Assembly (NCBI GenBank): GCA_019119995.1
Contig: DWVY01000042.1
Coordinates: forward strand, 1 to 64,000
DNA: 64,000 nucleotides
Direction of reading: 5' to 3'
Source: Candidatus Mediterraneibacter faecavium
GTDB taxonomy: Bacteria; Bacillota; Clostridia; Lachnospirales; Lachnospiraceae
Shown: positions 1 to 64,000 of the stretch, piece after piece
Numbering within the stretch: position 1 is the stretch's first letter
How the letters are laid out: the number at the start of each line of letters is the position of its first letter
Notes under the pieces: model-generated
Databases searched by the model: none
Told to the model about the DNA's origin: nothing
What the model saw: the letters and a program-made list of their open reading frames with translations, nothing else
Position numbers and translations under genes: made by a program

Positions 1-82
1 TCAGAGCATTGCTTTTGTGTGCTGTCAAGGGTGGCGTAAGCTGCCATCAAACATCATATCTGCGATTTTCAAGGTTCAATCT

Positions 83-109
83 GAGCCTATTTCTTAGGCT
101 CCATTTTTT
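83..109 (+). terminator. intrinsic terminator at left edge
   Basis: A 7-bp inverted repeat (GAGCCTA at 83-89, TAGGCTC at 95-101) with a 5-nt loop is followed by a six-T run at 104-109. This reads as a rho-independent terminator for a plus-strand transcript entering from outside the window. It converges with the end of the exopolysaccharide operon. Bases 1-177 hold no convincing gene. Confidence 0.5.
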
Positions 110-177
110 CATAACTCATTTGACACTACCAGAAATATTCGACCGTTCTGTTATTGTCTCATTTCTGTTGCTTTCTT

Positions 178-1080
178 TCATATTCTCATCCACTCGCGCA
201 TATAAATATCTTCAAAATCGTCATCTCGCCTATTCCAGATTTTGGGGGCAATCACGATTTTATTTTCATTCTGAGACAAATACGCCCCCCACCAACTGAA
301 TGTACTGTTGGCCAGAATGAAGTGCTTGCATGAATACATAAGCCGTAATTCTTCGTAATCCGAATTATCCAAATCAACATAGACAGCATTTTCCTCCAAT
401 CTCCACTCATTACGAATCCATTCAAGATCCTCATGTGATGTTGAAAAAATATAAAAAATCGGCTCATGAACTTTTGACTTAATTATCGCAATTGCCTTTC
501 TGTAGTATTGTTTATCACATATGTTCAGTTCATTGCTAAATTTTTCAGATACATAATCCCCTCTTCTTACGTGGATACAGACGCTTTCGCCAGATTGAAT
601 TTTATTCAGCATTCTTATGTTCTGCTCCGATGGCGGAGTTTTTATCAACAGCTCACGACGGATTTGCCTTGCTATTGAATTAAAATACTTTTCCGTTTGC
701 CACCAACCATTAATATATTTCATCCTTTTAGCACATAAAGGGAAACCATAATAGCAATATATTTTTTCTGTTGTATAGATTCCTTCTTTAGCCAATAGCT
801 CGTACTTCTCTTTGGGATCCAAATCTGTATACTTCTTTCCCAAAAACTTCATCTTCAACTTAAAATATATATCCAGAATATATTGCTGCCACACCGGTAA
901 AATGGATACAGAATCCTTAAGCGCACAATGGATTAAAGAAAAACTCCTGTTGTCATTCATTCGTTTTGCGGTAACCATCGTCAAAAATATCTTCTCATCG
1001 CATTGTTCCTGCAAAGCTCGCGCATAAGCATACTGGAACATTTGGTTGCCCATGCCACACATAACATCTAAAACAATCAT
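178..1080 (-). CDS. GT11 family alpha-1,2-fucosyltransferase-like protein
   Basis: Glycosyltransferase of family GT11, which moves fucose from GDP-fucose onto a galactose or similar acceptor in an alpha-1,2 linkage. Seen: GNQMFQYA at residues 11-18, the GDP-fucose-binding HVRRGDY at 170-176, and a late NSTFSWW block, in a protein of 300 residues, the usual GT11 length. An upstream ATG at 1098 overlaps the previous stop as ATGA, but the ATG at 1080 sits 7 nt after AAGGA and fits the family N-terminus better, so it was chosen. It is the last gene of the exopolysaccharide operon, next to a second GT11 gene. The fucose linkage and acceptor are inferred from family only. Confidence 0.85.
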   Translation of the reverse strand: MIVLDVMCGMGNQMFQYAYARALQEQCDEKIFLTMVTAKRMNDNRSFSLIHCALKDSVSILPVWQQYILDIYFKLKMKFLGKKYTDLDPKEKYELLAKEGIYTTEKIYCYYGFPLCAKRMKYINGWWQTEKYFNSIARQIRRELLIKTPPSEQNIRMLNKIQSGESVCIHVRRGDYVSEKFSNELNICDKQYYRKAIAIIKSKVHEPIFYIFSTSHEDLEWIRNEWRLEENAVYVDLDNSDYEELRLMYSCKHFILANSTFSWWGAYLSQNENKIVIAPKIWNRRDDDFEDIYMREWMRI

Positions 1081-1094
1081 TCTCCATTCCTTTC

Positions 1095-2063
1095 TCATTC
1101 ACTGTATTTGGGCAATACTTCATACTCGGGAAGAAAGTAATCCGTATAGTGCTGCATACCGTACTTTTCATCTACATAAATATCCGCATTTTCACATGCC
1201 AGGTATAAATCAGCATCTGGAATAAACACTCGCTTTCCTTCTCGCTCAGAAACATATGCACTCCACCAACTATAAGTTGAATTTGTAATAACATGATGCT
1301 TGCAGCGCGAAATCAGATACCATTCCACGATGTCCCGATTCTTGATAGCAATATCAATAATATGGATATTGCTCTTCTGCCAAAGTCTGTAATGTTCTCT
1401 TACCTCTTCATCCTCACATAGAATAAAGAACTCCGGATGTTTCAACTCCTTTTCCAGGTACTGAATTGCATGATCGTAGTAACTAATTGGCAGCAACCTT
1501 CCGCAGATAGTAAAGTCGCCTCTCCGAATATGAACGGCTACTGAATTTGTATTCTCTATTTTATTGACACACTCCGCCGCTTCACAAGGTACTCTCTGCA
1601 AGCTGAACTGCCTTTGAATTCCCGCTCGATACTCGTCAAAATATCGATATGATTCAAAGAAACCTCGAATATAGTAATTTTTTCCTTTTTGAAATGGCTG
1701 CTCTTTCTCAAACTTACGATTCTGTATCTTCGGCATCGTTCGCAATTCAAACAAACCACTTTTAATCAAACCCTTTGAAGCGGCCCTCAATACAAAGCGG
1801 AATGCACGATTAAGTGCATTTTTCTTTGTTATAAACGGAAAGAATTGCAGAAAATTAAACCAATCGACACGTATTGTACCGATTACCCTTTTCTTGTCAA
1901 GGCACATTCTGTTTAGCATATATTCCCTAACATTATCTGCCCTTCCAAGGTGTGATACAATCAAAATTTTCTGATCATACTTTTCCGCTAGCGCATATGC
2001 ATGAGCATACTGAAACATTTGATTTCCTATTCCTGCGTTTTCTTCTATCTCTACAATAATCAT
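1095..2063 (-). CDS. GT11 family alpha-1,2-fucosyltransferase-like protein (second copy)
   Basis: Second GT11 glycosyltransferase, 322 residues. GNQMFQYA lies at 13-20, HIRRGDF at 178-184, and NSTYSWWSAY near the C-terminus; these are the hallmark GT11 blocks. The middle (about 60-125) is unlike the neighbouring GT11 protein, so the two are not a recent duplication and may use different acceptors. The start overlaps the previous stop as TAATG, which suggests translational coupling. Both enzymes would need GDP-fucose, but no GDP-fucose synthesis gene is present in the window, so the donor must be made by genes elsewhere. Confidence 0.85.
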   Translation of the reverse strand: MIIVEIEENAGIGNQMFQYAHAYALAEKYDQKILIVSHLGRADNVREYMLNRMCLDKKRVIGTIRVDWFNFLQFFPFITKKNALNRAFRFVLRAASKGLIKSGLFELRTMPKIQNRKFEKEQPFQKGKNYYIRGFFESYRYFDEYRAGIQRQFSLQRVPCEAAECVNKIENTNSVAVHIRRGDFTICGRLLPISYYDHAIQYLEKELKHPEFFILCEDEEVREHYRLWQKSNIHIIDIAIKNRDIVEWYLISRCKHHVITNSTYSWWSAYVSEREGKRVFIPDADLYLACENADIYVDEKYGMQHYTDYFLPEYEVLPKYSE

Positions 2064-3304
2064 TATGCTCTCCCTCTTAAGTTTGGATATTCTTGTGATT
2101 TTAGTATCGAATCCTTTATTTTTTTAAGCATACGATACCATCTATTATTCACATATGATTTCAACCCTACATGCTTCAGATATACCCTGTCTACAGCTTC
2201 CCAACCGCCTTCTGAATAAGCACTCAAGACAGCCTGCCGCAATGGAGAATGCTTAGATGGTTCATTCAAATTTTGACTATGTATCTGTGCATCCTGTAAT
2301 TGTACGTGTACCCGGGTAAGCATCGTTGCTTGTTCCATCATCTGTTTTCCTTTTTCTGAATTCACAATACAAACACTAATCCCATATTTTTTATCCAGCT
2401 TCTCTGCTATATCGGGATTCGTCTCTTCAATTCCCCAAAAATCCCCGATTGTAATATCTCCTACTCTATCGGCAGAAGCATATTGACAGCTATAGCATGA
2501 CTCTCTGTAGGTTTCTCCACGCATAAACAGTCCATAGTATGAAGAGAAGAATGACTCAAATGGCAACTCCTCTACAGAATTATTTCTTTGAATCCAAATC
2601 GTCCCTTCTACACTTTCCCAGCCCTTTTTCTTATCCCGAAACTCTATCTTTACAACCTTTCCCCTGTTTTTCTTTTCTATCATCGAAATATAATCCTTCA
2701 ACATCTGCTGGCTTGGCACTCCATGACACACTAGATCGAGTGTATAGAGATGATCTGAACCATGAAAAATCCGCTTTACTGCTGCTACTTGACAAGGAGT
2801 GCCGCAAAACAAAACATCTCTCTCCTCCTTCAATCTTTGCCCTATCTTTGGCAGCGCTCTATCCATGCTGCTCTGAACATATTTGGAGCCTTGCAATAAG
2901 TATATCTGCTCTTGATTCTCTATTTCCTGATGCTCAACGCTGTATCCCTCATCCATTTCCAGAGAAGCAGCAGCACCATAGACGACTCCTTTTTTTGAAA
3001 GAAACATCTTCGCAATTGCCGCAAATACCCCTCCCGATGTAGATTGCTGATTATAGGTTTCATTACGCCAATTCGCTGCATAACATTCTGCTTCTATTAA
3101 AGGGAAATCAACTGATTCAGATGGACAATACGCCAGGCACCATCCACAATCGATACATATACGTTCAGAGACTTCCGGATAGAAAAAGCCAAACTTATCT
3201 GTCTTATGGCAGATTGCATTTGCCGGACATACATATTCACATGCAAGACAGCCTGTACAGGTATTTCTTGCAATTCTGTTGATGTTTTTCACTGTCTTAA
3301 CCAC
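2063..3304 (-). CDS. F420 hydrogenase beta-subunit-like iron-sulfur protein of polysaccharide locus
   Basis: Protein of 413 residues with two 4Fe-4S ferredoxin motifs at the N-terminus (Cys 16, 19, 22, 26 and Cys 50, 53, 56, 60), followed by the coenzyme F420 hydrogenase/dehydrogenase beta-subunit type N- and C-terminal domains; FCGTPCQVAA near residue 166 is typical. Members of this family recur beside polysaccharide pyruvyl transferases in capsule clusters of Clostridia and Bacteroides, as here, where a pyruvyl transferase gene lies two genes away. The substrate is unknown; a redox step on a sugar or on pyruvate attachment is a guess. The start given is GTG; a second GTG at 3292 has a better AGGTGG site 8 nt before it and may be the true start. 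Confidence 0.75.
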   Translation of the reverse strand: MVKTVKNINRIARNTCTGCLACEYVCPANAICHKTDKFGFFYPEVSERICIDCGWCLAYCPSESVDFPLIEAECYAANWRNETYNQQSTSGGVFAAIAKMFLSKKGVVYGAAASLEMDEGYSVEHQEIENQEQIYLLQGSKYVQSSMDRALPKIGQRLKEERDVLFCGTPCQVAAVKRIFHGSDHLYTLDLVCHGVPSQQMLKDYISMIEKKNRGKVVKIEFRDKKKGWESVEGTIWIQRNNSVEELPFESFFSSYYGLFMRGETYRESCYSCQYASADRVGDITIGDFWGIEETNPDIAEKLDKKYGISVCIVNSEKGKQMMEQATMLTRVHVQLQDAQIHSQNLNEPSKHSPLRQAVLSAYSEGGWEAVDRVYLKHVGLKSYVNNRWYRMLKKIKDSILKSQEYPNLRGRA

Positions 3305-4825
3305 CTATCTTTTTAACATTCCCTTTATTCTCTGTAGGAAACTCTTGCATTCTTTTCTTCTACATGTGGCAATATAGAAAAGAAGATTGCTGATAATCAC
3401 GCACAGAACTCCTTTCAAAATAAATGACAAAATATCCTGCCCTTGAATCAAGCTGCATAAAGCGTATATCACAATAGCGATTACTCCGGTTAAAACGGCA
3501 TCTTTCACCAGGTACAGAACATAATTCCATCTTTTCCCGGGGAACAAGCCATCAACCGATATATGCAGCTGCCACGGAATTCCAATCCCGATCCATGTTA
3601 AAATCGAGGAAAGCAATACGCCTGGAAGCCCTATATGTTTTACAAGAATCACATTTAAAATCAAATTCGAAACGCCGACAACTATGGGACGAAATTGATC
3701 CTTTTCCCATATTCCCGCCGCATCCCTGTATGTCGAAAGCACAGACGGCATTCTTTGCGCATAAAAATATATAACAATCAGCACTACACTTGTCATCGGG
3801 AGCAAGAAATCATCTCCAATCCACAGTGTAATAAATGGCTGATACAGACTCAAAAAACAGGCGCTACAAAAACACAAAATCCAATCGTTGATATAGGTCA
3901 ATTCGATAAAATCTCTGTAATTCTTCTCCTTGCTTTCCGTTTTCAGGCTGTTTCCGATTCCTGCACCGACCGCCGTGAATAAAAGCTGAACAAATCCAAT
4001 CACAGACGTCATTATATAGTTGTAGTTATTGTACTTTCCAAGTATCGCGATACCCAGATACATGGATATAACAATTGCATCAAACGATGTCACTAAAGTC
4101 GATCCAATCTTACTGACAACAAGTGCCTTTACCTTATAGATAATCTGATGTAAAGTCTTTTTATCGATTTTTCCCCTCGCCACGTATTGGGGATAATGTT
4201 TGTCAATAACCTTTGCTCTGGCAACGTTCGTGATAATACTGAAAATTGGCAGAACAATCAGGTATACATAATAGTTTTTAGTTATCATCAGACCTATAAT
4301 TTGAACGACATACCTCGCAATATCCAGCGGAATCACTACCTTCTGACTCAGATCATCACGCTGGAAGGCCCAGAATAGGCTGTGTTTATACGCAAACAGG
4401 AAATACGGAATTCCCATATTCAGCAAATTGATTACATACAGAATATAAATATTCGCATCCTCTGGAACCGTTCCGCTGATCAAATTAGGTAAAAATGGTA
4501 TAAATGCGCAGCCAATTCCCAACACGATGCAACCAATAATACAATAGCATTTACGATAAAAATTCATCAGTGCACAAATTGCTTCGTCATCATCTCTGGC
4601 AATTGCTTCATACATTGAATAAACAATAGCTGAACTTATGCCCAACTCGGAAATATTGATAATACTCAGGATGGAGCCAAATAAGCTGTTTAATCCAAGG
4701 TATTCCTCACCGAGTATCTTAATGAATAGCGTTCGCGCAACAAACGGGAGTAAAATATTCACAATCTGGTATACAATTCCCCAGAATATATTTCTGGTCG
4801 CGTTCTTTGTCCTCTGTAATTTCAT
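3305..4825 (-). CDS. Wzx-like polysaccharide flippase / oligosaccharide export membrane protein
   Basis: Integral membrane protein of 506 residues with about 12-14 hydrophobic segments spread over its full length, matching the MOP superfamily of lipid-linked oligosaccharide flippases (Wzx/RfbX type). The N-terminus has the usual short basic stretch before the first helix. It should move the undecaprenyl-linked repeat unit across the membrane for the Wzy-like polymerase encoded at 12254-13492. It sits between the pyruvyl transferase and iron-sulfur genes with gaps of 7 and 0 nt, so it is in the same operon. Confidence 0.85.
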   Translation of the reverse strand: MKLQRTKNATRNIFWGIVYQIVNILLPFVARTLFIKILGEEYLGLNSLFGSILSIINISELGISSAIVYSMYEAIARDDDEAICALMNFYRKCYCIIGCIVLGIGCAFIPFLPNLISGTVPEDANIYILYVINLLNMGIPYFLFAYKHSLFWAFQRDDLSQKVVIPLDIARYVVQIIGLMITKNYYVYLIVLPIFSIITNVARAKVIDKHYPQYVARGKIDKKTLHQIIYKVKALVVSKIGSTLVTSFDAIVISMYLGIAILGKYNNYNYIMTSVIGFVQLLFTAVGAGIGNSLKTESKEKNYRDFIELTYINDWILCFCSACFLSLYQPFITLWIGDDFLLPMTSVVLIVIYFYAQRMPSVLSTYRDAAGIWEKDQFRPIVVGVSNLILNVILVKHIGLPGVLLSSILTWIGIGIPWQLHISVDGLFPGKRWNYVLYLVKDAVLTGVIAIVIYALCSLIQGQDILSFILKGVLCVIISNLLFYIATCRRKECKSFLQRIKGMLKR

Positions 4826-4832
4826 TTGCTAT

Positions 4833-5999
4833 TCACACCTCATCCTGTTTTAACGCCTGTAGCAAATACTCCTTTGAGTGCTTAATTTCTCCCTGCACAT
4901 TCATATACAGTCTCTTGTAATTAATTTGAGCTATTGTAGTTAAATCCTCCTCTATATTCAGGTGACACAAACAATTTTTCACCCCATATAGCTCAAGCAG
5001 ATTGTATATTCTTTCATTCTGCTGACAATTATCCACCCCGCTATGCCTTTCCAACGCAAGAAAACTTGTTCCAAAAATTCCGCAAAACACCATACCATGG
5101 AAACTATCAGTCAGAACCATCGCTGCATTTTTAATTATGTCCAGGAATTCTTCCGGGCCGCATTCTGCCGACACAGTACAGGGAAACTTTCTCTCAAAAT
5201 CTTCTTCAAAAACCGGAAGGATTAACAGCTCCAATTTCATGACCTTTGCCAACTGATACGCATATTTTATCCGTTCCCCTCGATCATATTGTTCCAGCAG
5301 ATATAAGCATAAATATGGTTTTCTAACACTCTTGGATTTCCCGCGGGACTTATCACCAATTGCACACCATTGCTCTCTTGTAAGTAAAAAAGTAGGATCT
5401 ACGACATTTTCTGCCTCTATACCATAGCGATTCCACAAATATTCTGCAACCCTTTTCTCTCGCACTGCAACACGCGGTATCCTGCGAATAAGACGGATCA
5501 TCTCTTTCTTTTGTTCAAAGTTTTCTACATCTTGGATACTCCCCATACTCGGAGCATACGCAATCAATTTTTCTTTGCTGACTTTTGCCCCAAAAAACAT
5601 TCTTTTGTAGAAGCCCGGATGCCATATCTGATCCGAGCCCATAATAATAGCATCATATTGTTTCAAAACACTTTGATAATCATATTCAGATACTGATTCC
5701 GAGAAAATAATATTCTCCTCTCTGAATGTATGAAACTTTCTAGCCTTACCTAATTCAGCCTTATTCTCTGCTTTATTAGCGCTCTCACTTTGAACTTTAT
5801 CTCTATGCAGAAGCAGATTTCTTATTATACTTTTCGTCCATAAAACGATTGTTAAATCTGCTTTCGAATAATCTGGTATCACCTTAATTGTTTCTGCCAG
5901 ATATCCTTCCTGATTCAAATATCGATTTAAAGCATACGCTTGCAGAACAGTTCCATAATTATTCCAATGGAACCATGTTAATATACCAATTCTTTTCAT
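4833..5999 (-). CDS. polysaccharide pyruvyl transferase family protein
   Basis: Family member (CsaB/PssM-like) that transfers pyruvate from phosphoenolpyruvate to a sugar hydroxyl pair, making a pyruvate ketal on the polymer. Seen: the N-terminal TWFHWNNYGTVLQAYAL segment, a middle DAIIMGSDQIWHP block and a late TDSFHGMVFCGIF block, all characteristic. Length 388 residues. An upstream TTG at 6020 would overlap the previous gene, but the ATG at 5999 has AGG 8 nt before it and was chosen. Pyruvylation would add negative charge to the polymer. The exact acceptor sugar cannot be read from sequence. Confidence 0.85.
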   Translation of the reverse strand: MKRIGILTWFHWNNYGTVLQAYALNRYLNQEGYLAETIKVIPDYSKADLTIVLWTKSIIRNLLLHRDKVQSESANKAENKAELGKARKFHTFREENIIFSESVSEYDYQSVLKQYDAIIMGSDQIWHPGFYKRMFFGAKVSKEKLIAYAPSMGSIQDVENFEQKKEMIRLIRRIPRVAVREKRVAEYLWNRYGIEAENVVDPTFLLTREQWCAIGDKSRGKSKSVRKPYLCLYLLEQYDRGERIKYAYQLAKVMKLELLILPVFEEDFERKFPCTVSAECGPEEFLDIIKNAAMVLTDSFHGMVFCGIFGTSFLALERHSGVDNCQQNERIYNLLELYGVKNCLCHLNIEEDLTTIAQINYKRLYMNVQGEIKHSKEYLLQALKQDEV

Positions 6000-6016
6000 A
6001 TTCTGATCCTGTCTTA

Positions 6017-7180
6017 TCAATTTTCAAGCAGCCGTTCAAGATAGAAATCACTATTTCTTTCCGAAGTCATTTCTATTTTACGTGTCAGTTTTTCTCGTAG
6101 CCCTTCATTATTGATGCACTCCATGATTGCCTGATAAAATGCCTGTACCTCATAAGGAACAAGAATCCCATTTTCACCATTCTCTATCTGTTCTGCTATA
6201 CATTCCAGATTGGTGGCAACCACAATTTTTTTCAAAAACAGTGCTTCGGCAACCGCCAGCCCAAATCCCTCATGTCTTGATGGTTGCACATATAGATCTG
6301 CTTTTTTCATGTATGGATATGGATTATCAGTTCTTCCAACCAGAATCATCTTATCGTGTAATTCAGCTTTATCAATTTTATTCTGAATTTCATTTTTCAG
6401 CGTTCCATCACCTAAGCAATACCAAACAAATGGGACTTGATTCTCGCTCAGTTTCTCTGCAATATTCACTGCCAGATCATAACCTTTTTGCCATTCCAGC
6501 CGTCCCACCGTGACGATTGTCATTTCGCCTGCATTCTCTGTTAAAGGACAAGGCAGGTTCGCTTTTTTTAGAATGTTATCGTAATCCATAAAGTTTGGAA
6601 AGTAATACGATTTCTTTGCATAATTTGGATACTTTTGCTCAAAAATCTTCTTACACGACCTCGACACAGAATAGAATGCGTCAACGCCGTCAAGATCATC
6701 CTTGACAGCCCATAAGCAATCCAACTTTTCATCATGCACAAATACGGCTTTGTACTCTGCGTGCACTTTATTTACAAGATAGGCTGTCGTAAAATAACCA
6801 TAACCATGGTAATCAATCGCAATATCATATGAATCCTCTAACGCATCCATATGTTTCAATAAAAAAGTATATCTTTTATTGCGCTCATGCCGGTGTGGCA
6901 GTATCTGATCAACCAGATGAACCAATACATGATATCTGACATTCTGCGCAAAACTTACCTTCTTATCCGGAATCAAAAGCTTATGATGTGCATCGCATCT
7001 ATAGGGCATTGTCCTTATCTTGATATTCTGTGGGAGCCTGTCAAGCCAGTCACCAGAATAAGAATCAAACAATAGAGTTATGTCCACATCGTATTTCAGA
7101 ATATGATTCAAAAAGTTCAGTAAACTTACTTGTACGCCTCCACAGCTCATATCTGTTATTAGTATCAAAATCTTTTTCAT
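6017..7180 (-). CDS. GT4 family glycosyltransferase
   Basis: Retaining glycosyltransferase with a GT-B fold, 387 residues. The N-terminal half holds DMSCGGVQVSLLNFL, typical for acceptor-side GT4 domains; the C-terminal half has VTVGRLEWQKGYD and the E-x7-E signature in SRHEGFGLAVAEAL, which binds the nucleotide sugar. No membrane segment is seen, so it should act at the inner face of the membrane on the lipid-linked repeat unit. It belongs to the AT-rich specific part of the operon. Donor sugar and linkage are unknown. Confidence 0.85.
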   Translation of the reverse strand: MKKILILITDMSCGGVQVSLLNFLNHILKYDVDITLLFDSYSGDWLDRLPQNIKIRTMPYRCDAHHKLLIPDKKVSFAQNVRYHVLVHLVDQILPHRHERNKRYTFLLKHMDALEDSYDIAIDYHGYGYFTTAYLVNKVHAEYKAVFVHDEKLDCLWAVKDDLDGVDAFYSVSRSCKKIFEQKYPNYAKKSYYFPNFMDYDNILKKANLPCPLTENAGEMTIVTVGRLEWQKGYDLAVNIAEKLSENQVPFVWYCLGDGTLKNEIQNKIDKAELHDKMILVGRTDNPYPYMKKADLYVQPSRHEGFGLAVAEALFLKKIVVATNLECIAEQIENGENGILVPYEVQAFYQAIMECINNEGLREKLTRKIEMTSERNSDFYLERLLEN

Positions 7181-7188
7181 AATCCAAA

Positions 7189-8169
7189 CTATCCCTCCGC
7201 AATAAAGTTACGTTTAGAGAACACGAATCTCCTCAGCTTTCTCGTTATTCTCAAGAGAAATGGAAGGCCTGAAACCGGTTGTTCTGAGCGTTCTCGAATT
7301 ACGCCCTTTTTATCTTTTTCGATACTCTCATTCCTGATGAATTCTTCGTCAATCTGCTCAAACTCCGCAAAACGATCCGGCAAAACTAAAAACGCATTAC
7401 CATTCTCAATATTCATCTTCATGTTTCTTGCCTGAAGATGAATATACATAAATTCAATGCGTTGAATTCCAGCATCTTCGATGAAATACCCAAACAATTT
7501 TCCCTCACAAAAAGAGAACACGCATGGCGCGTCAGATCTGTAGTTATAGAATGTTCTAAAGTGATAGGTGTCAGGCCATATATCCGCAATATACTTGTAA
7601 TCGATACAGGTGGCATATAAACCACCCTTGCTCATACCTGTGAGCCCACCTTTTTCATCAAACGCAACGTTTCTCCGGCTATGTGCCGCTTCAAAAAAAG
7701 TGTTATACGCGCCTGTTTTCCAGCACATAAACCGCTTATTAACAGCTGTTGTATTCTTGAATAGCATCAAATGTCCCAGATTGGAAAACTTCTCATATTG
7801 CTGTAAGATATCATTTGTTAAAAACTTTCTTAGATCACCTAAAATTACATCTACATCACAGAATCCCCACCAATCATATTCCGCCAGATAATCTGCAAAT
7901 ACCAAACCATAGGAAGGCCTGTAATCGCAAAGCTTATATGGGGCCTCTAAACAGCAGCTATATCCCACCGCGTTTTCTATTCGCACTTTGCATTGTTCCA
8001 GCGTAGAATGAGTGATGTATATATTACTACAGCCTTCTGGCAATGCTGGTTGAGTATCAGTAAACAAATAAAAGTCAATCGTATTATTTTTTGCAGCCGA
8101 TTCCAAGAAAAGATCAAAGTAATTTGGGAGTTTTCCAAAATAGAGAATCACAATTGCAATTGTTTGCAT
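7189..8169 (-). CDS. DUF6625-type putative glycosyltransferase
   Basis: Protein of 326 residues that starts TIAIVILYFGKLPNYFDLFL and has the pattern WWGFCDVDVILGDL near residue 100; the D-x-D style motif and the GT-A-like start suggest a nucleotide-sugar transferase. Proteins of this type (DUF6625 as I recall it) are common in capsule loci of Firmicutes and Bacteroides. The start has a strong AGGAGGGG site. The biochemical role is unproven; location among glycosyltransferases is the main support. Confidence 0.65.
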   Translation of the reverse strand: MQTIAIVILYFGKLPNYFDLFLESAAKNNTIDFYLFTDTQPALPEGCSNIYITHSTLEQCKVRIENAVGYSCCLEAPYKLCDYRPSYGLVFADYLAEYDWWGFCDVDVILGDLRKFLTNDILQQYEKFSNLGHLMLFKNTTAVNKRFMCWKTGAYNTFFEAAHSRRNVAFDEKGGLTGMSKGGLYATCIDYKYIADIWPDTYHFRTFYNYRSDAPCVFSFCEGKLFGYFIEDAGIQRIEFMYIHLQARNMKMNIENGNAFLVLPDRFAEFEQIDEEFIRNESIEKDKKGVIRERSEQPVSGLPFLLRITRKLRRFVFSKRNFIAEG

Positions 8170-8183
8170 CTTCCCCTCCTTCT

Positions 8184-9110
8184 TTATAAAAAGCAGTCAT
8201 ATATCCACTTGATTTTTTCCCGAATACTCTTTTCAGATTTTAACATAATAAACAGAAACTTTAGGGATGCTCGTTTTAGAGCACGCTTTGTTTCAGAAAA
8301 ATCGTGCCCTCCGGACAGCATCTGAATTCCATATTGTATAAGAACAGCTTCCGATATTTTTAGCATACGGGTTATCTGAGGATCGCCTATAAACAGTTCC
8401 TCTATCAAACGATGCGCCGTTAAATACTTCCATTCCCCCGATGGAGAAATAAGCTTTTCAATATTGTGCGTAGCACTGCTCTCATACATATAGTATTGGT
8501 AATAACTCTCTGGCAGAATCGTTACTTTCAAATCAGGATGCTTTGAAACAATCCATGCATTACTGTATAAATCCTCACATATGTCCATATTTTCCGGCCA
8601 TTGCATGTCTTCAAATAATTCTCTTTTGTATAATTTGTTCCACAAGAATCCTCTTACGCCGCCATTGATGTAGGCATCCAGAATGTCATAAGTGTTCCCC
8701 AGTGTTACTTCCTTTTCATATTGAGCTCTTTCCAAATGATCGTCCCAAACTACCTCATACCCGCAGACGGCTATATCGACATATTTCAATTCCATTGCTT
8801 CTGTTAACTTCTCTATCATCTTGACAGACATCGTATCATCCGAATCTACAAAAGAAATGTACTCTCCTGTTGAATAATACAGCGCCAATTTTCTTGCCTC
8901 CACTACGCCAAGATTGCTTTGGCAAATCACCTTGATTCGTCTATCCTTCTCAGCATAATTTTGGCAAATACTCGCGGTTTTATCTGTTGATCCATCGTCT
9001 ACAACTATAACCTCCAGATTTTGATAGCTTGCATTGATAACACTTTGTAAACATCTTGCTATTGTTTTCTCTGCGTTATATGCAGGAATAATTACTGAGA
9101 CAAGCTTCAT
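8184..9110 (-). CDS. GT2 family glycosyltransferase
   Basis: Inverting GT-A glycosyltransferase, 308 residues. The start VSVIIPAYNAEKTIARCLQS, VVDDGSTDKT and the DSDD metal/nucleotide-sugar motif in YISFVDSDDT are all present, followed by an EDLYSNAWI block around residue 180 that is common for GT2 enzymes. The gene starts 3 nt after the upstream acetyltransferase gene, so both are likely translated together. It adds one sugar of the repeat unit; which sugar cannot be told. Confidence 0.85.
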   Translation of the reverse strand: MKLVSVIIPAYNAEKTIARCLQSVINASYQNLEVIVVDDGSTDKTASICQNYAEKDRRIKVICQSNLGVVEARKLALYYSTGEYISFVDSDDTMSVKMIEKLTEAMELKYVDIAVCGYEVVWDDHLERAQYEKEVTLGNTYDILDAYINGGVRGFLWNKLYKRELFEDMQWPENMDICEDLYSNAWIVSKHPDLKVTILPESYYQYYMYESSATHNIEKLISPSGEWKYLTAHRLIEELFIGDPQITRMLKISEAVLIQYGIQMLSGGHDFSETKRALKRASLKFLFIMLKSEKSIREKIKWIYDCFL

Positions 9111-9113
9111 TCC

Positions 9114-9716
9114 CTACTCCTCCGCCCTGTTGTCGCTCCGTCTGGAAATGGACGAATTCAGATTTTTAACCCATGGATTTCCCGTTTCTTTTTTAATAGC
9201 AGCAGGTATTCCGGCTACCGTAACATCTTCTTCAATAACAGATCGATTCACTACAGCGTTAGCGCCGATAGCTACTCGATCAGCGACTTGAATCTCACCA
9301 AAAATCTTTGCACCTGGTCCAATCCATACGTTATCCCCGATTTGCGGTGCTCCTCCCGTGATGTTCTGACCAATATTAACTCCCTGATGAATATCACACC
9401 ACGAGCCAATTTTTGCCATTTCATTGACCACAATATACCCATAATGGTTAATCCTCAAGCCGGGACCAAATACATTGATCGGGATGTCAAATCCTAAAAA
9501 AGCTCCGAGCCTTTGATGACGCACGCTATAGTATTTTTCCAAAAAACAATGACCGAGCTTTCCCTTTACATTGTGGTAGTATTCATGCTTACGCAAAATA
9601 ACTTCAAATTTATAAATATAATCCAAGAATATCCTGGGCCGTTTGTTGCCGTGAATCCCCAATGCCTGGCGATCCATCTCCATATACTTCTTAAGATCCT
9701 TTTTGCTTTTTATCAT
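9114..9716 (-). CDS. serine-acetyltransferase-like hexapeptide O-acetyltransferase
   Basis: Protein of 200 residues of the left-handed beta-helix acyltransferase superfamily, closest in layout to serine O-acetyltransferases: an N-terminal helical part (1-80) then hexapeptide repeats such as IGDNVWIGPGAKIFGEI and VAIGANAVVN. In a polysaccharide operon it most likely O-acetylates a sugar of the repeat unit rather than serine; that is inference from context. It has a good AGGAG site 7 nt before the ATG. Confidence 0.8.
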   Translation of the reverse strand: MIKSKKDLKKYMEMDRQALGIHGNKRPRIFLDYIYKFEVILRKHEYYHNVKGKLGHCFLEKYYSVRHQRLGAFLGFDIPINVFGPGLRINHYGYIVVNEMAKIGSWCDIHQGVNIGQNITGGAPQIGDNVWIGPGAKIFGEIQVADRVAIGANAVVNRSVIEEDVTVAGIPAAIKKETGNPWVKNLNSSISRRSDNRAEE

Positions 9717-9726
9717 TTTCGCGCTC

Positions 9727-10758
9727 CTATGACCTAAATCTTAAGTTCATCCAGATAATTATTCCGAGTAAGTATACCTTTTTCTTTTCCAGGAAAAAAT
9801 TGAAAACGTGTTTTCCCAGAGGATTTCTATGATACGGATAATTAGCAACCGTAGTATGGATGAATGGCTTGTTTACAATCCTCTTATATTCTTTGATTGC
9901 CGTGCTAAATCCTTCTGCAACCATTACTGCTCTCATACATGAACGAATCTCCGATAATAACATCCTTGTCGCATATCGCGTTCCCTCCGTATAGCCCAAT
10001 TCATTTAGTAACTCAAACTCTTTTTGGTAGGAGATTAAAACTCGATCCAACGCATCTGCTCGATAGACTCGCGATAGCGATGTAGGATTCCACCTGTAAA
10101 AGTAGTACGGATTCTTTACATAAGTAACGATTTGAGCATATGTAAAATATTCAATCTTAAACAACACATCCTCAACCTTGTATACACGCTCGGAATAGAA
10201 CGTGATATTATGTTCTTTTACAATGCTCCGCCGGTAAATACCTGTACACATGGAATAACCGATAATTGCTTCATGCGCATCTTCCGGTGCCGAACCTAAA
10301 ATCTGCGGGACTACTTTCTCCTTTATTTCTGAGCCTCTATATACTTCCTGTGCGAGTTTCATCTCGGATGGTATCTGTAAACCGCAGTCATAGAAAAGCG
10401 TCGAACCGCCAAAACACACATCTGCTTTATACTTATTTGCCTGTTCCAACAATCCTCTGTACATATCCGGATCAACATAATCATCGCTGTCCAAAAATGT
10501 AAAGTATTCCCCTCGGGCGGCTGACATCCCAACATTTCTCGTCAATCCCAAGCCTTCGTTCTTCTTATGGATTACGCAAACTCTCTCATCTTTCACTGCA
10601 TATTCATCACAAATATCGCCGCTTCCATCTGTAGAGCCATCATCTACAAGCAAGATTTCTATCGATTTCAATGTCTGACTTAATAGGCTGTCAATGCACT
10701 GTCTTAAGTATCTGACATTATTGTATACCGGTACTATGACTGTAATATCAAACTTCAT
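9727..10758 (-). CDS. GT2 family glycosyltransferase
   Basis: GT-A glycosyltransferase of 343 residues with VTVIVPVYNN at the start, LLVDDGSTDGSGDICDEYA and the DSDD motif in FTFLDSDDYV. The C-terminal half contains the EDVLFKIEYFTYA block seen in many EpsH/EpsJ-type enzymes. The start was placed at the ATG at 10758, 10 nt after AGAGGG; an upstream GTG at 10764 is possible. It adds a sugar to the growing lipid-linked unit; donor unknown. Confidence 0.85.
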   Translation of the reverse strand: MKFDITVIVPVYNNVRYLRQCIDSLLSQTLKSIEILLVDDGSTDGSGDICDEYAVKDERVCVIHKKNEGLGLTRNVGMSAARGEYFTFLDSDDYVDPDMYRGLLEQANKYKADVCFGGSTLFYDCGLQIPSEMKLAQEVYRGSEIKEKVVPQILGSAPEDAHEAIIGYSMCTGIYRRSIVKEHNITFYSERVYKVEDVLFKIEYFTYAQIVTYVKNPYYFYRWNPTSLSRVYRADALDRVLISYQKEFELLNELGYTEGTRYATRMLLSEIRSCMRAVMVAEGFSTAIKEYKRIVNKPFIHTTVANYPYHRNPLGKHVFNFFLEKKKVYLLGIIIWMNLRFRS

Positions 10759-10795
10759 TTTCACTTTTCCCTCTTATTGTAATACACATTATCCG

Positions 10796-11515
10796 CTACC
10801 TGAGCTTAAGTCTCCTGAAAATTGCGCCAATTTCACTTTTCACAATCTTCGCAGATTTCACAACGGGATTTTTTATATGTTTAACGGATAAAAACCTTCG
10901 CAATCCCGGATTATCAATCCAGTTCGCTTGAAACCAGTGAACACAGTAGGTATTTTTTGTAATACAATTTTCATCATACGGTTTCCATGGATCATATGGT
11001 GCGAAATACTCCATCGGATAAACTGCTACAGTATCAGCTAAATCTGTGTTATTTAATATGTGCGTAATAATACTTGGAATCGTAAACAAAGGGCTTTCCC
11101 AAATATCATCCTGATAGAAATCCAGGACTTTTTTTATAACTGAATTGCCGGGTTCACATGCAATCATCCCGGTTCCTATATACTCTTTTGCTTCCTTGCC
11201 AAAAAAACATGAGTGTTCCAATAACGGATCAAATGATTTTAGCACTTGGACATCCGTATCAAGATAAATACCTCCCTCTCTATACAAAACGAGTAACCTG
11301 ATATAATCTGTCATATATGCCCATAACTTTCTCTTGCGACATTCTGCAAAAAAACGATTTTCCGAAGCAATTGCGTCTAAATCGAGATTATCTTCATTCC
11401 ATTCGCAAATCTCAAACTCAGACAGTTTTTCTTTCCATGAATTAATACATATATGACTCAGGTTCGATTTTTGACCTCTTCCGAGCCAAATGTAGTGTAC
11501 TTTTTTTGGTATCAT
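10796..11515 (-). CDS. GT32-type capsular polysaccharide glycosyltransferase
   Basis: Protein of 239 residues with the family start IPKKVHYIWLG and the sugar-binding DXD segment GGIYLDTDVQVLKSFDPLL, the signature of GT32 (Gly_transf_sug) enzymes such as mannosyl- or galactosyltransferases. The start codon overlaps the previous stop as ATGA. It is one of seven or more glycosyltransferases in the operon, enough for a repeat unit of about seven sugars. Linkage is unknown. Confidence 0.85.
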   Translation of the reverse strand: MIPKKVHYIWLGRGQKSNLSHICINSWKEKLSEFEICEWNEDNLDLDAIASENRFFAECRKRKLWAYMTDYIRLLVLYREGGIYLDTDVQVLKSFDPLLEHSCFFGKEAKEYIGTGMIACEPGNSVIKKVLDFYQDDIWESPLFTIPSIITHILNNTDLADTVAVYPMEYFAPYDPWKPYDENCITKNTYCVHWFQANWIDNPGLRRFLSVKHIKNPVVKSAKIVKSEIGAIFRRLKLR

Positions 11516-12246
11516 TCTTGATTGCTCCTGTAATATTGAATAAGTCTGCCTGCAAAGAAATCCTTCGCAGCTCTTTCGTAATGTATATGATCTATATGCC
11601 TTAAGTGCTTTCCTTCCCCAGTACTCATAGCGCTATACAGGTCATTGACAGGTATATTATATTCATTTGCAATTTTTTTAAGGATTTCATTTCTTATCCG
11701 AATTCCCTCATCAAATCTCTCATCGATGTTTTCCAATGATTTTCGATGTAATCGGGCATATACCCTGGAAAAAAATGGATTCTTAATCTGCTTCCATACT
11801 ATTACCGGGGTTATCGTTGCGAGGACAAGCCGATTGCATTTACCCATCAAATACAAAATCAGCCTTCTATAGTCGCGTTCATAGAATTCGTAATAATTAG
11901 GATAATCCTCCAGCAAGTTCTGTTCTCCTTCAGGGACAATTCCATGAACTCCTATTTGCATATGAATCAAATCATAATGATATTCCTCCACTGCGAAAAA
12001 CATCTCCAATTCCTTTTGAAATATGGGATCAGTAATAGTAGAGCTTGTACCTAAAAAATCCACTGCACAGTTCAGCTTATCGGCAACTGTGCGACGGTAA
12101 AAGCGAGAGCTTGAATCTCCGATCAAAAGTATACGTCCCGTAGATGGTGAAAACGCCTCATCCCACCAGTAGTTAGCCCACTCTATTTTTTCACGATAGG
12201 GGGAATACTCACCTATAAATTCTGACTCAAATCTGCTCTTTTCCAT
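11512..12246 (-). CDS. SGNH/GDSL-like hydrolase or acyl-modifying protein
   Basis: Protein of about 244 residues with features of SGNH hydrolases: the block I GDS in RILLIGDSSSRFYR near residue 40 and a C-terminal HIDHIHY that fits the block V D-x-x-H catalytic pair. Such proteins in capsule loci add or remove acyl groups on the polymer. No signal peptide is seen, so it may act in the cytoplasm. The chosen ATG (12246) lies 14 nt after AGGAGGG, a little long; a TTG at 12279 inside the polymerase gene is the alternative. The asparagine block of true GDSL enzymes is not clear, so the activity is uncertain. Confidence 0.65.
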   Translation of the reverse strand: MEKSRFESEFIGEYSPYREKIEWANYWWDEAFSPSTGRILLIGDSSSRFYRRTVADKLNCAVDFLGTSSTITDPIFQKELEMFFAVEEYHYDLIHMQIGVHGIVPEGEQNLLEDYPNYYEFYERDYRRLILYLMGKCNRLVLATITPVIVWKQIKNPFFSRVYARLHRKSLENIDERFDEGIRIRNEILKKIANEYNIPVNDLYSAMSTGEGKHLRHIDHIHYERAAKDFFAGRLIQYYRSNQE

Positions 12247-12253
12247 TTTGATT

Positions 12254-13492
12254 TCAAATACCCTCCTGTTTAGCTGCAATTGCGGGAACTGCTATTGAAA
12301 AGAAGAACATAAATCCCGCTGCTTCTGTCGATATACCGTTATTGTACATAGAATTCAGAAGCGACAAAGCGGCAACTGCTATGCCAAAGAAATAGTACAT
12401 TTTCATCCTCTGAGAGGCTTTAAATTTCTTCACACAAAATATAATAGTGTATCCATAAAAAGCTTCGTACAATACAATGCCAATCCACCCCATTTCAATA
12501 AATACCATAGCGTGTGTAAACCAATCATAACGAAGTGCAGAATAGGTTGAATATATCGCACTGCTTATATTCAGAAAATTTATTTTGTTTGCATTCCCCA
12601 ACCCTACGCCTATCATTTGTTTCAATGTATCATTCTTAAATACCTGATCAATAATAATCTCAAACGCTGACAGACGATTGATTGCATCCTCAGAGCCATA
12701 GCCAATTTCATTATTGTACCAAAGAAGATTCTGAATATCGAAAATGAATTGTAAGCTATTTCTACTGTAATGTGCCATAATATTAAGCGCAATCGGCATA
12801 ACTATTACAAATACAAGTATGATTTTTATTTTCTTTTTCATAGAAGAAAACAATATTGCCACCGTAAAAATAATTGCTATTTCAAAATACAGAATTTTCA
12901 ACTCGGCTATAGCAGATGCTAAAAATGCCGAAATTAACGAATATATCAAAAATCCATATTTCCCTTTACCATACAGGGTCTTGCTTACCGCATAAGCTAA
13001 TTGAAGAAAAATATAAATATTCAAAGCAGCATTACATCCCGAGATTGTTCCAAACATTCCTCCAATCTGGTCACCATACATTCCTGTTGCGTTCTGAAAC
13101 AATATCATGATTAAATTGAATATGGACAGCTTTTCAAATATAATGCTAAAGATTTCCTCTATATCACAAATGTCAAAGGAATATATACACAGAAAGAAAT
13201 ATATATAAAACCTAAAATAATATCGTATCCCCCATGCAAACATAATAAGTGATGCTTTGTTGATCAGAAAGCTCGTAAACCCTGTCAGCAGGAATAATCC
13301 CACAAGCAAAAGCCATGGGAGATAAGTTTGCTTTATACGAATTCTTTTATTGGAATAAATGATTAAACCGATTAGGATTACATCCGGTATCAAAATTAGA
13401 ACTCGATTAACAGATATGTATGATCCAATCAAGCTATAAAAAATATTAAAATAGATAATAAATTTCAGGAGTTGTTTTCCTGTAACGATCAT
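12254..13492 (-). CDS. Wzy-like O-antigen/exopolysaccharide polymerase
   Basis: Integral membrane protein of 412 residues with about 11-12 hydrophobic helices and a larger extracellular loop in the second half (about residues 265-320, with the RDxxHN-free region typical of Wzy). These proteins share little sequence but the layout and the location between glycosyltransferases and a flippase match a Wzy-type polymerase that joins repeat units outside the membrane. The call rests on topology and context. Confidence 0.7.
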   Translation of the reverse strand: MIVTGKQLLKFIIYFNIFYSLIGSYISVNRVLILIPDVILIGLIIYSNKRIRIKQTYLPWLLLVGLFLLTGFTSFLINKASLIMFAWGIRYYFRFYIYFFLCIYSFDICDIEEIFSIIFEKLSIFNLIMILFQNATGMYGDQIGGMFGTISGCNAALNIYIFLQLAYAVSKTLYGKGKYGFLIYSLISAFLASAIAELKILYFEIAIIFTVAILFSSMKKKIKIILVFVIVMPIALNIMAHYSRNSLQFIFDIQNLLWYNNEIGYGSEDAINRLSAFEIIIDQVFKNDTLKQMIGVGLGNANKINFLNISSAIYSTYSALRYDWFTHAMVFIEMGWIGIVLYEAFYGYTIIFCVKKFKASQRMKMYYFFGIAVAALSLLNSMYNNGISTEAAGFMFFFSIAVPAIAAKQEGI

Positions 13493-13540
13493 ATTCTGTC
13501 AACCTTTCTTTTAATAAATCGATGTAATATCAGTTTTACA

Positions 13541-14362
13541 CTACATCGTGTCTTTTTTTAGAATCCTAGTGATAAAAACTGCTTTCGCCTTACGTAAAAT
13601 AATCATTGTGCTTTCAGGAATTTGGTTTTTTGCCATTAGATAAAGCTTTTTCATCTTCCAGCGAATCCGTCTTTCAAACGAAATTGGATACTGATCTGAA
13701 TGCTTTTTCTGAATCTGAATTGTTTCTTCCAATGCATCAATATTACTTTCTCCAGACGCTCCGCTTACTGAATAATTTGACACAACATTTGGTATTTGCC
13801 TAAATCTACGTCCATCTGCATACATCTTAAAAAATGCATCATAATCCGCACATAAACGGTATTGCTCATCATACCCATAGTTCCTGAACACATTTGTTCT
13901 CACAAAGATTGTCTGATGAACAAAAGGCATTTTTCTTGGTATAATATCAATAGCTTCGCTTTGAAATACGTATTTATTCTTTTCATCATGTCGACAATAA
14001 GCTCCAAACACAGCATCATATCCCTCATAATCATTGTCTTCAAACACCTCTTGTAAGACCCGATTACTATAGAAAGAGTCATCTGCATTCATATAAATAC
14101 ACCATTCTCCATTCGCCTTTGAAGTTGCCTTATTCATAGCGTTATAAATGCCCGTGTCCGGTTCACTTTCATATCGGTATTTGATTCTGGCATTACGAAA
14201 TCTCTCCGCATACTCTTCCACGATTTTCATGGTATTATCACTGGATGAACCGTCCTGAATAATATATTCAAAATCCTTATATGTTTGATTCAGAACGCTC
14301 TCGATCGTTTCCTGAATTGTTTTCTCAGCATTATAACAAACAGTAATAATTGAAACTTTCAT
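13541..14362 (-). CDS. GT2 family glycosyltransferase (WcaA-like)
   Basis: GT-A glycosyltransferase of 273 residues. VSIITVCYNAEKTIQETIESV, IQDGSSSDNT and YMNADDSFYS (the metal-binding DD) are clear, and the order matches WcaA/colanic-acid type GT2 enzymes. The ATG overlaps the upstream GT4 stop as ATGA. Directly at its stop codon an inverted repeat CGATGTA/TACATCG (13520-13548) forms a possible stem; it lacks a good T-run on this strand, so it is not called as a terminator. Confidence 0.85.
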   Translation of the reverse strand: MKVSIITVCYNAEKTIQETIESVLNQTYKDFEYIIQDGSSSDNTMKIVEEYAERFRNARIKYRYESEPDTGIYNAMNKATSKANGEWCIYMNADDSFYSNRVLQEVFEDNDYEGYDAVFGAYCRHDEKNKYVFQSEAIDIIPRKMPFVHQTIFVRTNVFRNYGYDEQYRLCADYDAFFKMYADGRRFRQIPNVVSNYSVSGASGESNIDALEETIQIQKKHSDQYPISFERRIRWKMKKLYLMAKNQIPESTMIILRKAKAVFITRILKKDTM

Positions 14363-15477
14363 TTATTAATCATTCTCCTGTTAACAGCCTCAGCATGTAT
14401 AACCTCCTCATAGAGCTCTTGCAGCTTCTCAAGATGGCTTTCTAATGAATAACCATTTCTGACGATATTCATCGAAGCTTTCGATGCATCGTTTCGTTTC
14501 TGATTATCGGTCAATAATTCAATGATTCCCGCTGCCATGGTCTCAACATCACCGGGGTTACAACATATACCATTCTTCTTATCATATACAATCTTTGATA
14601 TACCACCTGTATTTGTACTTACTACTGGCAAGCCATATCCCATTGCATCAAGTATAGCCATTGGCATACCTTCATTATAAGAAGGTAAGAAGAACACGTC
14701 TGCTTCACGCAACACTTTGTCCTTTTCCCCATCTCTTACCCAACCTTTAAACACCACATTATTATCTACTCTGTTTTTATAAACCAATTTCTTAATCGCG
14801 TTCTCGTCAGCTTCACTACCCGAACCACATAAAATAAACCTTATATTGGGAAGTTTCTCAGCAACGTATTTTACCACATTAGGTATGTCATAACATCCTT
14901 TTCTTCGACCCAATTCACCTAAGAAAAGTACTTGATTATTGCATGGACGGTTCAGCCTGTCACACAGAGCATCTTCATGCAATATACTGTAGTTTTCTAT
15001 AATTACAATCCGGTCAGTGGGAACGATCTGGCTCAGTCGTTCTTTCCATTCCTCAGATAATGCTATTAACTTATTGCATTTTCCATATACTTTTCTGACC
15101 AGTTCTTTTTTCTTCCCGCTGGCATTTGCATAGAACTCATCAAAATCCGCACCATGAATGTGGTTAATAATCGGAATCTTAGCCCATGATGCCATATATA
15201 TGAAAGGAATCTTGCGATAGAACGATGGACCAAACGAGGAATGAATATGAACTAAATCGGGCCTATTGAAAAGAAGAACTTTTGCCAAATGAATATATCC
15301 GCAAATTCCTTTTAGCAGTTTGGTAACTTTTCCGCCATCTTTATAAGATTCCACGTATATGATATTGTAGTCCTTTTCCAAATACGATCCATGGTAACCA
15401 TTTACTACGGCTGCAATACCGCCTTTCACCATTGAATCTTGTACCACCATGCAAATCTTTTCTTTTCCATTTAACAT
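14359..15477 (-). CDS. GT4 family glycosyltransferase
   Basis: GT-B glycosyltransferase of 372 residues. The N-terminal part has MVKGGIAAVVNGY and VHIHSSFGPSFYRKIPFIY; the C-terminal donor domain has VLFLGELGRRKGCYD and the E-x7-E segment in SYNEGMPMAILDAMGYGLPVV. It fits EpsF/CapM-like enzymes. No membrane helices are seen. It sits between the hexapeptide acetyltransferase and a GT2 gene with very short gaps and is in the same transcript. Confidence 0.85.
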   Translation of the reverse strand: MLNGKEKICMVVQDSMVKGGIAAVVNGYHGSYLEKDYNIIYVESYKDGGKVTKLLKGICGYIHLAKVLLFNRPDLVHIHSSFGPSFYRKIPFIYMASWAKIPIINHIHGADFDEFYANASGKKKELVRKVYGKCNKLIALSEEWKERLSQIVPTDRIVIIENYSILHEDALCDRLNRPCNNQVLFLGELGRRKGCYDIPNVVKYVAEKLPNIRFILCGSGSEADENAIKKLVYKNRVDNNVVFKGWVRDGEKDKVLREADVFFLPSYNEGMPMAILDAMGYGLPVVSTNTGGISKIVYDKKNGICCNPGDVETMAAGIIELLTDNQKRNDASKASMNIVRNGYSLESHLEKLQELYEEVIHAEAVNRRMINK

Positions 15478-15496
15478 CGTTTATATTCCTTATAAA

Positions 15497-15934
15497 TTAT
15501 TCTATTTGTCTCGTCTTTACTATCTTTGCAGGAATACCAACCGCCGTGCTATAAGCTGGTATATCAGTAATGCAGACGGCATTTGCACCAATATGAGCTC
15601 CTGTTCCTATTGTTATGTTGCCAAGTATTACTGCGCCTGCGCCAATGATTACTCCATCTTCTATAACAGGAGGCATTGCAGATTCCCAATATCCATTTTT
15701 ATATCGACTTCCAATCGTTACACTTTGGAATATAATGCAATTTTTTCCTATTTTGCTTTTCGCATGAACAACACAGCCCAGCCCTCTATGCTCAAATACT
15801 GTTCCTTCACCAATTGACGCTTTTGCAGATATAGCATTACCACCTAATAGGTAACTAATTTTTTCGAAACAATATCCTCCCCAATTGCAATTATGTTTAT
15901 ATAAATACGCTGCACTTTTCCAAAACACGTTCAT
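15497..15934 (-). CDS. serine-acetyltransferase-like hexapeptide acyltransferase
   Basis: Short (145 residues) left-handed beta-helix acyltransferase. Hexapeptide repeats run from about residue 35 to 130 (IGEGTVFEHRGLGCVV, VIIGAGAVILGNITIG, AHIGANAVCITDIP). It lacks the long N-terminal helical domain of true CysE, as do the small acetyltransferases of capsule clusters. The start overlaps the upstream stop as TAATG. Likely an O-acetyltransferase for the polymer; the acceptor is unknown. Confidence 0.8.
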   Translation of the reverse strand: MNVFWKSAAYLYKHNCNWGGYCFEKISYLLGGNAISAKASIGEGTVFEHRGLGCVVHAKSKIGKNCIIFQSVTIGSRYKNGYWESAMPPVIEDGVIIGAGAVILGNITIGTGAHIGANAVCITDIPAYSTAVGIPAKIVKTRQIE

Positions 15935-16704
15935 TATCTTACCCCCAGGAATTTCCGCTTGCAGAAGTTAAATGCCTTTATCCAAAGATGTTGCGTTCCT
16001 ATTTCAATAACATTTTGTTCATAATACTTTATATGGTTGTGCCCCACATACACATCCAGAAGTAGTTCTCCAATAAAGCCATAAATCCGGGGCATTTGTT
16101 CTTCTGATGTATATTTCTTATGATTAGTCTCCATGGTTTCTAAAATGCAGAATAACCAGGTACAATACTTATCAAAATCTTTCTTTCTCATGATAAACAT
16201 ATTGCACATATGGGCCTTTGTGCGATTAAGACACTTTTCATAGTCGTCATAGTATTCTGGACATACCTGTAGAATTGTCTGTTCAAGAAATCTAATATAA
16301 TCAATTTTCGTGAATACTTTTAGATGATTGTAAAAATGCGTTTTGATGTTCTCAATAAAGTAATTCCTTGGTTTGGCCAAAATCATATCGTACTTGGAAA
16401 GAATCTTTTCAATTTTTTCTTTATCCAGAATTCCCGTGAAAAAATCTTTATTCTTAACGCCAAAATATCTGCGATAATGGACTAAACCAAGCACGTCACA
16501 ATCCAGATTTTTCCATGCCCAATAAACACCTGTCAGTTCACAATAAAAAGGATTCTTTATTGATATATTGTCTCCTGTATTGTCCCCAGCATAACCAAGA
16601 GACGGTTTATTCTCTGCGCCAACGTGAATAGGAAAGTAAATTGGCGCATCTGGTAGCTGCTGTGCACTTTTATGTGTTGCAACTATAATCTTAATATCCA
16701 TCAT
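15934..16704 (-). CDS. DUF4422 capsular polysaccharide glycosyltransferase-like protein
   Basis: Protein of 256 residues of the DUF4422 family: start IKIIVATHKSAQQLPDAPIYFPIHVGA cannot be mistaken in its spacing, with SLGYAGDNTGDNIS, the ELTGVYWAWKN block and LGLVHYRRYF following. Members occur in capsule and O-antigen loci and are regarded as glycosyltransferases. Two ATGs stand next to each other; the second (16701) has the better distance to AAGGAG. The 139-bp gap on the other side (16705-16843) holds no gene, only a weak GGTCTA/TAGACC repeat. Confidence 0.75.
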   Translation of the reverse strand: MMDIKIIVATHKSAQQLPDAPIYFPIHVGAENKPSLGYAGDNTGDNISIKNPFYCELTGVYWAWKNLDCDVLGLVHYRRYFGVKNKDFFTGILDKEKIEKILSKYDMILAKPRNYFIENIKTHFYNHLKVFTKIDYIRFLEQTILQVCPEYYDDYEKCLNRTKAHMCNMFIMRKKDFDKYCTWLFCILETMETNHKKYTSEEQMPRIYGFIGELLLDVYVGHNHIKYYEQNVIEIGTQHLWIKAFNFCKRKFLGVR

Positions 16705-16843
16705 TACTCCTTATCGTAATTCTATCGGACATCTCTCTAATGCCGCTATGATTATCTGAACCCTATTGTAGTTAATTAGCTCAATGGTCGCGGTCTAGAT
16801 GCAGCTTCATATAGACCAGATCCTACAAGTAAATACAAAAATC

Positions 16844-17671
16844 TTACTTACCTCTTACAACCGCATTCCAGATAAACTTTGTATTCGTATGCCAGTATCT
16901 TCCAAATAGTCTCTTCGGATCCTGAAAAAGTCTATATACCCATTCCAGATTGTTTTTTTGCATCCACTCAGGAGCCCTGCTAATATTTCCTGCAAAATAA
17001 TCGAAGCCTGCACCGACCCCCACCATAAAACCTCTTATCTTTCCTTGATGTTCTGCCATCCAACGTTCCTGTTTTGGGGCGCCCAGTCCAACCCATACAA
17101 AGTCGGGATCAGTCTCGTTAATTTGCTCAGCTATAATCCTGTCTTCTTCTTCAGTTAATGGCCTAAACGGTGGGCTGTACATTCCAGCAATCTGCAGGCC
17201 CGGATAATCGTGTTGCAACAACGCATATAGCTTCTTCAACGTCTCCTCAGAGCTGCCATAAAAATAATGGCGGTACCCTTTTTGAACCGATATTCTCAAT
17301 ATTTCTCCCATATATGAAGGTCCTGTAGTGCGTTTCATATTTTTAAATCCACGCTTTTGACCAACCGTACTCAGAGGTCCACCATCTGGAATCGCCATAA
17401 TTCCACCATTCTGTATATCGCAGTACGATTTATCCTCGAATGAAGTTACAGTAGTATGTACATTAGAGACACACATATAGTCTCCGGACAATTCTTTAAT
17501 ATGTTTTTCTGTAAAATCCAAAAGCCACGTCATGTCAATGGCCGCAATATTCACCCCCAGAATATTGCAGGTAGGTATAAGAGACTTATCAACTTTATGT
17601 ACAAATTTCTTGTCCGTCCTAATAGAAGTAGTAGTATCAATTGCTATAACTGCTTCAACCATCGACTTCAT
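16844..17671 (-). CDS. WecB/TagA/CpsF family (GT26) glycosyltransferase
   Basis: GT26 enzyme of about 275 residues that usually adds N-acetylmannosamine(uronic acid) or a similar sugar to the first, lipid-linked sugar. Seen: NILGVNIAAIDM, ISNVHTT-like VSNVHTTVTSFED, PDGGPLSTVGQKRG, YFYGSSEETLKKL and DFVWVGLGAPKQERWM, the family core. The ATG at 17671 lies just after GGAG and was chosen over a GTG at 17719. It follows the initiating transferase gene directly, fitting a role as second transferase. It is the first gene of the AT-rich part of the operon. Confidence 0.85.
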   Translation of the reverse strand: MKSMVEAVIAIDTTTSIRTDKKFVHKVDKSLIPTCNILGVNIAAIDMTWLLDFTEKHIKELSGDYMCVSNVHTTVTSFEDKSYCDIQNGGIMAIPDGGPLSTVGQKRGFKNMKRTTGPSYMGEILRISVQKGYRHYFYGSSEETLKKLYALLQHDYPGLQIAGMYSPPFRPLTEEEDRIIAEQINETDPDFVWVGLGAPKQERWMAEHQGKIRGFMVGVGAGFDYFAGNISRAPEWMQKNNLEWVYRLFQDPKRLFGRYWHTNTKFIWNAVVRGK

Positions 17672-17723
17672 ATCTCCATTCTTAATTATATTTATTATTA
17701 TTGAGAGCTTACAACCCACACTT

Positions 17724-19166
17724 CTACTTCGACCCTGCTCCCGCCAGCACTACAAACACTGTCTTAAACAGGATCTTGATATCCATCCCAAAGCACCAGT
17801 TCTTCACATACTTCATATCCAGCTTTACCACTTCCTCGAAGTCCGTGATATCGCTTCTTCCGCTCACCTGCCACATCCCGGTAAGTCCCGGTTTCACGGC
17901 AAGTCTTGCACGGTGGTATGGTTTATACTGTTTCCACTCATCTTCTGTCGGTGGTCTTGTCCCAACCAGGCTCATATCACCTTTCAACACATTCCAGAAC
18001 TGCGGGAATTCATCCAGAGAAGTCTTCCTTATGAGCCATCCCAGACCATGGCGCATACCATCCGGTCCGCTGCCGATGATCCTCGGGTCTGCCTCCATCT
18101 TGAACATGAGACCATTCATCTCATTTTTGTCCATCAGATCTTTCTTACGCTTTTCTGCATCCAGGTACATACTGCGGAATTTGTAAATCTTAAATCTCTT
18201 TCCGTTCTTTCCGACCCTGATCTGAGAGAAGAAGATCGGTCCCGGGGATGCTATGTATATCGCCGGCCCGATAAATATCGTAAGGATACCTGTCAGGAAC
18301 AGACCCACGAACCCGCCGCATATGTCCATCAGACGCTTCAGCAGCACCTGCCAGGAGGAAGCGACCCTCACACTGGAGGTCAGTACCATATATCCTCCCA
18401 TACGGTTGATATACTGATTACTTGTCCTCTCTTCCATCCCCTCCAGGCTGTCATGTACAGTCAGTCCCATATCCAGGCATGTCTCTGTAAGCCCGTTTGG
18501 CACCATCGTCTTGTCATCTACTCCGATGAATACGGAATCTATCCATCGTGTCTGTATATATTCAGGAATCTCCCCCGCCCTGCATACGACCGGTATGCCG
18601 CGGAGAGTTTCACCTTCTTCAGGCTTTGCATCCACATAGGAGATTCCGGTGATTTCGAATTCATTAAAACTATTCAGCAACACTCTTTCCAGAACATTAT
18701 CTGATTCACTCTTTGTGGTGACAAGGAGCATCTTCAGCTTGTCATAAAACAGCCTCTTATGTTTGATGAGATACAGCTTCCACAGGATTCTTCCGAGATA
18801 GACCAGTATAACTGCAGCCACCACAAACCACAGAAATGACAGTCTGGAAAATGTACCTGCTCTTTTACTAAGAAACAAATAACATGTTTCAATAACACAC
18901 ACAAGGACCACATGACGAAGTGTACTCTTGAACTCGAGATAATATCCTCTTCGCATGATCCCGTGATATGGTTCGGTGAAAAAAGCCGAACAGATATCTG
19001 CCAGACAGATAATGATCGCTATATTTAAATATATCTGTATTTTATATGGATTTTCCAACCCAATCCTCATCACATAGCTGATCACATATGCGACCTGAAA
19101 CATAACAAGATCGATCAGTATGAAGTCCCAGTGTTTCAGCCATGTACTGCTTGCTTTACTATACAT
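17724..19166 (-). CDS. undecaprenyl-phosphate sugar phosphotransferase (initiating, WbaP/CpsE-like)
   Basis: Polyprenyl glycosylphosphotransferase that starts the repeat unit by moving a sugar-1-phosphate to undecaprenyl phosphate. About 480 residues: four to five N-terminal membrane helices, a central nucleotide-binding-like region, one more helix (about 270-300), and the catalytic C-terminal bacterial sugar transferase domain with KRLMDICGGFVGLF, IYKFRSMYLDAE, RKTSLDEFPQFWNVLKGDMS and GTRPP. The first ATG (19178) lies at the base of a strong hairpin with no ribosome site; the ATG at 19166 has GGAG 6 nt before it and was chosen. Its codon and base use match the GC-richer right half of the operon. 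Confidence 0.9.
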   Translation of the reverse strand: MYSKASSTWLKHWDFILIDLVMFQVAYVISYVMRIGLENPYKIQIYLNIAIIICLADICSAFFTEPYHGIMRRGYYLEFKSTLRHVVLVCVIETCYLFLSKRAGTFSRLSFLWFVVAAVILVYLGRILWKLYLIKHKRLFYDKLKMLLVTTKSESDNVLERVLLNSFNEFEITGISYVDAKPEEGETLRGIPVVCRAGEIPEYIQTRWIDSVFIGVDDKTMVPNGLTETCLDMGLTVHDSLEGMEERTSNQYINRMGGYMVLTSSVRVASSWQVLLKRLMDICGGFVGLFLTGILTIFIGPAIYIASPGPIFFSQIRVGKNGKRFKIYKFRSMYLDAEKRKKDLMDKNEMNGLMFKMEADPRIIGSGPDGMRHGLGWLIRKTSLDEFPQFWNVLKGDMSLVGTRPPTEDEWKQYKPYHRARLAVKPGLTGMWQVSGRSDITDFEEVVKLDMKYVKNWCFGMDIKILFKTVFVVLAGAGSK

Positions 19167-19178
19167 TTCCTGCTCCAT

Positions 19179-19213
19179 GTCATGGCGCGCCTGATCTTCA
19201 CGCGCGCCATGAC
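19179..19213 (-). other. GC-rich inverted repeat before the initiating transferase gene
   Basis: A perfect 12-bp inverted repeat (GTCATGGCGCGC at 19179-19190, GCGCGCCATGAC at 19202-19213, 11-nt loop) stands between the surface-protein gene and the transferase gene. In the mRNA it would be a very stable hairpin just before the ribosome site. There is no T-run after it, so it is not a classic terminator; it may stabilise or cut the transcript. Confidence 0.6.
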
Positions 19214-19225
19214 GTATAACTTTAA

Positions 19226-19888
19226 TTACTTTCTAGCTTTTCTGTATGTCACAGCACCTGCAGCTGCCAGTACAACTGCCGCGCCAAGCCATACCATCCA
19301 GCTTGAGGACATTCCGGTCTGCGGTGATGTACCTGTCGCTGTGTCAGCTGCTGCAGCGTTATCCGTGTTTGCGATAACAGCTACAGGCGAGAGATCCTCG
19401 AACTCAGCCGTGATCGTCTGGGCCGCATAATCTACATCTGTAGGTTCTACGATCTCCCATAAGCTTCTCTCTGTACTGTAGTGGAGCAGACGTACATCTG
19501 TCATCCCCTCTGTCAGAGTCGGCACGGACAGAGTCACCAGATACTTGCCGTCATCCGTCTGGACTCCTCCATTGATCGGGATCAGATCGAAGAACGGTGT
19601 GATCATCTCTTTGTCTGACAGCACATCTTCCAGATCCGAAGCCTGGTCTGCAACGCTCTGCAGTGTCTCAGTTCCTGCATTGACAGCCATGATCTTCGCC
19701 AGAACGGCATCATCTGTTACACCGCTTGCTGTGAAGACCTCTTCTGTAGCTTCTGCGACCTCATAGTAAGATGCAGAGTCTCCCGGCAGTGCCACGTCAG
19801 CTGTCCTGCTTCCTGCTGCGAATACTGTCACCGCCTGTGTCAGGACCAGTGCCGCTGCGAGAAACGTACCGAACAATCTCTTCTTCAT
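19226..19888 (-). CDS. secreted sortase-substrate-like protein with SPQTG motif
   Basis: Protein of 220 residues with a signal peptide (1-25, ending VFAAG), a middle extracellular region (about 30-175) that I do not recognise, a short Ala/Thr linker, an SPQTG motif at 188-192, a hydrophobic helix (198-215) and a basic tail YRKARK. This is the layout of a cell-wall sorting signal, with SPxTG in place of LPxTG. The next gene upstream, 24 bp away, encodes a class B sortase, so this is its likely substrate. The role in the polymer operon is unknown; an anchor or organiser at the wall is possible. Confidence 0.75.
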   Translation of the reverse strand: MKKRLFGTFLAAALVLTQAVTVFAAGSRTADVALPGDSASYYEVAEATEEVFTASGVTDDAVLAKIMAVNAGTETLQSVADQASDLEDVLSDKEMITPFFDLIPINGGVQTDDGKYLVTLSVPTLTEGMTDVRLLHYSTERSLWEIVEPTDVDYAAQTITAEFEDLSPVAVIANTDNAAAADTATGTSPQTGMSSSWMVWLGAAVVLAAAGAVTYRKARK

Positions 19889-19912
19889 AAGTGCTCATCC
19901 TTCCTTTCCTGA

Positions 19913-20680
19913 TTATTTTTCTATAGATACCAGCACTGCCTGTACGAGATAACGCACATCATGCTGAGTCCCATAGCATGTTGACATGGTGATGATCTTA
20001 TCCTCAACACCTATTTTTGTATCTGTATCGATGAAGGAATTCATATCCCTGATAGAAAATATCTGATCTAAATATTGTTTATATACCCACGGGTCACTGA
20101 AATCAAAGCTGCTCAGGATATGCCTGTTATCATAAAAATAAGCTGCAAATATCTTATAGTGCCTGATGGCGTCCGGAGTATATATTGTCACATCACGGTT
20201 ATTATCGAAGAACTCCCGGTCCTGATAGTTATGGAGATTCTGGAACATACTCCCGTTCTTCATATTGTGGCCGTAGATCACGGTATTAGGATCTTCAAAA
20301 TCCTTGCTGTTATATTTCTCAGTAAAGATGGATCCCTCCGGGCTTGATTCTCCATCCATGGTGTGATCCAGATAATAGCCGTTGTCCCCGTCGCTTTGCA
20401 GGATCGGATAATCGATGTTTGTGCCCGGCACGGTGATCCATGCATACACATCCGGATTCCTTGCCTGCAGTGACGCAAAATCAATGGGGATTACCACCGG
20501 GTCTTTCTCGGGTCCGGACTCCGGTTCTTCTGCCGGCTCATCATTCTTTACCTCTTCCCGTATCTCCTGGTACTCTTCTCCGGCTCTCTGCTGCTGCATA
20601 TACTGATATATCCCTATGGCGGTACATATTCCTGCTGCCAGCACGCAGATGATACTGATCACGATATATTTCTTTTTCAC
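19913..20680 (-). CDS. class B sortase
   Basis: Cysteine transpeptidase of 255 residues that cuts a sorting signal and joins the protein to the cell wall. One N-terminal membrane anchor (5-26), an acidic linker, then the sortase domain with catalytic His138 (VIYGHNM), Cys235 (TMSTCYG) and Arg243 (DVRYLVQ). The TxxTC-x7-R spacing and helical insert point to class B. The start is GTG with AGGTGAG before it. The adjacent SPQTG protein is its probable substrate. A sortase inside a polysaccharide operon is uncommon. Confidence 0.9.
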   Translation of the reverse strand: MKKKYIVISIICVLAAGICTAIGIYQYMQQQRAGEEYQEIREEVKNDEPAEEPESGPEKDPVVIPIDFASLQARNPDVYAWITVPGTNIDYPILQSDGDNGYYLDHTMDGESSPEGSIFTEKYNSKDFEDPNTVIYGHNMKNGSMFQNLHNYQDREFFDNNRDVTIYTPDAIRHYKIFAAYFYDNRHILSSFDFSDPWVYKQYLDQIFSIRDMNSFIDTDTKIGVEDKIITMSTCYGTQHDVRYLVQAVLVSIEK

Positions 20681-20723
20681 GGCATCTCACCTCTATTGCC
20701 GCTCTCTGTCAAGCCTTTCATTT

Positions 20724-21740
20724 CTATTCAGCCTCCTTGTAGAATGTCTCGATCATCTTTTCGTAGAGTGCGTTATCATCCACATGATATTCATCATACA
20801 TTCCGCCTTCCACCCCTTCGCCCGGTATCGTCCAGCCCTCTTTTGTCTGTCCCTGTGCAGCGCTTTCCATCAGACTGACGAACTCGTCGTTTCCCATGCT
20901 GGTCACCATATAGGGTTCTAGTGACGTATACAGATCTGCGGCGAATCCGGGATCCTGGGCAAAAGCAGACTTTGCAGCCTCACTGTATGCACGGATGAAT
21001 TCCTGCTGCCGTTCCATGCGGTGCAGGGCACTCTGGCTCTCTTCTATGTCTCTGTATCGGACAAAAGGCTCTGTATTTTCAGGTGTAAGTGTCACCTGTG
21101 ATCCCTCTGCAAATTCAGGGTAAACATCCTGCAGGCTGCTGTTTGGAACCGTGACAGTCAGGGTTCCCACGCTTTCCGTGAGCACCGGGAGTGCGTCCAT
21201 ATTAATGGAACAATACCCCTGGATCGGAAGCCCGTACATGAGATTGGATACTGCATCCTCAGTCAGGCGGCAGCTCTTATGGGATCCGTCGCCATATGCA
21301 TAGGAGAGGCTGATATGGTCTGTATTCGTTCCGAGGTCTTTGCCCCCGGGTCCGTATATCTGAATCTCCGTCATCGTATCTCTGGGGATGGAGATCATAG
21401 TAACTGTATTCTCCACCCGGTCCCATGATACCAGATAGATAGCGTCCGCCTGTCCTGCATTAGCCTGTCCCACTGTTGTGGAAGCCTTCTCGCGGTTATC
21501 AACTCCCATTAGAAGATAATTGCTCAGATGATCATTGTACCGGTAGTTCTTCCCCTTCCACTGTATGGTTCCGCTGGAACCGGTATCTGCATTCTCTGAA
21601 ACCGTCTGTGCCGACGTTTCCCCGCTGCCAGGCCGCACAGCCGTCCAGATCAGGAATCCCACTGCCGCGGCAGCGATCACTCCCGCGCACACCGGGATCA
21701 GCCATATTTTTTTCTTTTTCCTTTTTCTGATGTCGGGCAT
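20724..21740 (-). CDS. LytR-CpsA-Psr (LCP) family protein
   Basis: Membrane-anchored protein of 338 residues with one N-terminal helix (about 12-32) and an extracellular LCP domain. Seen: YLLMGVDNREKAS, the DAIYLVSWD segment and ISIPRDTMTEI, the arginine- and aspartate-rich pocket that binds the polyprenyl pyrophosphate. LCP enzymes move finished polymers from the lipid carrier to the peptidoglycan. Its place after the kinase gene suggests the polymer is wall-linked, that is, capsule-like rather than freely secreted. Confidence 0.88.
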   Translation of the reverse strand: MPDIRKRKKKKIWLIPVCAGVIAAAAVGFLIWTAVRPGSGETSAQTVSENADTGSSGTIQWKGKNYRYNDHLSNYLLMGVDNREKASTTVGQANAGQADAIYLVSWDRVENTVTMISIPRDTMTEIQIYGPGGKDLGTNTDHISLSYAYGDGSHKSCRLTEDAVSNLMYGLPIQGYCSINMDALPVLTESVGTLTVTVPNSSLQDVYPEFAEGSQVTLTPENTEPFVRYRDIEESQSALHRMERQQEFIRAYSEAAKSAFAQDPGFAADLYTSLEPYMVTSMGNDEFVSLMESAAQGQTKEGWTIPGEGVEGGMYDEYHVDDNALYEKMIETFYKEAE

Positions 21741-21754
21741 ATTATATCGCCGCC

Positions 21755-22444
21755 TTACTTTTTCTCACTATTATAATAGTAACTGTATTTTGAATAATAC
21801 TTGTTTTTCCTCATATCTACTTTATTAAGGACGGCTCCGATCAGCTTGCAGCCGCTCATCTCCAGCTGTTCTTTTGTCTTTACCGCCATCTTCCGGCTTA
21901 CCAGCTCACTCTCGATCACCAGGATCGCACCGTCGCATTGTTTTGCAACGACTGCGGCATCGATCAGGCTGCCGATCGGGGGCGTATCCACCAGTACATA
22001 GTCGTACAGCCCTCTCATTTCATGGAGCAGTGATGCAAAGCTCTCCTGCCCTAACAGTTCCGACGGGTTTGGCGCTACCGGCCCGGCAAAGATGATGTCC
22101 ACACCGGGGAAGTTTGTCGTGTACACGACGTCATGCAGGCTTTTCTGTCCGCTCAGATACTGGGACAGGCCGCTGACCTTTTCGCTGACCTGATATCGGG
22201 TGACAAAACTGGATTTGCGGATATCTGCATCCACTACCAGCACTTTCTTCTCCATCTTGCCCATCTCCTGTGCCAGTTGGAAGAGTATGTCGCTCTTTCC
22301 TTCATTCGGATAGCAGCTTGTCAATACGATAGTCTTGATCTCTGTTCCCGTAAACTGTATGTTCGTGCGGAGGGTCTTGATAGCTTCTTCATAGAAGTAA
22401 TCCTGCTGTTTCGGGTCTGTCATGACCACTTTCTGCAATGTCAT
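21755..22444 (-). CDS. cpsD: CpsD/CapB tyrosine kinase
   Basis: Bacterial tyrosine kinase of 229 residues working with the CpsC membrane adaptor. Walker A in SCYPNEGKSDILF, Walker A-prime in VLVVDADIRKSS and Walker B in DYVLVDTPPIG are present, and the C-terminus carries a tyrosine cluster (KYYSKYSYYYN) for autophosphorylation. The residue after GKS is Asp rather than the more usual Ser or Thr. The start overlaps the upstream cpsC stop as ATGA. CpsD phosphorylation cycles with CpsB dephosphorylation to tune polymer length and export. Confidence 0.9.
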   Translation of the reverse strand: MTLQKVVMTDPKQQDYFYEEAIKTLRTNIQFTGTEIKTIVLTSCYPNEGKSDILFQLAQEMGKMEKKVLVVDADIRKSSFVTRYQVSEKVSGLSQYLSGQKSLHDVVYTTNFPGVDIIFAGPVAPNPSELLGQESFASLLHEMRGLYDYVLVDTPPIGSLIDAAVVAKQCDGAILVIESELVSRKMAVKTKEQLEMSGCKLIGAVLNKVDMRKNKYYSKYSYYYNSEKK

Positions 22445-23187
22445 TTCCGTTTTCTCCTCCTGCGTTTTCTCTTTGATTTCTTTTTAGCCTTTCCGGATAT
22501 ATAATCTTTCCTGTCCGGTATGCTCGCCAGAGTGGATATGCCGAGGTATCTCTCGATATCGTCCTCGGACTTAAGCGTATCGTCCATGATCGTCATCAGG
22601 ATAACAACACCTGCGGAAAGCACCAGACCTGCCAGTGCGCCGAGCATTACATTTCTGCTCGTGCTCGGGCTTTCAGGGCTCGTCGGTACTTCTCCATCCT
22701 CAACGATCTTCGGCGGAACGACTTCCATCTGGTCACCGATAAAATCAGAACCCACACTCGCCACTTCATCGACGATCTTCTTCGCCATCTCCGGATCCGG
22801 ATTTGTCACAGTGATCTCCATGATGCGCGTATCTTCCGGGTAATTGATCGTGATGCTGCTCTCAAGCTGCTGATAGGACATATCCAGATCCAGATTGTCC
22901 ACTACATCCTGCATCACCGTGCGGGTCTTCAGCAGCATGCTGTAATCCTGAGTCAGCTGACTTCCCAGCTGCAGATCTGCCAGAGATGCCAATGTAGTCT
23001 CCTTAGTAAGGACCAGCATCGTAGAGGTGGCGCTGTACATCGGTGTTACCAGAATCTTGGTATAAGCACCGGCCGCAACCGCACCGAGCACCATGACTGC
23101 CAGGATAACGAGTATGCGTTTCTTGAGAGCATAGAAAAGCTCCATCAAATCAATTTCAATCTCATCATCTTCATGTGTTTTTCCCAT
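22441..23187 (-). CDS. cpsC: CpsC/Wzz-like chain-length and kinase adaptor protein
   Basis: Polysaccharide co-polymerase of about 248 residues. Two membrane helices (about 24-45 and 185-205) flank an extracellular region with the Wzz domain (YSATSTMLVLTKE, MEITVTNPDPEMAKKIVDEV) and the PEXPSTSRN proline-rich part just before the second helix. The C-terminal tail is very basic (KAKKKSKRKRRRRKRK). An upstream ATG at 23223 overlaps the cpsB stop, but the ATG at 23187 follows AAAGGA and was chosen. It activates CpsD and sets chain length. Confidence 0.88.
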   Translation of the reverse strand: MGKTHEDDEIEIDLMELFYALKKRILVILAVMVLGAVAAGAYTKILVTPMYSATSTMLVLTKETTLASLADLQLGSQLTQDYSMLLKTRTVMQDVVDNLDLDMSYQQLESSITINYPEDTRIMEITVTNPDPEMAKKIVDEVASVGSDFIGDQMEVVPPKIVEDGEVPTSPESPSTSRNVMLGALAGLVLSAGVVILMTIMDDTLKSEDDIERYLGISTLASIPDRKDYISGKAKKKSKRKRRRRKRK

Positions 23188-23219
23188 ATCGATTTTCCTT
23201 TGCTGTATTTTAGAACTGA

Positions 23220-23945
23220 TCATATTTTTTCATCCGCCAGGACCTTCTGCTGGTTCCGGTAAAGTATTTTACTGAGATACCCCCTGCCCAGATGTTTCCG
23301 CATCCACTCCAGAGCAGCTCCTGTCTCCGGACGTCTTTCTTTTATGTTATGCATGTCTGTACCAAGGAAGTCAATCCTCTGGCTTCGGAGCATCTCCCTG
23401 CACCATCTCGTGGTGCTGTCATACCATTTTCCTCCGATCCGGCGGAAATTGACCTGTATGCATGCTCCCTGGCTTTTGATCTCATCCACCCTGTCCTTCT
23501 CACGCAGATATATATATCGTTCCGCGTGTGCAAGTATCGGTATGTATCCCTCCAGTGAAATCTCCCTCATTGCGCTGTAGATGTAAGAATACGGTGCAGA
23601 CGGCAGAAATTCTGTCAGAACATATCTGCTGTCTGCTATGGTAAGGATACTTCTTTTTGCCAGCAGGTTCAGCATATCACCGTCATACATGATCTCCTGC
23701 CCCGGCCATATGAGGATCTCTGTATTCATCTGACGCCGGGCCGTTTCCTGTACTTCCCTGCACAGCCTTCTGATCTGATCAGGGCTTGTGTTCTGAAAGC
23801 TGTGGGAATAATGCGGCGTCGCCACCACCTGAGTGATTCCCTGCTTCGCGGCAAGCCGCAGCATATGTATACTCTCTCTCATATCAGAAGAGCCGTCGTC
23901 CAGCCCCGGGAGGATATGGCTGTGAATGTCGATCATTCCAGTCAA
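23220..23945 (-). CDS. cpsB: CpsB/YwqE-type PHP tyrosine-protein phosphatase
   Basis: Metal-dependent phosphatase of the PHP superfamily, about 241 residues. MIDIHSHILPGLDDGSSD at the start and ATPHYSHSF give the His-rich metal site; further metal ligands lie in WPGQEIMY, ILAHAERY and LGTDMHN. It removes phosphate from the CpsD tyrosine cluster. First gene of the long operon. The start may be TTG at 23945 (AAGGGA about 10 nt before it) or the ATG at 23936, which matches family N-termini. Confidence 0.9.
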   Translation of the reverse strand: MTGMIDIHSHILPGLDDGSSDMRESIHMLRLAAKQGITQVVATPHYSHSFQNTSPDQIRRLCREVQETARRQMNTEILIWPGQEIMYDGDMLNLLAKRSILTIADSRYVLTEFLPSAPYSYIYSAMREISLEGYIPILAHAERYIYLREKDRVDEIKSQGACIQVNFRRIGGKWYDSTTRWCREMLRSQRIDFLGTDMHNIKERRPETGAALEWMRKHLGRGYLSKILYRNQQKVLADEKI

Positions 23946-23993
23946 TTCTTCAAATCCCTTCTACGTATTATTTCCCTGGAATTTCAAAATATA

Positions 23994-24033
23994 AAGCCTT
24001 ACAATCTGATCGGGACATGCGATCGTAAGGCTT
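23994..24033 (-). promoter_or_regulatory. stem-loop in the exopolysaccharide operon leader
   Basis: A 9-bp perfect inverted repeat (AAGCCTTAC at 23994-24002 and GTAAGGCTT at 24025-24033) lies about 50 nt before cpsB; on the transcript it is followed by TATATTTT. It looks like a weak terminator inside the leader. The rest of the 289-bp gap has a further ATCAGC/GCTGAT stem but no gene. Confidence 0.5.
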
Positions 24034-24127
24034 CTGTGTATAAACATAGAATTAATCAGCTATTTCTTTCTATATGCAGGGTTTTCTGCTGATTTCTGTC
24101 ACAAAATGTTGCCCTGCTCCCATATAG

Positions 24128-24154
24128 GGTATACTTTCTCTCTTTCTTTGTCAA
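24128..24154 (-). promoter_or_regulatory. candidate promoter of the exopolysaccharide operon
   Basis: On the minus strand TTGACA (24149-24154) and TATACC (24128-24133) are separated by 15 bp, shorter than the usual 17, so an activator or a different start may be involved. It would give a leader of about 180 nt before cpsB that includes the stem-loop at 23994-24033. Confidence 0.4.
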
Positions 24155-24234
24155 GCAAATTCCCCAAAATTAACAAGTCGTTTACATGGCAGTATTCGAT
24201 GCAGCTTCTGCCCCGCTATACGTTTCCGCCATAC

Positions 24235-26073
24235 CTATTCCACCGTCACGGACTTCGCCAGATTCCTCGGCTTATCTACGTCAAGACCTTTCGCCACGCT
24301 CACATAGTATCCCATCAGCTGGAGCGGCACGATGGCAAGGCTTGTTGTAAAATACTCTTCCGTCTTCGGTACATAGACAGAAAAATCAGCAGTATCTTCT
24401 ATATTATAATTGCCGTATGTTGTGAGCCCCATCAGGTAAGCTCCGCGGCTCTTGACCTCTACCATATTGCTGAGCGTCTTCTCAAAAAGATCGCTCTGGG
24501 TGAGGACGCCTACTACGAGTATCCCGTTCTCCACGAGGCTGATCGGTCCGTGCTTCAGTTCGCCCGCCGCATATGCTTCGGAGTGGATATAGCTGATCTC
24601 TTTCATCTTCAGGCTGCCCTCAAGACTGATCGCATAATCAAGCCCGCGGCCAATGAAGAAGATATCTCTTGCATTGGCGTATTTGCTGGCAAACCACTGG
24701 ATACGTTCTTTATCATCCAGCGTCTTCTGGATCTTGGACGGCAGTGTCTCCATCTCAGCCAGGAGCTCTGCATAGCGGTCGTCATCGATCATTTCTTTTT
24801 CCTTTGCCGCCTGGATCGCAAGCAGGTACATGGCGATGAGCTGGGTACTGTATGCCTTTGTCGTTGCCACCGAGATTTCCGGACCTGCATATGTGTACAA
24901 TGTATAATCGCTCTCTCTCGCAATGCTGGAGCCGACTACATTGACAATTCCCATCACCGGCACTTCACGTTCCTTCATCAGACGCAGCGCAGCAAGACTG
25001 TCCGCTGTTTCGCCCGACTGTGAAACTATGATCACCAGGGAATTCGGAGCAACGATCGGGTTGCGGTAGCGGAACTCAGACGCCAGATCTACCTCCACCG
25101 GTATACGCGCAAGATCTTCAAATACATATTTTCCCGCCATACCTACGTGGTAGGCTGATCCGCAGGCCACGATATAGATCCTTTCAAACTCTTTCAGCGC
25201 TGCATCATCCAGTCCCACTTCCGAGAAATCGATCGCGCCGTCTTTCACATAAGCGCCGATCATATCCTGTACTGCTTTTGGCTGCTCATGGATCTCCTTG
25301 AGCATGAAATGTTCATATCCGCCTTTCTCCGCAGACTCTGCATCCCATTTGATCTCAACGATTTCTTTCTGAATCTCTTCCCGGTCGATATTATAGAAAT
25401 GAACTTCATCTTTCGTCAGTTCGGCAATCTCCATATTATCGATATAATATACGTGCCTTGTCTTGTCCAGGATAGCCGGCACATCTGAAGCGATCAGGCT
25501 CCCGGAACTGCTCCTGCCGATGATCAGCGGGCTGTCCTTTCTTGCTGCGAAGAGCTTGCCCGGATGGTCATGGAACATCACGCCGAACGCATAAGACCCT
25601 CGTATACGGAGCATACTCCTTGTCAGTGCCTCCAGCGGAGTACCTGTCTTCTTATAATAGTAGTCCACCAGTTTCACTGCAATCTCTGTGTCGGTCTGGG
25701 AATAGAATGTATATCCTGATTTCACCAGTTTGTCCTTCAGTTCCTGGTAATTCTCGATGATACCGTTATGTACCAGGACGACAGATTTATCATCCGTACA
25801 GTGGGGATGTGCATTGTTCTCCGACGGCTCTCCATGAGTCGCCCAGCGGGTATGGCCGATACCGCAGGTGCCATGCACGCTTCTCCCGTTATCCGTCTTC
25901 TCTGACAGGATCTTGAGCCGCCCTTTTGCCTTGACGATAGAGATATCTCCTGACGTCTCATTGCGCACCGCGATCCCGGCAGAGTCATAACCTCTGTACT
26001 CCAGCTTTGCCAATCCTTCCAGAAGGATCGGTGCCGCCTGTTCTTCTCCTACATATCCGACGATTCCACACAT
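24235..26073 (-). CDS. glmS: glutamine-fructose-6-phosphate aminotransferase
   Basis: Makes glucosamine-6-phosphate from fructose-6-phosphate and glutamine, the entry step to UDP-GlcNAc for peptidoglycan and polysaccharide. 612 residues, normal length. The N-terminal glutaminase has catalytic Cys2 (MCGIVGYVG) and GHTRWATHGEPS; two SIS domains follow (VACGSAYHVGMAGKY, SQSGETADSLAAL, GRGLDYAISLEGSLKMKE) and the C-terminus ends DKPRNLAKSVTVE. The ribosome site is AAAGGAGG. The leader is structured but does not resemble the glmS ribozyme. It stands next to the exopolysaccharide operon and likely feeds it. Confidence 0.95.
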   Translation of the reverse strand: MCGIVGYVGEEQAAPILLEGLAKLEYRGYDSAGIAVRNETSGDISIVKAKGRLKILSEKTDNGRSVHGTCGIGHTRWATHGEPSENNAHPHCTDDKSVVLVHNGIIENYQELKDKLVKSGYTFYSQTDTEIAVKLVDYYYKKTGTPLEALTRSMLRIRGSYAFGVMFHDHPGKLFAARKDSPLIIGRSSSGSLIASDVPAILDKTRHVYYIDNMEIAELTKDEVHFYNIDREEIQKEIVEIKWDAESAEKGGYEHFMLKEIHEQPKAVQDMIGAYVKDGAIDFSEVGLDDAALKEFERIYIVACGSAYHVGMAGKYVFEDLARIPVEVDLASEFRYRNPIVAPNSLVIIVSQSGETADSLAALRLMKEREVPVMGIVNVVGSSIARESDYTLYTYAGPEISVATTKAYSTQLIAMYLLAIQAAKEKEMIDDDRYAELLAEMETLPSKIQKTLDDKERIQWFASKYANARDIFFIGRGLDYAISLEGSLKMKEISYIHSEAYAAGELKHGPISLVENGILVVGVLTQSDLFEKTLSNMVEVKSRGAYLMGLTTYGNYNIEDTADFSVYVPKTEEYFTTSLAIVPLQLMGYYVSVAKGLDVDKPRNLAKSVTVE

Positions 26074-26124
26074 GTTTTATATGCCTCCTTTTTGCCTTAG
26101 CATCTGTTGTAATAGATATTCTAT

Positions 26125-26174
26125 AAAAAAAGGGAATAAAACTTTTCCCGTTCATCCGAGAAACCCTATTCCCT
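26125..26174 (-). terminator. terminator-like stem in the glmS leader
   Basis: AGGGAATA (26131-26138) pairs with TATTCCCT (26167-26174), and an inner 7-bp stem (26144-26150 with 26157-26163, one G-T pair) fills the loop; the transcript then runs into seven U. It lies between the glmS promoters and the glmS start, so it can act as an attenuator. As an alternative it ends spoVA transcripts. Confidence 0.7.
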
Positions 26175-26185
26175 GAGCTGTCTAG

Positions 26186-26213
26186 ATTATATTTGTCTCA
26201 TAAAAGATTGCAA
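26186..26213 (-). promoter_or_regulatory. glmS promoter, proximal
   Basis: TTGCAA (26208-26213), 16 bp, and a perfect TATAAT (26186-26191) on the minus strand. The predicted start lies only about 5-8 nt before the terminator-like stem, so the transcript would begin with that structure. Confidence 0.6.
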
Positions 26214-26239
26214 ATCGCAAAAATACAAATTCAAAAATT

Positions 26240-26268
26240 ATCATATCATCGTACTTTTGTGCTGTCAA
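26240..26268 (-). promoter_or_regulatory. glmS promoter, distal
   Basis: Consensus TTGACA (26263-26268), 17 bp, TATGAT (26240-26245) on the minus strand, starting 4 bp after the spoVAE stop codon. It gives a leader of about 158 nt before glmS. Confidence 0.65.
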
Positions 26269-26271
26269 CCG

Positions 26272-26628
26272 CTATTTCTTCATCTTCGGATCAAAGATAA
26301 AGGATGCGATATATCCGAAGATCAGGGCTGCCGATATCCCCACAGCCCCTGCTTTGAAGCCGCCCATGAAGATCCCGATGAACCCGTTCTGGTCCACTGC
26401 TTCTTTCACCCCCTGCCACAGTACGTTGCCGAATCCGAGCAGCGGCACGCTTGCGCCGGAACCGGCGAATTCCTGAAAAGGCTTATAAATCCCGCAGAAT
26501 CCCAGCAGCGCACCCGTGCACACAAGAAGTACCATGACCCTTCCCGGCATCAGTTTTGTGCGGTCTAAAAGGATCTGTACCACGGCGCAGATGAGGCCTC
26601 CTATTACAAACGCTGTTATATATTCCAT
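26272..26628 (-). CDS. spoVAE: stage V sporulation protein AE
   Basis: Small spore inner-membrane protein of 118 residues with about four hydrophobic segments, matching SpoVAE (VQILLDRTKLMPGRVMVLLVC and GAGASVPL-like GSGASVPLLGFG are family marks). With SpoVAC and SpoVAD it forms the channel that takes up dipicolinic acid during sporulation and releases it in germination. It follows spoVAD by 73 bp on the same strand. Ribosome site AAGGAG. Confidence 0.9.
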   Translation of the reverse strand: MEYITAFVIGGLICAVVQILLDRTKLMPGRVMVLLVCTGALLGFCGIYKPFQEFAGSGASVPLLGFGNVLWQGVKEAVDQNGFIGIFMGGFKAGAVGISAALIFGYIASFIFDPKMKK

Positions 26629-26701
26629 ATTTTTTCCACTCCTTCTTCCAGTATTTTAACGATTTTTGACACGGCGCTTTCCCGGGCACGCGGGCATTGC
26701 G

Positions 26702-27859
26702 TTATTGCGCCTGCGGCCAGTGCTCCAGCACGATCCCGTGGGCGATCCCGGGCACGCTCGCTCCCTCGTTGAAGCTTACAGTGGACATCAGTGCTCCCGT
26801 AGGAACAAACAGCACCCTTTTCCACTCTCCCTTTTCTATCTTCGGGATAATGAAGGACGCCAGTGTCACTGCCGCGCACCCGCAGCCGCTCCCGCCCGCA
26901 TGTGTATCCTGTGTCTCCTGGTCATAGATAGTCATCCCGCAGTCCAGATGTTTCTTCCTTATATCATATCCTTTTCCTCTCACCAGATCGAACAGAATGG
27001 ACTGTCCCACGTATCCCAGGTCTCCTGTTATGATCCTGTCATAATCCTGTTCGCTTCTACCGAAATCTTCGAAGTTCTGCACGATCGTGTCCATCGCAGC
27101 CGGCGCCATGCAGGCCCCCATATTCTGGGAATCTTTCAGGCCGTAATCCACGATCTTTCCGACCGTCACGCCTGCGATACGGACATGGGGGGTGTGGGTG
27201 GTGCTGATGTCGTCTTCGGCCGGAGGTGCCGCTGAAGTTTCCGGCAGATCTGCTGCCGGGCTGTTTGCTGCCTGGATATTTGCTGCCGGGTTGTTTGCTG
27301 TCGAAGTGCCCGGCATCGTGGCATCCGCCGCCCGCACGAGAAATGCCCCGCTTCCGGTCACCGTCCAGTGAGCGGACAGCGGCCGCTGGTTCGCATATCC
27401 GAGTGGAAACCGGAACTCTTTCTCCGCGCTTCCGAAATGGCTGGATGTCACCGCCAGCATATATTTCCCGTAACCGGCTGCCGCACACATTCCTGCAAGG
27501 GCGAGCGCTTCTCCCGATGTTGAACAGGCCCCGTACAGACCGAACATGGGGATCTGCAGCGCCTCCACTCCCATGGAAGTGGCAATCCCCTGCCGCAGCA
27601 GGTCTCCGCCGAAGAGATATCGGATCTCGTCTGCTTTCACATGTGCTTTCCCCAGGGCGAGCACACATGCCTCTTTCTGCATGGTGCTCTCAGCCTCTTC
27701 CCATGTCTGCGCGCCGAACAGATCGTCTTCATTTGTCATATCGAAGAGCTTTCCCAGCGGGCCGGCCGCCTCTTTACTGCCTGTCACAGAGGCGGCACTT
27801 ACGATATAGGGTGCATTTTCAAAGAGAAGGCTCTGTTTTCCTTTTATTATCCGGTTCAT
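26702..27859 (-). CDS. spoVAD: stage V sporulation protein AD with low-complexity insertion
   Basis: Thiolase-fold SpoVA subunit that binds dipicolinic acid. 385 residues, about 45 longer than usual. Family blocks: SLLFENAPYIVSAASVTGSKE-like start, GVEALQIPMFGLYGACSTSG (thiolase Cys region), SSHFGSAEKEFRFPLGYANQ and GDLGYVGQSILFDL. The extra length is an Ala/Pro/Asn-rich stretch at residues 180-222 that includes a tandem pair AANNPAANIQ/AANSPAADLP, coded by a 30-bp imperfect repeat around 27240-27300. It falls between conserved blocks and keeps the frame, so the protein is probably functional. Confidence 0.92.
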   Translation of the reverse strand: MNRIIKGKQSLLFENAPYIVSAASVTGSKEAAGPLGKLFDMTNEDDLFGAQTWEEAESTMQKEACVLALGKAHVKADEIRYLFGGDLLRQGIATSMGVEALQIPMFGLYGACSTSGEALALAGMCAAAGYGKYMLAVTSSHFGSAEKEFRFPLGYANQRPLSAHWTVTGSGAFLVRAADATMPGTSTANNPAANIQAANSPAADLPETSAAPPAEDDISTTHTPHVRIAGVTVGKIVDYGLKDSQNMGACMAPAAMDTIVQNFEDFGRSEQDYDRIITGDLGYVGQSILFDLVRGKGYDIRKKHLDCGMTIYDQETQDTHAGGSGCGCAAVTLASFIIPKIEKGEWKRVLFVPTGALMSTVSFNEGASVPGIAHGIVLEHWPQAQ

Positions 27860-27898
27860 ATTGATATCCTCATTTCTGTGATTCTATGGAGATACCAA

Positions 27899-27927
27899 TA
27901 TTATCTGCACTGCTGTGGAAAATATGC
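27899..27927 (-). promoter_or_regulatory. sigma-G-like promoter of spoVAD-spoVAE
   Basis: On the minus strand GCATA (27923-27927), 17 bp, and GATAATA (27899-27905). This fits the forespore sigma-G pattern GNATR-N17/18-CATNNTA except for the first base of the -10. It lies 40 bp before spoVAD, which is under sigma-G control in Bacillus. Confidence 0.55.
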
Positions 27928-27963
27928 TATAATTTTATTACTTTAGATTATACGGAGGGATAC

Positions 27964-28242
27964 TAGCGTCAGTGTACAAGGGGCAACACGGTCGCTGAAG
28001 GGCTTATTTTAGCACCTTCTGCGTTACTTTCACTCCGCGTACGTCTCTGTACGCGTCGTTTAAGTGCCTTGAAGGAGCTAAAATAAGCCACTTCACGACT
28101 CGCAGACTCCAGCCGTTGGAATTTCGGCGATTTTTAAGGCAGACGATTGAGGCGTACTGGGCGTACGCCGATTGAGGATAACGCAGAAAATCGCCGAAAT
28201 CACACGGCTTGGAGCGTATTGTCCCCTTGTACACTGACGCTA
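27964..28242. mobile_element. 279-bp palindromic MITE-like element
   Basis: Perfect terminal inverted repeats of 20 bp, TA plus GCGTCAGTGTACAAGGGG and its complement (27964-27983, 28223-28242). Inside are two further hairpins: arm 1 has GGCTTATTTTAGC/GCTAAAATAAGCC (28001-28013, 28077-28089) capped by CGCGTAC/GTACGCG; arm 2 has ATTTCGGCGATTTT/AAAATCGCCGAAAT (28121-28134, 28187-28200) capped by GGCGTAC/GTACGCC. The whole can fold as a cloverleaf. No protein is coded. Flanking TA at both ends would fit a TA target duplication of the IS630/Tc1 type, an inference. Confidence 0.75.
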
Positions 28243-28313
28243 TGCTCACGATATACCAATTGATGAAATATTTAAAAAGCTTTACAAAATTTTCTGAGTA
28301 AATCCTGAAACTC

Positions 28314-28342
28314 TTGCATATTTTAGCTCGCAATGGTATAGT
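28314..28342 (+). promoter_or_regulatory. sigma-A-like promoter of a short RNA
   Basis: TTGCAT (28314-28319), 17 bp, TATAGT (28337-28342). The start would be near 28349, directly before a UUCG hairpin and a terminator. Confidence 0.5.
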
Positions 28343-28348
28343 ATAGCT

Positions 28349-28416
28349 ATGAATTGCGGTGGTCGTCTTCGGACAACACCTGAGAAGAGCCTGATGCGTC
28401 GGGCTCTTTTCTTTTT
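28349..28416 (+). ncRNA. possible short structured RNA upstream of spoVAC
   Basis: About 66 nt between a sigma-A-like promoter and an intrinsic terminator. The first stem (28358-28380) is closed by GTC-TTCG-GAC, a UUCG tetraloop, with an outer GGTG/CACC; the second is AAGAGCC/GGCTCTT (28385-28391, 28402-28408) followed by a U-rich tail. It may be an independent small RNA or an attenuated leader. No known RNA family was recognised. Confidence 0.5.
28385..28416 (+). terminator. intrinsic terminator before spoVAC
   Basis: AAGAGCC (28385-28391) and GGCTCTT (28402-28408) with a 10-nt loop, then TTTCTTTTT. It stops plus-strand transcripts before the sigma-G-like promoter of spoVAC. Confidence 0.75.
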
Positions 28417-28428
28417 CCCAAATTTATA

Positions 28429-28459
28429 TGTATATTTAAAAAGGTAAAACAAAATACTA
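28429..28459 (+). promoter_or_regulatory. sigma-G-like promoter of spoVAC
   Basis: TGTATA (28429-28434), 18 bp, AATACTA (28453-28459), close to the sigma-G consensus TGAATA/CATACTA. It is 56 bp before the chosen spoVAC start and shows that a longer reading frame starting at 28459 is not the gene start. Confidence 0.6.
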
Positions 28460-28515
28460 TGGAAGACACAATACAAGAAACACCGGCCGAAACCGGCAGT
28501 AAAGGAGATCTTCCT

Positions 28516-28977
28516 ATGGATAAGATACAAAAATTAAAGAAAGAAAAAGAATATGAGAAATATGTCAATCAAAAGACTCCCAGACACAATGTCTGGCTGA
28601 ACATGCTCAAGGCATTTCTGCTGGGCGGCACGATCTGCACACTCGGACAGGTCATCTATCACTACTGCGAGTTCCGCTCTTTGACCGCCGACGAGTGCAG
28701 CAGCTGGACCTCACTGACCCTTGTCCTGATCAGCGTACTTCTCACCGGGACGGGAGTCTATCCCCGTCTGGCGAAATGGGGCGGCGCAGGAGCTCTTGTC
28801 CCTATCACCGGATTTGCAAACTCCGTAGCCGCCCCGGCTATTGAATATAAGAAAGAGGGACAGGTATTCGGCATCGGCTGCAAGATCTTCACAATTGCCG
28901 GTCCCGTGATCCTGTACGGTATTTTCACCAGCTGGCTCCTTGGATTCATCTACTGGATCTGGACACTGGTACAGTGA
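28516..28977 (+). CDS. spoVAC: stage V sporulation protein AC
   Basis: Spore inner-membrane protein of 153 residues, the usual SpoVAC length, with four hydrophobic segments; NMLKAFLLGGTICTLGQ, GAGALVPITGFANSVAAPAIEYKKEGQ and the final membrane helix are family marks. SpoVAC acts as a mechanosensitive channel part for dipicolinic acid. The ATG at 28516 has AAAGGAG 8 nt before it. Unlike the common spoVAC-spoVAD-spoVAE order on one strand, it here points away from spoVAD, separated by about 650 bp that hold a palindromic element, a short RNA and sigma-G-like promoters on both strands. Confidence 0.92.
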   Translation: MDKIQKLKKEKEYEKYVNQKTPRHNVWLNMLKAFLLGGTICTLGQVIYHYCEFRSLTADECSSWTSLTLVLISVLLTGTGVYPRLAKWGGAGALVPITGFANSVAAPAIEYKKEGQVFGIGCKIFTIAGPVILYGIFTSWLLGFIYWIWTLVQ

Positions 28978-29003
28978 TCTTCCCCTTTCGGGCAAAACAC
29001 GGA

Positions 29004-30848
29004 TCAGAATATTTTCCTGACTTCCCGGTCCCATGTATACACCCCGTTGATCTCTTCCTCAATGTCCGTCCACTGGGTATACACACTGGCACAGAGCCCC
29101 TGCGGGATCAGCGCGCGCACTTTATCTGTCAGCTCCCGGTACGCTTTCCCAAGGATTTCCTTATCCTTGCAGGCACCGTAACCATACAGTTCTTCGCAGG
29201 CACTGTGCCCCGGCTCCCGGTAAGTATGACCGCCAATCTCTGACAGTACGGCGGCACGTTCTTTCTCAGGACGTACTTTTAATTTAAAAAAGTAATTGTG
29301 GACACTCTGCAGATCCCCGCCGCCCTGGTCAAACCAGCCGCTTGCCGCGTCGATAAGTCTTGACGGGTCTTCTTCCTTTGCGATCCGGGTAAGGGCTTCT
29401 GTCTGAAACTGCCCCCACCCCTCATTAAAGATCACCCATGTACCGATACTCGGATGGCCTTTCAGGATCCGGATCGTTTCTTTCATCTCACGGACAAACT
29501 CCGCCCTGCCCGCCCTGTCTCTCCTGGCCAGCAGCCACGGGTGGTCATCCTTCATCGTAATGCCCCGCCAGGACATTACCGTGGCCAGATATGTCACGAA
29601 CCAGTACTTGTACGCTCCTCCTCCGTTCACCATGTCCTGCCATACTACCAGCCCCAGCCGGTCGCAGTGCCAGTACCAGCGCTGAGGCTCGATCTTGATA
29701 TGTTTGCGCACCATGTTGAATCCGCTCTTCTTCATTTCCGTTATGTCGAAGATCATTGCCTCGTCCGACGGCGCTGTGTACAGCCCGTCCGGCCAGTATC
29801 CCTGGTCAAGGACTCCATTCTGGAACTGTACTTTTCCGTTCAGGCAGATGCGCGGAATTCCGTCTTCATCTTTCTCAACCGAAAATTTTCTCATTGCAAA
29901 ATAGCTTTCCGCCCGGTCTTCTCCCATGGTTACTGTGAAGAAGTAAAGATACGGATTCTCACATGTCCAGGGTCTGATATCCGGGATCGGGATTTCGATC
30001 CAGTCGCCTGTAATGCCGGACGCGCTGCACATCTGCTGATTGTTCGGTTGATTTTTCGATTCCGGGGAATCATTGTCCGTATACAGGCCCGGATGCCGGA
30101 TCTGTATCGTTATCGGGTGTCCGGCCTTACTGCTTTCTGCTCCTTCTTCATCTGACGAATCCCCTGTATGTGCCGCCTGCCCATTTGCAGAGACTCTGCT
30201 CCCGGGATTTCCCGCCGCCGACACACGGATCCGGACAGCACTCCTCTCAAGATCAGCCACCGTCTCAATATTGGCGATATACTTCTCCGGCACTTCCTCC
30301 ATCCAGACAGTCTGCCAGATCCCGCTCTGGGCTGTATAGAACATGCCGCCCCGTTCCAGGCGCTGCTTGCCTCTGGCATGGTAAGAAGTATCGCTCAGGT
30401 CTTTTACCGCGACGGTCAGTTCATTCTCTCCGTCACGGACCAGCGCAGTAATGTCCGCCGCAAAAGGCAGGTATCCTCCTGTATGCCTCGCCGCCTTCTG
30501 CCCGTTCACATATACGACGCACGCCTGGTCCACTGCTCCAAAGTGCAGGATCAGACGCCTTCCTGCTTTTTCGTCAGTCCATTTTTCAAGCATAAATGTG
30601 CGCCGGTACCAAAGATACTCGTCCGGCTGCAGCTGCCGGGATACACCGGAGAGCACAGCCTCCGGTGAAAACGGAACAAGGATCTGCCCGTCATACTGTT
30701 CCGGTTTTTTTAAATACTTTGTAAATGTATAGTCCCAGTATCCGTTCAGATTGATATAGCTGCCGCGCTTGAGCAGCTGGCGCGGATATTCTTGAAGGAC
30801 GTTCTGAGGGTCAAGATCTCTTCCCCATCTGGTGTATAGCTGTTTCAT
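29004..30848 (-). CDS. glycoside hydrolase family 2 protein
   Basis: Cytoplasmic GH2 enzyme (beta-galactosidase/beta-glucuronidase clan) of 614 residues; no signal peptide. The jelly-roll N-domain has VNGQKAARHTGGYLPFAADI; the catalytic barrel has the acid/base Glu in IFNEGWGQFQ and the likely nucleophile Glu in VLSEIGGH. A hydrophilic low-complexity stretch (about residues 205-275, Ser/Gly/Asn-rich) interrupts the middle Ig-like domain. The start ATG 30848 follows GAGGAG. It is divergent from the GH31 gene. A beta-linked sugar substrate is expected; which one is not visible. Confidence 0.85.
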   Translation of the reverse strand: MKQLYTRWGRDLDPQNVLQEYPRQLLKRGSYINLNGYWDYTFTKYLKKPEQYDGQILVPFSPEAVLSGVSRQLQPDEYLWYRRTFMLEKWTDEKAGRRLILHFGAVDQACVVYVNGQKAARHTGGYLPFAADITALVRDGENELTVAVKDLSDTSYHARGKQRLERGGMFYTAQSGIWQTVWMEEVPEKYIANIETVADLERSAVRIRVSAAGNPGSRVSANGQAAHTGDSSDEEGAESSKAGHPITIQIRHPGLYTDNDSPESKNQPNNQQMCSASGITGDWIEIPIPDIRPWTCENPYLYFFTVTMGEDRAESYFAMRKFSVEKDEDGIPRICLNGKVQFQNGVLDQGYWPDGLYTAPSDEAMIFDITEMKKSGFNMVRKHIKIEPQRWYWHCDRLGLVVWQDMVNGGGAYKYWFVTYLATVMSWRGITMKDDHPWLLARRDRAGRAEFVREMKETIRILKGHPSIGTWVIFNEGWGQFQTEALTRIAKEEDPSRLIDAASGWFDQGGGDLQSVHNYFFKLKVRPEKERAAVLSEIGGHTYREPGHSACEELYGYGACKDKEILGKAYRELTDKVRALIPQGLCASVYTQWTDIEEEINGVYTWDREVRKIF

Positions 30849-30956
30849 GCATTTCTCTCCTCGTCTGTTATCAGGTCTTAAATAAATTTTAGTATACCAA
30901 AGAGCGTAAATCAATACACCAGGCCAGTTAAAAAAGCATTTTTATGTCATAAATTT

Positions 30957-30997
30957 GCAGAATACTGCAAGTCTTATTCCCATCAAAGCATTATAAT
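30957..30997 (+). promoter_or_regulatory. GH31 promoter with 16-bp shared operator
   Basis: GCAGAATACTGCAAGT (30957-30972), a near palindrome TTGCAG-AATA-CTGCAA, is followed 19 nt later by TATAAT (30992-30997); no good -35 box. The same 16-mer at the same distance from TATAAT occurs before the MFS gene (58810). It looks like an activator site covering the -35 position. Confidence 0.65.
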
Positions 30998-31042
30998 ACA
31001 ATGTAAACAATACAGATTTATAAGATCAAAGGAGGAAATGAC

Positions 31043-33067
31043 ATGATTCGGAAATACATCTATGGAACACCTTTTGAGACAGAAGCTGTCGTAACTGATA
31101 TTGCACAGGCAGATGGCACACCTGCTTACGGTGCGATCGACACGCAGAACGGCTTTTCTTTTACCTACATCATGGATGACGATGATATCGTCTACGGGCT
31201 GGGCGAGGCCAACCGCGGCATCAACAAGCGCGGCTACTGCTATATCAGCGACTGCACAGACGATCCGAACCACACGGAAGACAAGCGTTCTCTGTACGGC
31301 GCACACAACTTTATCATCATCGCCGGGGAGAAGAGCTTCGGCCTGTTCTTTGACTATCCGTCCAGGATCACATTTGACATCGGCTATACACGCATGGATA
31401 CTCTGACGGTTTCCTGCGAAGATGCAGACCTTGCTCTCTATGTGATCGACGGGGATTCGCCTTATGACATCGTAAAACAGTTCCGGAAAATAATAGGGCG
31501 CAGCTATATCCCGCCGAAATTTGCTTTCGGCTTCGGCCAGAGCCGCTGGGGATACAAGACAAAGGAAGATTTTGAAAAGGTCGCACAGGGCTACCGCGGG
31601 AATCACATTCCGCTGGATATGATCTATATGGACATCGATTACATGGATTCCTACAAAGACTTTACGGTAAACGATGAGTTCAGAGATTTTCCGGCATTTG
31701 TCCGTGAAATGAAAGACCGGCATATCCGCCTCGTCCCGATCATCGACGCAGGCGTAAAAGTCGAGGACGGATACGACGTCTACGAAGAAGGGGTGAAAAA
31801 CCGCTGGTTCTGCCAGAGAGAGGACGGAAGCGACTTTGTGGCGGCAGTCTGGCCGGGAGATACCCATTTTCCGGATGTGCTCAATCCCGAGGCGAGAAAA
31901 TGGTTCGGAGATAAATACCGCTTCCTCACGGATCAGGGCATCGAAGGCTTCTGGAACGATATGAACGAGCCGGCTATCTTCTACTCAAAGGAAGGGCTTG
32001 TAGAAGCGAAAGAGCTTGCGCGGCAGTTCGCAGATACCGGAACGAGCAACTGGGACGGAAGCGAAAAGGCGGAGGAAGTAAAAGAGGACATCGGCGTATG
32101 GCAGCTCGGCGACAAGCTGGGAAGCCTCGCAAACAGCCAGGATGATTATCGGAGATTCTATCACAATGTAAACGGACAGATGATCCGGCACGACAAGGTA
32201 CACAACCTGTTCGGCTTCAACATGACGAGAGCCGCCGGAGAAGCATTTGAGCGCATCGATCCGGACAAACGTTTCCTGATGTTCTCCCGTTCTTCTTACA
32301 TCGGGATGCACCGTTACGGCGGCATCTGGACGGGCGACAACAAATCCTGGTGGTCCCATATCCTGCTCAACCTGAAGATGATGCCGTCCCTAAACATGTG
32401 CGGATTCCTCTATGCAGGAGCTGATCTCGGGGGATTCGGCGCCGACACCACAAGAGACCTGCTGCTGCGTTTCCTAGCATTGGGCGTATTCACTCCGCTC
32501 ATGCGCAACCACTCCGCTCTGGGTACAAGGGAGCAGGAATGCTATCAGTTTGAACATATGGAAGACTTCCGTCATGTGATCGGCGTCAGATACCGCCTGC
32601 TGCCCTACCTGTACAGCGAGTACATGAAAGCAGCCCTGACGGACGATATGTATTTCAAACCGCTCGCTTTCGTATACCCGGACGACAAAATGGCTTGCCG
32701 CATCGAGGATCAGCTCATACTGGGCAATGAGATCATGATCGCACCGGTTTACGAGCAGAACGCGAAAGGCAGATATGTATACCTGCCGGAAGAGATGAAG
32801 TTCGTGAAATTCCTGCCCGACGGAAGCATCTCTGAAGAAGTGCTCGGGCAGGGCATCCACTACGTGGACATCGCCCTCAACGAAGTGCCGCTCTTCATCC
32901 GCTGCGGCAAATGCATCCCGGTAGCTGACGCGGCAGAATGCGTAGATAAGATCGATATGGATACGATCCGGCTGATCGGGTATGAGGGAGCCGGATATAC
33001 GCTTTATGATGACGATGGAGTACATAAAGATTACGATATGGAGAAAAACTGCCAGGTATTAAAATAA
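31043..33067 (+). CDS. glycoside hydrolase family 31 alpha-glucosidase
   Basis: Retaining alpha-glycosidase of 674 residues without signal peptide, so it acts on imported oligosaccharides. Seen: the N-terminal GH31 sandwich, FGFGQSRWGYKTKEDFEKV, the catalytic nucleophile Asp in FWNDMNEPAIF (around residue 307), and the region WTGDNKSWWSHI with the acid/base Asp. The C-terminal part has PLFIRCGKCIPV. A very good ribosome site (AAAGGAGG) precedes the start. Its promoter shares a motif with those of the MFS and GH13 genes at 58.9-61.9 kb, so it is probably part of an alpha-glucoside system. Confidence 0.92.
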   Translation: MIRKYIYGTPFETEAVVTDIAQADGTPAYGAIDTQNGFSFTYIMDDDDIVYGLGEANRGINKRGYCYISDCTDDPNHTEDKRSLYGAHNFIIIAGEKSFGLFFDYPSRITFDIGYTRMDTLTVSCEDADLALYVIDGDSPYDIVKQFRKIIGRSYIPPKFAFGFGQSRWGYKTKEDFEKVAQGYRGNHIPLDMIYMDIDYMDSYKDFTVNDEFRDFPAFVREMKDRHIRLVPIIDAGVKVEDGYDVYEEGVKNRWFCQREDGSDFVAAVWPGDTHFPDVLNPEARKWFGDKYRFLTDQGIEGFWNDMNEPAIFYSKEGLVEAKELARQFADTGTSNWDGSEKAEEVKEDIGVWQLGDKLGSLANSQDDYRRFYHNVNGQMIRHDKVHNLFGFNMTRAAGEAFERIDPDKRFLMFSRSSYIGMHRYGGIWTGDNKSWWSHILLNLKMMPSLNMCGFLYAGADLGGFGADTTRDLLLRFLALGVFTPLMRNHSALGTREQECYQFEHMEDFRHVIGVRYRLLPYLYSEYMKAALTDDMYFKPLAFVYPDDKMACRIEDQLILGNEIMIAPVYEQNAKGRYVYLPEEMKFVKFLPDGSISEEVLGQGIHYVDIALNEVPLFIRCGKCIPVADAAECVDKIDMDTIRLIGYEGAGYTLYDDDGVHKDYDMEKNCQVLK

Positions 33068-33074
33068 CCGCAAA

Positions 33075-33123
33075 CGGGTAAGGTGACGTAGTAAAACCAG
33101 GTTTTACTACGTCACCTTACCCG
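33075..33123. repeat. REP-like palindrome, copy 1
   Basis: Perfect 49-bp palindrome with 24-bp arms and a single central A (33099). Core GACGTAGTAAAACC and complement; outer part CGGGTAAGGT. It lies between the GH31 stop and the acetyltransferase ribosome site. It shares the core with copies at 33767 and 38046 but its outer arms differ. Confidence 0.85.
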
Positions 33124-33137
33124 AAAAAGGAGGAGAA

Positions 33138-33758
33138 ATGGATAATATTGAGAGAAGAGACCGGGAGATGGCATACATCTCCGACGAGTCTGTAATGGAA
33201 GAACAGAAAGTATGCCGCAGGATCCTGCAGCGCCTGAACACGGCGGACCGTTCCGATTTTGACGCGATCAGCAGGATCGTAAAAGAGCTTCTCGGGAAAT
33301 CCGAAGGCGCATTTATCAATCCGCCGTTCTATTGTGATTATGGTTCCCACATCGAGGCGGGTAAAAATTTCTTTGCAAATTATAACTGTACGATCATCGA
33401 TGTGGCAAAGGTAACGATCGGCGACAACTGCCAGATGGCTCCCAATGTAGCCATCTATACGGCAGGGCATCCGCTCCACCCCGTCTCCCGCAACTCTATG
33501 TATGAGTACGGCATCAGCGTGTCCATCGGCGATAATGTATGGATTGGCGGCAACACCGTCATCCTGCCGGGCGTACATATCGGAAGCAATACCGTCATCG
33601 GCGCGGGGAGCGTCGTGACGAAAGATATCCCTGACTGGGTCGTAGCTGCCGGGAATCCGTGCAGAGTGATCAAACAGATCACAGAAGAGGACAAGAAATA
33701 CTACTATAAAGATAGAGAATTCGATCCTGAGGCGTGGGAGTATATATCCAAACTTTAA
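33138..33758 (+). CDS. maltose/galactoside O-acetyltransferase-like enzyme
   Basis: Hexapeptide-repeat sugar O-acetyltransferase of 206 residues (Maa/LacA/NodL type). An N-terminal Maa domain (about 10-65) is followed by INPPFYCDYGSHIEAGKNFFANYN, VAIYTAGHPLHP with the catalytic His, and repeats IGDNVWIGGNTVILPGVHIG and GAGSVVTKDIP. It would acetylate a free sugar or glycoside with acetyl-CoA, often to clear non-metabolised sugars. It sits between two palindromic repeats, downstream of the GH31 gene; both may be transcribed together. Confidence 0.9.
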   Translation: MDNIERRDREMAYISDESVMEEQKVCRRILQRLNTADRSDFDAISRIVKELLGKSEGAFINPPFYCDYGSHIEAGKNFFANYNCTIIDVAKVTIGDNCQMAPNVAIYTAGHPLHPVSRNSMYEYGISVSIGDNVWIGGNTVILPGVHIGSNTVIGAGSVVTKDIPDWVVAAGNPCRVIKQITEEDKKYYYKDREFDPEAWEYISKL

Positions 33759-33766
33759 CCGTAAAT

Positions 33767-33813
33767 GGAAATGGGGACGTAGTAAAACCGGATTTCACTA
33801 CGTCCCCATTTCC
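33767..33813. repeat. REP-like palindrome, copy 2
   Basis: 47-bp palindrome with two mismatches, arms GGAAATGGGGACGTAGT and complement, centre 33790. It lies between the convergent ends of the acetyltransferase (+) and helicase (-) genes and may serve as their terminator stem. Core equals copies 1 and 3. Confidence 0.85.
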
Positions 33814-33826
33814 ACCATTTCCATTT

Positions 33827-36800
33827 TTAATCCATATACGGTAATTCCAGCAGTTCCAGTAGATCTTCCCTGCTCATGCCGCCGAGCTGTCCGGTCTCCC
33901 CGCCGATGACCTGGTCTGCCAGATTTTTCTTTGTTTCCTGAAGTTTCTGTATTTTTTCTTCAATCGTGTTTTTCGCAATAAGTTTATACACTGTCACTTT
34001 CTTCGTCTGTCCGATACGGTGCGCGCGATCCGTCGCCTGGTTCTGCGCCGCCACATTCCACCATGGATCGTAGTGGATAACTACATCGGCGCCGGTCAGG
34101 TTCAGTCCCACACCGCCCGCTTTGAGCGAGATCAAAAACAGCGGCGTATCCCCTTTATTGAACTTCTTTACCAGCTCCAGGCGCTCCTGTTTCGGAGTGG
34201 ATCCTGTGATCACGTAGTAGCTGATCTCCGCACTGTCCAGCTCTCTTTTCAGGATATCCAGCATAGATGTAAACTGTGAGAACAGAAGGATCCTGTGTCC
34301 TCCCTCGATGGCACTTCTCACCAGATCGATGCAGGCTTCTGCCTTTGCCGCGCCTTTATCATAATTTTCGAAACACAGCGCCGGGTCGCAGCAGATCTGT
34401 CTGAGCTTCGTGATCTCTGCCAGAATGCGGAAGCGGTTCTTATTGAACTCTTCCTGCCCGCCGCTCTCAATGCTTTCACGGAGCTTAAGCACCTGGGCGT
34501 CATACAGCTTCTGCTGCCCGCTCTCGAAGCGCACATATCTGGTCTCTTCCAGTTTTTCAGGAAGGTCTTTGAGCACGTCTTCCTTGACTCTTCGCAGGAT
34601 GAAAGGCGAGACCATTTTTTTCAGCCGTTCCATTGCCTCTTCGTCCTGATGCTTTACGACCGGGCTCTCGATCTCACGCCGGAATACATCATATCCGTAC
34701 AGGAATCCGGGCATCAGATAATCGAAAATGCTCCACAGCTCGCTCAGCCGGTTCTCGATCGGCGTTCCGGTCAGTGCATATCTGGTGCGGCTTTTGATCA
34801 CTTTGACAGCCTTTGACGCTGCCGTCGCATGATTCTTGATATACTGGGCCTCATCAATCACCTGATACCGGAACTCTTTCTCTTCATACAGCGCGATATC
34901 TCTTCGCAGCAGGTCGTATGACGTCACAAGCACATCAGATGTTTCCCAGTCTGCGAGCAGTTCTTTGCGCGCATCCTGCGATCCGGTGACAAGCGTAACT
35001 TTAAGCTCCGGGGCAAACCGTGCAAATTCCTCTCCCCAGTTGAACACGAGAGACGCCGGCGTAATAATCAGTGACGTGCCTTTCTTTCCCTCCTCCTTTG
35101 CCGCGAGAAGCACGGAAATGATCTGCAGTGTTTTCCCAAGGCCCATATCATCCGCCAGTATCCCGCCGAAATTCCAGGCTTCCAGTGTCCGAAGCCATTT
35201 GTAACCCGTCTTCTGATAATTCCGCATAATACCGGAAAGGCTTGACGGCTCTTCAAAATCCGCGTCTGAGATCGTTTTAAATCCTTTGACCATCTCCCTG
35301 AAACGGCTGTCCCGGCTGGCATACACTTCTTCGTGCTCTTCCAGCATCCGTTCCAGATAAAGGGTGCGGTACAGTGGGAGATGCATGTTCCCTTTTATAA
35401 AATCTTTTTCTTTTAGGCGCAGTGCCTCTGCAAGCTCCGAGAGCATCCGCACGGAATCTTCTTCCAGATCGGCGAAAGCCCCGTCCTTCAGTCTGTAGTA
35501 TTTCTTTTTCTGACGGTAGCTCTCCAACAGATCCATCAGTTCCTCCGGCGGCACGTCTGTCGTCGTGATATCAAGATTTAGAAGCCCCGACGATACCGAG
35601 ACGCCGACAGACACTTTCACTCTGCGCACTGCCTGGCGGTTTCTGAACGCTGCGGTACAGCGGACTTCCCCCAGAGCGAGCAGGGCGTCTGTCCCCTGCG
35701 CTGTCATCCGGTATATCGTCTCTTCCTCTCCTCCGCAGCACAGGCAGTCCCTTTCGATATCCGGATAAGGCAGCCACTGCATGACCTTTGCCAGCATCTC
35801 CGCCTCGCGGCTCTCATCCCGGAAGGACTCGATCATCCGGTCCTGATCCAGCAGTCCGACGGTTGAAAACTCCTGTCCTCCATATTTTGCAGAAATCTTA
35901 CAGGTGATATCTCCCTCTTCCGCATCCAGATAAAATGTAAATCTGACGTCCGGCGGCAGATATCTCCGGATCAGTTCGGGAGTTTCCTCTGTGACATCGA
36001 GGATATCTTCCAGATCGGGCAGGACTGTATAATAGAACTCCGCCATCCGGCTCCTGCCGATCGTAAAAGAGAACTGATCTCCGTCCGATATCGCAGCCAG
36101 CGGCTCTGTTTTCTTACGGAACTCCGCATCTGTCCTCAGCATTTTCCCGCCGGAAATGTAATAGGCAGTATCTGTCCCGTAGTAAAGGGACGGAAGTTCT
36201 CCGCTGACAGTGATCCCGTGGAATTCACGATCTCCCGTTATTTTCTTTTCGGATATCCTCACCTGGATTTCCGGATTCTTTTCTCCCGCGCTGATCATCC
36301 CTTTGAAATTATCGTCCTTATCTTCGCAGGATACGCCCCCGGTTTCCCGGAGAAGTTCATAAAACCGGTCCAGACGCCATCCGAACAGATTCACCGAGCT
36401 TCCGACCTTTGCCACTTTCGCCGCGCTGTAATAGCTTCTGTTGAGCAGCTTTTCCTCAAGCTGGTTCTCTTCCTGTATCATGCTGTCCAGAAAATGGAAC
36501 CATTTCTTCCCCTGCTCCGTAAGATCCTGCAGGCGGTGGCGGATGACCGTATTCTTTCCATATGTAGCTGTTTCCGCATTTTTGACTTGCCGGCAGAACA
36601 GGCTCAGATCCTTTATCACATAAAGCTTTTCATTTCCTGTGCGGAAGGACAGTTCCAGCTTGTCGTATCGTTTGACCAGACGCGGCTCGAGGCGGAGCGT
36701 CTCCTGAGTCTTTCCATCGGATGCTATGGAATTTGCCCTTGATTTCTCGACAGCGCCCAGCACCACTTCCGCTTTCTGATCCGTCGCGTCGGTGAGCGGA

Positions 36801-37969
36801 TGATCCAGGAGAAATTCCTTAAGTTCAAGTGCAAGCGCAGCCGTATAGGCACAGGTCGTCTTTTGCGAATACCATCTCATATGATCTTTGAGACATTCCG
36901 CGCAGCGGCAGTCCGAATGGAGCACTTCATTTCGTGAAAAAACAAGGACGATATCGAACTCTCTTGTTCCTGATATTCCTCTTCCGAGCGCCTGCCCGCA
37001 CACTTCGCCCGTCATCCGGTCATAACAAGGTACGAGCCTGACAAGCTCCACCTTTCCTTCCTCAAGCAGCTTCCTGCCGGCAAGTTCCGTCACCGGCGAA
37101 AATCCCATCGACTCATAGATCCTGCTGCTGTCAAAATAATTGTACTGTGAAAGAGATGCAAGCTGCTCAATCCCGCTCTCCCCGGCGTCATCCGGATCTT
37201 CCCATGCTTCTCCCAGAAGTTCATATTCCTTTTCTCCGTCCTTCGGGATCTCGCCGCGTGTCTGCAGGAATTCGCGCACAGCCGAGATTTCTTCCTGCTG
37301 CTTCTCCTGACGCGCTTTCTCATCCGCCCGCCGTCTCGCTTCCTCCTCAAGACGCTTCTTCTCTTCCCTGCGCTTTTTCTCTAGCTCTTTGCGCTCCCGG
37401 TCTGTCATACGGCGTTTCTCCTCGTTTTTCTGCTTTGCCGCTTCCCGCTCCCGGGCCGCAGCCGCCTGGCGTTTTCGTTCCTCTTCTTTCCGTTTTTTCT
37501 CCTCTTTGCGTTTCCTGCGCGCTTCTCTGCGCTGTTCTGTTTCCTTTTGCTGTTCCGCCATCTTGCGCATCTCTTCTTCCCTGCGCAGCTTCTCTTTCTC
37601 GCGCATCTCTTCTTCCCTGCGCAGTTCCTCAGCCTTGCGCCGTTCTTCTGTCTTACGCAGCCTTCTTTCTTTTGGGTGCGCCTTTTCTACAGATTCCGGT
37701 GTCCTGGCTTCTTCCGGGTGAAGGGCGTAGAGCACCGCTGCCATATGACCGCAGTTTCCGCCGCCCCTTGCCATGGGGCAGGTGCACTTCCCTCTCGTAA
37801 AGCTGCCGTCTTTCATAAAGAGCGTCACCTCATAGCGGTGTGTTCCGAGTACAGCCGCTGTATATTTTCCGTCTTTCTCAGTCAGATCAGCCACGCGCCC
37901 TTTCAGGAATTCATCTCTCCCGTAATCGAGAGCGTTTTGTCTGAAGTGCTTTTTCCAATCTTCCGCCAT
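33827..37969 (-). CDS. SWIM-domain SNF2 family helicase
   Basis: Large SNF2/SWI2-type ATPase of 1380 residues. Order: SWIM zinc motif C62-x-C64...C73-x-H75; a very long Lys/Glu/Arg-rich coiled coil (about 95-235); a poorly conserved middle; the ATPase with Walker A in DDMGLGKTLQ (about 940), DEAQ box in VIDEAQYIKN (about 1038), TGTPIENRLSELWSIFDYL; and the helicase C-domain with LLFSQFTSMLDIL, GLNLTGADVVIHYDPWWN and the arginine finger region TDRAHRIGQ. It probably remodels protein-DNA complexes; the client is unknown. It is flanked on both sides by the same palindrome family. Confidence 0.9.
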   Translation of the reverse strand: MAEDWKKHFRQNALDYGRDEFLKGRVADLTEKDGKYTAAVLGTHRYEVTLFMKDGSFTRGKCTCPMARGGGNCGHMAAVLYALHPEEARTPESVEKAHPKERRLRKTEERRKAEELRREEEMREKEKLRREEEMRKMAEQQKETEQRREARRKRKEEKKRKEEERKRQAAAAREREAAKQKNEEKRRMTDRERKELEKKRREEKKRLEEEARRRADEKARQEKQQEEISAVREFLQTRGEIPKDGEKEYELLGEAWEDPDDAGESGIEQLASLSQYNYFDSSRIYESMGFSPVTELAGRKLLEEGKVELVRLVPCYDRMTGEVCGQALGRGISGTREFDIVLVFSRNEVLHSDCRCAECLKDHMRWYSQKTTCAYTAALALELKEFLLDHPLTDATDQKAEVVLGAVEKSRANSIASDGKTQETLRLEPRLVKRYDKLELSFRTGNEKLYVIKDLSLFCRQVKNAETATYGKNTVIRHRLQDLTEQGKKWFHFLDSMIQEENQLEEKLLNRSYYSAAKVAKVGSSVNLFGWRLDRFYELLRETGGVSCEDKDDNFKGMISAGEKNPEIQVRISEKKITGDREFHGITVSGELPSLYYGTDTAYYISGGKMLRTDAEFRKKTEPLAAISDGDQFSFTIGRSRMAEFYYTVLPDLEDILDVTEETPELIRRYLPPDVRFTFYLDAEEGDITCKISAKYGGQEFSTVGLLDQDRMIESFRDESREAEMLAKVMQWLPYPDIERDCLCCGGEEETIYRMTAQGTDALLALGEVRCTAAFRNRQAVRRVKVSVGVSVSSGLLNLDITTTDVPPEELMDLLESYRQKKKYYRLKDGAFADLEEDSVRMLSELAEALRLKEKDFIKGNMHLPLYRTLYLERMLEEHEEVYASRDSRFREMVKGFKTISDADFEEPSSLSGIMRNYQKTGYKWLRTLEAWNFGGILADDMGLGKTLQIISVLLAAKEEGKKGTSLIITPASLVFNWGEEFARFAPELKVTLVTGSQDARKELLADWETSDVLVTSYDLLRRDIALYEEKEFRYQVIDEAQYIKNHATAASKAVKVIKSRTRYALTGTPIENRLSELWSIFDYLMPGFLYGYDVFRREIESPVVKHQDEEAMERLKKMVSPFILRRVKEDVLKDLPEKLEETRYVRFESGQQKLYDAQVLKLRESIESGGQEEFNKNRFRILAEITKLRQICCDPALCFENYDKGAAKAEACIDLVRSAIEGGHRILLFSQFTSMLDILKRELDSAEISYYVITGSTPKQERLELVKKFNKGDTPLFLISLKAGGVGLNLTGADVVIHYDPWWNVAAQNQATDRAHRIGQTKKVTVYKLIAKNTIEEKIQKLQETKKNLADQVIGGETGQLGGMSREDLLELLELPYMD

Positions 37970-38045
37970 TGTATATGATTCTTCGCTTTCTCTCTAAATT
38001 GCAGACTCCTGTCTGCTCCCGGAACATTGTACCATAATTCATCCG

Positions 38046-38102
38046 AAAATGGAAATGGGGACGTAGTAAAATCAGGTTTTACTACGTCCCCATTTCCATT
38101 TT
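38046..38102. repeat. REP-like palindrome, copy 3
   Basis: 57-bp palindrome with one mismatch, centre 38074; outer arms AAAATGGAAATGGGGACG match copy 2 rather than copy 1. It lies between the helicase gene start and the end of the AEC transporter gene and overlaps the last base pairs of the latter. Confidence 0.85.
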
Positions 38103-39045
38103 ACACCATCCCCGTGCTTCTAAGTATATAAAGCCATCCCGTCAGCGTAAATGCGCTGAACAGTGTCGTCAGCATGACCACGCTGGACGTCAGCACGCCC
38201 TCATGTCCCATGTTGCGCGCCATCACATAGCAGCTCACCGTCGTCGCCGAACTGAGCATGACAAGGATCGCCACCAGTTCTTCCTGTCTGAACCCCATCC
38301 AAACAGCCAGCGGCAGGAACATTGCGGCAAACAGCACCAGTTTCATAACGGACGCGGTAACTGCGGGCTTTGCTTTTCCGAATGCCTTCTTCAGGTCGAA
38401 GCTTGCGCCCATCGCCATCAGTCCGAGAGGAGTAGCCGTCGCCCCGATATCCGATACCGTCTTCTCCAGAATGGACGGCATGGGCAGCCTGAGGGCTGAC
38501 CACACAAGCCCTGCCACGATACCGAGGATGATCGGATTTGTAATGATCCCTTTGAGCGTCGTCATCCACACTTCCTTATCCAGCTTCTTTCTCTCCGGCT
38601 GGAAGAATGAGAGCACGACCACTGCCATGATATTATACAGAGGCACGCTTCCAATAATCATAAGCGGAGCCATCCCCGCATCCCCGTATATATTCTGGAT
38701 AAATGCGATCCCCAGAAGGGCTGCGCTACTCCGGTACGACGCCTGTATGAATTCTCCCTGTATGCTCTTATCTCTCCACAGAAACGACACCAGCGCCGCA
38801 ATGATAATGCATATCAGAGTAACCGCGAAACAGAACAGAACAAATTTCAGGTTCCACACCTGGGCGAAATCCACTGTCGAGAGATCCTCAAACAGCAGGA
38901 CCGGCAGGGGAACGATGAATACAAATTTATTCATTTTAGATGCAAATGCATCGTCGATCAGACCGAGTTTATTGAAAATATAGCCCAGCACCATCAGGAG
39001 GAAGATGGGAACTGTGGCGTTCAGGCTGAAGATCAGATTGTCCAT
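38101..39045 (-). CDS. AEC family (auxin efflux carrier-like) transporter
   Basis: Membrane protein of 314 residues with about ten hydrophobic helices in two halves, matching the AEC family (PF03547). Seen: NATVPIFLLMVLGYIFNKLGLID at the start, FVFIVPLPVLLFEDL, and SSATTVSCYVMARNMG in the second half. Bacterial members move small dicarboxylates such as malate or are uncharacterised. No linked enzyme gene indicates the substrate here. The stop codon lies within the third palindrome. Confidence 0.85.
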   Translation of the reverse strand: MDNLIFSLNATVPIFLLMVLGYIFNKLGLIDDAFASKMNKFVFIVPLPVLLFEDLSTVDFAQVWNLKFVLFCFAVTLICIIIAALVSFLWRDKSIQGEFIQASYRSSAALLGIAFIQNIYGDAGMAPLMIIGSVPLYNIMAVVVLSFFQPERKKLDKEVWMTTLKGIITNPIILGIVAGLVWSALRLPMPSILEKTVSDIGATATPLGLMAMGASFDLKKAFGKAKPAVTASVMKLVLFAAMFLPLAVWMGFRQEELVAILVMLSSATTVSCYVMARNMGHEGVLTSSVVMLTTLFSAFTLTGWLYILRSTGMV

Positions 39046-39208
39046 GATATAAGACTCCTTTTCTCTAAAGTTTTCTTACAAGGCTTCCCCGTTTTTAATG
39101 TTGTGCAGGGATCGCCAGAAGCTTACGCACCCTGCTCTCCAGATGTTTCTCAATAGCCCTCAGGTGTTGTTCCAGCAGATTGAGACTGGGATGACGCCTG
39201 AACCTGAA

Positions 39209-39535
39209 TCAGATCATGTGACGGAGCTGCTCCTTCCAGTAGCTGTCGTTCAAAAACAGCCCTTTGCACACATCAATGATCCCCCTGGTGTCATTGCGGC
39301 TTAAGCCCAGAGTTTTCAAAATCTCATCTACAAAGGCACGGTTTTTCGGGATGACCCGCCGCTCCAGCCAGTGGATAACGCCCTCACTGCTGCGCTCCAT
39401 ATCCAGAGGCAGCAGATGCGCCTGTTCCTCATTGACATATAATATTTCAGCCACCAGGCCGGACAGCCCCTGCTTTTCCATGGAAAAGCGCATCAGTTCC
39501 GTATCATAGATGCGCAGACTGTAAACATTGCTCAT
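39209..39535 (-). pseudogene. truncated HipA/CtkA-like kinase N-terminus
   Basis: Only 108 residues remain, with the start YSLRIYDTELMRFSMEKQGL and RRVIPKNRAFVDEILKTLGLSRNDTRGIIDVCKGLFLNDSYW, which match the N-terminal region of HipA-domain (CtkA-like) serine/threonine kinases that normally run to some 300-400 residues. Right after SYW the sequence turns to unrelated KEQLRHMI and stops, so the kinase domain is lost. The following 150 bp hold a second short open stretch on the same strand (ending near 39102) that I could not identify, possibly another remnant. Without a catalytic domain it cannot be an active toxin kinase. Confidence 0.65.
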
Positions 39536-39561
39536 AGCCTCTCACCTCGCTGTTTTTAATG

Positions 39562-41058
39562 TTAACATACATGATAACGCTTCACAAGCGGCAGCATGAT
39601 CTTCACTGCAAATCCTCCATGCCCGCTTCTTCCAATCTCCACTTTTCCTCCGTGCGACTCCGCGATCTGCTTTACGATCAAGAGCCCCAGCCCGTGGCGC
39701 TGTTCTCTTGTATTTGTATCGCACACCATGTAATGCGGCGCACGGTTCAGTCTGTCGATCTCTTCTTCAGAAGCGCCCGCCCCGTCGTCCTCGACTGAGA
39801 TCACGCAGTATCCGTTTGTCCTTTCCGCCGTTTTCTCTGTCCGGGACGTCTTTTCTCCCGCCGGTTCTCCTGCTGCCGCTGATCTTTCTGCCGGGCAACC
39901 CGGATACGGGACGGTCACCGAGAGATAGATCGTACATCCGTCCTCATTGTGGTTCATACTGTTCTGGATCAGATTCGCGACTGCCCGCTTTATAAGTTCT
40001 TTATCTGCACAGATCAGGCAGACCGTAAGATTTTCGTCCGTTTCCCACTCAATGGGATATTTCCCGTCCACATCCATATTGATGAAATCCACAGCCGCCT
40101 GCCGGACAAGGGCAACTGCATTGATCTCTTCCTTTACAATGGGCTGCATATTGTATTCCATCTTGGACGCCAGGTTCAGGTCATTGATGAGGTTCTTGAT
40201 CCTGCGGCTCTGGCGGACGATCGCGGAGGCTTTCTTTCTGTCCTCTTCCCGCAGATATCCGGAATCCGCAAGCTGCGCTGCATAGCCCATGACCATGGAC
40301 AGAGGGGTGCGGATATCGTGGGATACGCCGGCGATCCAGTTGGCTCGGGCGGCGTCTTTCTTCCTGAGCTGATATTTCTGCGACTGCAGCATTTCCGAAG
40401 TCTTATTCAGATGAAATGCCAGCTCTGATAGTATGCCTTTCTCTTTTATACTGACCGGTTCTCCCTCCGGCAGTTTCCGGATCCCCTCCACGATCGGACG
40501 GACCGAGCGCAGCAGACCGGAGTTAGCGCCGATATATATAATGAGTACGAGCACCACATTTGCCGCAAGGACCGTAAGCGCAGTCTTCGGAGCGCTCTCG
40601 ATCATCTGGTAATCCCAGCTCGGATACATATGCTTCCAGAAGCTCTTCTGCGGATAACCGAGGATCATCAGCCCGTCCTCCCCCACTCCGGTAAACGTGG
40701 GACAGTCATCAATATATCCCCGGGTAAGCGATGCGATCTCCGACGCCGTATATCCGAGCGGCACCGAATCCGGCAGATTATCCGAGTGCCACAGCGCTTT
40801 CAACGTGGCATTGTCTATATAGACCGCCCAGATATCCCGGCTTTGCAGCTCTGCCTGCATCTCCCCGGACATAACATAGCCCGCCGCTGTCTCTTCCATA
40901 GACTCCGCCGCATCCTGCGCAGTCGTCCACGGTCCTCCGCCCGTAGAATGCCCGACCGTATAGAAGATCAGGAAACCGACATTAAGCGCCAGGAAGAGAA
41001 AAATACTCAGAAGCAGGATCAGGACAAATCTCCGGATCAGTTTCGGTATACTTTTCAT
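39562..41058 (-). CDS. sensor histidine kinase
   Basis: Membrane sensor kinase of 498 residues. Two membrane helices (about 8-32 and 160-180) flank an extracellular sensor of about 125 residues; a HAMP-like linker, then the dimerisation domain with the phospho-accepting His in VSHDIRTPLSMVMGY (about 247), the N box NLIQNSMNHNEDG, and the ATP lid HGLGLLIVKQIAESHGG. A low-complexity insert (Ala/Glu/Lys/Thr-rich, about 28 residues) lies in the ATPase domain before the ISVEDDGAG motif. It pairs with the response regulator gene 139 bp upstream; the divergent ABC transporter is the likely target. Signal: probably a cationic peptide, by analogy to Cpr/Bce-type systems. Confidence 0.9.
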   Translation of the reverse strand: MKSIPKLIRRFVLILLLSIFLFLALNVGFLIFYTVGHSTGGGPWTTAQDAAESMEETAAGYVMSGEMQAELQSRDIWAVYIDNATLKALWHSDNLPDSVPLGYTASEIASLTRGYIDDCPTFTGVGEDGLMILGYPQKSFWKHMYPSWDYQMIESAPKTALTVLAANVVLVLIIYIGANSGLLRSVRPIVEGIRKLPEGEPVSIKEKGILSELAFHLNKTSEMLQSQKYQLRKKDAARANWIAGVSHDIRTPLSMVMGYAAQLADSGYLREEDRKKASAIVRQSRRIKNLINDLNLASKMEYNMQPIVKEEINAVALVRQAAVDFINMDVDGKYPIEWETDENLTVCLICADKELIKRAVANLIQNSMNHNEDGCTIYLSVTVPYPGCPAERSAAAGEPAGEKTSRTEKTAERTNGYCVISVEDDGAGASEEEIDRLNRAPHYMVCDTNTREQRHGLGLLIVKQIAESHGGKVEIGRSGHGGFAVKIMLPLVKRYHVC

Positions 41059-41101
41059 AGTCTGTCATTTCCTTTCTTTCGATTGTTCTTACTGTCATAG
41101 C

Positions 41102-41202
41102 TGCACACATCTTATCGCTGCAGCCGTTCTTATCTCCGCACCGCTCTTATCTACGCACCGCTCTAATCTCTGTCCCTCTCCTATCTCTGCACCGCTCTTA
41201 TC
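41102..41202. repeat. degenerate 17-bp tandem repeat between regulator and kinase genes
   Basis: About six imperfect copies of GCACCGCTCTTATCTCC (17 bp) fill the spacer between the response regulator stop and the kinase start region, with unit starts near 41102, 41119, 41138, 41155, 41172 and 41189. The unit is not a multiple of three and no frame crosses it. Confidence 0.65.
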
Positions 41203-41914
41203 GGACAGGGAACTGCCGCGCCAGGATCAGTTTGTAGCCCAGCCCTTTAACCGTCACCAACGAGACAGGCTTTGACGGATTCTCCTCGATCTTCTCCCGG
41301 ATACGCCGGACATGTGCCATGAGAGAATTCTCGTATCCGTAAGGATTGTCTCCCCATGCCGCTTCACAGAGGGCATCGATCGTCACGATCCTCCCTGCAT
41401 TGCGGTACAAGGCTGACAAAAGGGCAAATTCCTTTGCCGTCAGCGGGATATGCTCCCCGTTTTTTATTACTTCCGCCCGCTCCAGATCGATCTCGCAGCC
41501 GTTCAGCTTCACAAGAGGATCTTCCTCTTTATAGCTCCTTCGCAGGACCGCCGCGATGCGGAAGAGCAGTTCTCTGGGCAGGAACGGTTTTACCATATAG
41601 TCGTCCGCCCCCAGCCCGAATCCGCGGAACTTGTCTTCATCCTCACCCCGGGCTGTCAGGAAAAGCACCGGATAGTCTCCCGTTTCTTTCAGCTTTTCCA
41701 TCAGTCCGAAGCCGTCGCCGTCCGGGAGCATTACATCGAGGATGGCCAGCTCAGGCGTGGATTCATCCGCTGCTTTCAATGCTTCTGCTGTGCTCTGCGC
41801 GGTCCGTATATTTTCGTACCCTTCTTCTTTTAATATGGATACAACCATATCCAGCAGATCCGGCTCATCATCCACGAGCAGGATCCGCTTTCTCTTTATA
41901 TAATCGGATGACAT
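41198..41914 (-). CDS. OmpR-family response regulator
   Basis: DNA-binding response regulator of 238 residues. The receiver domain has the acidic pair in RILLVDDEPDLLD, the phospho-acceptor Asp in LAILDVMLPDGDG and Lys in YMVKPFLPRELL; the C-terminal winged helix has PLTAKEFALLSALY and VRRIREKIEENP. The ATG at 41914 follows AAAGGAGG; the open frame upstream is not coding. The gene precedes the kinase gene in the same direction and is divergent from the ABC transporter, before which three phased TGTAAGG repeats are found. Confidence 0.93.
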   Translation of the reverse strand: MSSDYIKRKRILLVDDEPDLLDMVVSILKEEGYENIRTAQSTAEALKAADESTPELAILDVMLPDGDGFGLMEKLKETGDYPVLFLTARGEDEDKFRGFGLGADDYMVKPFLPRELLFRIAAVLRRSYKEEDPLVKLNGCEIDLERAEVIKNGEHIPLTAKEFALLSALYRNAGRIVTIDALCEAAWGDNPYGYENSLMAHVRRIREKIEENPSKPVSLVTVKGLGYKLILARQFPVR

Positions 41915-42057
41915 AGATGTTTCCTCCTTTTCCGGCAAGGTATCCCTGCGCCACCATTTTCCCATGCAGGGCGTCACCGTTTTCAGGCCGCGGCACATAT
42001 CCGCCGCCAGAGATATTGTAGCACAGCAGTCCCTCATTTTGTATTCCGTGCGGAAAA

Positions 42058-42097
42058 TGTAAGGTAAATGTAAGGCAGAGAGAAGATAGCTGTAAGG
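42058..42097 (+). promoter_or_regulatory. three phased TGTAAGG repeats (response regulator operator)
   Basis: TGTAAGG occurs at 42058-42064, 42069-42075 and 42091-42097, start distances 11 and 22 bp, that is one and two helical turns. They lie just before a TATGAT -10 box (42107-42112) that has no good -35 box, the layout for an OmpR-type activator binding as direct repeats. Confidence 0.65.
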
Positions 42098-42106
42098 TTC
42101 GTCACT

Positions 42107-42112
42107 TATGAT
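42107..42112 (+). promoter_or_regulatory. -10 box of the ABC transporter operon
   Basis: TATGAT with no recognisable -35 hexamer at the proper distance (42084-42089 reads AGATAG). The leader to the first gene is about 150 nt and contains GC-rich stems (CGGCGG/CGCCGC and TTCCCG/CGGGAA). Confidence 0.5.
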
Positions 42113-42266
42113 AAAGATACGGCGGCAGGAATCCCGCCGCTAAGTCAGATCCCCCCGATGCAGACATGGCTTCCCGGCTTGCTGCTTCGCGGGAATGAAT
42201 TAAAAATAACGGCAGTCCGGCCGCTCCATCCGCAAAGCCGCGCTGCCGCAAAAGGAGATGCATGAT

Positions 42267-43022
42267 ATGAATATGATCCAGACAAGAAACCTGACCAAAT
42301 CCTACGGTGACTTTACTGCAGTATCGAACTTGAACCTGCACGTTCCGAAGGGCTCTGTGTACGGCTTCGTCGGGCCGAACGGCGCAGGAAAGTCAACGAC
42401 CATGAAAATGTTCCTCGGACTTACCCGCCCGAGCAGCGGCGCATTTGTCATCGACAAAATGAGTTATCCCCACAACCGAGTAAAGATCCTGCGAAAGATC
42501 GGCTCCTTTATCGAAGCGCCCGCTTTCTACGGAAATCTTACAGGCGAGGAGAATCTCGACATAATACGGCGGATCTTAAAGCTTCCGAAGTCCGCTGTAG
42601 ACGACGCGCTGGAACTTGTAGATCTTACCCCTTACAGGAAACGCCTTGCCCGCAAATATTCCCTTGGCATGAAGCAGCGCCTCGGACTTGCAGGCGCACT
42701 TCTCGGCAGGCCGCCCATCCTGATCCTCGACGAGCCTACAAACGGGCTCGATCCGGTGGGCATCCACGAGATCCGCACACTGATCCGCTCACTGCCGGAC
42801 AAATACGACTGCACGGTGTTCGTTTCCTCCCATCTTCTCTCAGAAATCGAGCTGATGGCCGACCACATCGGCATATTAAACCATGGGCATCTGCTCTTTG
42901 AGGGGACGCTGGAGGAACTGAAAGAAAAAGCGGCTTTCGAGGGATATCCGGATGACAATCTGGAAGAGATGTTCCTCGCCCTGATCGAGGAAGACAATGT
43001 AAGGCGGGGTGGTGTGAAATGA
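42267..43022 (+). CDS. ABC transporter ATP-binding protein (lantibiotic/CAMP immunity type)
   Basis: ATPase of 251-254 residues for the two following permeases. Walker A GPNGAGKST, signature YSLGMKQRLG, Walker B ILILDEPTN and the switch His in FVSSHLLSE are complete. Its size and gene order match BcrA/NisF/CprA-type exporters that protect from cationic antimicrobial peptides. An ATG at 42258 touches the AAAGGAG site, so the ATG at 42267 (9 nt away) was chosen. It overlaps the next gene as ATGA. Confidence 0.92.
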   Translation: MNMIQTRNLTKSYGDFTAVSNLNLHVPKGSVYGFVGPNGAGKSTTMKMFLGLTRPSSGAFVIDKMSYPHNRVKILRKIGSFIEAPAFYGNLTGEENLDIIRRILKLPKSAVDDALELVDLTPYRKRLARKYSLGMKQRLGLAGALLGRPPILILDEPTNGLDPVGIHEIRTLIRSLPDKYDCTVFVSSHLLSEIELMADHIGILNHGHLLFEGTLEELKEKAAFEGYPDDNLEEMFLALIEEDNVRRGGVK

Positions 43023-43741
43023 GTTTCCGGTTAGAATGTAAAAAGATCAGGCGGACCGGCCTGACGGCCGCATTTCTCGCAGGCAGCATCATAGCGGCGG
43101 CGCTTCCGCTCATTAACACAGCCGCGCGGCCGGATACCTTTACCGCTATATCGGGCTCTCCCGCCGCGGTCCTGGCAGGCGCGAACCTGCAGATGATCTC
43201 CATGCTGAATCTCCTGCTCGTCACAGCCGGCGCCTGCATCCTGTACCACATCGAATACGCGGATAACGCGCTTCAGAAGATGCAGTCTCTCCCGTTCCGG
43301 GAGTCAGGGCTCTTCATCGGGAAATGCGGCATCCTCCTGCCGTTTGTGTTCATGATGTTCCTCTTTGAGGCTGCCTCTTTCTGTTTCTGCGGATGGCACT
43401 GGCTGGACGCCGGAAAAGAAGAGCTCATCGAAATGCTGCAGACTCTCGGGTTTGCACTGCTCCTCACGCTTCCGGCATCTGCGGCCGCTCTCGTGATCGC
43501 ATCGGCATGCCGGAATATGTGGACCGCGCTCGGGATCGGGGTATTATGTATCTTTATGGCTACCATGCTCCCCACGGATCACTTTATCCTCTCACTGTTC
43601 CCGTACTCCCTGCCGTTCCAGGTATTGCCGGACCTGGAGACAGCGCAGGCGGTCCGTTACTGTATTGCAGCCGTGTGCGAAGCTGCCGCCGCATGTGCCG
43701 CAGAAATGATTTATATAAAAGTCAGGAGGTTATCTGCATGA
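43019..43741 (+). CDS. ABC-2 type permease (immunity transporter subunit)
   Basis: Integral membrane protein of 240 residues with six hydrophobic helices, start FRLECKKIRRTGLTAAFLAGSI, typical of MutE/EpiE/CprB-like permeases of lantibiotic self-protection transporters. It overlaps both neighbours by 4 bp (ATGA), so all three proteins should be made in fixed ratio. Confidence 0.85.
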   Translation: MSFRLECKKIRRTGLTAAFLAGSIIAAALPLINTAARPDTFTAISGSPAAVLAGANLQMISMLNLLLVTAGACILYHIEYADNALQKMQSLPFRESGLFIGKCGILLPFVFMMFLFEAASFCFCGWHWLDAGKEELIEMLQTLGFALLLTLPASAAALVIASACRNMWTALGIGVLCIFMATMLPTDHFILSLFPYSLPFQVLPDLETAQAVRYCIAAVCEAAAACAAEMIYIKVRRLSA

Positions 43742-44508
43742 ATCTATTTACGTTAACAGCAGTCGAATTTAAGAAGATAAAGCGCTCAAAGATCATACTG
43801 ATCCTGATTGCCGCCACGGTCATCCTGTGGTTCCCGAACGTTCTGAACGCGGATCTGAATTTTGATATGAGCGATATAGGGATCTCACCGGAGAACAGCT
43901 TCTTCATCCAGGGCTTCATGGGAATGGCATGGTTTATCTATCCGGCGGTCATGGTCGTAACAACCGTCATTCTCGTCCAGACGGAACGGACGAACCGGGG
44001 TATCCTCAAGATGCTCGCCCTGCCGGTCTGCACGCCACTCCTCTGCCTTGCCAAATTCATTGTCCTGGCTGTGGCCGCAGGTGCATTTGTCCTGTTTATG
44101 ACTGGCGGATACTATATCGCCGCGGTTTGCGCAGGCGCGCTGAATGACTACAGCTTCATCCTTGCGCCGGGCTATGTGCTCCCCATTGCCGGAAAACTGT
44201 ATCTGGCTTCCCTGCCTATGCTGTCCGTATTCTGGCTGATCGCCGTGTGCATATCCACTCCCATATTTTCCGTGGGCGCGGGCCTCGTCTCGATCGTGCC
44301 CAGCGTACTGATCAATAATACAAAAGTATGGTTCCTCTATCCGATGGGATACCCATTCTATCTTGTAATGAAAGAATATGGAGAAGTTGCGGAAAATATC
44401 GGGAAGAGCCCGTTGAACCTGATTCCGTGGATCCCCGTATCTGTCGGGATCACACTGATCTGTTTACTGATTTCCTGCCTGTATTTCGGGCGGGCTGAAA
44501 GGAGATAA
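43738..44508 (+). CDS. ABC-2 type permease (second immunity transporter subunit)
   Basis: Membrane protein of 256 residues with six helices; TAVEFKKIKRSKIILILIAATVI is the usual N-terminus of MutG/EpiG/CprC-type permeases. The ATG at 43738 has AGGAGG 9 nt before it and overlaps the previous stop; a longer open frame reading back to 43393 has no such support. It forms the membrane part with the preceding permease. Confidence 0.85.
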   Translation: MNLFTLTAVEFKKIKRSKIILILIAATVILWFPNVLNADLNFDMSDIGISPENSFFIQGFMGMAWFIYPAVMVVTTVILVQTERTNRGILKMLALPVCTPLLCLAKFIVLAVAAGAFVLFMTGGYYIAAVCAGALNDYSFILAPGYVLPIAGKLYLASLPMLSVFWLIAVCISTPIFSVGAGLVSIVPSVLINNTKVWFLYPMGYPFYLVMKEYGEVAENIGKSPLNLIPWIPVSVGITLICLLISCLYFGRAERR

Positions 44509-44514
44509 TAAAAT

Positions 44515-44787
44515 ATGAAAGAAAAAATAATAACCGCTGTCAGCACACTTATGCTCTTCATCCCGTGGACGATCCTGCCGCTTCGTACATTCGACTGGGC
44601 GCTGGAATCCCCGGCAGCCGAGATCATCATATACAGTTATGCAGCATTCATGATATTCAGCGGGATATTCACCCTGCTGTCCTATACGACAGCAGGTGTG
44701 AAAAATAATCTGATTTTTATTCCCCTACGATACACACGCGGATCAGGTTTGTCCTGCCCGGGATGCCCAGCGGGATCCCGCCGGTAA
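44515..44787 (+). CDS. small membrane protein, possibly truncated
   Basis: Open frame of 90 residues with two hydrophobic segments (about 5-22 and 36-58) following the transporter genes by 6 bp. From about residue 68 on it reads antisense through the end of the pyruvate kinase gene, where the residues become Arg/Gly/Cys-rich and unlike a membrane protein. The N-terminal 65 residues look real; the C-terminus may have been lost where the transporter locus meets pyk. Function unknown; small proteins of this kind accompany lantibiotic-type transporters. Confidence 0.5.
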   Translation: MKEKIITAVSTLMLFIPWTILPLRTFDWALESPAAEIIIYSYAAFMIFSGIFTLLSYTTAGVKNNLIFIPLRYTRGSGLSCPGCPAGSRR

Positions 44788-46138
44788 ATACGATCTTGTC
44801 CCCCTCTTCCACGACGCCGTGGGCCTGTGCCGCCTCGATGGCGCGCAGGCAGAGGATCTCAGAACTGTACTCTTCACGTATCTGCATCGGCAGGATCCCC
44901 CATGAAAGGTTGAGCTGTCTGCACACTCTCCATGAGCTGGAGCAGCCTGCGATCAGGCAGTCCGGGCGGTACTTGGATATCATGCGCGCCGTATTTCCCG
45001 TCTTGCTTACAGCAAGGATGGCGTTTGCCTTCAGGTCAATGGCCGTCATACAGGTGGCATGGGAGATCGCGTTTGTGATATCCGGATCTTCGCTTCTGGC
45101 CCTGCTGCGGAAGATCCCGTTATAATCAATATTGCGTTCCATGTGGACTGCGATCTTCACCATCATCTTGAGTGCTTCCACCGGGTATTTTCCGGCTGCC
45201 GTCTCTCCGGACAGCATAATCGCACTTGTTCCCTGCGCGATCGCATTTGCCACGTCTGTCGTCTCTGCTCTGGTCGGACGGGGATGGACCATCATGGAGT
45301 CAAGCATCTGGGTCGCGGTGATGACCACCTTGCCGGCCTCGTAGACTTTCTGGATGATTCTCTGCTGGATGATCGGCACATGCTCCAGGGGGATCTCCAC
45401 TCCCATGTCTCCCCTTGCGATCATGATGCCGTCCGCTTCCTCGATGATCGCATCGATGTTATCCACGCCCTGCTGGTTCTCGATCTTGGCGATGATATGG
45501 ATCTCCTGGCCGCCATTGTCGTTGAGGAGCTGGCGCATCTCCCGGATGTCTTCAGCCGTCCTCGTAAATGACGCAGCCACGAAGTCAAACTCTTCCTGGA
45601 TCCCGAACAAAAGATCATCTCTGTCTTTCGGGCTGATAAACGGCATCTTCAGCTCTACCCCCGGCACATTGACGCCCTTATGGTCTGAAATATCTCCGCC
45701 GTTCTTTACAATACAGACGATATCCTTGTCTACGATATTTACAACTTCCATGCCGACAAGTCCGTCGTCGATCAGTATGGAGTCCCCCGGCTTCACATCT
45801 TTATACAGATCCTTGTATGTGATCGTCACCCGGTCCTGCGTCCCTTCGATCTCGTCATTGACAAGAGTAAATTCCTGGCCTTCTTCCAGTGTAACCTTCT
45901 TATCTTTAAAACATCCGATACGCACTTCCGGTCCTTTCGTATCGAGAAGCGCTGCGATAGGCTTGTCAAACTGTTTACGCAGTGTCTTCAGCTTCTCCAG
46001 ACGCACCTTCTGCTCTTCATGTGTGCCATGTGAAAAGTTAAAACGCGCTACATTCATGCCCTCTCTGATCAGAGCCTCAAGAACGCCCTCCCTGTCAGTG
46101 GCCGGTCCAAGTGTACAAATGATCTTTGTCTTTCTCAT
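44717..46138 (-). CDS. pyk: pyruvate kinase
   Basis: Last glycolytic step, phosphoenolpyruvate plus ADP to pyruvate plus ATP. 473 residues. MRKTKIICTLGPATDREG, MNVARFNFSHGTHEEQ, LLDTKGPEVRIG, the active-site IMIARGDMGVEIPLE and ATQMLDSMM are all typical. It lacks the extra C-terminal PEP-utiliser-like domain found in some Firmicutes pyruvate kinases. Its 3' end overlaps the small plus-strand frame at 44515-44787. Confidence 0.96.
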   Translation of the reverse strand: MRKTKIICTLGPATDREGVLEALIREGMNVARFNFSHGTHEEQKVRLEKLKTLRKQFDKPIAALLDTKGPEVRIGCFKDKKVTLEEGQEFTLVNDEIEGTQDRVTITYKDLYKDVKPGDSILIDDGLVGMEVVNIVDKDIVCIVKNGGDISDHKGVNVPGVELKMPFISPKDRDDLLFGIQEEFDFVAASFTRTAEDIREMRQLLNDNGGQEIHIIAKIENQQGVDNIDAIIEEADGIMIARGDMGVEIPLEHVPIIQQRIIQKVYEAGKVVITATQMLDSMMVHPRPTRAETTDVANAIAQGTSAIMLSGETAAGKYPVEALKMMVKIAVHMERNIDYNGIFRSRARSEDPDITNAISHATCMTAIDLKANAILAVSKTGNTARMISKYRPDCLIAGCSSSWRVCRQLNLSWGILPMQIREEYSSEILCLRAIEAAQAHGVVEEGDKIVFTGGIPLGIPGRTNLIRVCIVGE

Positions 46139-46266
46139 AATCTTTCCTTTCCGGATGACTCCTTGCTTTAATGAACGGTCAGTGCTTTCATCAGATGAAC
46201 CGTTAAAGTTATTATAACATCATCACAGGTTCAATATCCAGAGAGAAATATATTCGATATCACATT

Positions 46267-46500
46267 TTACTCCTCAAATTCCAGTGTCAGATACTTAAAC
46301 CGTTCATCGCTCCACTTTTTAACGACCTTTCCAGATCTGGTCTTTAACCGTTCCCGGTTTTTGAAATTGCCGCTTGCTCCATATGCATGCTCGATCATAT
46401 ACCAGTAAGAGGTCGGAAGTTTATTCTCTTCCACCTGCAGTATATCGCCTATCTCGCAGCAGTCCGGTGTCTCGGTTGTAAAATCCATCAGTCTTCCCAT
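46267..46500 (-). CDS. conserved hypothetical protein, 77 residues
   Basis: Short soluble protein I do not recognise by function. It starts GRLMDFTTETPDCCEIGDIL and contains SYWYMIEHAYGASGN and LKTRSGKVVKKWSDERF, ending LTLEFEE, with a balanced composition and a good GGAGG site 9 nt before the ATG. It lies 128 bp before pyk on the same strand, with pyk likely having its own promoter. Confidence 0.6.
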   Translation of the reverse strand: MGRLMDFTTETPDCCEIGDILQVEENKLPTSYWYMIEHAYGASGNFKNRERLKTRSGKVVKKWSDERFKYLTLEFEE

Positions 46501-46613
46501 CGTTCATTTCCTCCAGTTCTCCTGATTTGATCCAATATCCATTATACTCTCATTCCTAGATCTTTTCAGCTGCCCACCGCAGTCTGTTACTGTCTCTTCC
46601 CGGAACACCGCCT

Positions 46614-47186
46614 TCAGTGGATCCCGGCTCCGATCACGGATACAACTGTATTGACGACTCCCGCCAGGGCCATCACCCAAATGGGATTCATCCGGCATTT
46701 TTTGAGCAGCACCAGGCATCCGGCAAATATGACCACCATGATCCAGTTTGTCTTTGACAAAGCTACCGCTGCATCACTTCCCCAGAACGCGGTGATCAGG
46801 ATCGAGATCCCTGCCGAAGCGATCAGCGCCACCACCGCCGGCCTGAGAGAATCCAGGATCCCCTGCAGCATAGCCATATCCCGATATTTCAAATACAGTC
46901 TGGCCAGTACTGTCACTATGATACAGGAGGGCAGGATACACCCCAGGGTCGCCGTCAGCGCCCCCGGTATCCCTGCAATCTTGATCCCTACGAATGTAGC
47001 GGAATTGATCGCGATCGGTCCCGGCGTCATCTGGGAGATCGTGATCAGATCTGTAAATTCTTTCATGCTCAGCCAGCCGTGCTCTGTGACGACCTGTCCC
47101 TGGATCAGAGGCAGGGCCGCATATCCTCCTCCGAAGCTAAAGAGCCCGATCTGCAGAAAACTCAAGAACAATTTCAGATATATCAT
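46614..47186 (-). CDS. chromate transporter family protein (short type, second half)
   Basis: CHR-family membrane protein of 190 residues with five to six helices. FLQIGLFSFGGGYAALPLIQ and ISQMTPGPIAINSATFVG are the family signature. The ATG at 47186 has AAAGGAG and overlaps the upstream stop as ATGA. Paired half-size CHR proteins act together as one transporter; in anaerobes the natural anion may not be chromate. Confidence 0.88.
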   Translation of the reverse strand: MIYLKLFLSFLQIGLFSFGGGYAALPLIQGQVVTEHGWLSMKEFTDLITISQMTPGPIAINSATFVGIKIAGIPGALTATLGCILPSCIIVTVLARLYLKYRDMAMLQGILDSLRPAVVALIASAGISILITAFWGSDAAVALSKTNWIMVVIFAGCLVLLKKCRMNPIWVMALAGVVNTVVSVIGAGIH

Positions 47187-47749
47187 TTCTTCCCGCTCCT
47201 TTGCCCTGCAATAGTCCTGACAGCTCCGATCAGCGCGCATACAAGGATCACATAGACCGCATTCACGCCAAAAAAGCACGTAGCGGCAAAGGCGGTCGCC
47301 ATGATCAAAACGGAGGCCGGATTTTTCTCATGGATGATCCCGCCTGCCATCTCGAATACTACAGCCGCGATCACAGCCCCCACTCCCGCCTGCATTCCTT
47401 CCAGCATCAGGCTCACAACATAATTACTCTGAAATGCATTATAAAAGACTGATATAAGAGATATGATCACGAAAGGCGGGATGATCGTTGCGGTTATAGC
47501 GGTCAGCGCGCCTGTTATCCCTGCCAGTTTATAGCCGACAACGATAGCCCCGTTTACAGCAATAGCCCCCGGGGAAGACTGCGCGATCGCGATCAGATCC
47601 AGCATTTCATCATCTTTTATCCAGTGATATTCATCTACGAATTTCTTCTTCATCAGCGTGACGATCACATATCCTCCGCCAAATGTAAAAGCGCTCAGAT
47701 ATAATGTTGAAATAAAGATCTTCCATAATACTTTCTTCTTCGTCTCCAT
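47183..47749 (-). CDS. chromate transporter family protein (short type, first half)
   Basis: Half-size CHR transporter of 188 residues with five to six helices; LSAFTFGGGYVIVTLMKKKF and AIAQSSPGAIAVNGAIVVG mirror the signature of its partner gene, so the pair arose by duplication and likely inserts with opposite topology. It follows the methyltransferase/reductase gene by 44 bp. Confidence 0.88.
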   Translation of the reverse strand: METKKKVLWKIFISTLYLSAFTFGGGYVIVTLMKKKFVDEYHWIKDDEMLDLIAIAQSSPGAIAVNGAIVVGYKLAGITGALTAITATIIPPFVIISLISVFYNAFQSNYVVSLMLEGMQAGVGAVIAAVVFEMAGGIIHEKNPASVLIMATAFAATCFFGVNAVYVILVCALIGAVRTIAGQRSGKK

Positions 47750-47793
47750 TGTCCGTCTCCTTTATCCCGGGTTTACTGGTTCCTGCTTTCGGA

Positions 47794-49653
47794 TCACTGA
47801 TCGGAATATTTCATCTTCTTCATGATCTCCGCGATCATCCCTGCCCTGTTAAAAGGCACCATGAAATAATATCCGTCCGCAGCATCGCTGAGTTTTTGCA
47901 CAATATCAACCGCGATCCGCACGCCCACAGCCTGGGCTTCTTCCCGGCTCATATCCTTATCGTACTGTGCGATGATCTCATCCGGCACATGGATCCCGGT
48001 GATCTCGTTTTTCATGAACACAGCATTGCGGTAGCTGACAAGCGGCATGATCCCGCAGATGATCTTCGTGTCGATCCTGCTCTTTATGTACCGGATCCTC
48101 TCGATATCTTCATCCGAATAGATAGGCTGGGTCAGGAAAAATGACGCTCCCGCCCCGCACTTCTTCTGCATTCTTTTTATCTCTGCATCGATATTCTTTC
48201 TTCCGTAATTCAGCGCTCCGCCGTAAGCGATCGGATCCTCGGCAAAATGTTCCCTGTTCAGCTGCCGGACATAATTCATCAAGGTGACAGAATGATAGTC
48301 GTAGACAGAGGTGATGCTGCCCCTGTCGCCCGACGGCACCGGATCTCCCGTCACGATCAGGAAATTACGGATCCCGTTCATATAGGCTCCCAGTATCTCC
48401 GAGCCGATCCCGATCGCATTCCTGTCGCGGCATGCGATGTGAGGCATCGTATCGATCTGGAGCTGATCCGCGATCTTGACTGCGGACATAGACGCCGAAG
48501 CCCGCATCCTGCCCATCGGGGAGTCAGAGAATGTGATCATCTCTACGCCCGAGCGCTTCAGGACAGCCGCAGCGTCCGTCATCTTCCTGTCATTTCCGTC
48601 AAACGGCGGATCCAGTTCGGCGATCACCACCTTTTCTCCGGAGTACAGTTTTCGTATAAACGGATTGTTGTCATAACGGATCTCCGACTCCGCCCGCTGT
48701 TCCGGCCGGTCAGAAAGCCTTTTGGCAGCCGGCCTGCCCCCTGCCGCCTGAGAAAGTTTCCGGATATATCTCGGATCCGTCCCGCAGCAGCCGCCTATGA
48801 TGTTGACTCCCTGAGCGGCGATCTCCTCCATCGCATCGCAGAAGTAACCGGAATTGTCCCTGTAGACCATCCGGTTCTCGATCCGGTCCGCGTATCCGGC
48901 GTTGGGCACTGCCGCCACGATCAGATTGCCCAGATCCTGTCTCTTCAGGAGTTTCCCCAGATGGGAGGGACCGATGCCGCAGTTAAATCCGATCCCGTCG
49001 ATCAGACTGCTTTCCTTTGCCGTTTTGAGCAGCTCCCGCATCCCTATCCCCGTCTTCGTATACCCGTACACATTGACGGAGAAATTTACCATGATAAATG
49101 CATCGCTGACAGACCGGATCCATTCAGCTACCGGCAGGATCCTCTCAAAATCCGAAAATGTCTCAAACCAGATCAGTTTCAGCCCGGCGTCCAGATGCGC
49201 CTTTGCCATGGCCTTATATTCTTCGGTCAGCTCCGCATCCTTCTCTTCGTCCCCACGCTTCTCCGGCACGGGGCCGATGTCGCCTGCGATGTAGATCTCC
49301 TTTATCCTGCGGCCTTCCTCTTCTGCGCGGCTCTGCTCCTGCTCTGCCGCCGACTGCGCGATCCGGCAGGCTGCCGCGACATTTTCATAGACCGTGCGCA
49401 GCTGTTCTTCTCTCGTCATACTTCCGGCATTGCCCGCGCACAGAGTCCGGATATTAGAGGCGAAACTGTTCGTCCTCAGGATATCCGCTCCGGCCTCGAT
49501 ATATTCCCGATGGATCTCTTCGATCCTCTGCGGGGCTGTCAGATTGTCATTCTCGGGCGAACCTGATCCCTTTCCGTATTTCTCACTGTAGTATGTTCCC
49601 ATCGCCCCGTCGGTGATCAGACACCGCGACCGGAATATCGTATGAAAATCCAT
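47794..49653 (-). CDS. bifunctional homocysteine S-methyltransferase / 5,10-methylenetetrahydrofolate reductase
   Basis: Fusion protein of 619 residues for methionine and one-carbon metabolism. N-terminal homocysteine methyltransferase (about 1-300): LITDGAMGTYY, the zinc-ligand Cys in GFNCGIGPSHLG, and GGCCGTDPRYIRKL with two more zinc Cys. C-terminal MTHFR barrel (about 330-619): VVIAELDPPFDGND, LIVTGDPVPSGDRG and FFLTQPIYSDEDIERI. Such fusions (YitJ type) are common in Firmicutes. The ATG at 49653 has AGGAGG 6 nt before it. Confidence 0.92.
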   Translation of the reverse strand: MDFHTIFRSRCLITDGAMGTYYSEKYGKGSGSPENDNLTAPQRIEEIHREYIEAGADILRTNSFASNIRTLCAGNAGSMTREEQLRTVYENVAAACRIAQSAAEQEQSRAEEEGRRIKEIYIAGDIGPVPEKRGDEEKDAELTEEYKAMAKAHLDAGLKLIWFETFSDFERILPVAEWIRSVSDAFIMVNFSVNVYGYTKTGIGMRELLKTAKESSLIDGIGFNCGIGPSHLGKLLKRQDLGNLIVAAVPNAGYADRIENRMVYRDNSGYFCDAMEEIAAQGVNIIGGCCGTDPRYIRKLSQAAGGRPAAKRLSDRPEQRAESEIRYDNNPFIRKLYSGEKVVIAELDPPFDGNDRKMTDAAAVLKRSGVEMITFSDSPMGRMRASASMSAVKIADQLQIDTMPHIACRDRNAIGIGSEILGAYMNGIRNFLIVTGDPVPSGDRGSITSVYDYHSVTLMNYVRQLNREHFAEDPIAYGGALNYGRKNIDAEIKRMQKKCGAGASFFLTQPIYSDEDIERIRYIKSRIDTKIICGIMPLVSYRNAVFMKNEITGIHVPDEIIAQYDKDMSREEAQAVGVRIAVDIVQKLSDAADGYYFMVPFNRAGMIAEIMKKMKYSDQ

Positions 49654-49817
49654 GTATGTCCTCCTGTATCCGTTGATATTACCTTTCCCGTTCCCTACGG
49701 GCAGCAAATGGATTATACCATATGAATATAAATAATTCACTCCTTTGCCGAAAATGCAGGTTAAAAGCAAGTTAAAACCCGTACAACAAGATCCGTTGTA
49801 CAGGCTGAAGAAAGAAG

Positions 49818-49865
49818 AAAGCCGAAATGCTCCTGCTCTTATGATATCAGGAATATTTCGGCTTT
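49818..49865 (-). terminator. terminator after the aminotransferase gene
   Basis: AAAGCCGAAAT (49818-49828) pairs with ATTTCGGCTTT (49855-49865), an 11-bp stem with a 26-nt loop; on the minus strand a CTTCTTTCTTC tract follows. It separates the aminotransferase gene from the methyltransferase/reductase gene. Confidence 0.75.
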
Positions 49866-49888
49866 ACTTCATTATCTGATCTATCTGA

Positions 49889-51175
49889 TCACAGATTGCC
49901 AAGCAGCTTGTCGATGCTGACCAGCTTCACGCTGAGCACAAAGATATCTGTTGCAAGGGCAAGCTCCTCCGGCGTCGGGTAAGACGGCGCGATACGGATG
50001 TTGCTGTCATGCGGATCTTTCCCGTACGGGAATGTGGCGCCCGCGCCTGTCAGGACAACGCCCGCCTCCTTCGCCTTTGCGCAGATTGCCTTTGCGCATC
50101 CGTCCATTGAGTCAAAGGAGATAAAATATCCGCCCAGCGGTTTTGTCCACGAACCGATCTCCAGTCCGCCCAGCTCTTTTTCGAAGATGTCGATCACAGC
50201 CTCAAACTTCGGTCTGAGGATCTCCGCATGCTTCTTCATGTGCTCTACGATCCCGTGCACATCCTTGAAGAAACGCACATGGCGCAGCTGGTTTACCTTG
50301 TCATGTCCGATCGTCTGTACCTGCATCATGCTGCGGATTTCTTTTAAGTTGGCGTCGGATGCGGCAAGAGCAGCGATACCGGATCCCGGGAAACTGATCT
50401 TGGACGTGGATGAGAACTTGTATACCATATCCGGGTTGCCGGCTTTCTTACACTCTGTCAGGATCTCGATCAGGTAGTCCTGCTTGTCTTCATATAAATG
50501 ATGTACGCAGTATGCGTTATCCCAGTAGATACGGAAGTCTTCCGCCGCCGGCTTCAGGTTGGCGAAGCGGAATACCGTCTCGTCTGAGTATGTGATCCCC
50601 TGCGGATTGGAATATTTCGGCACACACCAGATTCCTTTGACAGCCGGATCTTCATTGACATATTTCTCTACCAGATCCATATCCGGTCCCGTCGGCGTCA
50701 TCGGGATGTTGATCATCTCGATCCCGAAATGCTCCGTGATCCCGAAGTGTCTGTCATAGCCAGGCACCGGGCAGAGGAATTTTACTTTGTCAAGCTTGCA
50801 CCACGGTGTGCTTCCGAGCACTCCGTGCGTCATCGCGCGTGCAACTGTATCATACATCACATTCAGGCTGGAATTTCCGAAGATGATCACATTGTCCTTC
50901 GGTACTTCCATCATATCTGCAAGAAGCTGTTTCGCCTCGGCGATCCCGTCAAGTCCGCCGTAGTTCCTGCAGTCAACTCCGTCCTCACAGGTCAGGTCTG
51001 CACCGCTGTTCAATACATCCATCATCTCCATAGACAGGTTGAGCTGTTCTGCGGACGGCTTGCCGCGGGACATATCCAGTTTCAGGCCTTTTGCCTTGAT
51101 CTCTGTAAAACGGGCTTCCAGCCCACTCTTCAGTTCCAATAACTCTTCTTTACTTAAATCTTTGTACGCAGTCAT
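49889..51175 (-). CDS. class I/II aminotransferase (aspartate aminotransferase-like)
   Basis: PLP enzyme of 428 residues. LKLDMSRGKPSAEQLNLS, CRNYGGLDGIAEAKQLLADM, IIFGNSSLNVMYD, and the Schiff-base Lys in FSSTSKISFPGSGIAAL fit the aspartate aminotransferase type found in many Clostridia and Actinobacteria (alanine-glyoxylate-like Pfam family). It likely interconverts aspartate and oxaloacetate. The ATG at 51175 follows GGAGGAG by 7 nt. A consensus promoter lies about 50 bp upstream. Confidence 0.88.
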   Translation of the reverse strand: MTAYKDLSKEELLELKSGLEARFTEIKAKGLKLDMSRGKPSAEQLNLSMEMMDVLNSGADLTCEDGVDCRNYGGLDGIAEAKQLLADMMEVPKDNVIIFGNSSLNVMYDTVARAMTHGVLGSTPWCKLDKVKFLCPVPGYDRHFGITEHFGIEMINIPMTPTGPDMDLVEKYVNEDPAVKGIWCVPKYSNPQGITYSDETVFRFANLKPAAEDFRIYWDNAYCVHHLYEDKQDYLIEILTECKKAGNPDMVYKFSSTSKISFPGSGIAALAASDANLKEIRSMMQVQTIGHDKVNQLRHVRFFKDVHGIVEHMKKHAEILRPKFEAVIDIFEKELGGLEIGSWTKPLGGYFISFDSMDGCAKAICAKAKEAGVVLTGAGATFPYGKDPHDSNIRIAPSYPTPEELALATDIFVLSVKLVSIDKLLGNL

Positions 51176-51223
51176 TGCAGGACTCCTCCACTCTTTCTTC
51201 ATTATTTTTAGTCACTGAATGGT

Positions 51224-51252
51224 ATTGTATCCGATTAATGACGGTTCGTCAA
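51224..51252 (-). promoter_or_regulatory. promoter of the aminotransferase gene
   Basis: On the minus strand TTGACG (51247-51252), 17 bp, TACAAT (51224-51229), ending about 50 bp before the start codon. The 352-bp gap between this gene and the OPT gene (51176-51527) otherwise holds only the OPT promoter region. Confidence 0.7.
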
Positions 51253-51430
51253 TGGTATCTTGCATTTTTTCTGTTCTTTTTGCATATCTTTGCTATTCTC
51301 GCCACTCCTTTTGAAGCTTCAATGCTTTTTTTATTCATTTTTCTATATATAAGATCTATATGCCGAGGATTTATAAAAATGGTATAAAAAACCAGTAAAA
51401 ATTACATGAAATTTCTTCTTCCCTTTACCG

Positions 51431-51454
51431 TGGTCAAGTGCTATAATGGTCAAG
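51431..51454 (+). promoter_or_regulatory. OPT promoter with flanking TGGTCAAG repeats
   Basis: TATAAT at 51442-51447 is enclosed by two copies of TGGTCAAG (51431-51438 and 51447-51454), start distance 16 bp. No good -35 box is present. A regulator binding both repeats would cover the -10 and the start site. Confidence 0.45.
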
Positions 51455-51527
51455 ACTGTGTTAAGAAGTCGTTAAAAGTTACTATCCACAGTAACCATTA
51501 AAACAAAAGAAAGGAATGTATGTAACA

Positions 51528-53438
51528 ATGGACAACAAAAACGAGTTCAAACCGTATATCCCGGCGGACAAGATCGTCCCTGAGTTTACGGTGACATCAG
51601 CCCTGATCGGTTGTCTCCTCGCGATCGTCTTCGGTGCGGCGAACGCATACCTCGGTCTTCTCGTCGGTATGACTATCTCCGCTTCTATCCCGGCGGCAGT
51701 TATCTCTATGGGTATCATCCGTGTGATCCTCAGAAGAGATTCCATCCTCGAGAACAACCTGGTCCAGACGATCGGTTCAGCCGGTGAGTCTCTGGCTGCA
51801 GGCGCGATCTTCACACTTCCCGCACTGTTCCTCTGGGCAGAGGAAGGAAAGATCGAGTATCCGAGCCTTCTTACTATTTTCTTCATCGCACTGTTCGGCG
51901 GTCTCCTCGGAGTCTGCTTCATGGTGCCGCTCCGTCAGGCTCTCATCGTAGAAGAGCACGGCACGCTGCCGTTCCCGGAGGGAACAGCATGTGCGGAAGT
52001 CCTTCTCGCAGGTGAGGAAGGCGGAAGCAAGGCAGGTTCTGTATTTACGGGACTTGGTATCGCAGCGCTTTACAAATTTATCGCAGACGGCCTGAAACTC
52101 TTCCCGAGCGAGATCGGCTATGCGTTCCAGAGCTATGCGGGATCCCAGATCGGTATCCAGGTGCTCCCGTCGCTTGCAGGCGTCGGTTTCATCTGCGGAC
52201 CGAAGATCTCCAGCTACATGCTGGCCGGCGGTACATTAAGCTGGTTCGTCTTGATGCCGGCGATCGCACTGTTCGGCGGCGACGCGACGATCTACCCGGG
52301 AGAAGTATCGATCCACGAGATGCTCACAATGGAGGGCGGCGGTCCGTCTCTTCTGTGGTCAAACTACATTAAATATATCGGCGCCGGAGCCGTTGCGGCC
52401 GGCGGTATCATCAGCCTAATCAAGACATTCCCGCTGATCATCCGTACATTCAAGCAGGCAATGGCGAGCATGAGCAAGAAACATGCGCAGAAGAATGCAC
52501 TGCGTACACAGCAGGATCTGCCGATGCCGTTCCTGCTCGTGATCATCCTGGCGATCGTCATCCTGATCTGGCTCATCCCGACATTCCCGGTTAATCCGTT
52601 CGGTTCCCTGATCATTGTGATCTTCGGATTCTTCTTTGCATCCGTATCCTCACGTATGGTCGGCCTGATCGGATCTTCCAACAACCCGGTATCCGGTATG
52701 GCCATCGCGACCCTGATCATCGCCACACTGCTCCTGAAAGTCACAGGAACAGACGGCACCACAGGTATGGTCGGAGCGATCGCGATCGGCGGCGTGATCT
52801 GTATCGTTGCGGCGATCGCAGGTGATACTTCCCAGGACCTGAAGACAGGATTCATCGTAGGCGCTACTCCGAAGAAACAGCAGCTCGGCGAGATGCTCGG
52901 TGTTGTAGTTTCCGCAGCAGCAGTCGGATTCGTACTCTACCTTCTGAACGAGGCATGGGGATACGGTACAGAGCAGCTCCCGGCAGCACAGGCAAGTATG
53001 ATGAAGATGCTCGTCGAGGGTATCATGAACGCTGAACTTCCGTGGGCTCTGATCTTCATCGGCGTATTCATCGCTATCGTAGCAGAGATCTTGAAAGTTC
53101 CGGTCATGCCGTTCGCAGTAGGTATGTACCTGCCGTTCAGCTTAAGTGCAGGTATCATGGCCGGCGGTGTTGTACGTTTCATCGTTGAGAAGATCAAGGG
53201 AACTGACGAAGAGAAGAAAGAGCGTGCCGACAGAGGCGTCCTCTTCACTTCCGGTCTGATCGCCGGAGAAGGTATCATGGGTATCGTGCTTGCAGTACTT
53301 GCAGTCCTGAAAGTTGATTCCGTGATCAATCTCAGTGCAAAATTCGGTTTCACGACTCCGCAGTTCGTAAGCCTGATCGTCTTCATCCTGCTTCTGTACT
53401 TCCTGTACACACGCTGCATGAAGAAAGAGAAAAAATAA
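51528..53438 (+). CDS. OPT family oligopeptide transporter
   Basis: Large secondary transporter of 636 residues with about 14-16 helices. FTVTSALIGCLLAIVFGAANAYLGLLVGMTIS at the start, NNLVQTIGSAGESLAAG, FPEGTACAEVLLAGEEG and DTSQDLKTGFIVGATPKKQQ are hallmark OPT segments. Substrates are oligopeptides or metal-chelate-like molecules. The ATG at 51528 (about 12 nt after AAGGA) was preferred over the one at 51516, which touches the site. A strong terminator follows. Confidence 0.92.
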   Translation: MDNKNEFKPYIPADKIVPEFTVTSALIGCLLAIVFGAANAYLGLLVGMTISASIPAAVISMGIIRVILRRDSILENNLVQTIGSAGESLAAGAIFTLPALFLWAEEGKIEYPSLLTIFFIALFGGLLGVCFMVPLRQALIVEEHGTLPFPEGTACAEVLLAGEEGGSKAGSVFTGLGIAALYKFIADGLKLFPSEIGYAFQSYAGSQIGIQVLPSLAGVGFICGPKISSYMLAGGTLSWFVLMPAIALFGGDATIYPGEVSIHEMLTMEGGGPSLLWSNYIKYIGAGAVAAGGIISLIKTFPLIIRTFKQAMASMSKKHAQKNALRTQQDLPMPFLLVIILAIVILIWLIPTFPVNPFGSLIIVIFGFFFASVSSRMVGLIGSSNNPVSGMAIATLIIATLLLKVTGTDGTTGMVGAIAIGGVICIVAAIAGDTSQDLKTGFIVGATPKKQQLGEMLGVVVSAAAVGFVLYLLNEAWGYGTEQLPAAQASMMKMLVEGIMNAELPWALIFIGVFIAIVAEILKVPVMPFAVGMYLPFSLSAGIMAGGVVRFIVEKIKGTDEEKKERADRGVLFTSGLIAGEGIMGIVLAVLAVLKVDSVINLSAKFGFTTPQFVSLIVFILLLYFLYTRCMKKEKK

Positions 53439-53460
53439 GATATAACGACTACGAAGATCC

Positions 53461-53486
53461 AGCCCGCCTCTTGCGGGCTGTTTCTT
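53461..53486 (+). terminator. terminator after the OPT gene
   Basis: AGCCCGC (53461-53467) and GCGGGCT (53473-53479) with a 5-nt loop, followed by GTTTCTTTC. Read-through into the next two genes remains possible. Confidence 0.8.
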
Positions 53487-53528
53487 TCTGTGGTATGGTA
53501 TGTTGCAGCAGGAGGGAATCTCTTTATT

Positions 53529-53882
53529 ATGAAGAAAAAGAATGATAACAACTATCTTGACTACATCCCGGTAAAGAATCCGGAGATTGAATACGAAACA
53601 GACGAAAACGGAAAAGTCACCGTCTATATTGAATGGAAAGGATTCTATCACAGGATCGCCCAGAAGTTTTTCCACCGCCCCCGCGTAAGCGATGTAAAGC
53701 TGGATGATTACGGAAGTTTCGTGTGGCTTGCTATCGATGACTCTAAAGACGTGCACCAGCTTTCCAAAGAGCTTGACGCACAGTTTCCGAAGATGGAGAA
53801 ATCACTGTCAAGGCTGATCAAGTTTCTCGAGATCCTCCACGACAATCATCTGATCCGCTGGAAAGGAGAGAAAGTAAGATAA
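53529..53882 (+). CDS. PqqD-like protein
   Basis: Soluble protein of 117 residues whose C-terminal 75 residues fit the PqqD/RiPP-recognition winged-helix fold (LDDYGSFVWLAIDDSKDVHQLSKELDAQF). PqqD proteins bind leader peptides and bring them to modifying enzymes. No radical SAM enzyme or precursor peptide is seen nearby, which is unusual. The ATG at 53529 has AGGAGGG 12 nt before it. It overlaps the next gene as TAATG and lies after an oligopeptide transporter gene. Confidence 0.7.
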   Translation: MKKKNDNNYLDYIPVKNPEIEYETDENGKVTVYIEWKGFYHRIAQKFFHRPRVSDVKLDDYGSFVWLAIDDSKDVHQLSKELDAQFPKMEKSLSRLIKFLEILHDNHLIRWKGEKVR

Positions 53883-54229
53883 TGTTAAAGTATATCCCAT
53901 ATATCCTCCTTTTCGCACTTGCAACGATGATCGTCTATGCATGGGGCATGTGGCGCTCTATGCGCCAGCAGCAGGATCTCTCCAATATGCTGAGTGCAAA
54001 GGGGATCGCAAAGGTCAAAAAAGCCCTGAAGAAAAACGGCGCTATGACGGCCAAAGAACTGGAACCTTTCATAAAAGACCTGACGGCGAAGCAGCCGTTC
54101 AGCAGAGAGCAGATCGCTGTGACCGATCCGAAGAAATTTCTCGGCTCGATCCTGCCCTATATGGTAAAACAGAAAATGATCACAGAGACAACAGAAAACG
54201 GAAAAGCTGTCTATCAGTTACGCAGATAA
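53882..54229 (+). CDS. membrane-anchored small protein of unknown function
   Basis: Protein of 115 residues with one N-terminal membrane helix (about 4-24) and a cytoplasmic part that looks like a small winged helix (AKGIAKVKKALKKNGAMTAKEL, PYMVKQKMITETTENGKAVYQL). I do not know the family. Coupled by TAATG to the PqqD-like gene, so the two may work together at the membrane. The final codons lie inside the stem of the terminator. Confidence 0.65.
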   Translation: MLKYIPYILLFALATMIVYAWGMWRSMRQQQDLSNMLSAKGIAKVKKALKKNGAMTAKELEPFIKDLTAKQPFSREQIAVTDPKKFLGSILPYMVKQKMITETTENGKAVYQLRR

Positions 54230-54250
54230 CTGGCAGACAGCTTTTGCTTT
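54202..54250 (+). terminator. terminator overlapping the gene end
   Basis: AAAAGCTGTCT (54202-54212) and CAGTTA pair with TAACTG (54227-54232) and AGACAGCTTTT (54235-54245), one 2-nt internal loop, then GCTTTTT. The TAA stop codon at 54227-54229 is part of the stem. Confidence 0.85.
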
Positions 54251-54318
54251 TTCTATTGTTTTCTATTGCGGCAGGCCGGCCGTCTCTTCCGTGTCCCCGT
54301 GTCCGTCCTGCCGATCTG

Positions 54319-55134
54319 TCACGAATGGTAATACAGTTCGATCGGATCGATCGGATCAAAGGGATGCTCTTCTTCCATCTTTTTATTCCGGCCGCGGCGC
54401 TTGATCAGCTCGCCGCTCTTATTGTATACCCAGAATGAATAGACAAGCAGCTTGTTGATCTTCCCGATCTTCTCTTTTGTCGTCTTTCCATAGAGTGTAC
54501 CGCCGGCCTTGAGCGGCGTCTTCTTATGGATCAGAGAGATCAGTTCCGTCTCGCAGGTCACGGGTTCGGGCAGGATCGTATAGCCTGTCCCCACGCAGTC
54601 CGGCTTATGCGCGTCGCTTCCGCCTGTCGTGACCTTGCCGTATTTCCTCGCCAGCTTTTCGGCGCCGGCGTTGGATTCTGCCGGCTCGCAGCTGTTAAAT
54701 GCCTCGACAAAATCAAACCGCTTCGTGATCTCCGGCGAGAGATAGAACCTTCTCGCGTGGGTAAAGCTCATATACTTCTCCCCGCACGGATGCGCCGGCC
54801 CGAGCACTCCGCCGTTCCTGTGCACCAGATCTATGAGAAGCGCCAGAGGCATCCCCCTCATCTCAAGGAGCCTCATCTTGACTCCTTCCGGCATGATGAC
54901 AAGGATATGTCCCGCATCCCTTGTATCATACTCGATTCCCTTGAGCACCACAAAGTCCGTATGTTTCTTGCCTTTGATATGCTCTTTCCAGTAACGGTAT
55001 CCGTTATACGTATCATGATCCGTGATGACCATTCCCTGGAATCCGTGCTGCTTTAATATTGTAATGTATTCTTCCAGACCGACCTTGCTGTCGATGGAGC
55101 CTTCCTTTACGTGGCAGTGCATATCGATCTTCAT
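54319..55134 (-). CDS. PHP domain metal-dependent phosphoesterase
   Basis: PHP-superfamily protein of 271 residues. MKIDMHCHVKEGS at the start, ITDHDTYNGY, GIEYDTRDAGHIL, and GPAHPCGEK and GGSDAHKPD provide the metal-binding His/Asp set. These proteins hydrolyse phosphate esters, for example nucleotide or histidinol phosphates; the exact substrate is not visible. The ATG at 55134 follows AAAAGGGGGC and is preferred over a TTG at 55140. Confidence 0.85.
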   Translation of the reverse strand: MKIDMHCHVKEGSIDSKVGLEEYITILKQHGFQGMVITDHDTYNGYRYWKEHIKGKKHTDFVVLKGIEYDTRDAGHILVIMPEGVKMRLLEMRGMPLALLIDLVHRNGGVLGPAHPCGEKYMSFTHARRFYLSPEITKRFDFVEAFNSCEPAESNAGAEKLARKYGKVTTGGSDAHKPDCVGTGYTILPEPVTCETELISLIHKKTPLKAGGTLYGKTTKEKIGKINKLLVYSFWVYNKSGELIKRRGRNKKMEEEHPFDPIDPIELYYHS

Positions 55135-55231
55135 ACACAAGCCCCCTTTTGTTCTGTTCTCTTTATGATGTAGTTATCATAAACTAATTATACATCAAAT
55201 AACAGAGCAATGGCAATAATTGTTATGATTG

Positions 55232-55402
55232 TTATGATCTTGTAACAGCCAGCACAGCCGCAATACACCCGGCCCATGCTGCCGCATACACCGGCATGGG
55301 GATTGAAATCTCAGTAAAGCAGTACAAGACCGCCAAAACTATCAAAAAAATGATCCCTGAAACTGCTACGATCCCATTAATTACCGATCTTCTGATATCC
55401 AT
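55232..55402 (-). CDS. small two-helix membrane protein, 56 residues
   Basis: Short gene coding MDIRRSVINGIVAVSGIIFL and onward, with two hydrophobic helices (about 8-28 and 35-53) joined by a short turn containing Ser-Ile-Pro-Met-Pro. A good AGAAAGGTG site lies about 9 nt before the ATG, and the basic N-terminus followed by a helix is typical for membrane insertion. It sits alone between the DUF4203-like gene and the PHP gene, all on the same strand. No function is known to me. Confidence 0.6.
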   Translation of the reverse strand: MDIRRSVINGIVAVSGIIFLIVLAVLYCFTEISIPMPVYAAAWAGCIAAVLAVTRS

Positions 55403-55491
55403 AAAAAACACACCTTTCTCTGATAAGATCTACCTTTTGTTTCCTTTTGACAGGTATATCCTAACAGATCAGGTGTGTCATAAAACGGACT

Positions 55492-56238
55492 TTACTTTTC
55501 TTCTTCCGGCATATCATCCAGATTGTCCATCATAGCACGCGCCCTCTCCACCTCGTTTGCAGTGGACTTCTCTTCCCGGATCTCCGCTGCTTTCTGCAGA
55601 CTTTTCTTCTTCTGTTTCCTTGATTCCAACAGAAGCTGTACAAGAATGCCGATGATACAGATGACCACGCAAAGTGCGATAAGGATCGCATCGCCCGTCA
55701 CCGGGAGCAGGTGATAGACTGCAGTTCCTGCTATCGCCGCTCCATATATGGAAGTAACAATGATCGTAAGCGCAGCCACGAACCGAACCGCCAGGATCGC
55801 AGCCACAAGCGCGATCGCCAGGCAGATCGCGGTGCCGATCCAATCCTGCGGTGCGATCAGATACGTACTGACACTTCCCGCCGATACAAACACGGTAAGA
55901 AATACACCGACGCGGTAGAGTGCTGCGCCGAGGACTGCGAGGATCAGTCCCAGCACACCGCCTGTGATGAGCATTCCCATTCCGTTCAGTCCCAACAGGC
56001 CGCCTGCCGTCACTCCAAGTGCAAACCCGAATGCGAGTCCGGTCAGCGCCGCCCATACCCGGATGATCTTCAGGCCCAGCAGGCAGATCAACAGCCCCAA
56101 TATTCCCGTGACCGCCAGTGCTGTTATTTCTGTCTGTGTCAGAGCATGACCGTCCCTGCCGATCTCGCGGATCACACCATTCAGATCAATTTCACGTATT
56201 GTATCAAATAATTCTTTTCCATCCATCATACTGTTCAT
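55492..56238 (-). CDS. DUF4203/TMEM198-like membrane protein
   Basis: Membrane protein of 248 residues with seven closely packed hydrophobic helices (about 38-205), an N-terminal soluble part and a charged C-terminal tail rich in Lys and Glu that is probably a coiled coil (ESRKQKKKSLQKAAEIREE). LKIIRVWAALTGLAFGFALG and GLILAVLGAALYRVGVFL fit the DUF4203 (TMEM198-like) family. Function unknown. It lies 11 bp after the WYL regulator gene on the same strand, so both are likely one unit. Confidence 0.7.
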   Translation of the reverse strand: MNSMMDGKELFDTIREIDLNGVIREIGRDGHALTQTEITALAVTGILGLLICLLGLKIIRVWAALTGLAFGFALGVTAGGLLGLNGMGMLITGGVLGLILAVLGAALYRVGVFLTVFVSAGSVSTYLIAPQDWIGTAICLAIALVAAILAVRFVAALTIIVTSIYGAAIAGTAVYHLLPVTGDAILIALCVVICIIGILVQLLLESRKQKKKSLQKAAEIREEKSTANEVERARAMMDNLDDMPEEEK

Positions 56239-56249
56239 ATCAATACCCC

Positions 56250-57245
56250 TTAATCAATATTTTTGTATATTTCCCCTAAGTCTTTAAGCAGACTCCTGTA
56301 CTCATCGACCACAGACTGCGGCGAAAGGATCTGCACGTCTCTCCCCAGACCGGTGATCCATCCGAAAAACTGCTCGCTCACAGCAATCTCCACGCGGGCG
56401 ATAAAATGTTCCTCTCCGTCCGGCCGGAGTGACACATTCTTGCCGAATCTGTCGATCACAACGCCCACAAATCTGTTGTGGAACCGGATGCGGACTGTCT
56501 CTTCGCTGCCGCCGAACATCCCGAAAGTCTGCTTTGTATACCGCGCAAGATCGAATCGGGAGAATTCATCACGTCCGTCTCTCTCCTGTCCGGTAATCTC
56601 AATGTGCAGCATCTTATCCACACGGAAATGTTTGATGATCCCCGCATCTGTGTCATATCCGATCAGATAATAGTTCTCGCTGTCCCAGGTCAGCGCCCAG
56701 GGACTTACATGATAGTTCTCTCCGCTCTTTTTCAGGCGGATCTCTTTGGAGACCGTCCACTCAAAATACCGGAACATGATCTGACGGTTCCATGCGATCG
56801 CCGAATGGATCTTATCTACATTATAATAGATACTTTCGTTCATCGCCTTAATGCGGTCAGCGACGACAACCTGCCGCTGCAGCTTGTGCGCCTCGTATCT
56901 GCTGGTCAGCTTCTCGATCTTCCGGATCAAAGCATCTGACTTCTTCTGCGTGATAAATCTTGACGACTGTACTGCATCCACAAGGAGTTTCAGCTCCGGA
57001 AGCTCGAACTCTCTTTCCGCAAGATAATACCCTTCCGGATGTTCCTTCCGGTAAGAAATATCCATGCCGAAATTCTTCAGAGTCTCAATATCATTATACA
57101 GACTCTTTCTCTCCGCATGGATCCCGAGATCCGCCAGCTTCTCTTCCAGTCCTTTCCGGGAGATCGGATGTTCTTCATCCGTCTCTTCGAGGAACAGCTG
57201 CATCAGGTATAAAATTTTTGCTTTCTGGTTACTACTCTTTGCCAT
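56250..57245 (-). CDS. WYL domain transcriptional regulator
   Basis: Regulator of 331 residues with an N-terminal winged helix (KAKILYLMQLFLEETDEEHPISRKGL region, residues 1-70), a middle helical part and a WYL ligand-binding domain (IMFRYFEWTVSKEIRLK, YHVSPWALTWDSENYYLIGYD), then a C-terminal WCX domain. Such proteins sense nucleotides or single-stranded DNA ends. Target genes are unknown, but the co-oriented membrane protein gene follows at once. A TTGACA-N17-TATTAT promoter lies 380 bp upstream on this strand, leaving a long leader. Confidence 0.88.
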   Translation of the reverse strand: MAKSSNQKAKILYLMQLFLEETDEEHPISRKGLEEKLADLGIHAERKSLYNDIETLKNFGMDISYRKEHPEGYYLAEREFELPELKLLVDAVQSSRFITQKKSDALIRKIEKLTSRYEAHKLQRQVVVADRIKAMNESIYYNVDKIHSAIAWNRQIMFRYFEWTVSKEIRLKKSGENYHVSPWALTWDSENYYLIGYDTDAGIIKHFRVDKMLHIEITGQERDGRDEFSRFDLARYTKQTFGMFGGSEETVRIRFHNRFVGVVIDRFGKNVSLRPDGEEHFIARVEIAVSEQFFGWITGLGRDVQILSPQSVVDEYRSLLKDLGEIYKNID

Positions 57246-57625
57246 GAGCCTATTCTACCAATGATTCCTTTTATTGACAAGATACGATTTATATTATATA
57301 TACACACTGAAAGTGGATGCCAATCAATCCGTCTTGATCAACATCCACTTTCATACTGATATTTCTATCATTCTTTTTTACCTCTTTCTTCTATCTTTCT
57401 TTTTTTGATCGATAGATCTAACTTATGTTCCCGGTGGTCCGTACCTCCTTTACTTAAATTCCCATTGAACTTGAGCTCCTCGATGATCTTTTCCTCGATA
57501 TAGATTTTGCTTCTCTCATAACTTTCTCGTCATTATGATCTTTCTCTATATCCGATCACCCATTTCTCAATTCCGATATCCAATGGGTTTTATAAAACTT
57601 TCAATCAGTTTTATTTGTTGACATT

Positions 57626-57654
57626 ATAATAACTCTATTCTCCGTATTTGTCAA
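57626..57654 (-). promoter_or_regulatory. minus-strand promoter toward the WYL regulator
   Basis: TTGACA (57649-57654), 17 bp, TATTAT (57626-57631) on the minus strand. TTGAC also occurs on the plus strand at 57618, giving a GTTGAC/GTCAAC inverted repeat around the box. Confidence 0.55.
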
Positions 57655-57707
57655 CTTATTTTTTGATATTATTTATATTTTTTATAAATTATCAGTTAAT
57701 TATACAA

Positions 57708-57736
57708 TTGACTTCTATGCAGGGTACATTTAAAAT
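57708..57736 (+). promoter_or_regulatory. asnA promoter
   Basis: TTGACT (57708-57713), 17 bp, TAAAAT (57731-57736); start near 57743, about 40 nt before the asnA ATG, which has AAGGAG. Confidence 0.7.
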
Positions 57737-57783
57737 AGAATAGAATGTCAAAATCAATGAATTTATAATAAGGAGTCTTAACA

Positions 57784-58794
57784 ATGGAAAACTTAAAAAT
57801 ACCTGAGGGCTACTCCTCTCCGCTCACGATCCGCGAGACAGAGGTAGCCATCAAAGAGGTCAAAGATCATTTTGAGCGGGCGCTTGCCAAATCACTGCAT
57901 CTGACACGTGTCTCCGCTCCTCTCTTTGTCCGCCCGGAGACGGGTATGAACGACAACTTAAACGGCGTGGAACGCCCGGTATCATTCGGCATCAAAGAGC
58001 AGGACGATGCAGAAGCCGAGATCGTGCACTCTCTTGCAAAATGGAAACGCTACGCGCTGAAGAAATACGGTTTCCACTCAGGGGAGGGCCTCTACACTGA
58101 TATGAGCGCCATCCGCCGGGATGAGGATACCGACAATATCCACTCGCTCTATGTGGACCAGTGGGACTGGGAGAAGATCATCTCCAAGGAAGAGCGCAAT
58201 ATGGAGACGCTTCAGTACACAGTGCGCAAGGTATACAGCGCCCTGAAAGACACTGAGGATTACATATCCAGAAGGTACAACTATATCGAGCCTCTCCTTC
58301 CGGACGACATCTTCTTTATCACTTCCCAGGAACTTGAGGATCTGTATCCGGACTGCACTCCGAAGGAACGTGAAACGAAGATCGCCAAGGACAAAGGCGC
58401 AGTATTCATTTCCCAGATCGGCAAGATCCTCGCTTCCGGCGAGAAGCATGACGGCCGTGCGCCGGACTATGACGACTGGGAGTTAAACGGGGATATCATC
58501 GTATATTACCCGGTGCTTGACATGGGACTGGAGCTCTCTTCCATGGGCATCCGCGTAGATGAGGAATCTCTTAAAAACCAGCTTAAGATCGCGGGCTGCG
58601 AAGAGCGCGCGGAACTGCCGTTCCAGAAATCCCTGCTGAACAAGGAGCTTCCCTACACAGTCGGCGGCGGGATCGGACAGTCCCGTATCTGCATGTATTA
58701 TCTGAGAAAAGCGCACATCGGCGAAGTGCAGTCTTCCCTGTGGCCGGACGATGTGGCGGAAGAAGCGCTTGCCCACGGCATCAATCTGTTATAA
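57784..58794 (+). CDS. asnA: aspartate-ammonia ligase
   Basis: Ammonia-using asparagine synthetase of 336 residues, related to class II aminoacyl-tRNA synthetases. [52 protein letters not shown]-like [12 protein letters not shown] and the motif 3 region [28 protein letters not shown] are diagnostic. It forms asparagine from aspartate, ammonia and ATP with AMP release. Stands alone with its own promoter. Confidence 0.96.
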
Positions 58795-58809
58795 TTGTGT
58801 TATAATCAG

Positions 58810-58850
58810 GCAGAATACTGCAAGTAATGCCAGATATATGCCGGTATAAT
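58810..58850 (+). promoter_or_regulatory. MFS gene promoter with 16-bp shared operator
   Basis: GCAGAATACTGCAAGT (58810-58825) is identical to the site before the GH31 gene, and TATAAT (58845-58850) follows at the same 19-nt distance. No -35 box; an activator is likely needed. Confidence 0.65.
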
Positions 58851-58884
58851 GTTATCATCTTATTACATCAAAGGAGAAATCGAC

Positions 58885-60066
58885 ATGACACACTTATTAC
58901 TTGCGATCATATATCTGGCTTTTATCAGCCTCGGGCTGCCGGACGCTCTGCTAGGCTCCGCGTGGCCTACGATGTACACGGAATTCAACGTTCCCGTCTC
59001 TTACGCAGGGATCATCTCCATGATCATCTCACTGGGCACGATCGTATCCAGCCTGCAGAGCGACCGTCTGACGCGGAAGCTGGGCACCGGGAGAGTCACG
59101 GCCATCAGCGTGGCGATGACCGCCGCAGCGCTGTTGGGATTTTCCTTTACCCACTCGTTCTGGATCCTCTGCCTCTGGGCTGTTCCATACGGGCTGGGCG
59201 CCGGCAGCGTGGACGCGGCGCTGAATAACTACGTAGCGCTGCACTACAAGAGCCATCACATGAGCTGGCTCCACTGTATGTGGGGCGTGGGCGCGACGCT
59301 CGGGCCTTACATCATGGGATTCGCTCTTTCCGGCGGGCAGACATGGAATTCCGGTTACCGCTATATCGGCATACTTCAGATCATACTGACGGCATTCCTG
59401 ATCTTCAGCCTGCCGCTCTGGACGAAGCAGAAGAACAGGATCGCGACACAGGCATCAGGCGGCACAGCGGAAAGATCAGACAGAAAACCGCTCTCCCTTG
59501 CGGAGATCATACGGATCCCCGGAGCGAAGGAGGTCATGCTCTGCTTCTTCTGCTACTGCGCGATCGAGCAGACAGCCAGCCTGTGGGCCAGCAGTTATCT
59601 TCATTTATTTAAAGGGATTCCTGCCGAAACCGCCGCACGCTTTGCAGGTATGTTCTTCATCGGCATCACTGTGGGCCGGGCGATCAGCGGCTTTATCACA
59701 ATGAAGCTGAACGATGTGCAGATGATCCGGCTGGGACAGACCATCATTGCCGCCGGCATCATCGTCATGCTTCTCCCGGGGCCGGACATCATCCCCCTTG
59801 CCGGGCTGGTCATGATCGGACTGGGATGCGCGCCTGTGTATCCGTGCATCATCCACTCTACGCCGGATCATTTCGGAGCGGAACGGTCACAGGCAGTCAT
59901 CGGCGTACAGATGGCAAGCGCCTATGTCGGCACCTGCCTCATGCCGCCTTTGTTCGGACTGATCGCCAACCACATCAGCATCACGCTTTTCCCGGTCTAT
60001 ATGATGGCGCTGCTCATCCTTATGGCTGTGATGCACGAGCTGCTCACAAAGAAAACGATGCATTAA
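58885..60066 (+). CDS. major facilitator superfamily transporter
   Basis: MFS permease of 393 residues with 12 helices. LGLPDALLGSAWPTMYTEFN near the start and GLGAGSVDAALNNYVALHYKSHHMSWLHCMWGVGA-like region in helix 4-5 resemble the fucose/galactose permease (FucP)-related subgroup of Firmicutes. The ATG at 58885 follows AAAGGAG. Its promoter is twin to that of the GH31 alpha-glucosidase gene and it converges with a GH13 alpha-glucosidase gene, so an alpha-glucoside or other sugar is the likely substrate; this is inference. Confidence 0.85.
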   Translation: MTHLLLAIIYLAFISLGLPDALLGSAWPTMYTEFNVPVSYAGIISMIISLGTIVSSLQSDRLTRKLGTGRVTAISVAMTAAALLGFSFTHSFWILCLWAVPYGLGAGSVDAALNNYVALHYKSHHMSWLHCMWGVGATLGPYIMGFALSGGQTWNSGYRYIGILQIILTAFLIFSLPLWTKQKNRIATQASGGTAERSDRKPLSLAEIIRIPGAKEVMLCFFCYCAIEQTASLWASSYLHLFKGIPAETAARFAGMFFIGITVGRAISGFITMKLNDVQMIRLGQTIIAAGIIVMLLPGPDIIPLAGLVMIGLGCAPVYPCIIHSTPDHFGAERSQAVIGVQMASAYVGTCLMPPLFGLIANHISITLFPVYMMALLILMAVMHELLTKKTMH

Positions 60067-60128
60067 AAAAACAGTTCAACACCCCATCCCTGACGCGTGA
60101 ACTGTTATCTATATTGTTTTTCTAATGA

Positions 60129-60165
60129 CCGCCGCCTGCATATGCTGCACGCGGCGGCGTTTTTC
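60129..60165 (+). terminator. terminator after the MFS gene
   Basis: CCGCCGC (60129-60135) and GCGGCGG (60151-60157) form a stem whose loop holds TGCA pairs; TTTTT follows at 60160. A second CAGTTCA/TGAACTG stem lies just before it (about 60070-60106). Confidence 0.8.
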
Positions 60166-60189
60166 TGTAATTTCACGGGGTATCTGCTC

Positions 60190-61902
60190 TTACCGGAGCA
60201 GGATCACTGCGGATCCGCAGCTTTCGAGGGTGATCGTCCCTCTCTCCCTGATCTCCCGTGTCCCGGCTTCTTCTTTTCCTGTGTTGGACAGGAGTACTTT
60301 GCCGTTCTGACCGGCAAGTTGCAATGTACACGGCCCGGTTCCGTAATTTGCCGCAATGAGGATATCCTGCCCTGCGTCTTCCCCTGTGTTCCTATTCCCT
60401 GAGATCCTGTGATAAGCGAAGATATTGTCCTGCTCTTCATAATCCGGAACAAATTTCCCGTATGTAAACGTCTCTTTGTATTCCGGAGATTTCTTCAGGG
60501 CAAGCAGCTTCTTATAATAGGACAGGACAGAGTCCGGGCGTCCTGCCTGTTCGTCCACATTGATCTGCGTGTAGTTCGGATTGAGGGAAAGCCACGGCGT
60601 TCCGTCCGTAAATCCGGCTCCCGCTCCGGCGCTCCACTGCATCGGCGTCCTTGCGTTGTCCCTGCTGTTCTCATAGCAGTACTCCATTGCCTGCTCTTTC
60701 GTGCATCCGGAAGCCAGGGCTTCCCGGTACTGGTCTTTCGTGCTGATGTCGTCATACTCGGAGATATCATTTCTCCGGCAGTTGGTCATACCGATCTCCT
60801 GTCCCTGATAGATGAACGGGATCCCATAGAGCAATGTGGAAGTCGTGGCAAGCATCTTCTTGCCGGTCTCATTCTGCGCATATTCCGGGAGGAAACGACT
60901 CACTCCTCTTGGTTCGTCATGATTCTCAATGATGTTGGCAGGGAAACCCACGCCCTGCATCCGCTGCTGGGATGCGAAGATCGTGTCGCGCCACTCCCTG
61001 ACAGACGGTTTCCTGCTGTTGTGCCAGCCGCTCTCACCCTGCGCGAGCATATGTGCGCTGAAGTCAAACATTGTCGAGAAATGTCCGTCATCCCCGATGA
61101 ATTCTGCCAGCTCATCGTCTTTCATATTGAAGACTTCCGCAACGGTAAACGCATCATATTTGTCAAATGTATTTTTCTTGATCTCTTCAAAATACGCTCC
61201 GACTCCCCGTACTTCCTCCACCATCTTCACACAGGAAGCCAGTCCGTCCGGGCCGTCCGGCTCAAAGGCCGGGAAGCTTAAGTCCTTCTTGATATTGATG
61301 ATCGCATCAATGCGGAAGCCTGCCAGACCTTTGTCCAGCCACCAGTTGATCATCTTATAGATCTCCTGCCTCAGCTCCGGGTTCTCCCAGTTGAGATCCG
61401 GCTGTTCCCTGGCGAACATATGGAGATAGTACAGATCCGTCCCCGGCACCGGCTCCCACGCACTCCCGCCGAAATAGGAACGGTAATTGCTCGGCTCTTT
61501 GCCGTCTTTTCCTTTTACAAAATGGAAATACCCTGCATATTTCCCGTACGGGTCCTGCAATGCTTTCTGAAACCACTCGTGCTTGTCTGAGCAGTGGTTT
61601 ATCACCAGATCCATCAGGACATACATTCCCCGCTTCTTCGTCTCGGCGAGCAGCTCGTCGAACTCCTCCATTGTGCCGAATTCTTCCGCAATCTTATAAT
61701 AATCGGAAATATCATATCCCTGATCCACAAAGGGCGACTGATAGATCGGGGAAAGCCAGATAATGTCGATCCCCAGATCTTTGAGATAATCTAACTTCGA
61801 GATGATCCCCTTAAGGTCTCCGATCCCGTCGCCGTTCGTATCAAGAAAGCTCTTCGGGTAGATCTGATATGCCGCCTTGTCATGCCACCATTTTCTTTTC
61901 AT
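60190..61902 (-). CDS. GH13 oligo-1,6-glucosidase / alpha-glucosidase
   Basis: Cytoplasmic alpha-amylase-family enzyme of 570 residues. WWHDKAAYQIYPKSFLDTNG starts the barrel; conserved regions are DLVINHCSDKH (I), GFRIDAIINI with the nucleophile Asp (II), FTVAEVFNM with the acid/base Glu (III) and IIENHDEPR (IV). This fits MalL/DexB-like glucosidases acting on isomaltose, maltose, sucrose-type or short dextrin oligomers. The ATG at 61902 has AGGAG 9 nt before it; the open frame further upstream is not supported. It is divergent from an AraC regulator gene. Confidence 0.92.
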   Translation of the reverse strand: MKRKWWHDKAAYQIYPKSFLDTNGDGIGDLKGIISKLDYLKDLGIDIIWLSPIYQSPFVDQGYDISDYYKIAEEFGTMEEFDELLAETKKRGMYVLMDLVINHCSDKHEWFQKALQDPYGKYAGYFHFVKGKDGKEPSNYRSYFGGSAWEPVPGTDLYYLHMFAREQPDLNWENPELRQEIYKMINWWLDKGLAGFRIDAIINIKKDLSFPAFEPDGPDGLASCVKMVEEVRGVGAYFEEIKKNTFDKYDAFTVAEVFNMKDDELAEFIGDDGHFSTMFDFSAHMLAQGESGWHNSRKPSVREWRDTIFASQQRMQGVGFPANIIENHDEPRGVSRFLPEYAQNETGKKMLATTSTLLYGIPFIYQGQEIGMTNCRRNDISEYDDISTKDQYREALASGCTKEQAMEYCYENSRDNARTPMQWSAGAGAGFTDGTPWLSLNPNYTQINVDEQAGRPDSVLSYYKKLLALKKSPEYKETFTYGKFVPDYEEQDNIFAYHRISGNRNTGEDAGQDILIAANYGTGPCTLQLAGQNGKVLLSNTGKEEAGTREIRERGTITLESCGSAVILLR

Positions 61903-62057
61903 AGTAATGCGCTCCTCTCTCTTTTGCATAGTATGATGTCTGCGTTGTGGACTGCTGTGTACCGCGCAGTGCGGTTTTACGAATGGCGCGGGCTGAACCG
62001 CTGTCATTTCCACGGTACCGACATCATTCGATATTGCCTTTCTTGTATGATGCTGTT

Positions 62058-62089
62058 ATTATAGGCTTAAAGAGAAATGAATTCTTGCA
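62058..62089 (-). promoter_or_regulatory. GH13 gene promoter with TGCAAG half-site
   Basis: On the minus strand TATAAT (62058-62063) is preceded, 20 nt earlier, by TGCAAG (62084-62089), the same motif and spacing as in the GH31 and MFS promoters. A GCAGAAT half-site lies farther upstream at 62113-62119. The gap to the AraC gene is 236 bp. Confidence 0.5.
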
Positions 62090-62138
62090 CAATCATTTGA
62101 ATTAATAACACAATTCTGCTTTTTAGGAGGGTGGTTTT

Positions 62139-63056
62139 ATGAAATCTGCTTTTGATCTGTCACCGACGCAGAAAGAGAATGCGCAGCACGGCGAAAAGAT
62201 GTTTCCTCTGAAAAGATATATCACGAAACTTTCAGACCTCTGCCCCGCAGTCACCGCCCACTGGCACGAAGAGGCCGAGCTGACCCTGATCACGGAAGGG
62301 ACCTGTACCTATCATATCCATCTTGAAAATTACGAAGCTCAGGCGGGGGATATCCTGTTCATACCGCCCGCGGAACTTCATTCGATCACCATGGAACCGG
62401 GCGCGGAAATGACATCCGTCACTTATGTGTTCCACATGGATTATCTAAACTCCGATCCGGCGGATATATGCGCTGTAAAATATCTGCATCCGATCAGCCG
62501 GCACACACTGATGCTGCCCTACATAATAAAGAAAGGCCACCCTGCCTATCCGAAGCTTCTGGATGTTTTCCATGAGATGGAAGAAGCATACAGCGAAAGG
62601 CGGCCCGGCTATGAGATGATGCTCAAGGCGCTGCTCCTCTATGCCGCGGCGCTCCTGCTGCCCTACCGGCAGACAGAGAACACACGTCCGCAGCTTGAAG
62701 ACGAACACACCGCCAAGCTCAAGCTAGTCCTGGAATATATCGGCGAGCACTACGCAGAAGACCTGACGATCCCCCAGCTCGCACGGCTGTGTTTCTTCAG
62801 CGAGTATCATTTTATGCGCTTTTTCAAAAAATACATCGGCGTATCCTGTCTGGAATATATCAAGAATCTGAGGCTGGAAAAAGCCGCCTCGCGCTTAGCG
62901 CAGGGCGGCCAGTCCGTGCTCGACGTATCCATGTCGTGCGGATTTTCCAATCTGTCGTATTTCTATCGGGAATTCAAGAAAAAGTACGGCATGACGCCGA
63001 AGCAGTTTATCCGGGAAGCTCCGTCGCTTCCGTTTCTTCCGGAGCAGAAAGCTTAG
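62139..63056 (+). CDS. AraC family transcriptional regulator
   Basis: Regulator of 305 residues: an N-terminal cupin sensor domain (about 30-110; HWHEEAELTLITEGTCTYHI, GDILFIPPAELHSI) and a C-terminal double helix-turn-helix (about 200-300) with LTIPQLARLCFFSEYHFMRFFKKYIGVS and VSMSCGFSNLSYFYREFKKKYGMTPKQF. Likely an activator that senses a sugar. It is divergent from the GH13 gene and is the best candidate to bind the TGCAAG sites found before GH13, MFS and GH31. Ribosome site AGGAGGG. Confidence 0.9.
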   Translation: MKSAFDLSPTQKENAQHGEKMFPLKRYITKLSDLCPAVTAHWHEEAELTLITEGTCTYHIHLENYEAQAGDILFIPPAELHSITMEPGAEMTSVTYVFHMDYLNSDPADICAVKYLHPISRHTLMLPYIIKKGHPAYPKLLDVFHEMEEAYSERRPGYEMMLKALLLYAAALLLPYRQTENTRPQLEDEHTAKLKLVLEYIGEHYAEDLTIPQLARLCFFSEYHFMRFFKKYIGVSCLEYIKNLRLEKAASRLAQGGQSVLDVSMSCGFSNLSYFYREFKKKYGMTPKQFIREAPSLPFLPEQKA

Positions 63057-63060
63057 CTCT

Positions 63061-64000
63061 TTATGCTTTCCTGCCGGAAATCTTTACAGCTGCCGCCTCC
63101 GCGATCAGGCAGAGCACGATCACAACAGCCATATCCGGCAGTGTGTTTCCCACCGGTATGTCGATCGTCATAAGCCAGCGGTAGACGATGAATCCGATCA
63201 GCCAGATGGCCAGATTCTTCCAGTCAAAGTCTGTCAGTTTCTTCTCTTTCCTAAGGATAAACACATCCGCGATCTGCACCGCGATCATCGGTGCGAACAC
63301 GGAACCGATGAGGTAGAGGAAATCCGTGATATCGTCCATCGGGAAAATGATGGCCGCGATCGTACCGATCACCGTTACCACGATACCCACATGGTTTCCT
63401 TTCAGTTTCGCAAATACAGACTCGGACGACACGCCCGCCGAATATGCGTCAAGGAACGTAGTCGTGACAGTAGAAAAGATCACGATCAGAAGCGCCGCAA
63501 TGCCGAGGCCGGCTTTCGCCATGATCACGGCAATGTCCGTCTCTCCGGTGTAGATTGCCGCGCCCATTCCGATCACATACATCCAACAGCTCACCAAGCC
63601 GTAGACGATCACGCTTGCCGCAGTGGCCTTCACCGGTTTCTCCGCCTCCCTTGTATAGTCACTGATAACCGGCAGCCAGGAGAGCGGCATCGCCACGGAC
63701 AGTTCTACCGCCGCGCCGAAGCTCATCGCATCGCTGCCGAATCCTGCGCCCGCGTCCGAACCGCCGAAGAAGATGACCCTGCTCAGCAGGATCGTCAGGA
63801 TAAAGAGCGCTGCCATGGCGATCGTATTGATTTTTCCCAGATTTGTCACTCCGACCGCGATCCAGAGGACGATCAGCGCTCCGATCACGATACACCACAC
63901 CCATGCGCCGGTATTGAAGATACCGTCCGCGGCAAGAGCTCCGTCATAGATCATGATCGCCGTCCAGCCCACAAGCTGGAGGACATTGAGCACGGCAAAG
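63061..64000 (-). CDS. CytX/NCS1-like permease, start beyond the window
   Basis: At least 313 residues of a membrane transporter with about nine helices; the gene continues past the right edge, so its N-terminus is missing. MPLSWLPVISDYTREAEKP, TTFLDAYSAGVSSESVFAKL and the layout fit the NCS1 cytosine/hydroxymethylpyrimidine permease branch, near CytX, which imports a thiamine precursor and is often under a TPP riboswitch (outside this window). Convergent with the AraC gene with a gap of only 4 bp. Confidence 0.8.
   Translation of the reverse strand, partial: FAVLNVLQLVGWTAIMIYDGALAADGIFNTGAWVWCIVIGALIVLWIAVGVTNLGKINTIAMAALFILTILLSRVIFFGGSDAGAGFGSDAMSFGAAVELSVAMPLSWLPVISDYTREAEKPVKATAASVIVYGLVSCWMYVIGMGAAIYTGETDIAVIMAKAGLGIAALLIVIFSTVTTTFLDAYSAGVSSESVFAKLKGNHVGIVVTVIGTIAAIIFPMDDITDFLYLIGSVFAPMIAVQIADVFILRKEKKLTDFDWKNLAIWLIGFIVYRWLMTIDIPVGNTLPDMAVVIVLCLIAEAAAVKISGRKA

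Follow-up and report, generated by a model that had tools for sequence, protein, structure and literature searches.

What ties together two alpha-glucoside loci that lie 28 kb apart on one contig of Candidatus Mediterraneibacter faecavium and carry an identical 16-mer ahead of their genes? The stretch analysed, here called the window, is 64,000 nt of contig DWVY01000042.1, from a genome of 2.84 Mb (90% complete). A sequence-only reading had placed GCAGAATACTGCAAGT at 30957-30972 and 58810-58825, each copy 19 nt ahead of TATAAT, and on the minus strand before a GH13 gene a TGCAAG (62089-62084) with a 20-nt gap to TATAAT (62063-62058), all of which is borne out by the letters. The exact pattern TGCAAG-N20-TATAAT occurs three times in the window, where 0.02 would be expected (100 shuffles), and four times in the whole 2.84 Mb genome, at the GH31, MFS, GH13 and malP promoters; the fourth belongs to malPQ, encoding an alpha-glucan phosphorylase and a glucanotransferase. 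The genome has two copies of the 16-mer, whose sole further match with up to two mismatches has two and lies inside an ORF of contig C33. Chance hits elsewhere in the genome and a lack of conservation in related species had both been raised as possible refutations; clear matches turned up only in alpha-glucan gene promoters and in that of the linked MFS gene, and the motif is kept in orthologous promoters of related species.

Comparison of orthologous promoters shows that the operator consists of two 15-bp half-sites, GCAGnATtnTGyaAt, in direct repeat with a period of 21 bp (22 in some), the proximal half-site ending 20 nt before the -10 box, where a -35 box would lie. In the window the operators and their genes are as follows, E values for R1 referring to the sequence model described below.

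30936..30950, plus strand: distal half-site of the GH31 operator, GCATTTTTATGTCAT, 21 bp upstream of the proximal copy
30957..30971, plus strand: proximal half-site of the GH31 operator, GCAGAATACTGCAAG, the motif of the sequence-only reading
30992..30997, plus strand: predicted GH31 -10 box TATAAT, 20 nt after TGCAAG
31043..33067, plus strand: GH31 alpha-glucosidase-like gene, 674 aa (PF01055, 9.8e-106)
33138..33758, plus strand: maltose-acetyltransferase-like gene (PF12464 Mac and hexapeptide)
58789..58803, plus strand: distal half-site of the MFS operator, TTATAATTGTGTTAT, read from the sequence and orthologue comparison
58810..58824, plus strand: proximal half-site of the MFS operator, GCAGAATACTGCAAG (R1 E 1e-10, in training set)
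58845..58850, plus strand: predicted MFS -10 box TATAAT, from the TGCAAG-N20-TATAAT search
58885..60066, plus strand: MFS transporter gene, 393 aa (PF07690, 1.3e-35)
60190..61902, minus strand: GH13 gene, oligo-1,6-glucosidase or alpha-glucosidase-like (PF00128, 2.5e-130)
62105..62119, minus strand: GH13 operator half-site 1, GCAGAATTGTGTTAT (R1 E 2.6e-13, in training set)
62084..62098, minus strand: GH13 operator half-site 2, AAATGATTGTGCAAG, read from the sequence and orthologues
62058..62063, minus strand: predicted GH13 -10 box TATAAT, overlapping the probable araC1 -10 on the opposite strand

The period is visible in the half-site columns themselves, whose similarity is 2.39 at a shift of 21 and at most 2.12 at all other shifts from 5 to 31, the runner-up (2.12, shift 31) extending over only eight columns. 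Among the 33 named control regions that show the pattern, half-sites are 21 bp apart in 22 and 22 bp apart in 11, and the end of TGCAAG (or TACAAG) stands 20 nt from the -10 hexamer in 31/33 named GH13 control regions with the pattern and 21 nt in the other two. At GH31 promoters both half-sites occur at 21 bp in 24/27 and at about 22 bp in two further cases (29 matches, less L030 and L031, which had no gene start). The earlier statement that no promoter has a good -35 box holds for GH31, the only one scored, where no TTGACA-like hexamer lies 17 nt ahead of the -10. AraC-family activators occupy promoters with their proximal site at -35 in such an arrangement; as judged from the sequence, direct half-sites about two helical turns apart, the proximal one at -35, together with a poor -35 and a predicted -10, are what AraC-type activation calls for. 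The 16-mer first noticed is the proximal half-site alone, distal copies lying at 30936-30950, 58789-58803 and 62119-62105.

Gene starts and functions need some comment. A start with a ribosome-binding site places MFS at 58885 (58849 in the mechanical ORF), and GH13 probably starts at 61902 rather than at 62013 of the mechanical ORF, near orthologues having a conserved ATGAAAArrAAATGGTGGCATGA behind GAGAGGAG. The GH31 product matches NF040948 (alpha-glucosidase MalA) at 3.3e-116, under the curated cut-off, and genomic context suggests an alpha-glucoside as the MFS substrate. The acetyltransferase gene is possibly co-transcribed with GH31: of 27 loci searched, 12 have it directly downstream of GH31, and in two genomes it follows the operator directly, no GH31 having been found there.

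Model R1 was built from 40 of 43 distinct operators, with the GH31, GH13, MFS and acetyltransferase classes in and malP sites out; the ones omitted were the MFS row of G010 and a pair of rows in the 22-bp register, and the 21 GH13 matches used were those at ≥60% other than the own C47 paralogue. At the GH31 operator (30933-30997, in the training set) it gives E 3e-14 in the own genome. Across 41 Mediterraneibacter genomes R1 found 87 sites at E < 0.001, namely 33 at malP/AraC2, 27 at GH31, 20 at GH13, five at MFS, two at acetyltransferase genes where GH31 was not found, and none elsewhere; 24 genomes of other families yielded none at this threshold (best E 0.005). Outside this tally stand 19 weaker rows (E 0.002 to 0.05): two malP sites (G028, G012), one on C47, one ahead of a GH13 paralogue beside another AraC gene (G008), five reverse-strand echoes of GH31-type sites and ten others. 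The C47 match (E 0.007) lies upstream of a second GH13 gene followed by an acetyltransferase, and is a possible fifth member of the regulon. Further own-genome matches on C50 (0.056), C2 (0.47) and C37 (0.68) were treated as chance, and one on the reverse strand of C7 (2.3) as an echo of the GH31 site. Conservation is patchy at MFS, for which 34 matches were obtained; the operator precedes only five of the 20 genus orthologues examined (at least 67% identity; 14 more distant ones uncounted, and the G010 row, score 18.9, counted as lacking it) and is gone in the very close G002. G033 has no operator ahead of GH31, though AraC2 and GH31 are present.

The malP site brings in a second regulator. 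AraC2, a paralogue of AraC1, the AraC-family protein encoded beside GH13, is encoded on contig C8 divergently from malPQ and adjoins an operator of the same design. In a comparison of 30 of the genome's 36 AraC-type HTHs, AraC1 and AraC2 are each other's best match, and their recognition helices, SEYHFMRFFKK/NLSYFYREFKKKYG and SKSHFMKFFKQ/NLSYFNRIFKRKYG, are similar. Each of the 33 malP matches, and each of the two weaker ones, closely precedes malP on the same strand. A model built without malP sites finds such sites in 35 of the 39 genus genomes with malP; the four without a site (G001, G015, G018, G035) are also genomes in which AraC2 was not found. AraC2 was found in 29/37 genus genomes, and in G008 by a separate search. 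The malP (ATAGTATTGTACAAT / TATATTGCAAG) and GH13 (GCAGAATTGTGTTAT / ATTGTGCAAG) operator classes are distinct at fixed positions over the genus, a comparison that shows constancy and not frequency, as its 35 malP operators came from places already matched by R1, with patterns written for them. The idea that the scattered loci form one regulon is supported, but the regulon is larger than had been thought, taking in malPQ, the acetyltransferase behind GH31 and perhaps the second GH13, and its operator is bipartite.

The gene divergent from GH13 had been named as the natural regulator, and it is the likeliest, although for GH31 the paralogue encoded next to malPQ is a genuine rival.

62139..63056, plus strand: araC1, AraC-family regulator with a cupin ligand domain, 305 aa (PF12833, PF00165, PF02311)

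Its product has a C-terminal pair of AraC-type HTH motifs (PF12833, 1.1e-21; PF00165, 2.2e-23, two stretches) and an N-terminal AraC-like ligand-binding cupin (PF02311, 6.5e-13). AraC1 is best placed because the operator is a 21-bp direct repeat at -35, and because GH13, MFS and AraC genes are neighbours in several genomes. We propose, and hold the explanation as a whole to be probable, that the motif is the polymerase-proximal half of a bipartite AraC-family operator. One regulator dimer would lie along one helix face on two head-to-tail 15-bp half-sites, 21 bp apart, with the proximal subunit over the -35 position, the promoter having a good -10 and no good -35; once it has bound its inducer, presumably an alpha-glucoside, the dimer would fill both half-sites and recruit RNA polymerase. 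AraC1 would most likely activate GH13, MFS and GH31 here, and AraC2 would act on malPQ, whose operator is closely related, and perhaps on GH31 as well. The sequence itself shows the operator and its conservation, which genes belong to the regulon and where the third half-site near araC1 (below) lies, while binding, activation, inducer, autorepression and the araC1 promoter are inferred. In genomes with AraC1 (18 rows), GH31 operators are closer to the GH13 than to the malP type when set against those without it (five rows), with no overlap (P 0.0009; 0.027 with the AraC1-less rows cut to two), although the rows are related by descent and the P values overstate the evidence. This comparison left out G033 (no site) and G007 and G022 (22-bp register), with G024 unclassified; when the first three are kept, the ranges overlap (P 0.014).

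A serious, if less probable, alternative is that both paralogues bind all sites with overlapping specificity, two inducers feeding one regulon. The HTH domains of AraC1 and AraC2 are 45% identical, R1 reaches the malP sites untrained, and GH31 operators of the G010 kind score more evenly as GH13 and malP type, with 2.1 to 7.7 bits between the two. The distinctness of the malP and GH13 operator classes over the genus, however, argues for separate specificity. We think it unlikely that AraC2 rather than AraC1 activates GH31 and perhaps MFS, with AraC1 serving only GH13 and itself. AraC2 is widespread, adjoins a like operator and has the similar helices given above, and at E 1e-40 no AraC1 orthologue was found in G010 (99% complete), G014, G030 or G012, all four of which have the GH31 operator, so something else, probably AraC2, can use it. 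AraC2 is present in the first three; in G012 it was not found either, the malP site being present on a contig that ends 385 bp beyond it. Against this, GH31 and MFS operators in AraC1 genomes score nearer the GH13 than the malP type by 8.9 to 29 bits, and in several genomes the MFS gene is linked to that of AraC1 or GH13. Far less credible is a palindrome, GCAG-N4-CTGC, bound by a LacI- or CRP-type protein and centred near -41.5: in the GH31 and MFS sites GCAGAATACTGC does form an inverted repeat, and some GH31 sites give an R1 echo on the reverse strand, but GH13, malP and many GH31 orthologues lack the symmetry (GCAGTATGGTACAAG and the like) while retaining the 21-bp direct repeat. That the identical 16-mers 28 kb apart mark a recent promoter duplication or a mobile repeat of no regulatory role can practically be dismissed, as the flanking sequences differ, several species retain the site independently ahead of each gene, and a search for more copies found none.

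Through this regulon the genes for GH31 with the acetyltransferase, GH13, MFS and malPQ, although scattered, are tied into one pathway, and an operator code is available for an AraC-type regulon of gut Lachnospiraceae. E. coli also has paralogous AraC proteins within a single genome, such as RhaS/RhaR or MarA/SoxS/Rob, whose DNA-binding domains are related and whose sites overlap; unlike them, each paralogue here is divergent from a different alpha-glucan operon and the operator classes are distinct. The pair offers a test case for how two paralogous regulators split related operators. Roseburia and Eubacterium rectale are also Lachnospiraceae. Portions of PMC5320581 describe, at the level of gene neighbourhood, AraC- and LacI-type regulators beside glycoside hydrolase genes in their polysaccharide loci, LacI being given for the starch loci and, together with AsrR, for the glycogen loci; its main text has no match for 'binding site'. 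The AraC regulator adjoining glycoside hydrolase genes is a likeness to those loci. As far as the accessible part of the open-licence literature goes, no description of the operator was found, and the regulon seems to be newly described, the type of system being already known.

The GH13/araC1 control region holds two further features.

62042..62056, minus strand: third half-site, ACAGCATCATACAAG, 42 bp downstream of half-site 2, within the spacer of the probable araC1 promoter
62034..62062, plus strand: probable araC1 promoter, TTGCCT (62034-62039), 17 nt, TGT-TATTAT (62054-62062), read from the sequence

The third half-site is found at 42 bp (31) or 43 bp (2) in 33 of the 38 named AraC1 loci examined (of 41, without the partial or distant L258-L260; several of them come from genomes that also have a G handle) and is conserved to Roseburia; 32 of 34 loci with a third site keep the TTG of the probable araC1 promoter at an unchanged distance. 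Its conservation between the -35 and -10 of the regulator's probable promoter suggests autorepression, and AraC1 probably represses its own gene. At E. coli araBAD, with half-sites I1 and I2 and the distant site O2, the I1-I2 period is 21 bp, the site overlaps the -35 and the regulator gene is divergent; in the AraC light switch, DNA looping goes with a distant half-site being occupied instead when no ligand is bound. Portions of PMC4486848 and PMC8151288 describe two adjacent AraC half-sites by the polymerase site for activation and a further site for repression. The present system resembles it in its AraC-family protein, adjacent activation half-sites and extra, here putative, repression site; it differs in having its third half-site within the probable promoter of the regulator itself, only 42 bp downstream of half-site 2, and in that the targets are dispersed alpha-glucan genes. 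It is possible, if somewhat doubtful, that the region is a complete AraC switch of about 80 bp with no distant loop site, in which GH13 is activated through half-sites 1 and 2 (21 bp), while through half-site 3, oriented alike and 42 bp on, the same protein shuts both of the overlapping divergent promoters; a single dispersed alpha-glucan regulon would then be shared by two paralogous regulators, each with a ligand of its own. In Lachnoclostridium An169 (L250 = G034) no GH13 orthologue was found, and half-site 2 and the GH13 -10 have decayed; what persists is the araC1 promoter together with half-sites 1 and 3, spaced at 65 bp where other loci have 63 or 64, and this is what a repressing pair made up of sites 1 and 3 would predict.

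The window has exactly three copies of TGCAAG-N20-TATAAT, where shuffling predicts 0.02, and the whole genome (2.84 Mb, 66 contigs, 90% complete) has only four. Three are the promoters of GH31, MFS and GH13, which the sequence-only reading had joined into one alpha-glucoside regulon; its coordinates were all correct, including those of the identical 16-mer GCAGAATACTGCAAGT at 30957-30972 and 58810-58825. The fourth lies on contig C8 upstream of malPQ, which diverges from AraC2, a paralogue of the window gene AraC1, and encodes an alpha-glucan phosphorylase (TIGR02093) and a 4-alpha-glucanotransferase (TIGR00217, malQ), both above cut-off. The regulon itself was borne out, but it is wider than proposed, taking in malPQ, and its operator is bipartite. 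The window genes concerned are:

29004-30914, GH2 (Pfam), divergent from GH31, with a 5' region common to both
31043-33067, GH31 (Pfam-confirmed)
33138-33758, maltose-acetyltransferase-like gene, directly after GH31
58885-60066, MFS transporter (Pfam-confirmed)
60190 to about 61902, minus strand, GH13 (Pfam-confirmed)
62139-63056, AraC1 (Pfam-confirmed)

The operator has the layout GCAGnATtnTGyaAt-N6-GCAGnATnnTGCAAG-N20-TATAAT. When alignment columns were compared at shifts of 5 to 31 bp, the two 15-bp halves emerged as direct repeats, with a score of 2.39 at 21 bp; the competing shift of 31 bp scored 2.12 over only eight columns and all others at most 1.63. Because the halves repeat directly at 21 bp, the motif first noticed is, on this alignment, the proximal half-site of a predicted bipartite operator. 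This half-site ends 20 nt ahead of the -10 element and covers the -35 position, in keeping with the lack of a good -35 box. In AraC, the period from I1 to I2 is exactly 21 bp. The placement of the predicted operator resembles that of AraC on a promoter it activates, where I1 and I2 lie beside the polymerase site (PMC4486848, PMC8151288). This kind of system is already known; no description of this particular regulon was found in searches of open-licence literature.

Orthologue searches covered 61 genomes, the source genome included, and upstream regions were extracted and scanned. There were 29 matches to GH31, 34 to MFS, 21 to GH13 (at least 60% identity, not counting the C47 paralogue in the source genome) and 23 full-length matches to AraC1 (at least 58%). 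The operator proved to be conserved in 26 of 27 GH31 promoters scanned (24 at the 21-bp period and two at roughly 22 bp as judged by eye; G033 is the sole exception) and in 19 of 21 GH13 promoters, the two without it belonging to other families, and in just 5 of 20 genus-level MFS promoters. Match coordinates place the operator-less MFS closely behind GH13 in G013 and G024 and running into AraC1 in G026, G016 and G005; in the remainder of the 20, including the close relative G002, the site is simply absent.

A sequence-only model of the operator, R1, was built from 40 operators of GH31, MFS and GH13; the training set contained no malP sites. In the source genome it recovered the training-set sites of GH31 (E 3e-14), GH13 (2.6e-13) and MFS (1e-10) and, from outside that set, malP (6.8e-8); a match at E 0.007 precedes a second GH13 on contig C47, followed by another acetyltransferase gene, and nothing clear was found in this genome below it. 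Across 41 genus genomes R1 gave 87 matches at E below 0.001, at malP/AraC2 (33), GH31 (27), GH13 (20), MFS (5) and an acetyltransferase gene (2, G036 and G032), and none elsewhere at that threshold; in the last two genomes the operator directly fronts the acetyltransferase gene, and no GH31 was found beside it. MalP itself was found in 39 of the 41, and the 33 malP sites, like two weaker matches in G028 and G012, immediately precede malP on the same strand. The malP genes of G001, G015, G018 and G035 have no site, and AraC2 was also not found in these four by protein search; G024 and G012 have a site near a contig end and no AraC2 was found in them. The 35 malP operators, extracted at R1 matches, hardly vary, each differing little from ATAGTATTGTACAAT-N6-rAAGTATATTGCAAG. 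Among 24 genomes from other families no match was stronger than E 0.005, and 17 of these genomes gave 27 weak matches between them, at E up to 0.1. A weak match in G008 (contig C8 2291-2348, L184; E 0.026) precedes a GH13 paralogue whose divergent neighbour is a further AraC-like gene; the two may form a third pair like AraC1/GH13 and AraC2/malPQ.

The genome encodes 36 AraC-type HTH domains. Among 30 compared, those of AraC1 and AraC2 are reciprocal best matches (45% over the HTH), and their recognition helices are similar, each kept within its own group. AraC1 adjoins GH13 and MFS; AraC2 adjoins malPQ. The choice of AraC1 as the likely regulator was upheld; its paralogue must be considered too. 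An AraC1 orthologue was not found in G010 (99% complete) or in G012, G014 and G030 (75-89%), and the GH31 operator is kept there, so AraC2 or another protein must, to judge from this distribution, be capable of acting through it in those genomes. GH31 operators are closer to the GH13 type in genomes with AraC1 and intermediate between the GH13 and malP types in genomes without it (P 0.0009, 18 vs 5 rows with G033, G007 and G022 dropped; 0.014 with these kept; 0.027 with the AraC1-less rows cut to two); since the rows share descent, this is a hint, not proof. We consider it probable that AraC1 is the principal regulator of GH31, MFS and GH13.

A third copy of the half-site, ACAGCATCATACAA, lies downstream of the GH13 -10 element (62056-62042) and recurs as far away as Roseburia inulinivorans: 33 of the 38 named loci examined for AraC1 have it, 31 of them at 42 bp and two at 43 bp from half-site 2. 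The other five loci lack the full pattern. AraC1 comes after MFS in L235 and L240, and no site was found upstream of AraC1 in L236 and L237; L250 (Lachnoclostridium An169) keeps half-sites 1 and 3, 65 bp apart, and not half-site 2, and has no GH13 within the 21 kb examined. In the window the third copy falls between TTGCCT and TGT-TATTAT of a probable araC1 promoter; this promoter and that of GH13 have overlapping -10 elements. Of the 34 loci having the third site, 32 retain the TTG; L253 and L254 do not. The simplest reading of this arrangement would be negative autoregulation of araC1; a bolder one would be a compact device alternating between half-site pairs 1-2 and 1-3. The organism groups with Mediterraneibacter, which is placed in Lachnospiraceae: the named records with the closest AraC1 are labelled Mediterraneibacter or, in older or looser usage, Lachnoclostridium, Ruminococcus or uncultured Eubacteriales.

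As GH2 and GH31 have a common 5' region, the GH31 operator could also affect GH2. In G010 (L125) malQ has a GH2 relative downstream of it. One maltose-acetyltransferase-like gene comes after GH31 in the window and another (contig C47, L124 3303-3929) after the second GH13. The sequence TTCAGCCCGCGCCATTCGCAAA is part of a dispersed repeat with 37 genome matches at up to three mismatches. One copy lies in the GH13 leader (about 61930-62005 on the minus strand, with its matched core at 61976-61997) and another between malP and AraC2 (contig C8 22749-22770), while in G002 and G004 the repeat separates the GH31 operator from its gene, so that leaders of regulon genes have been hit repeatedly.
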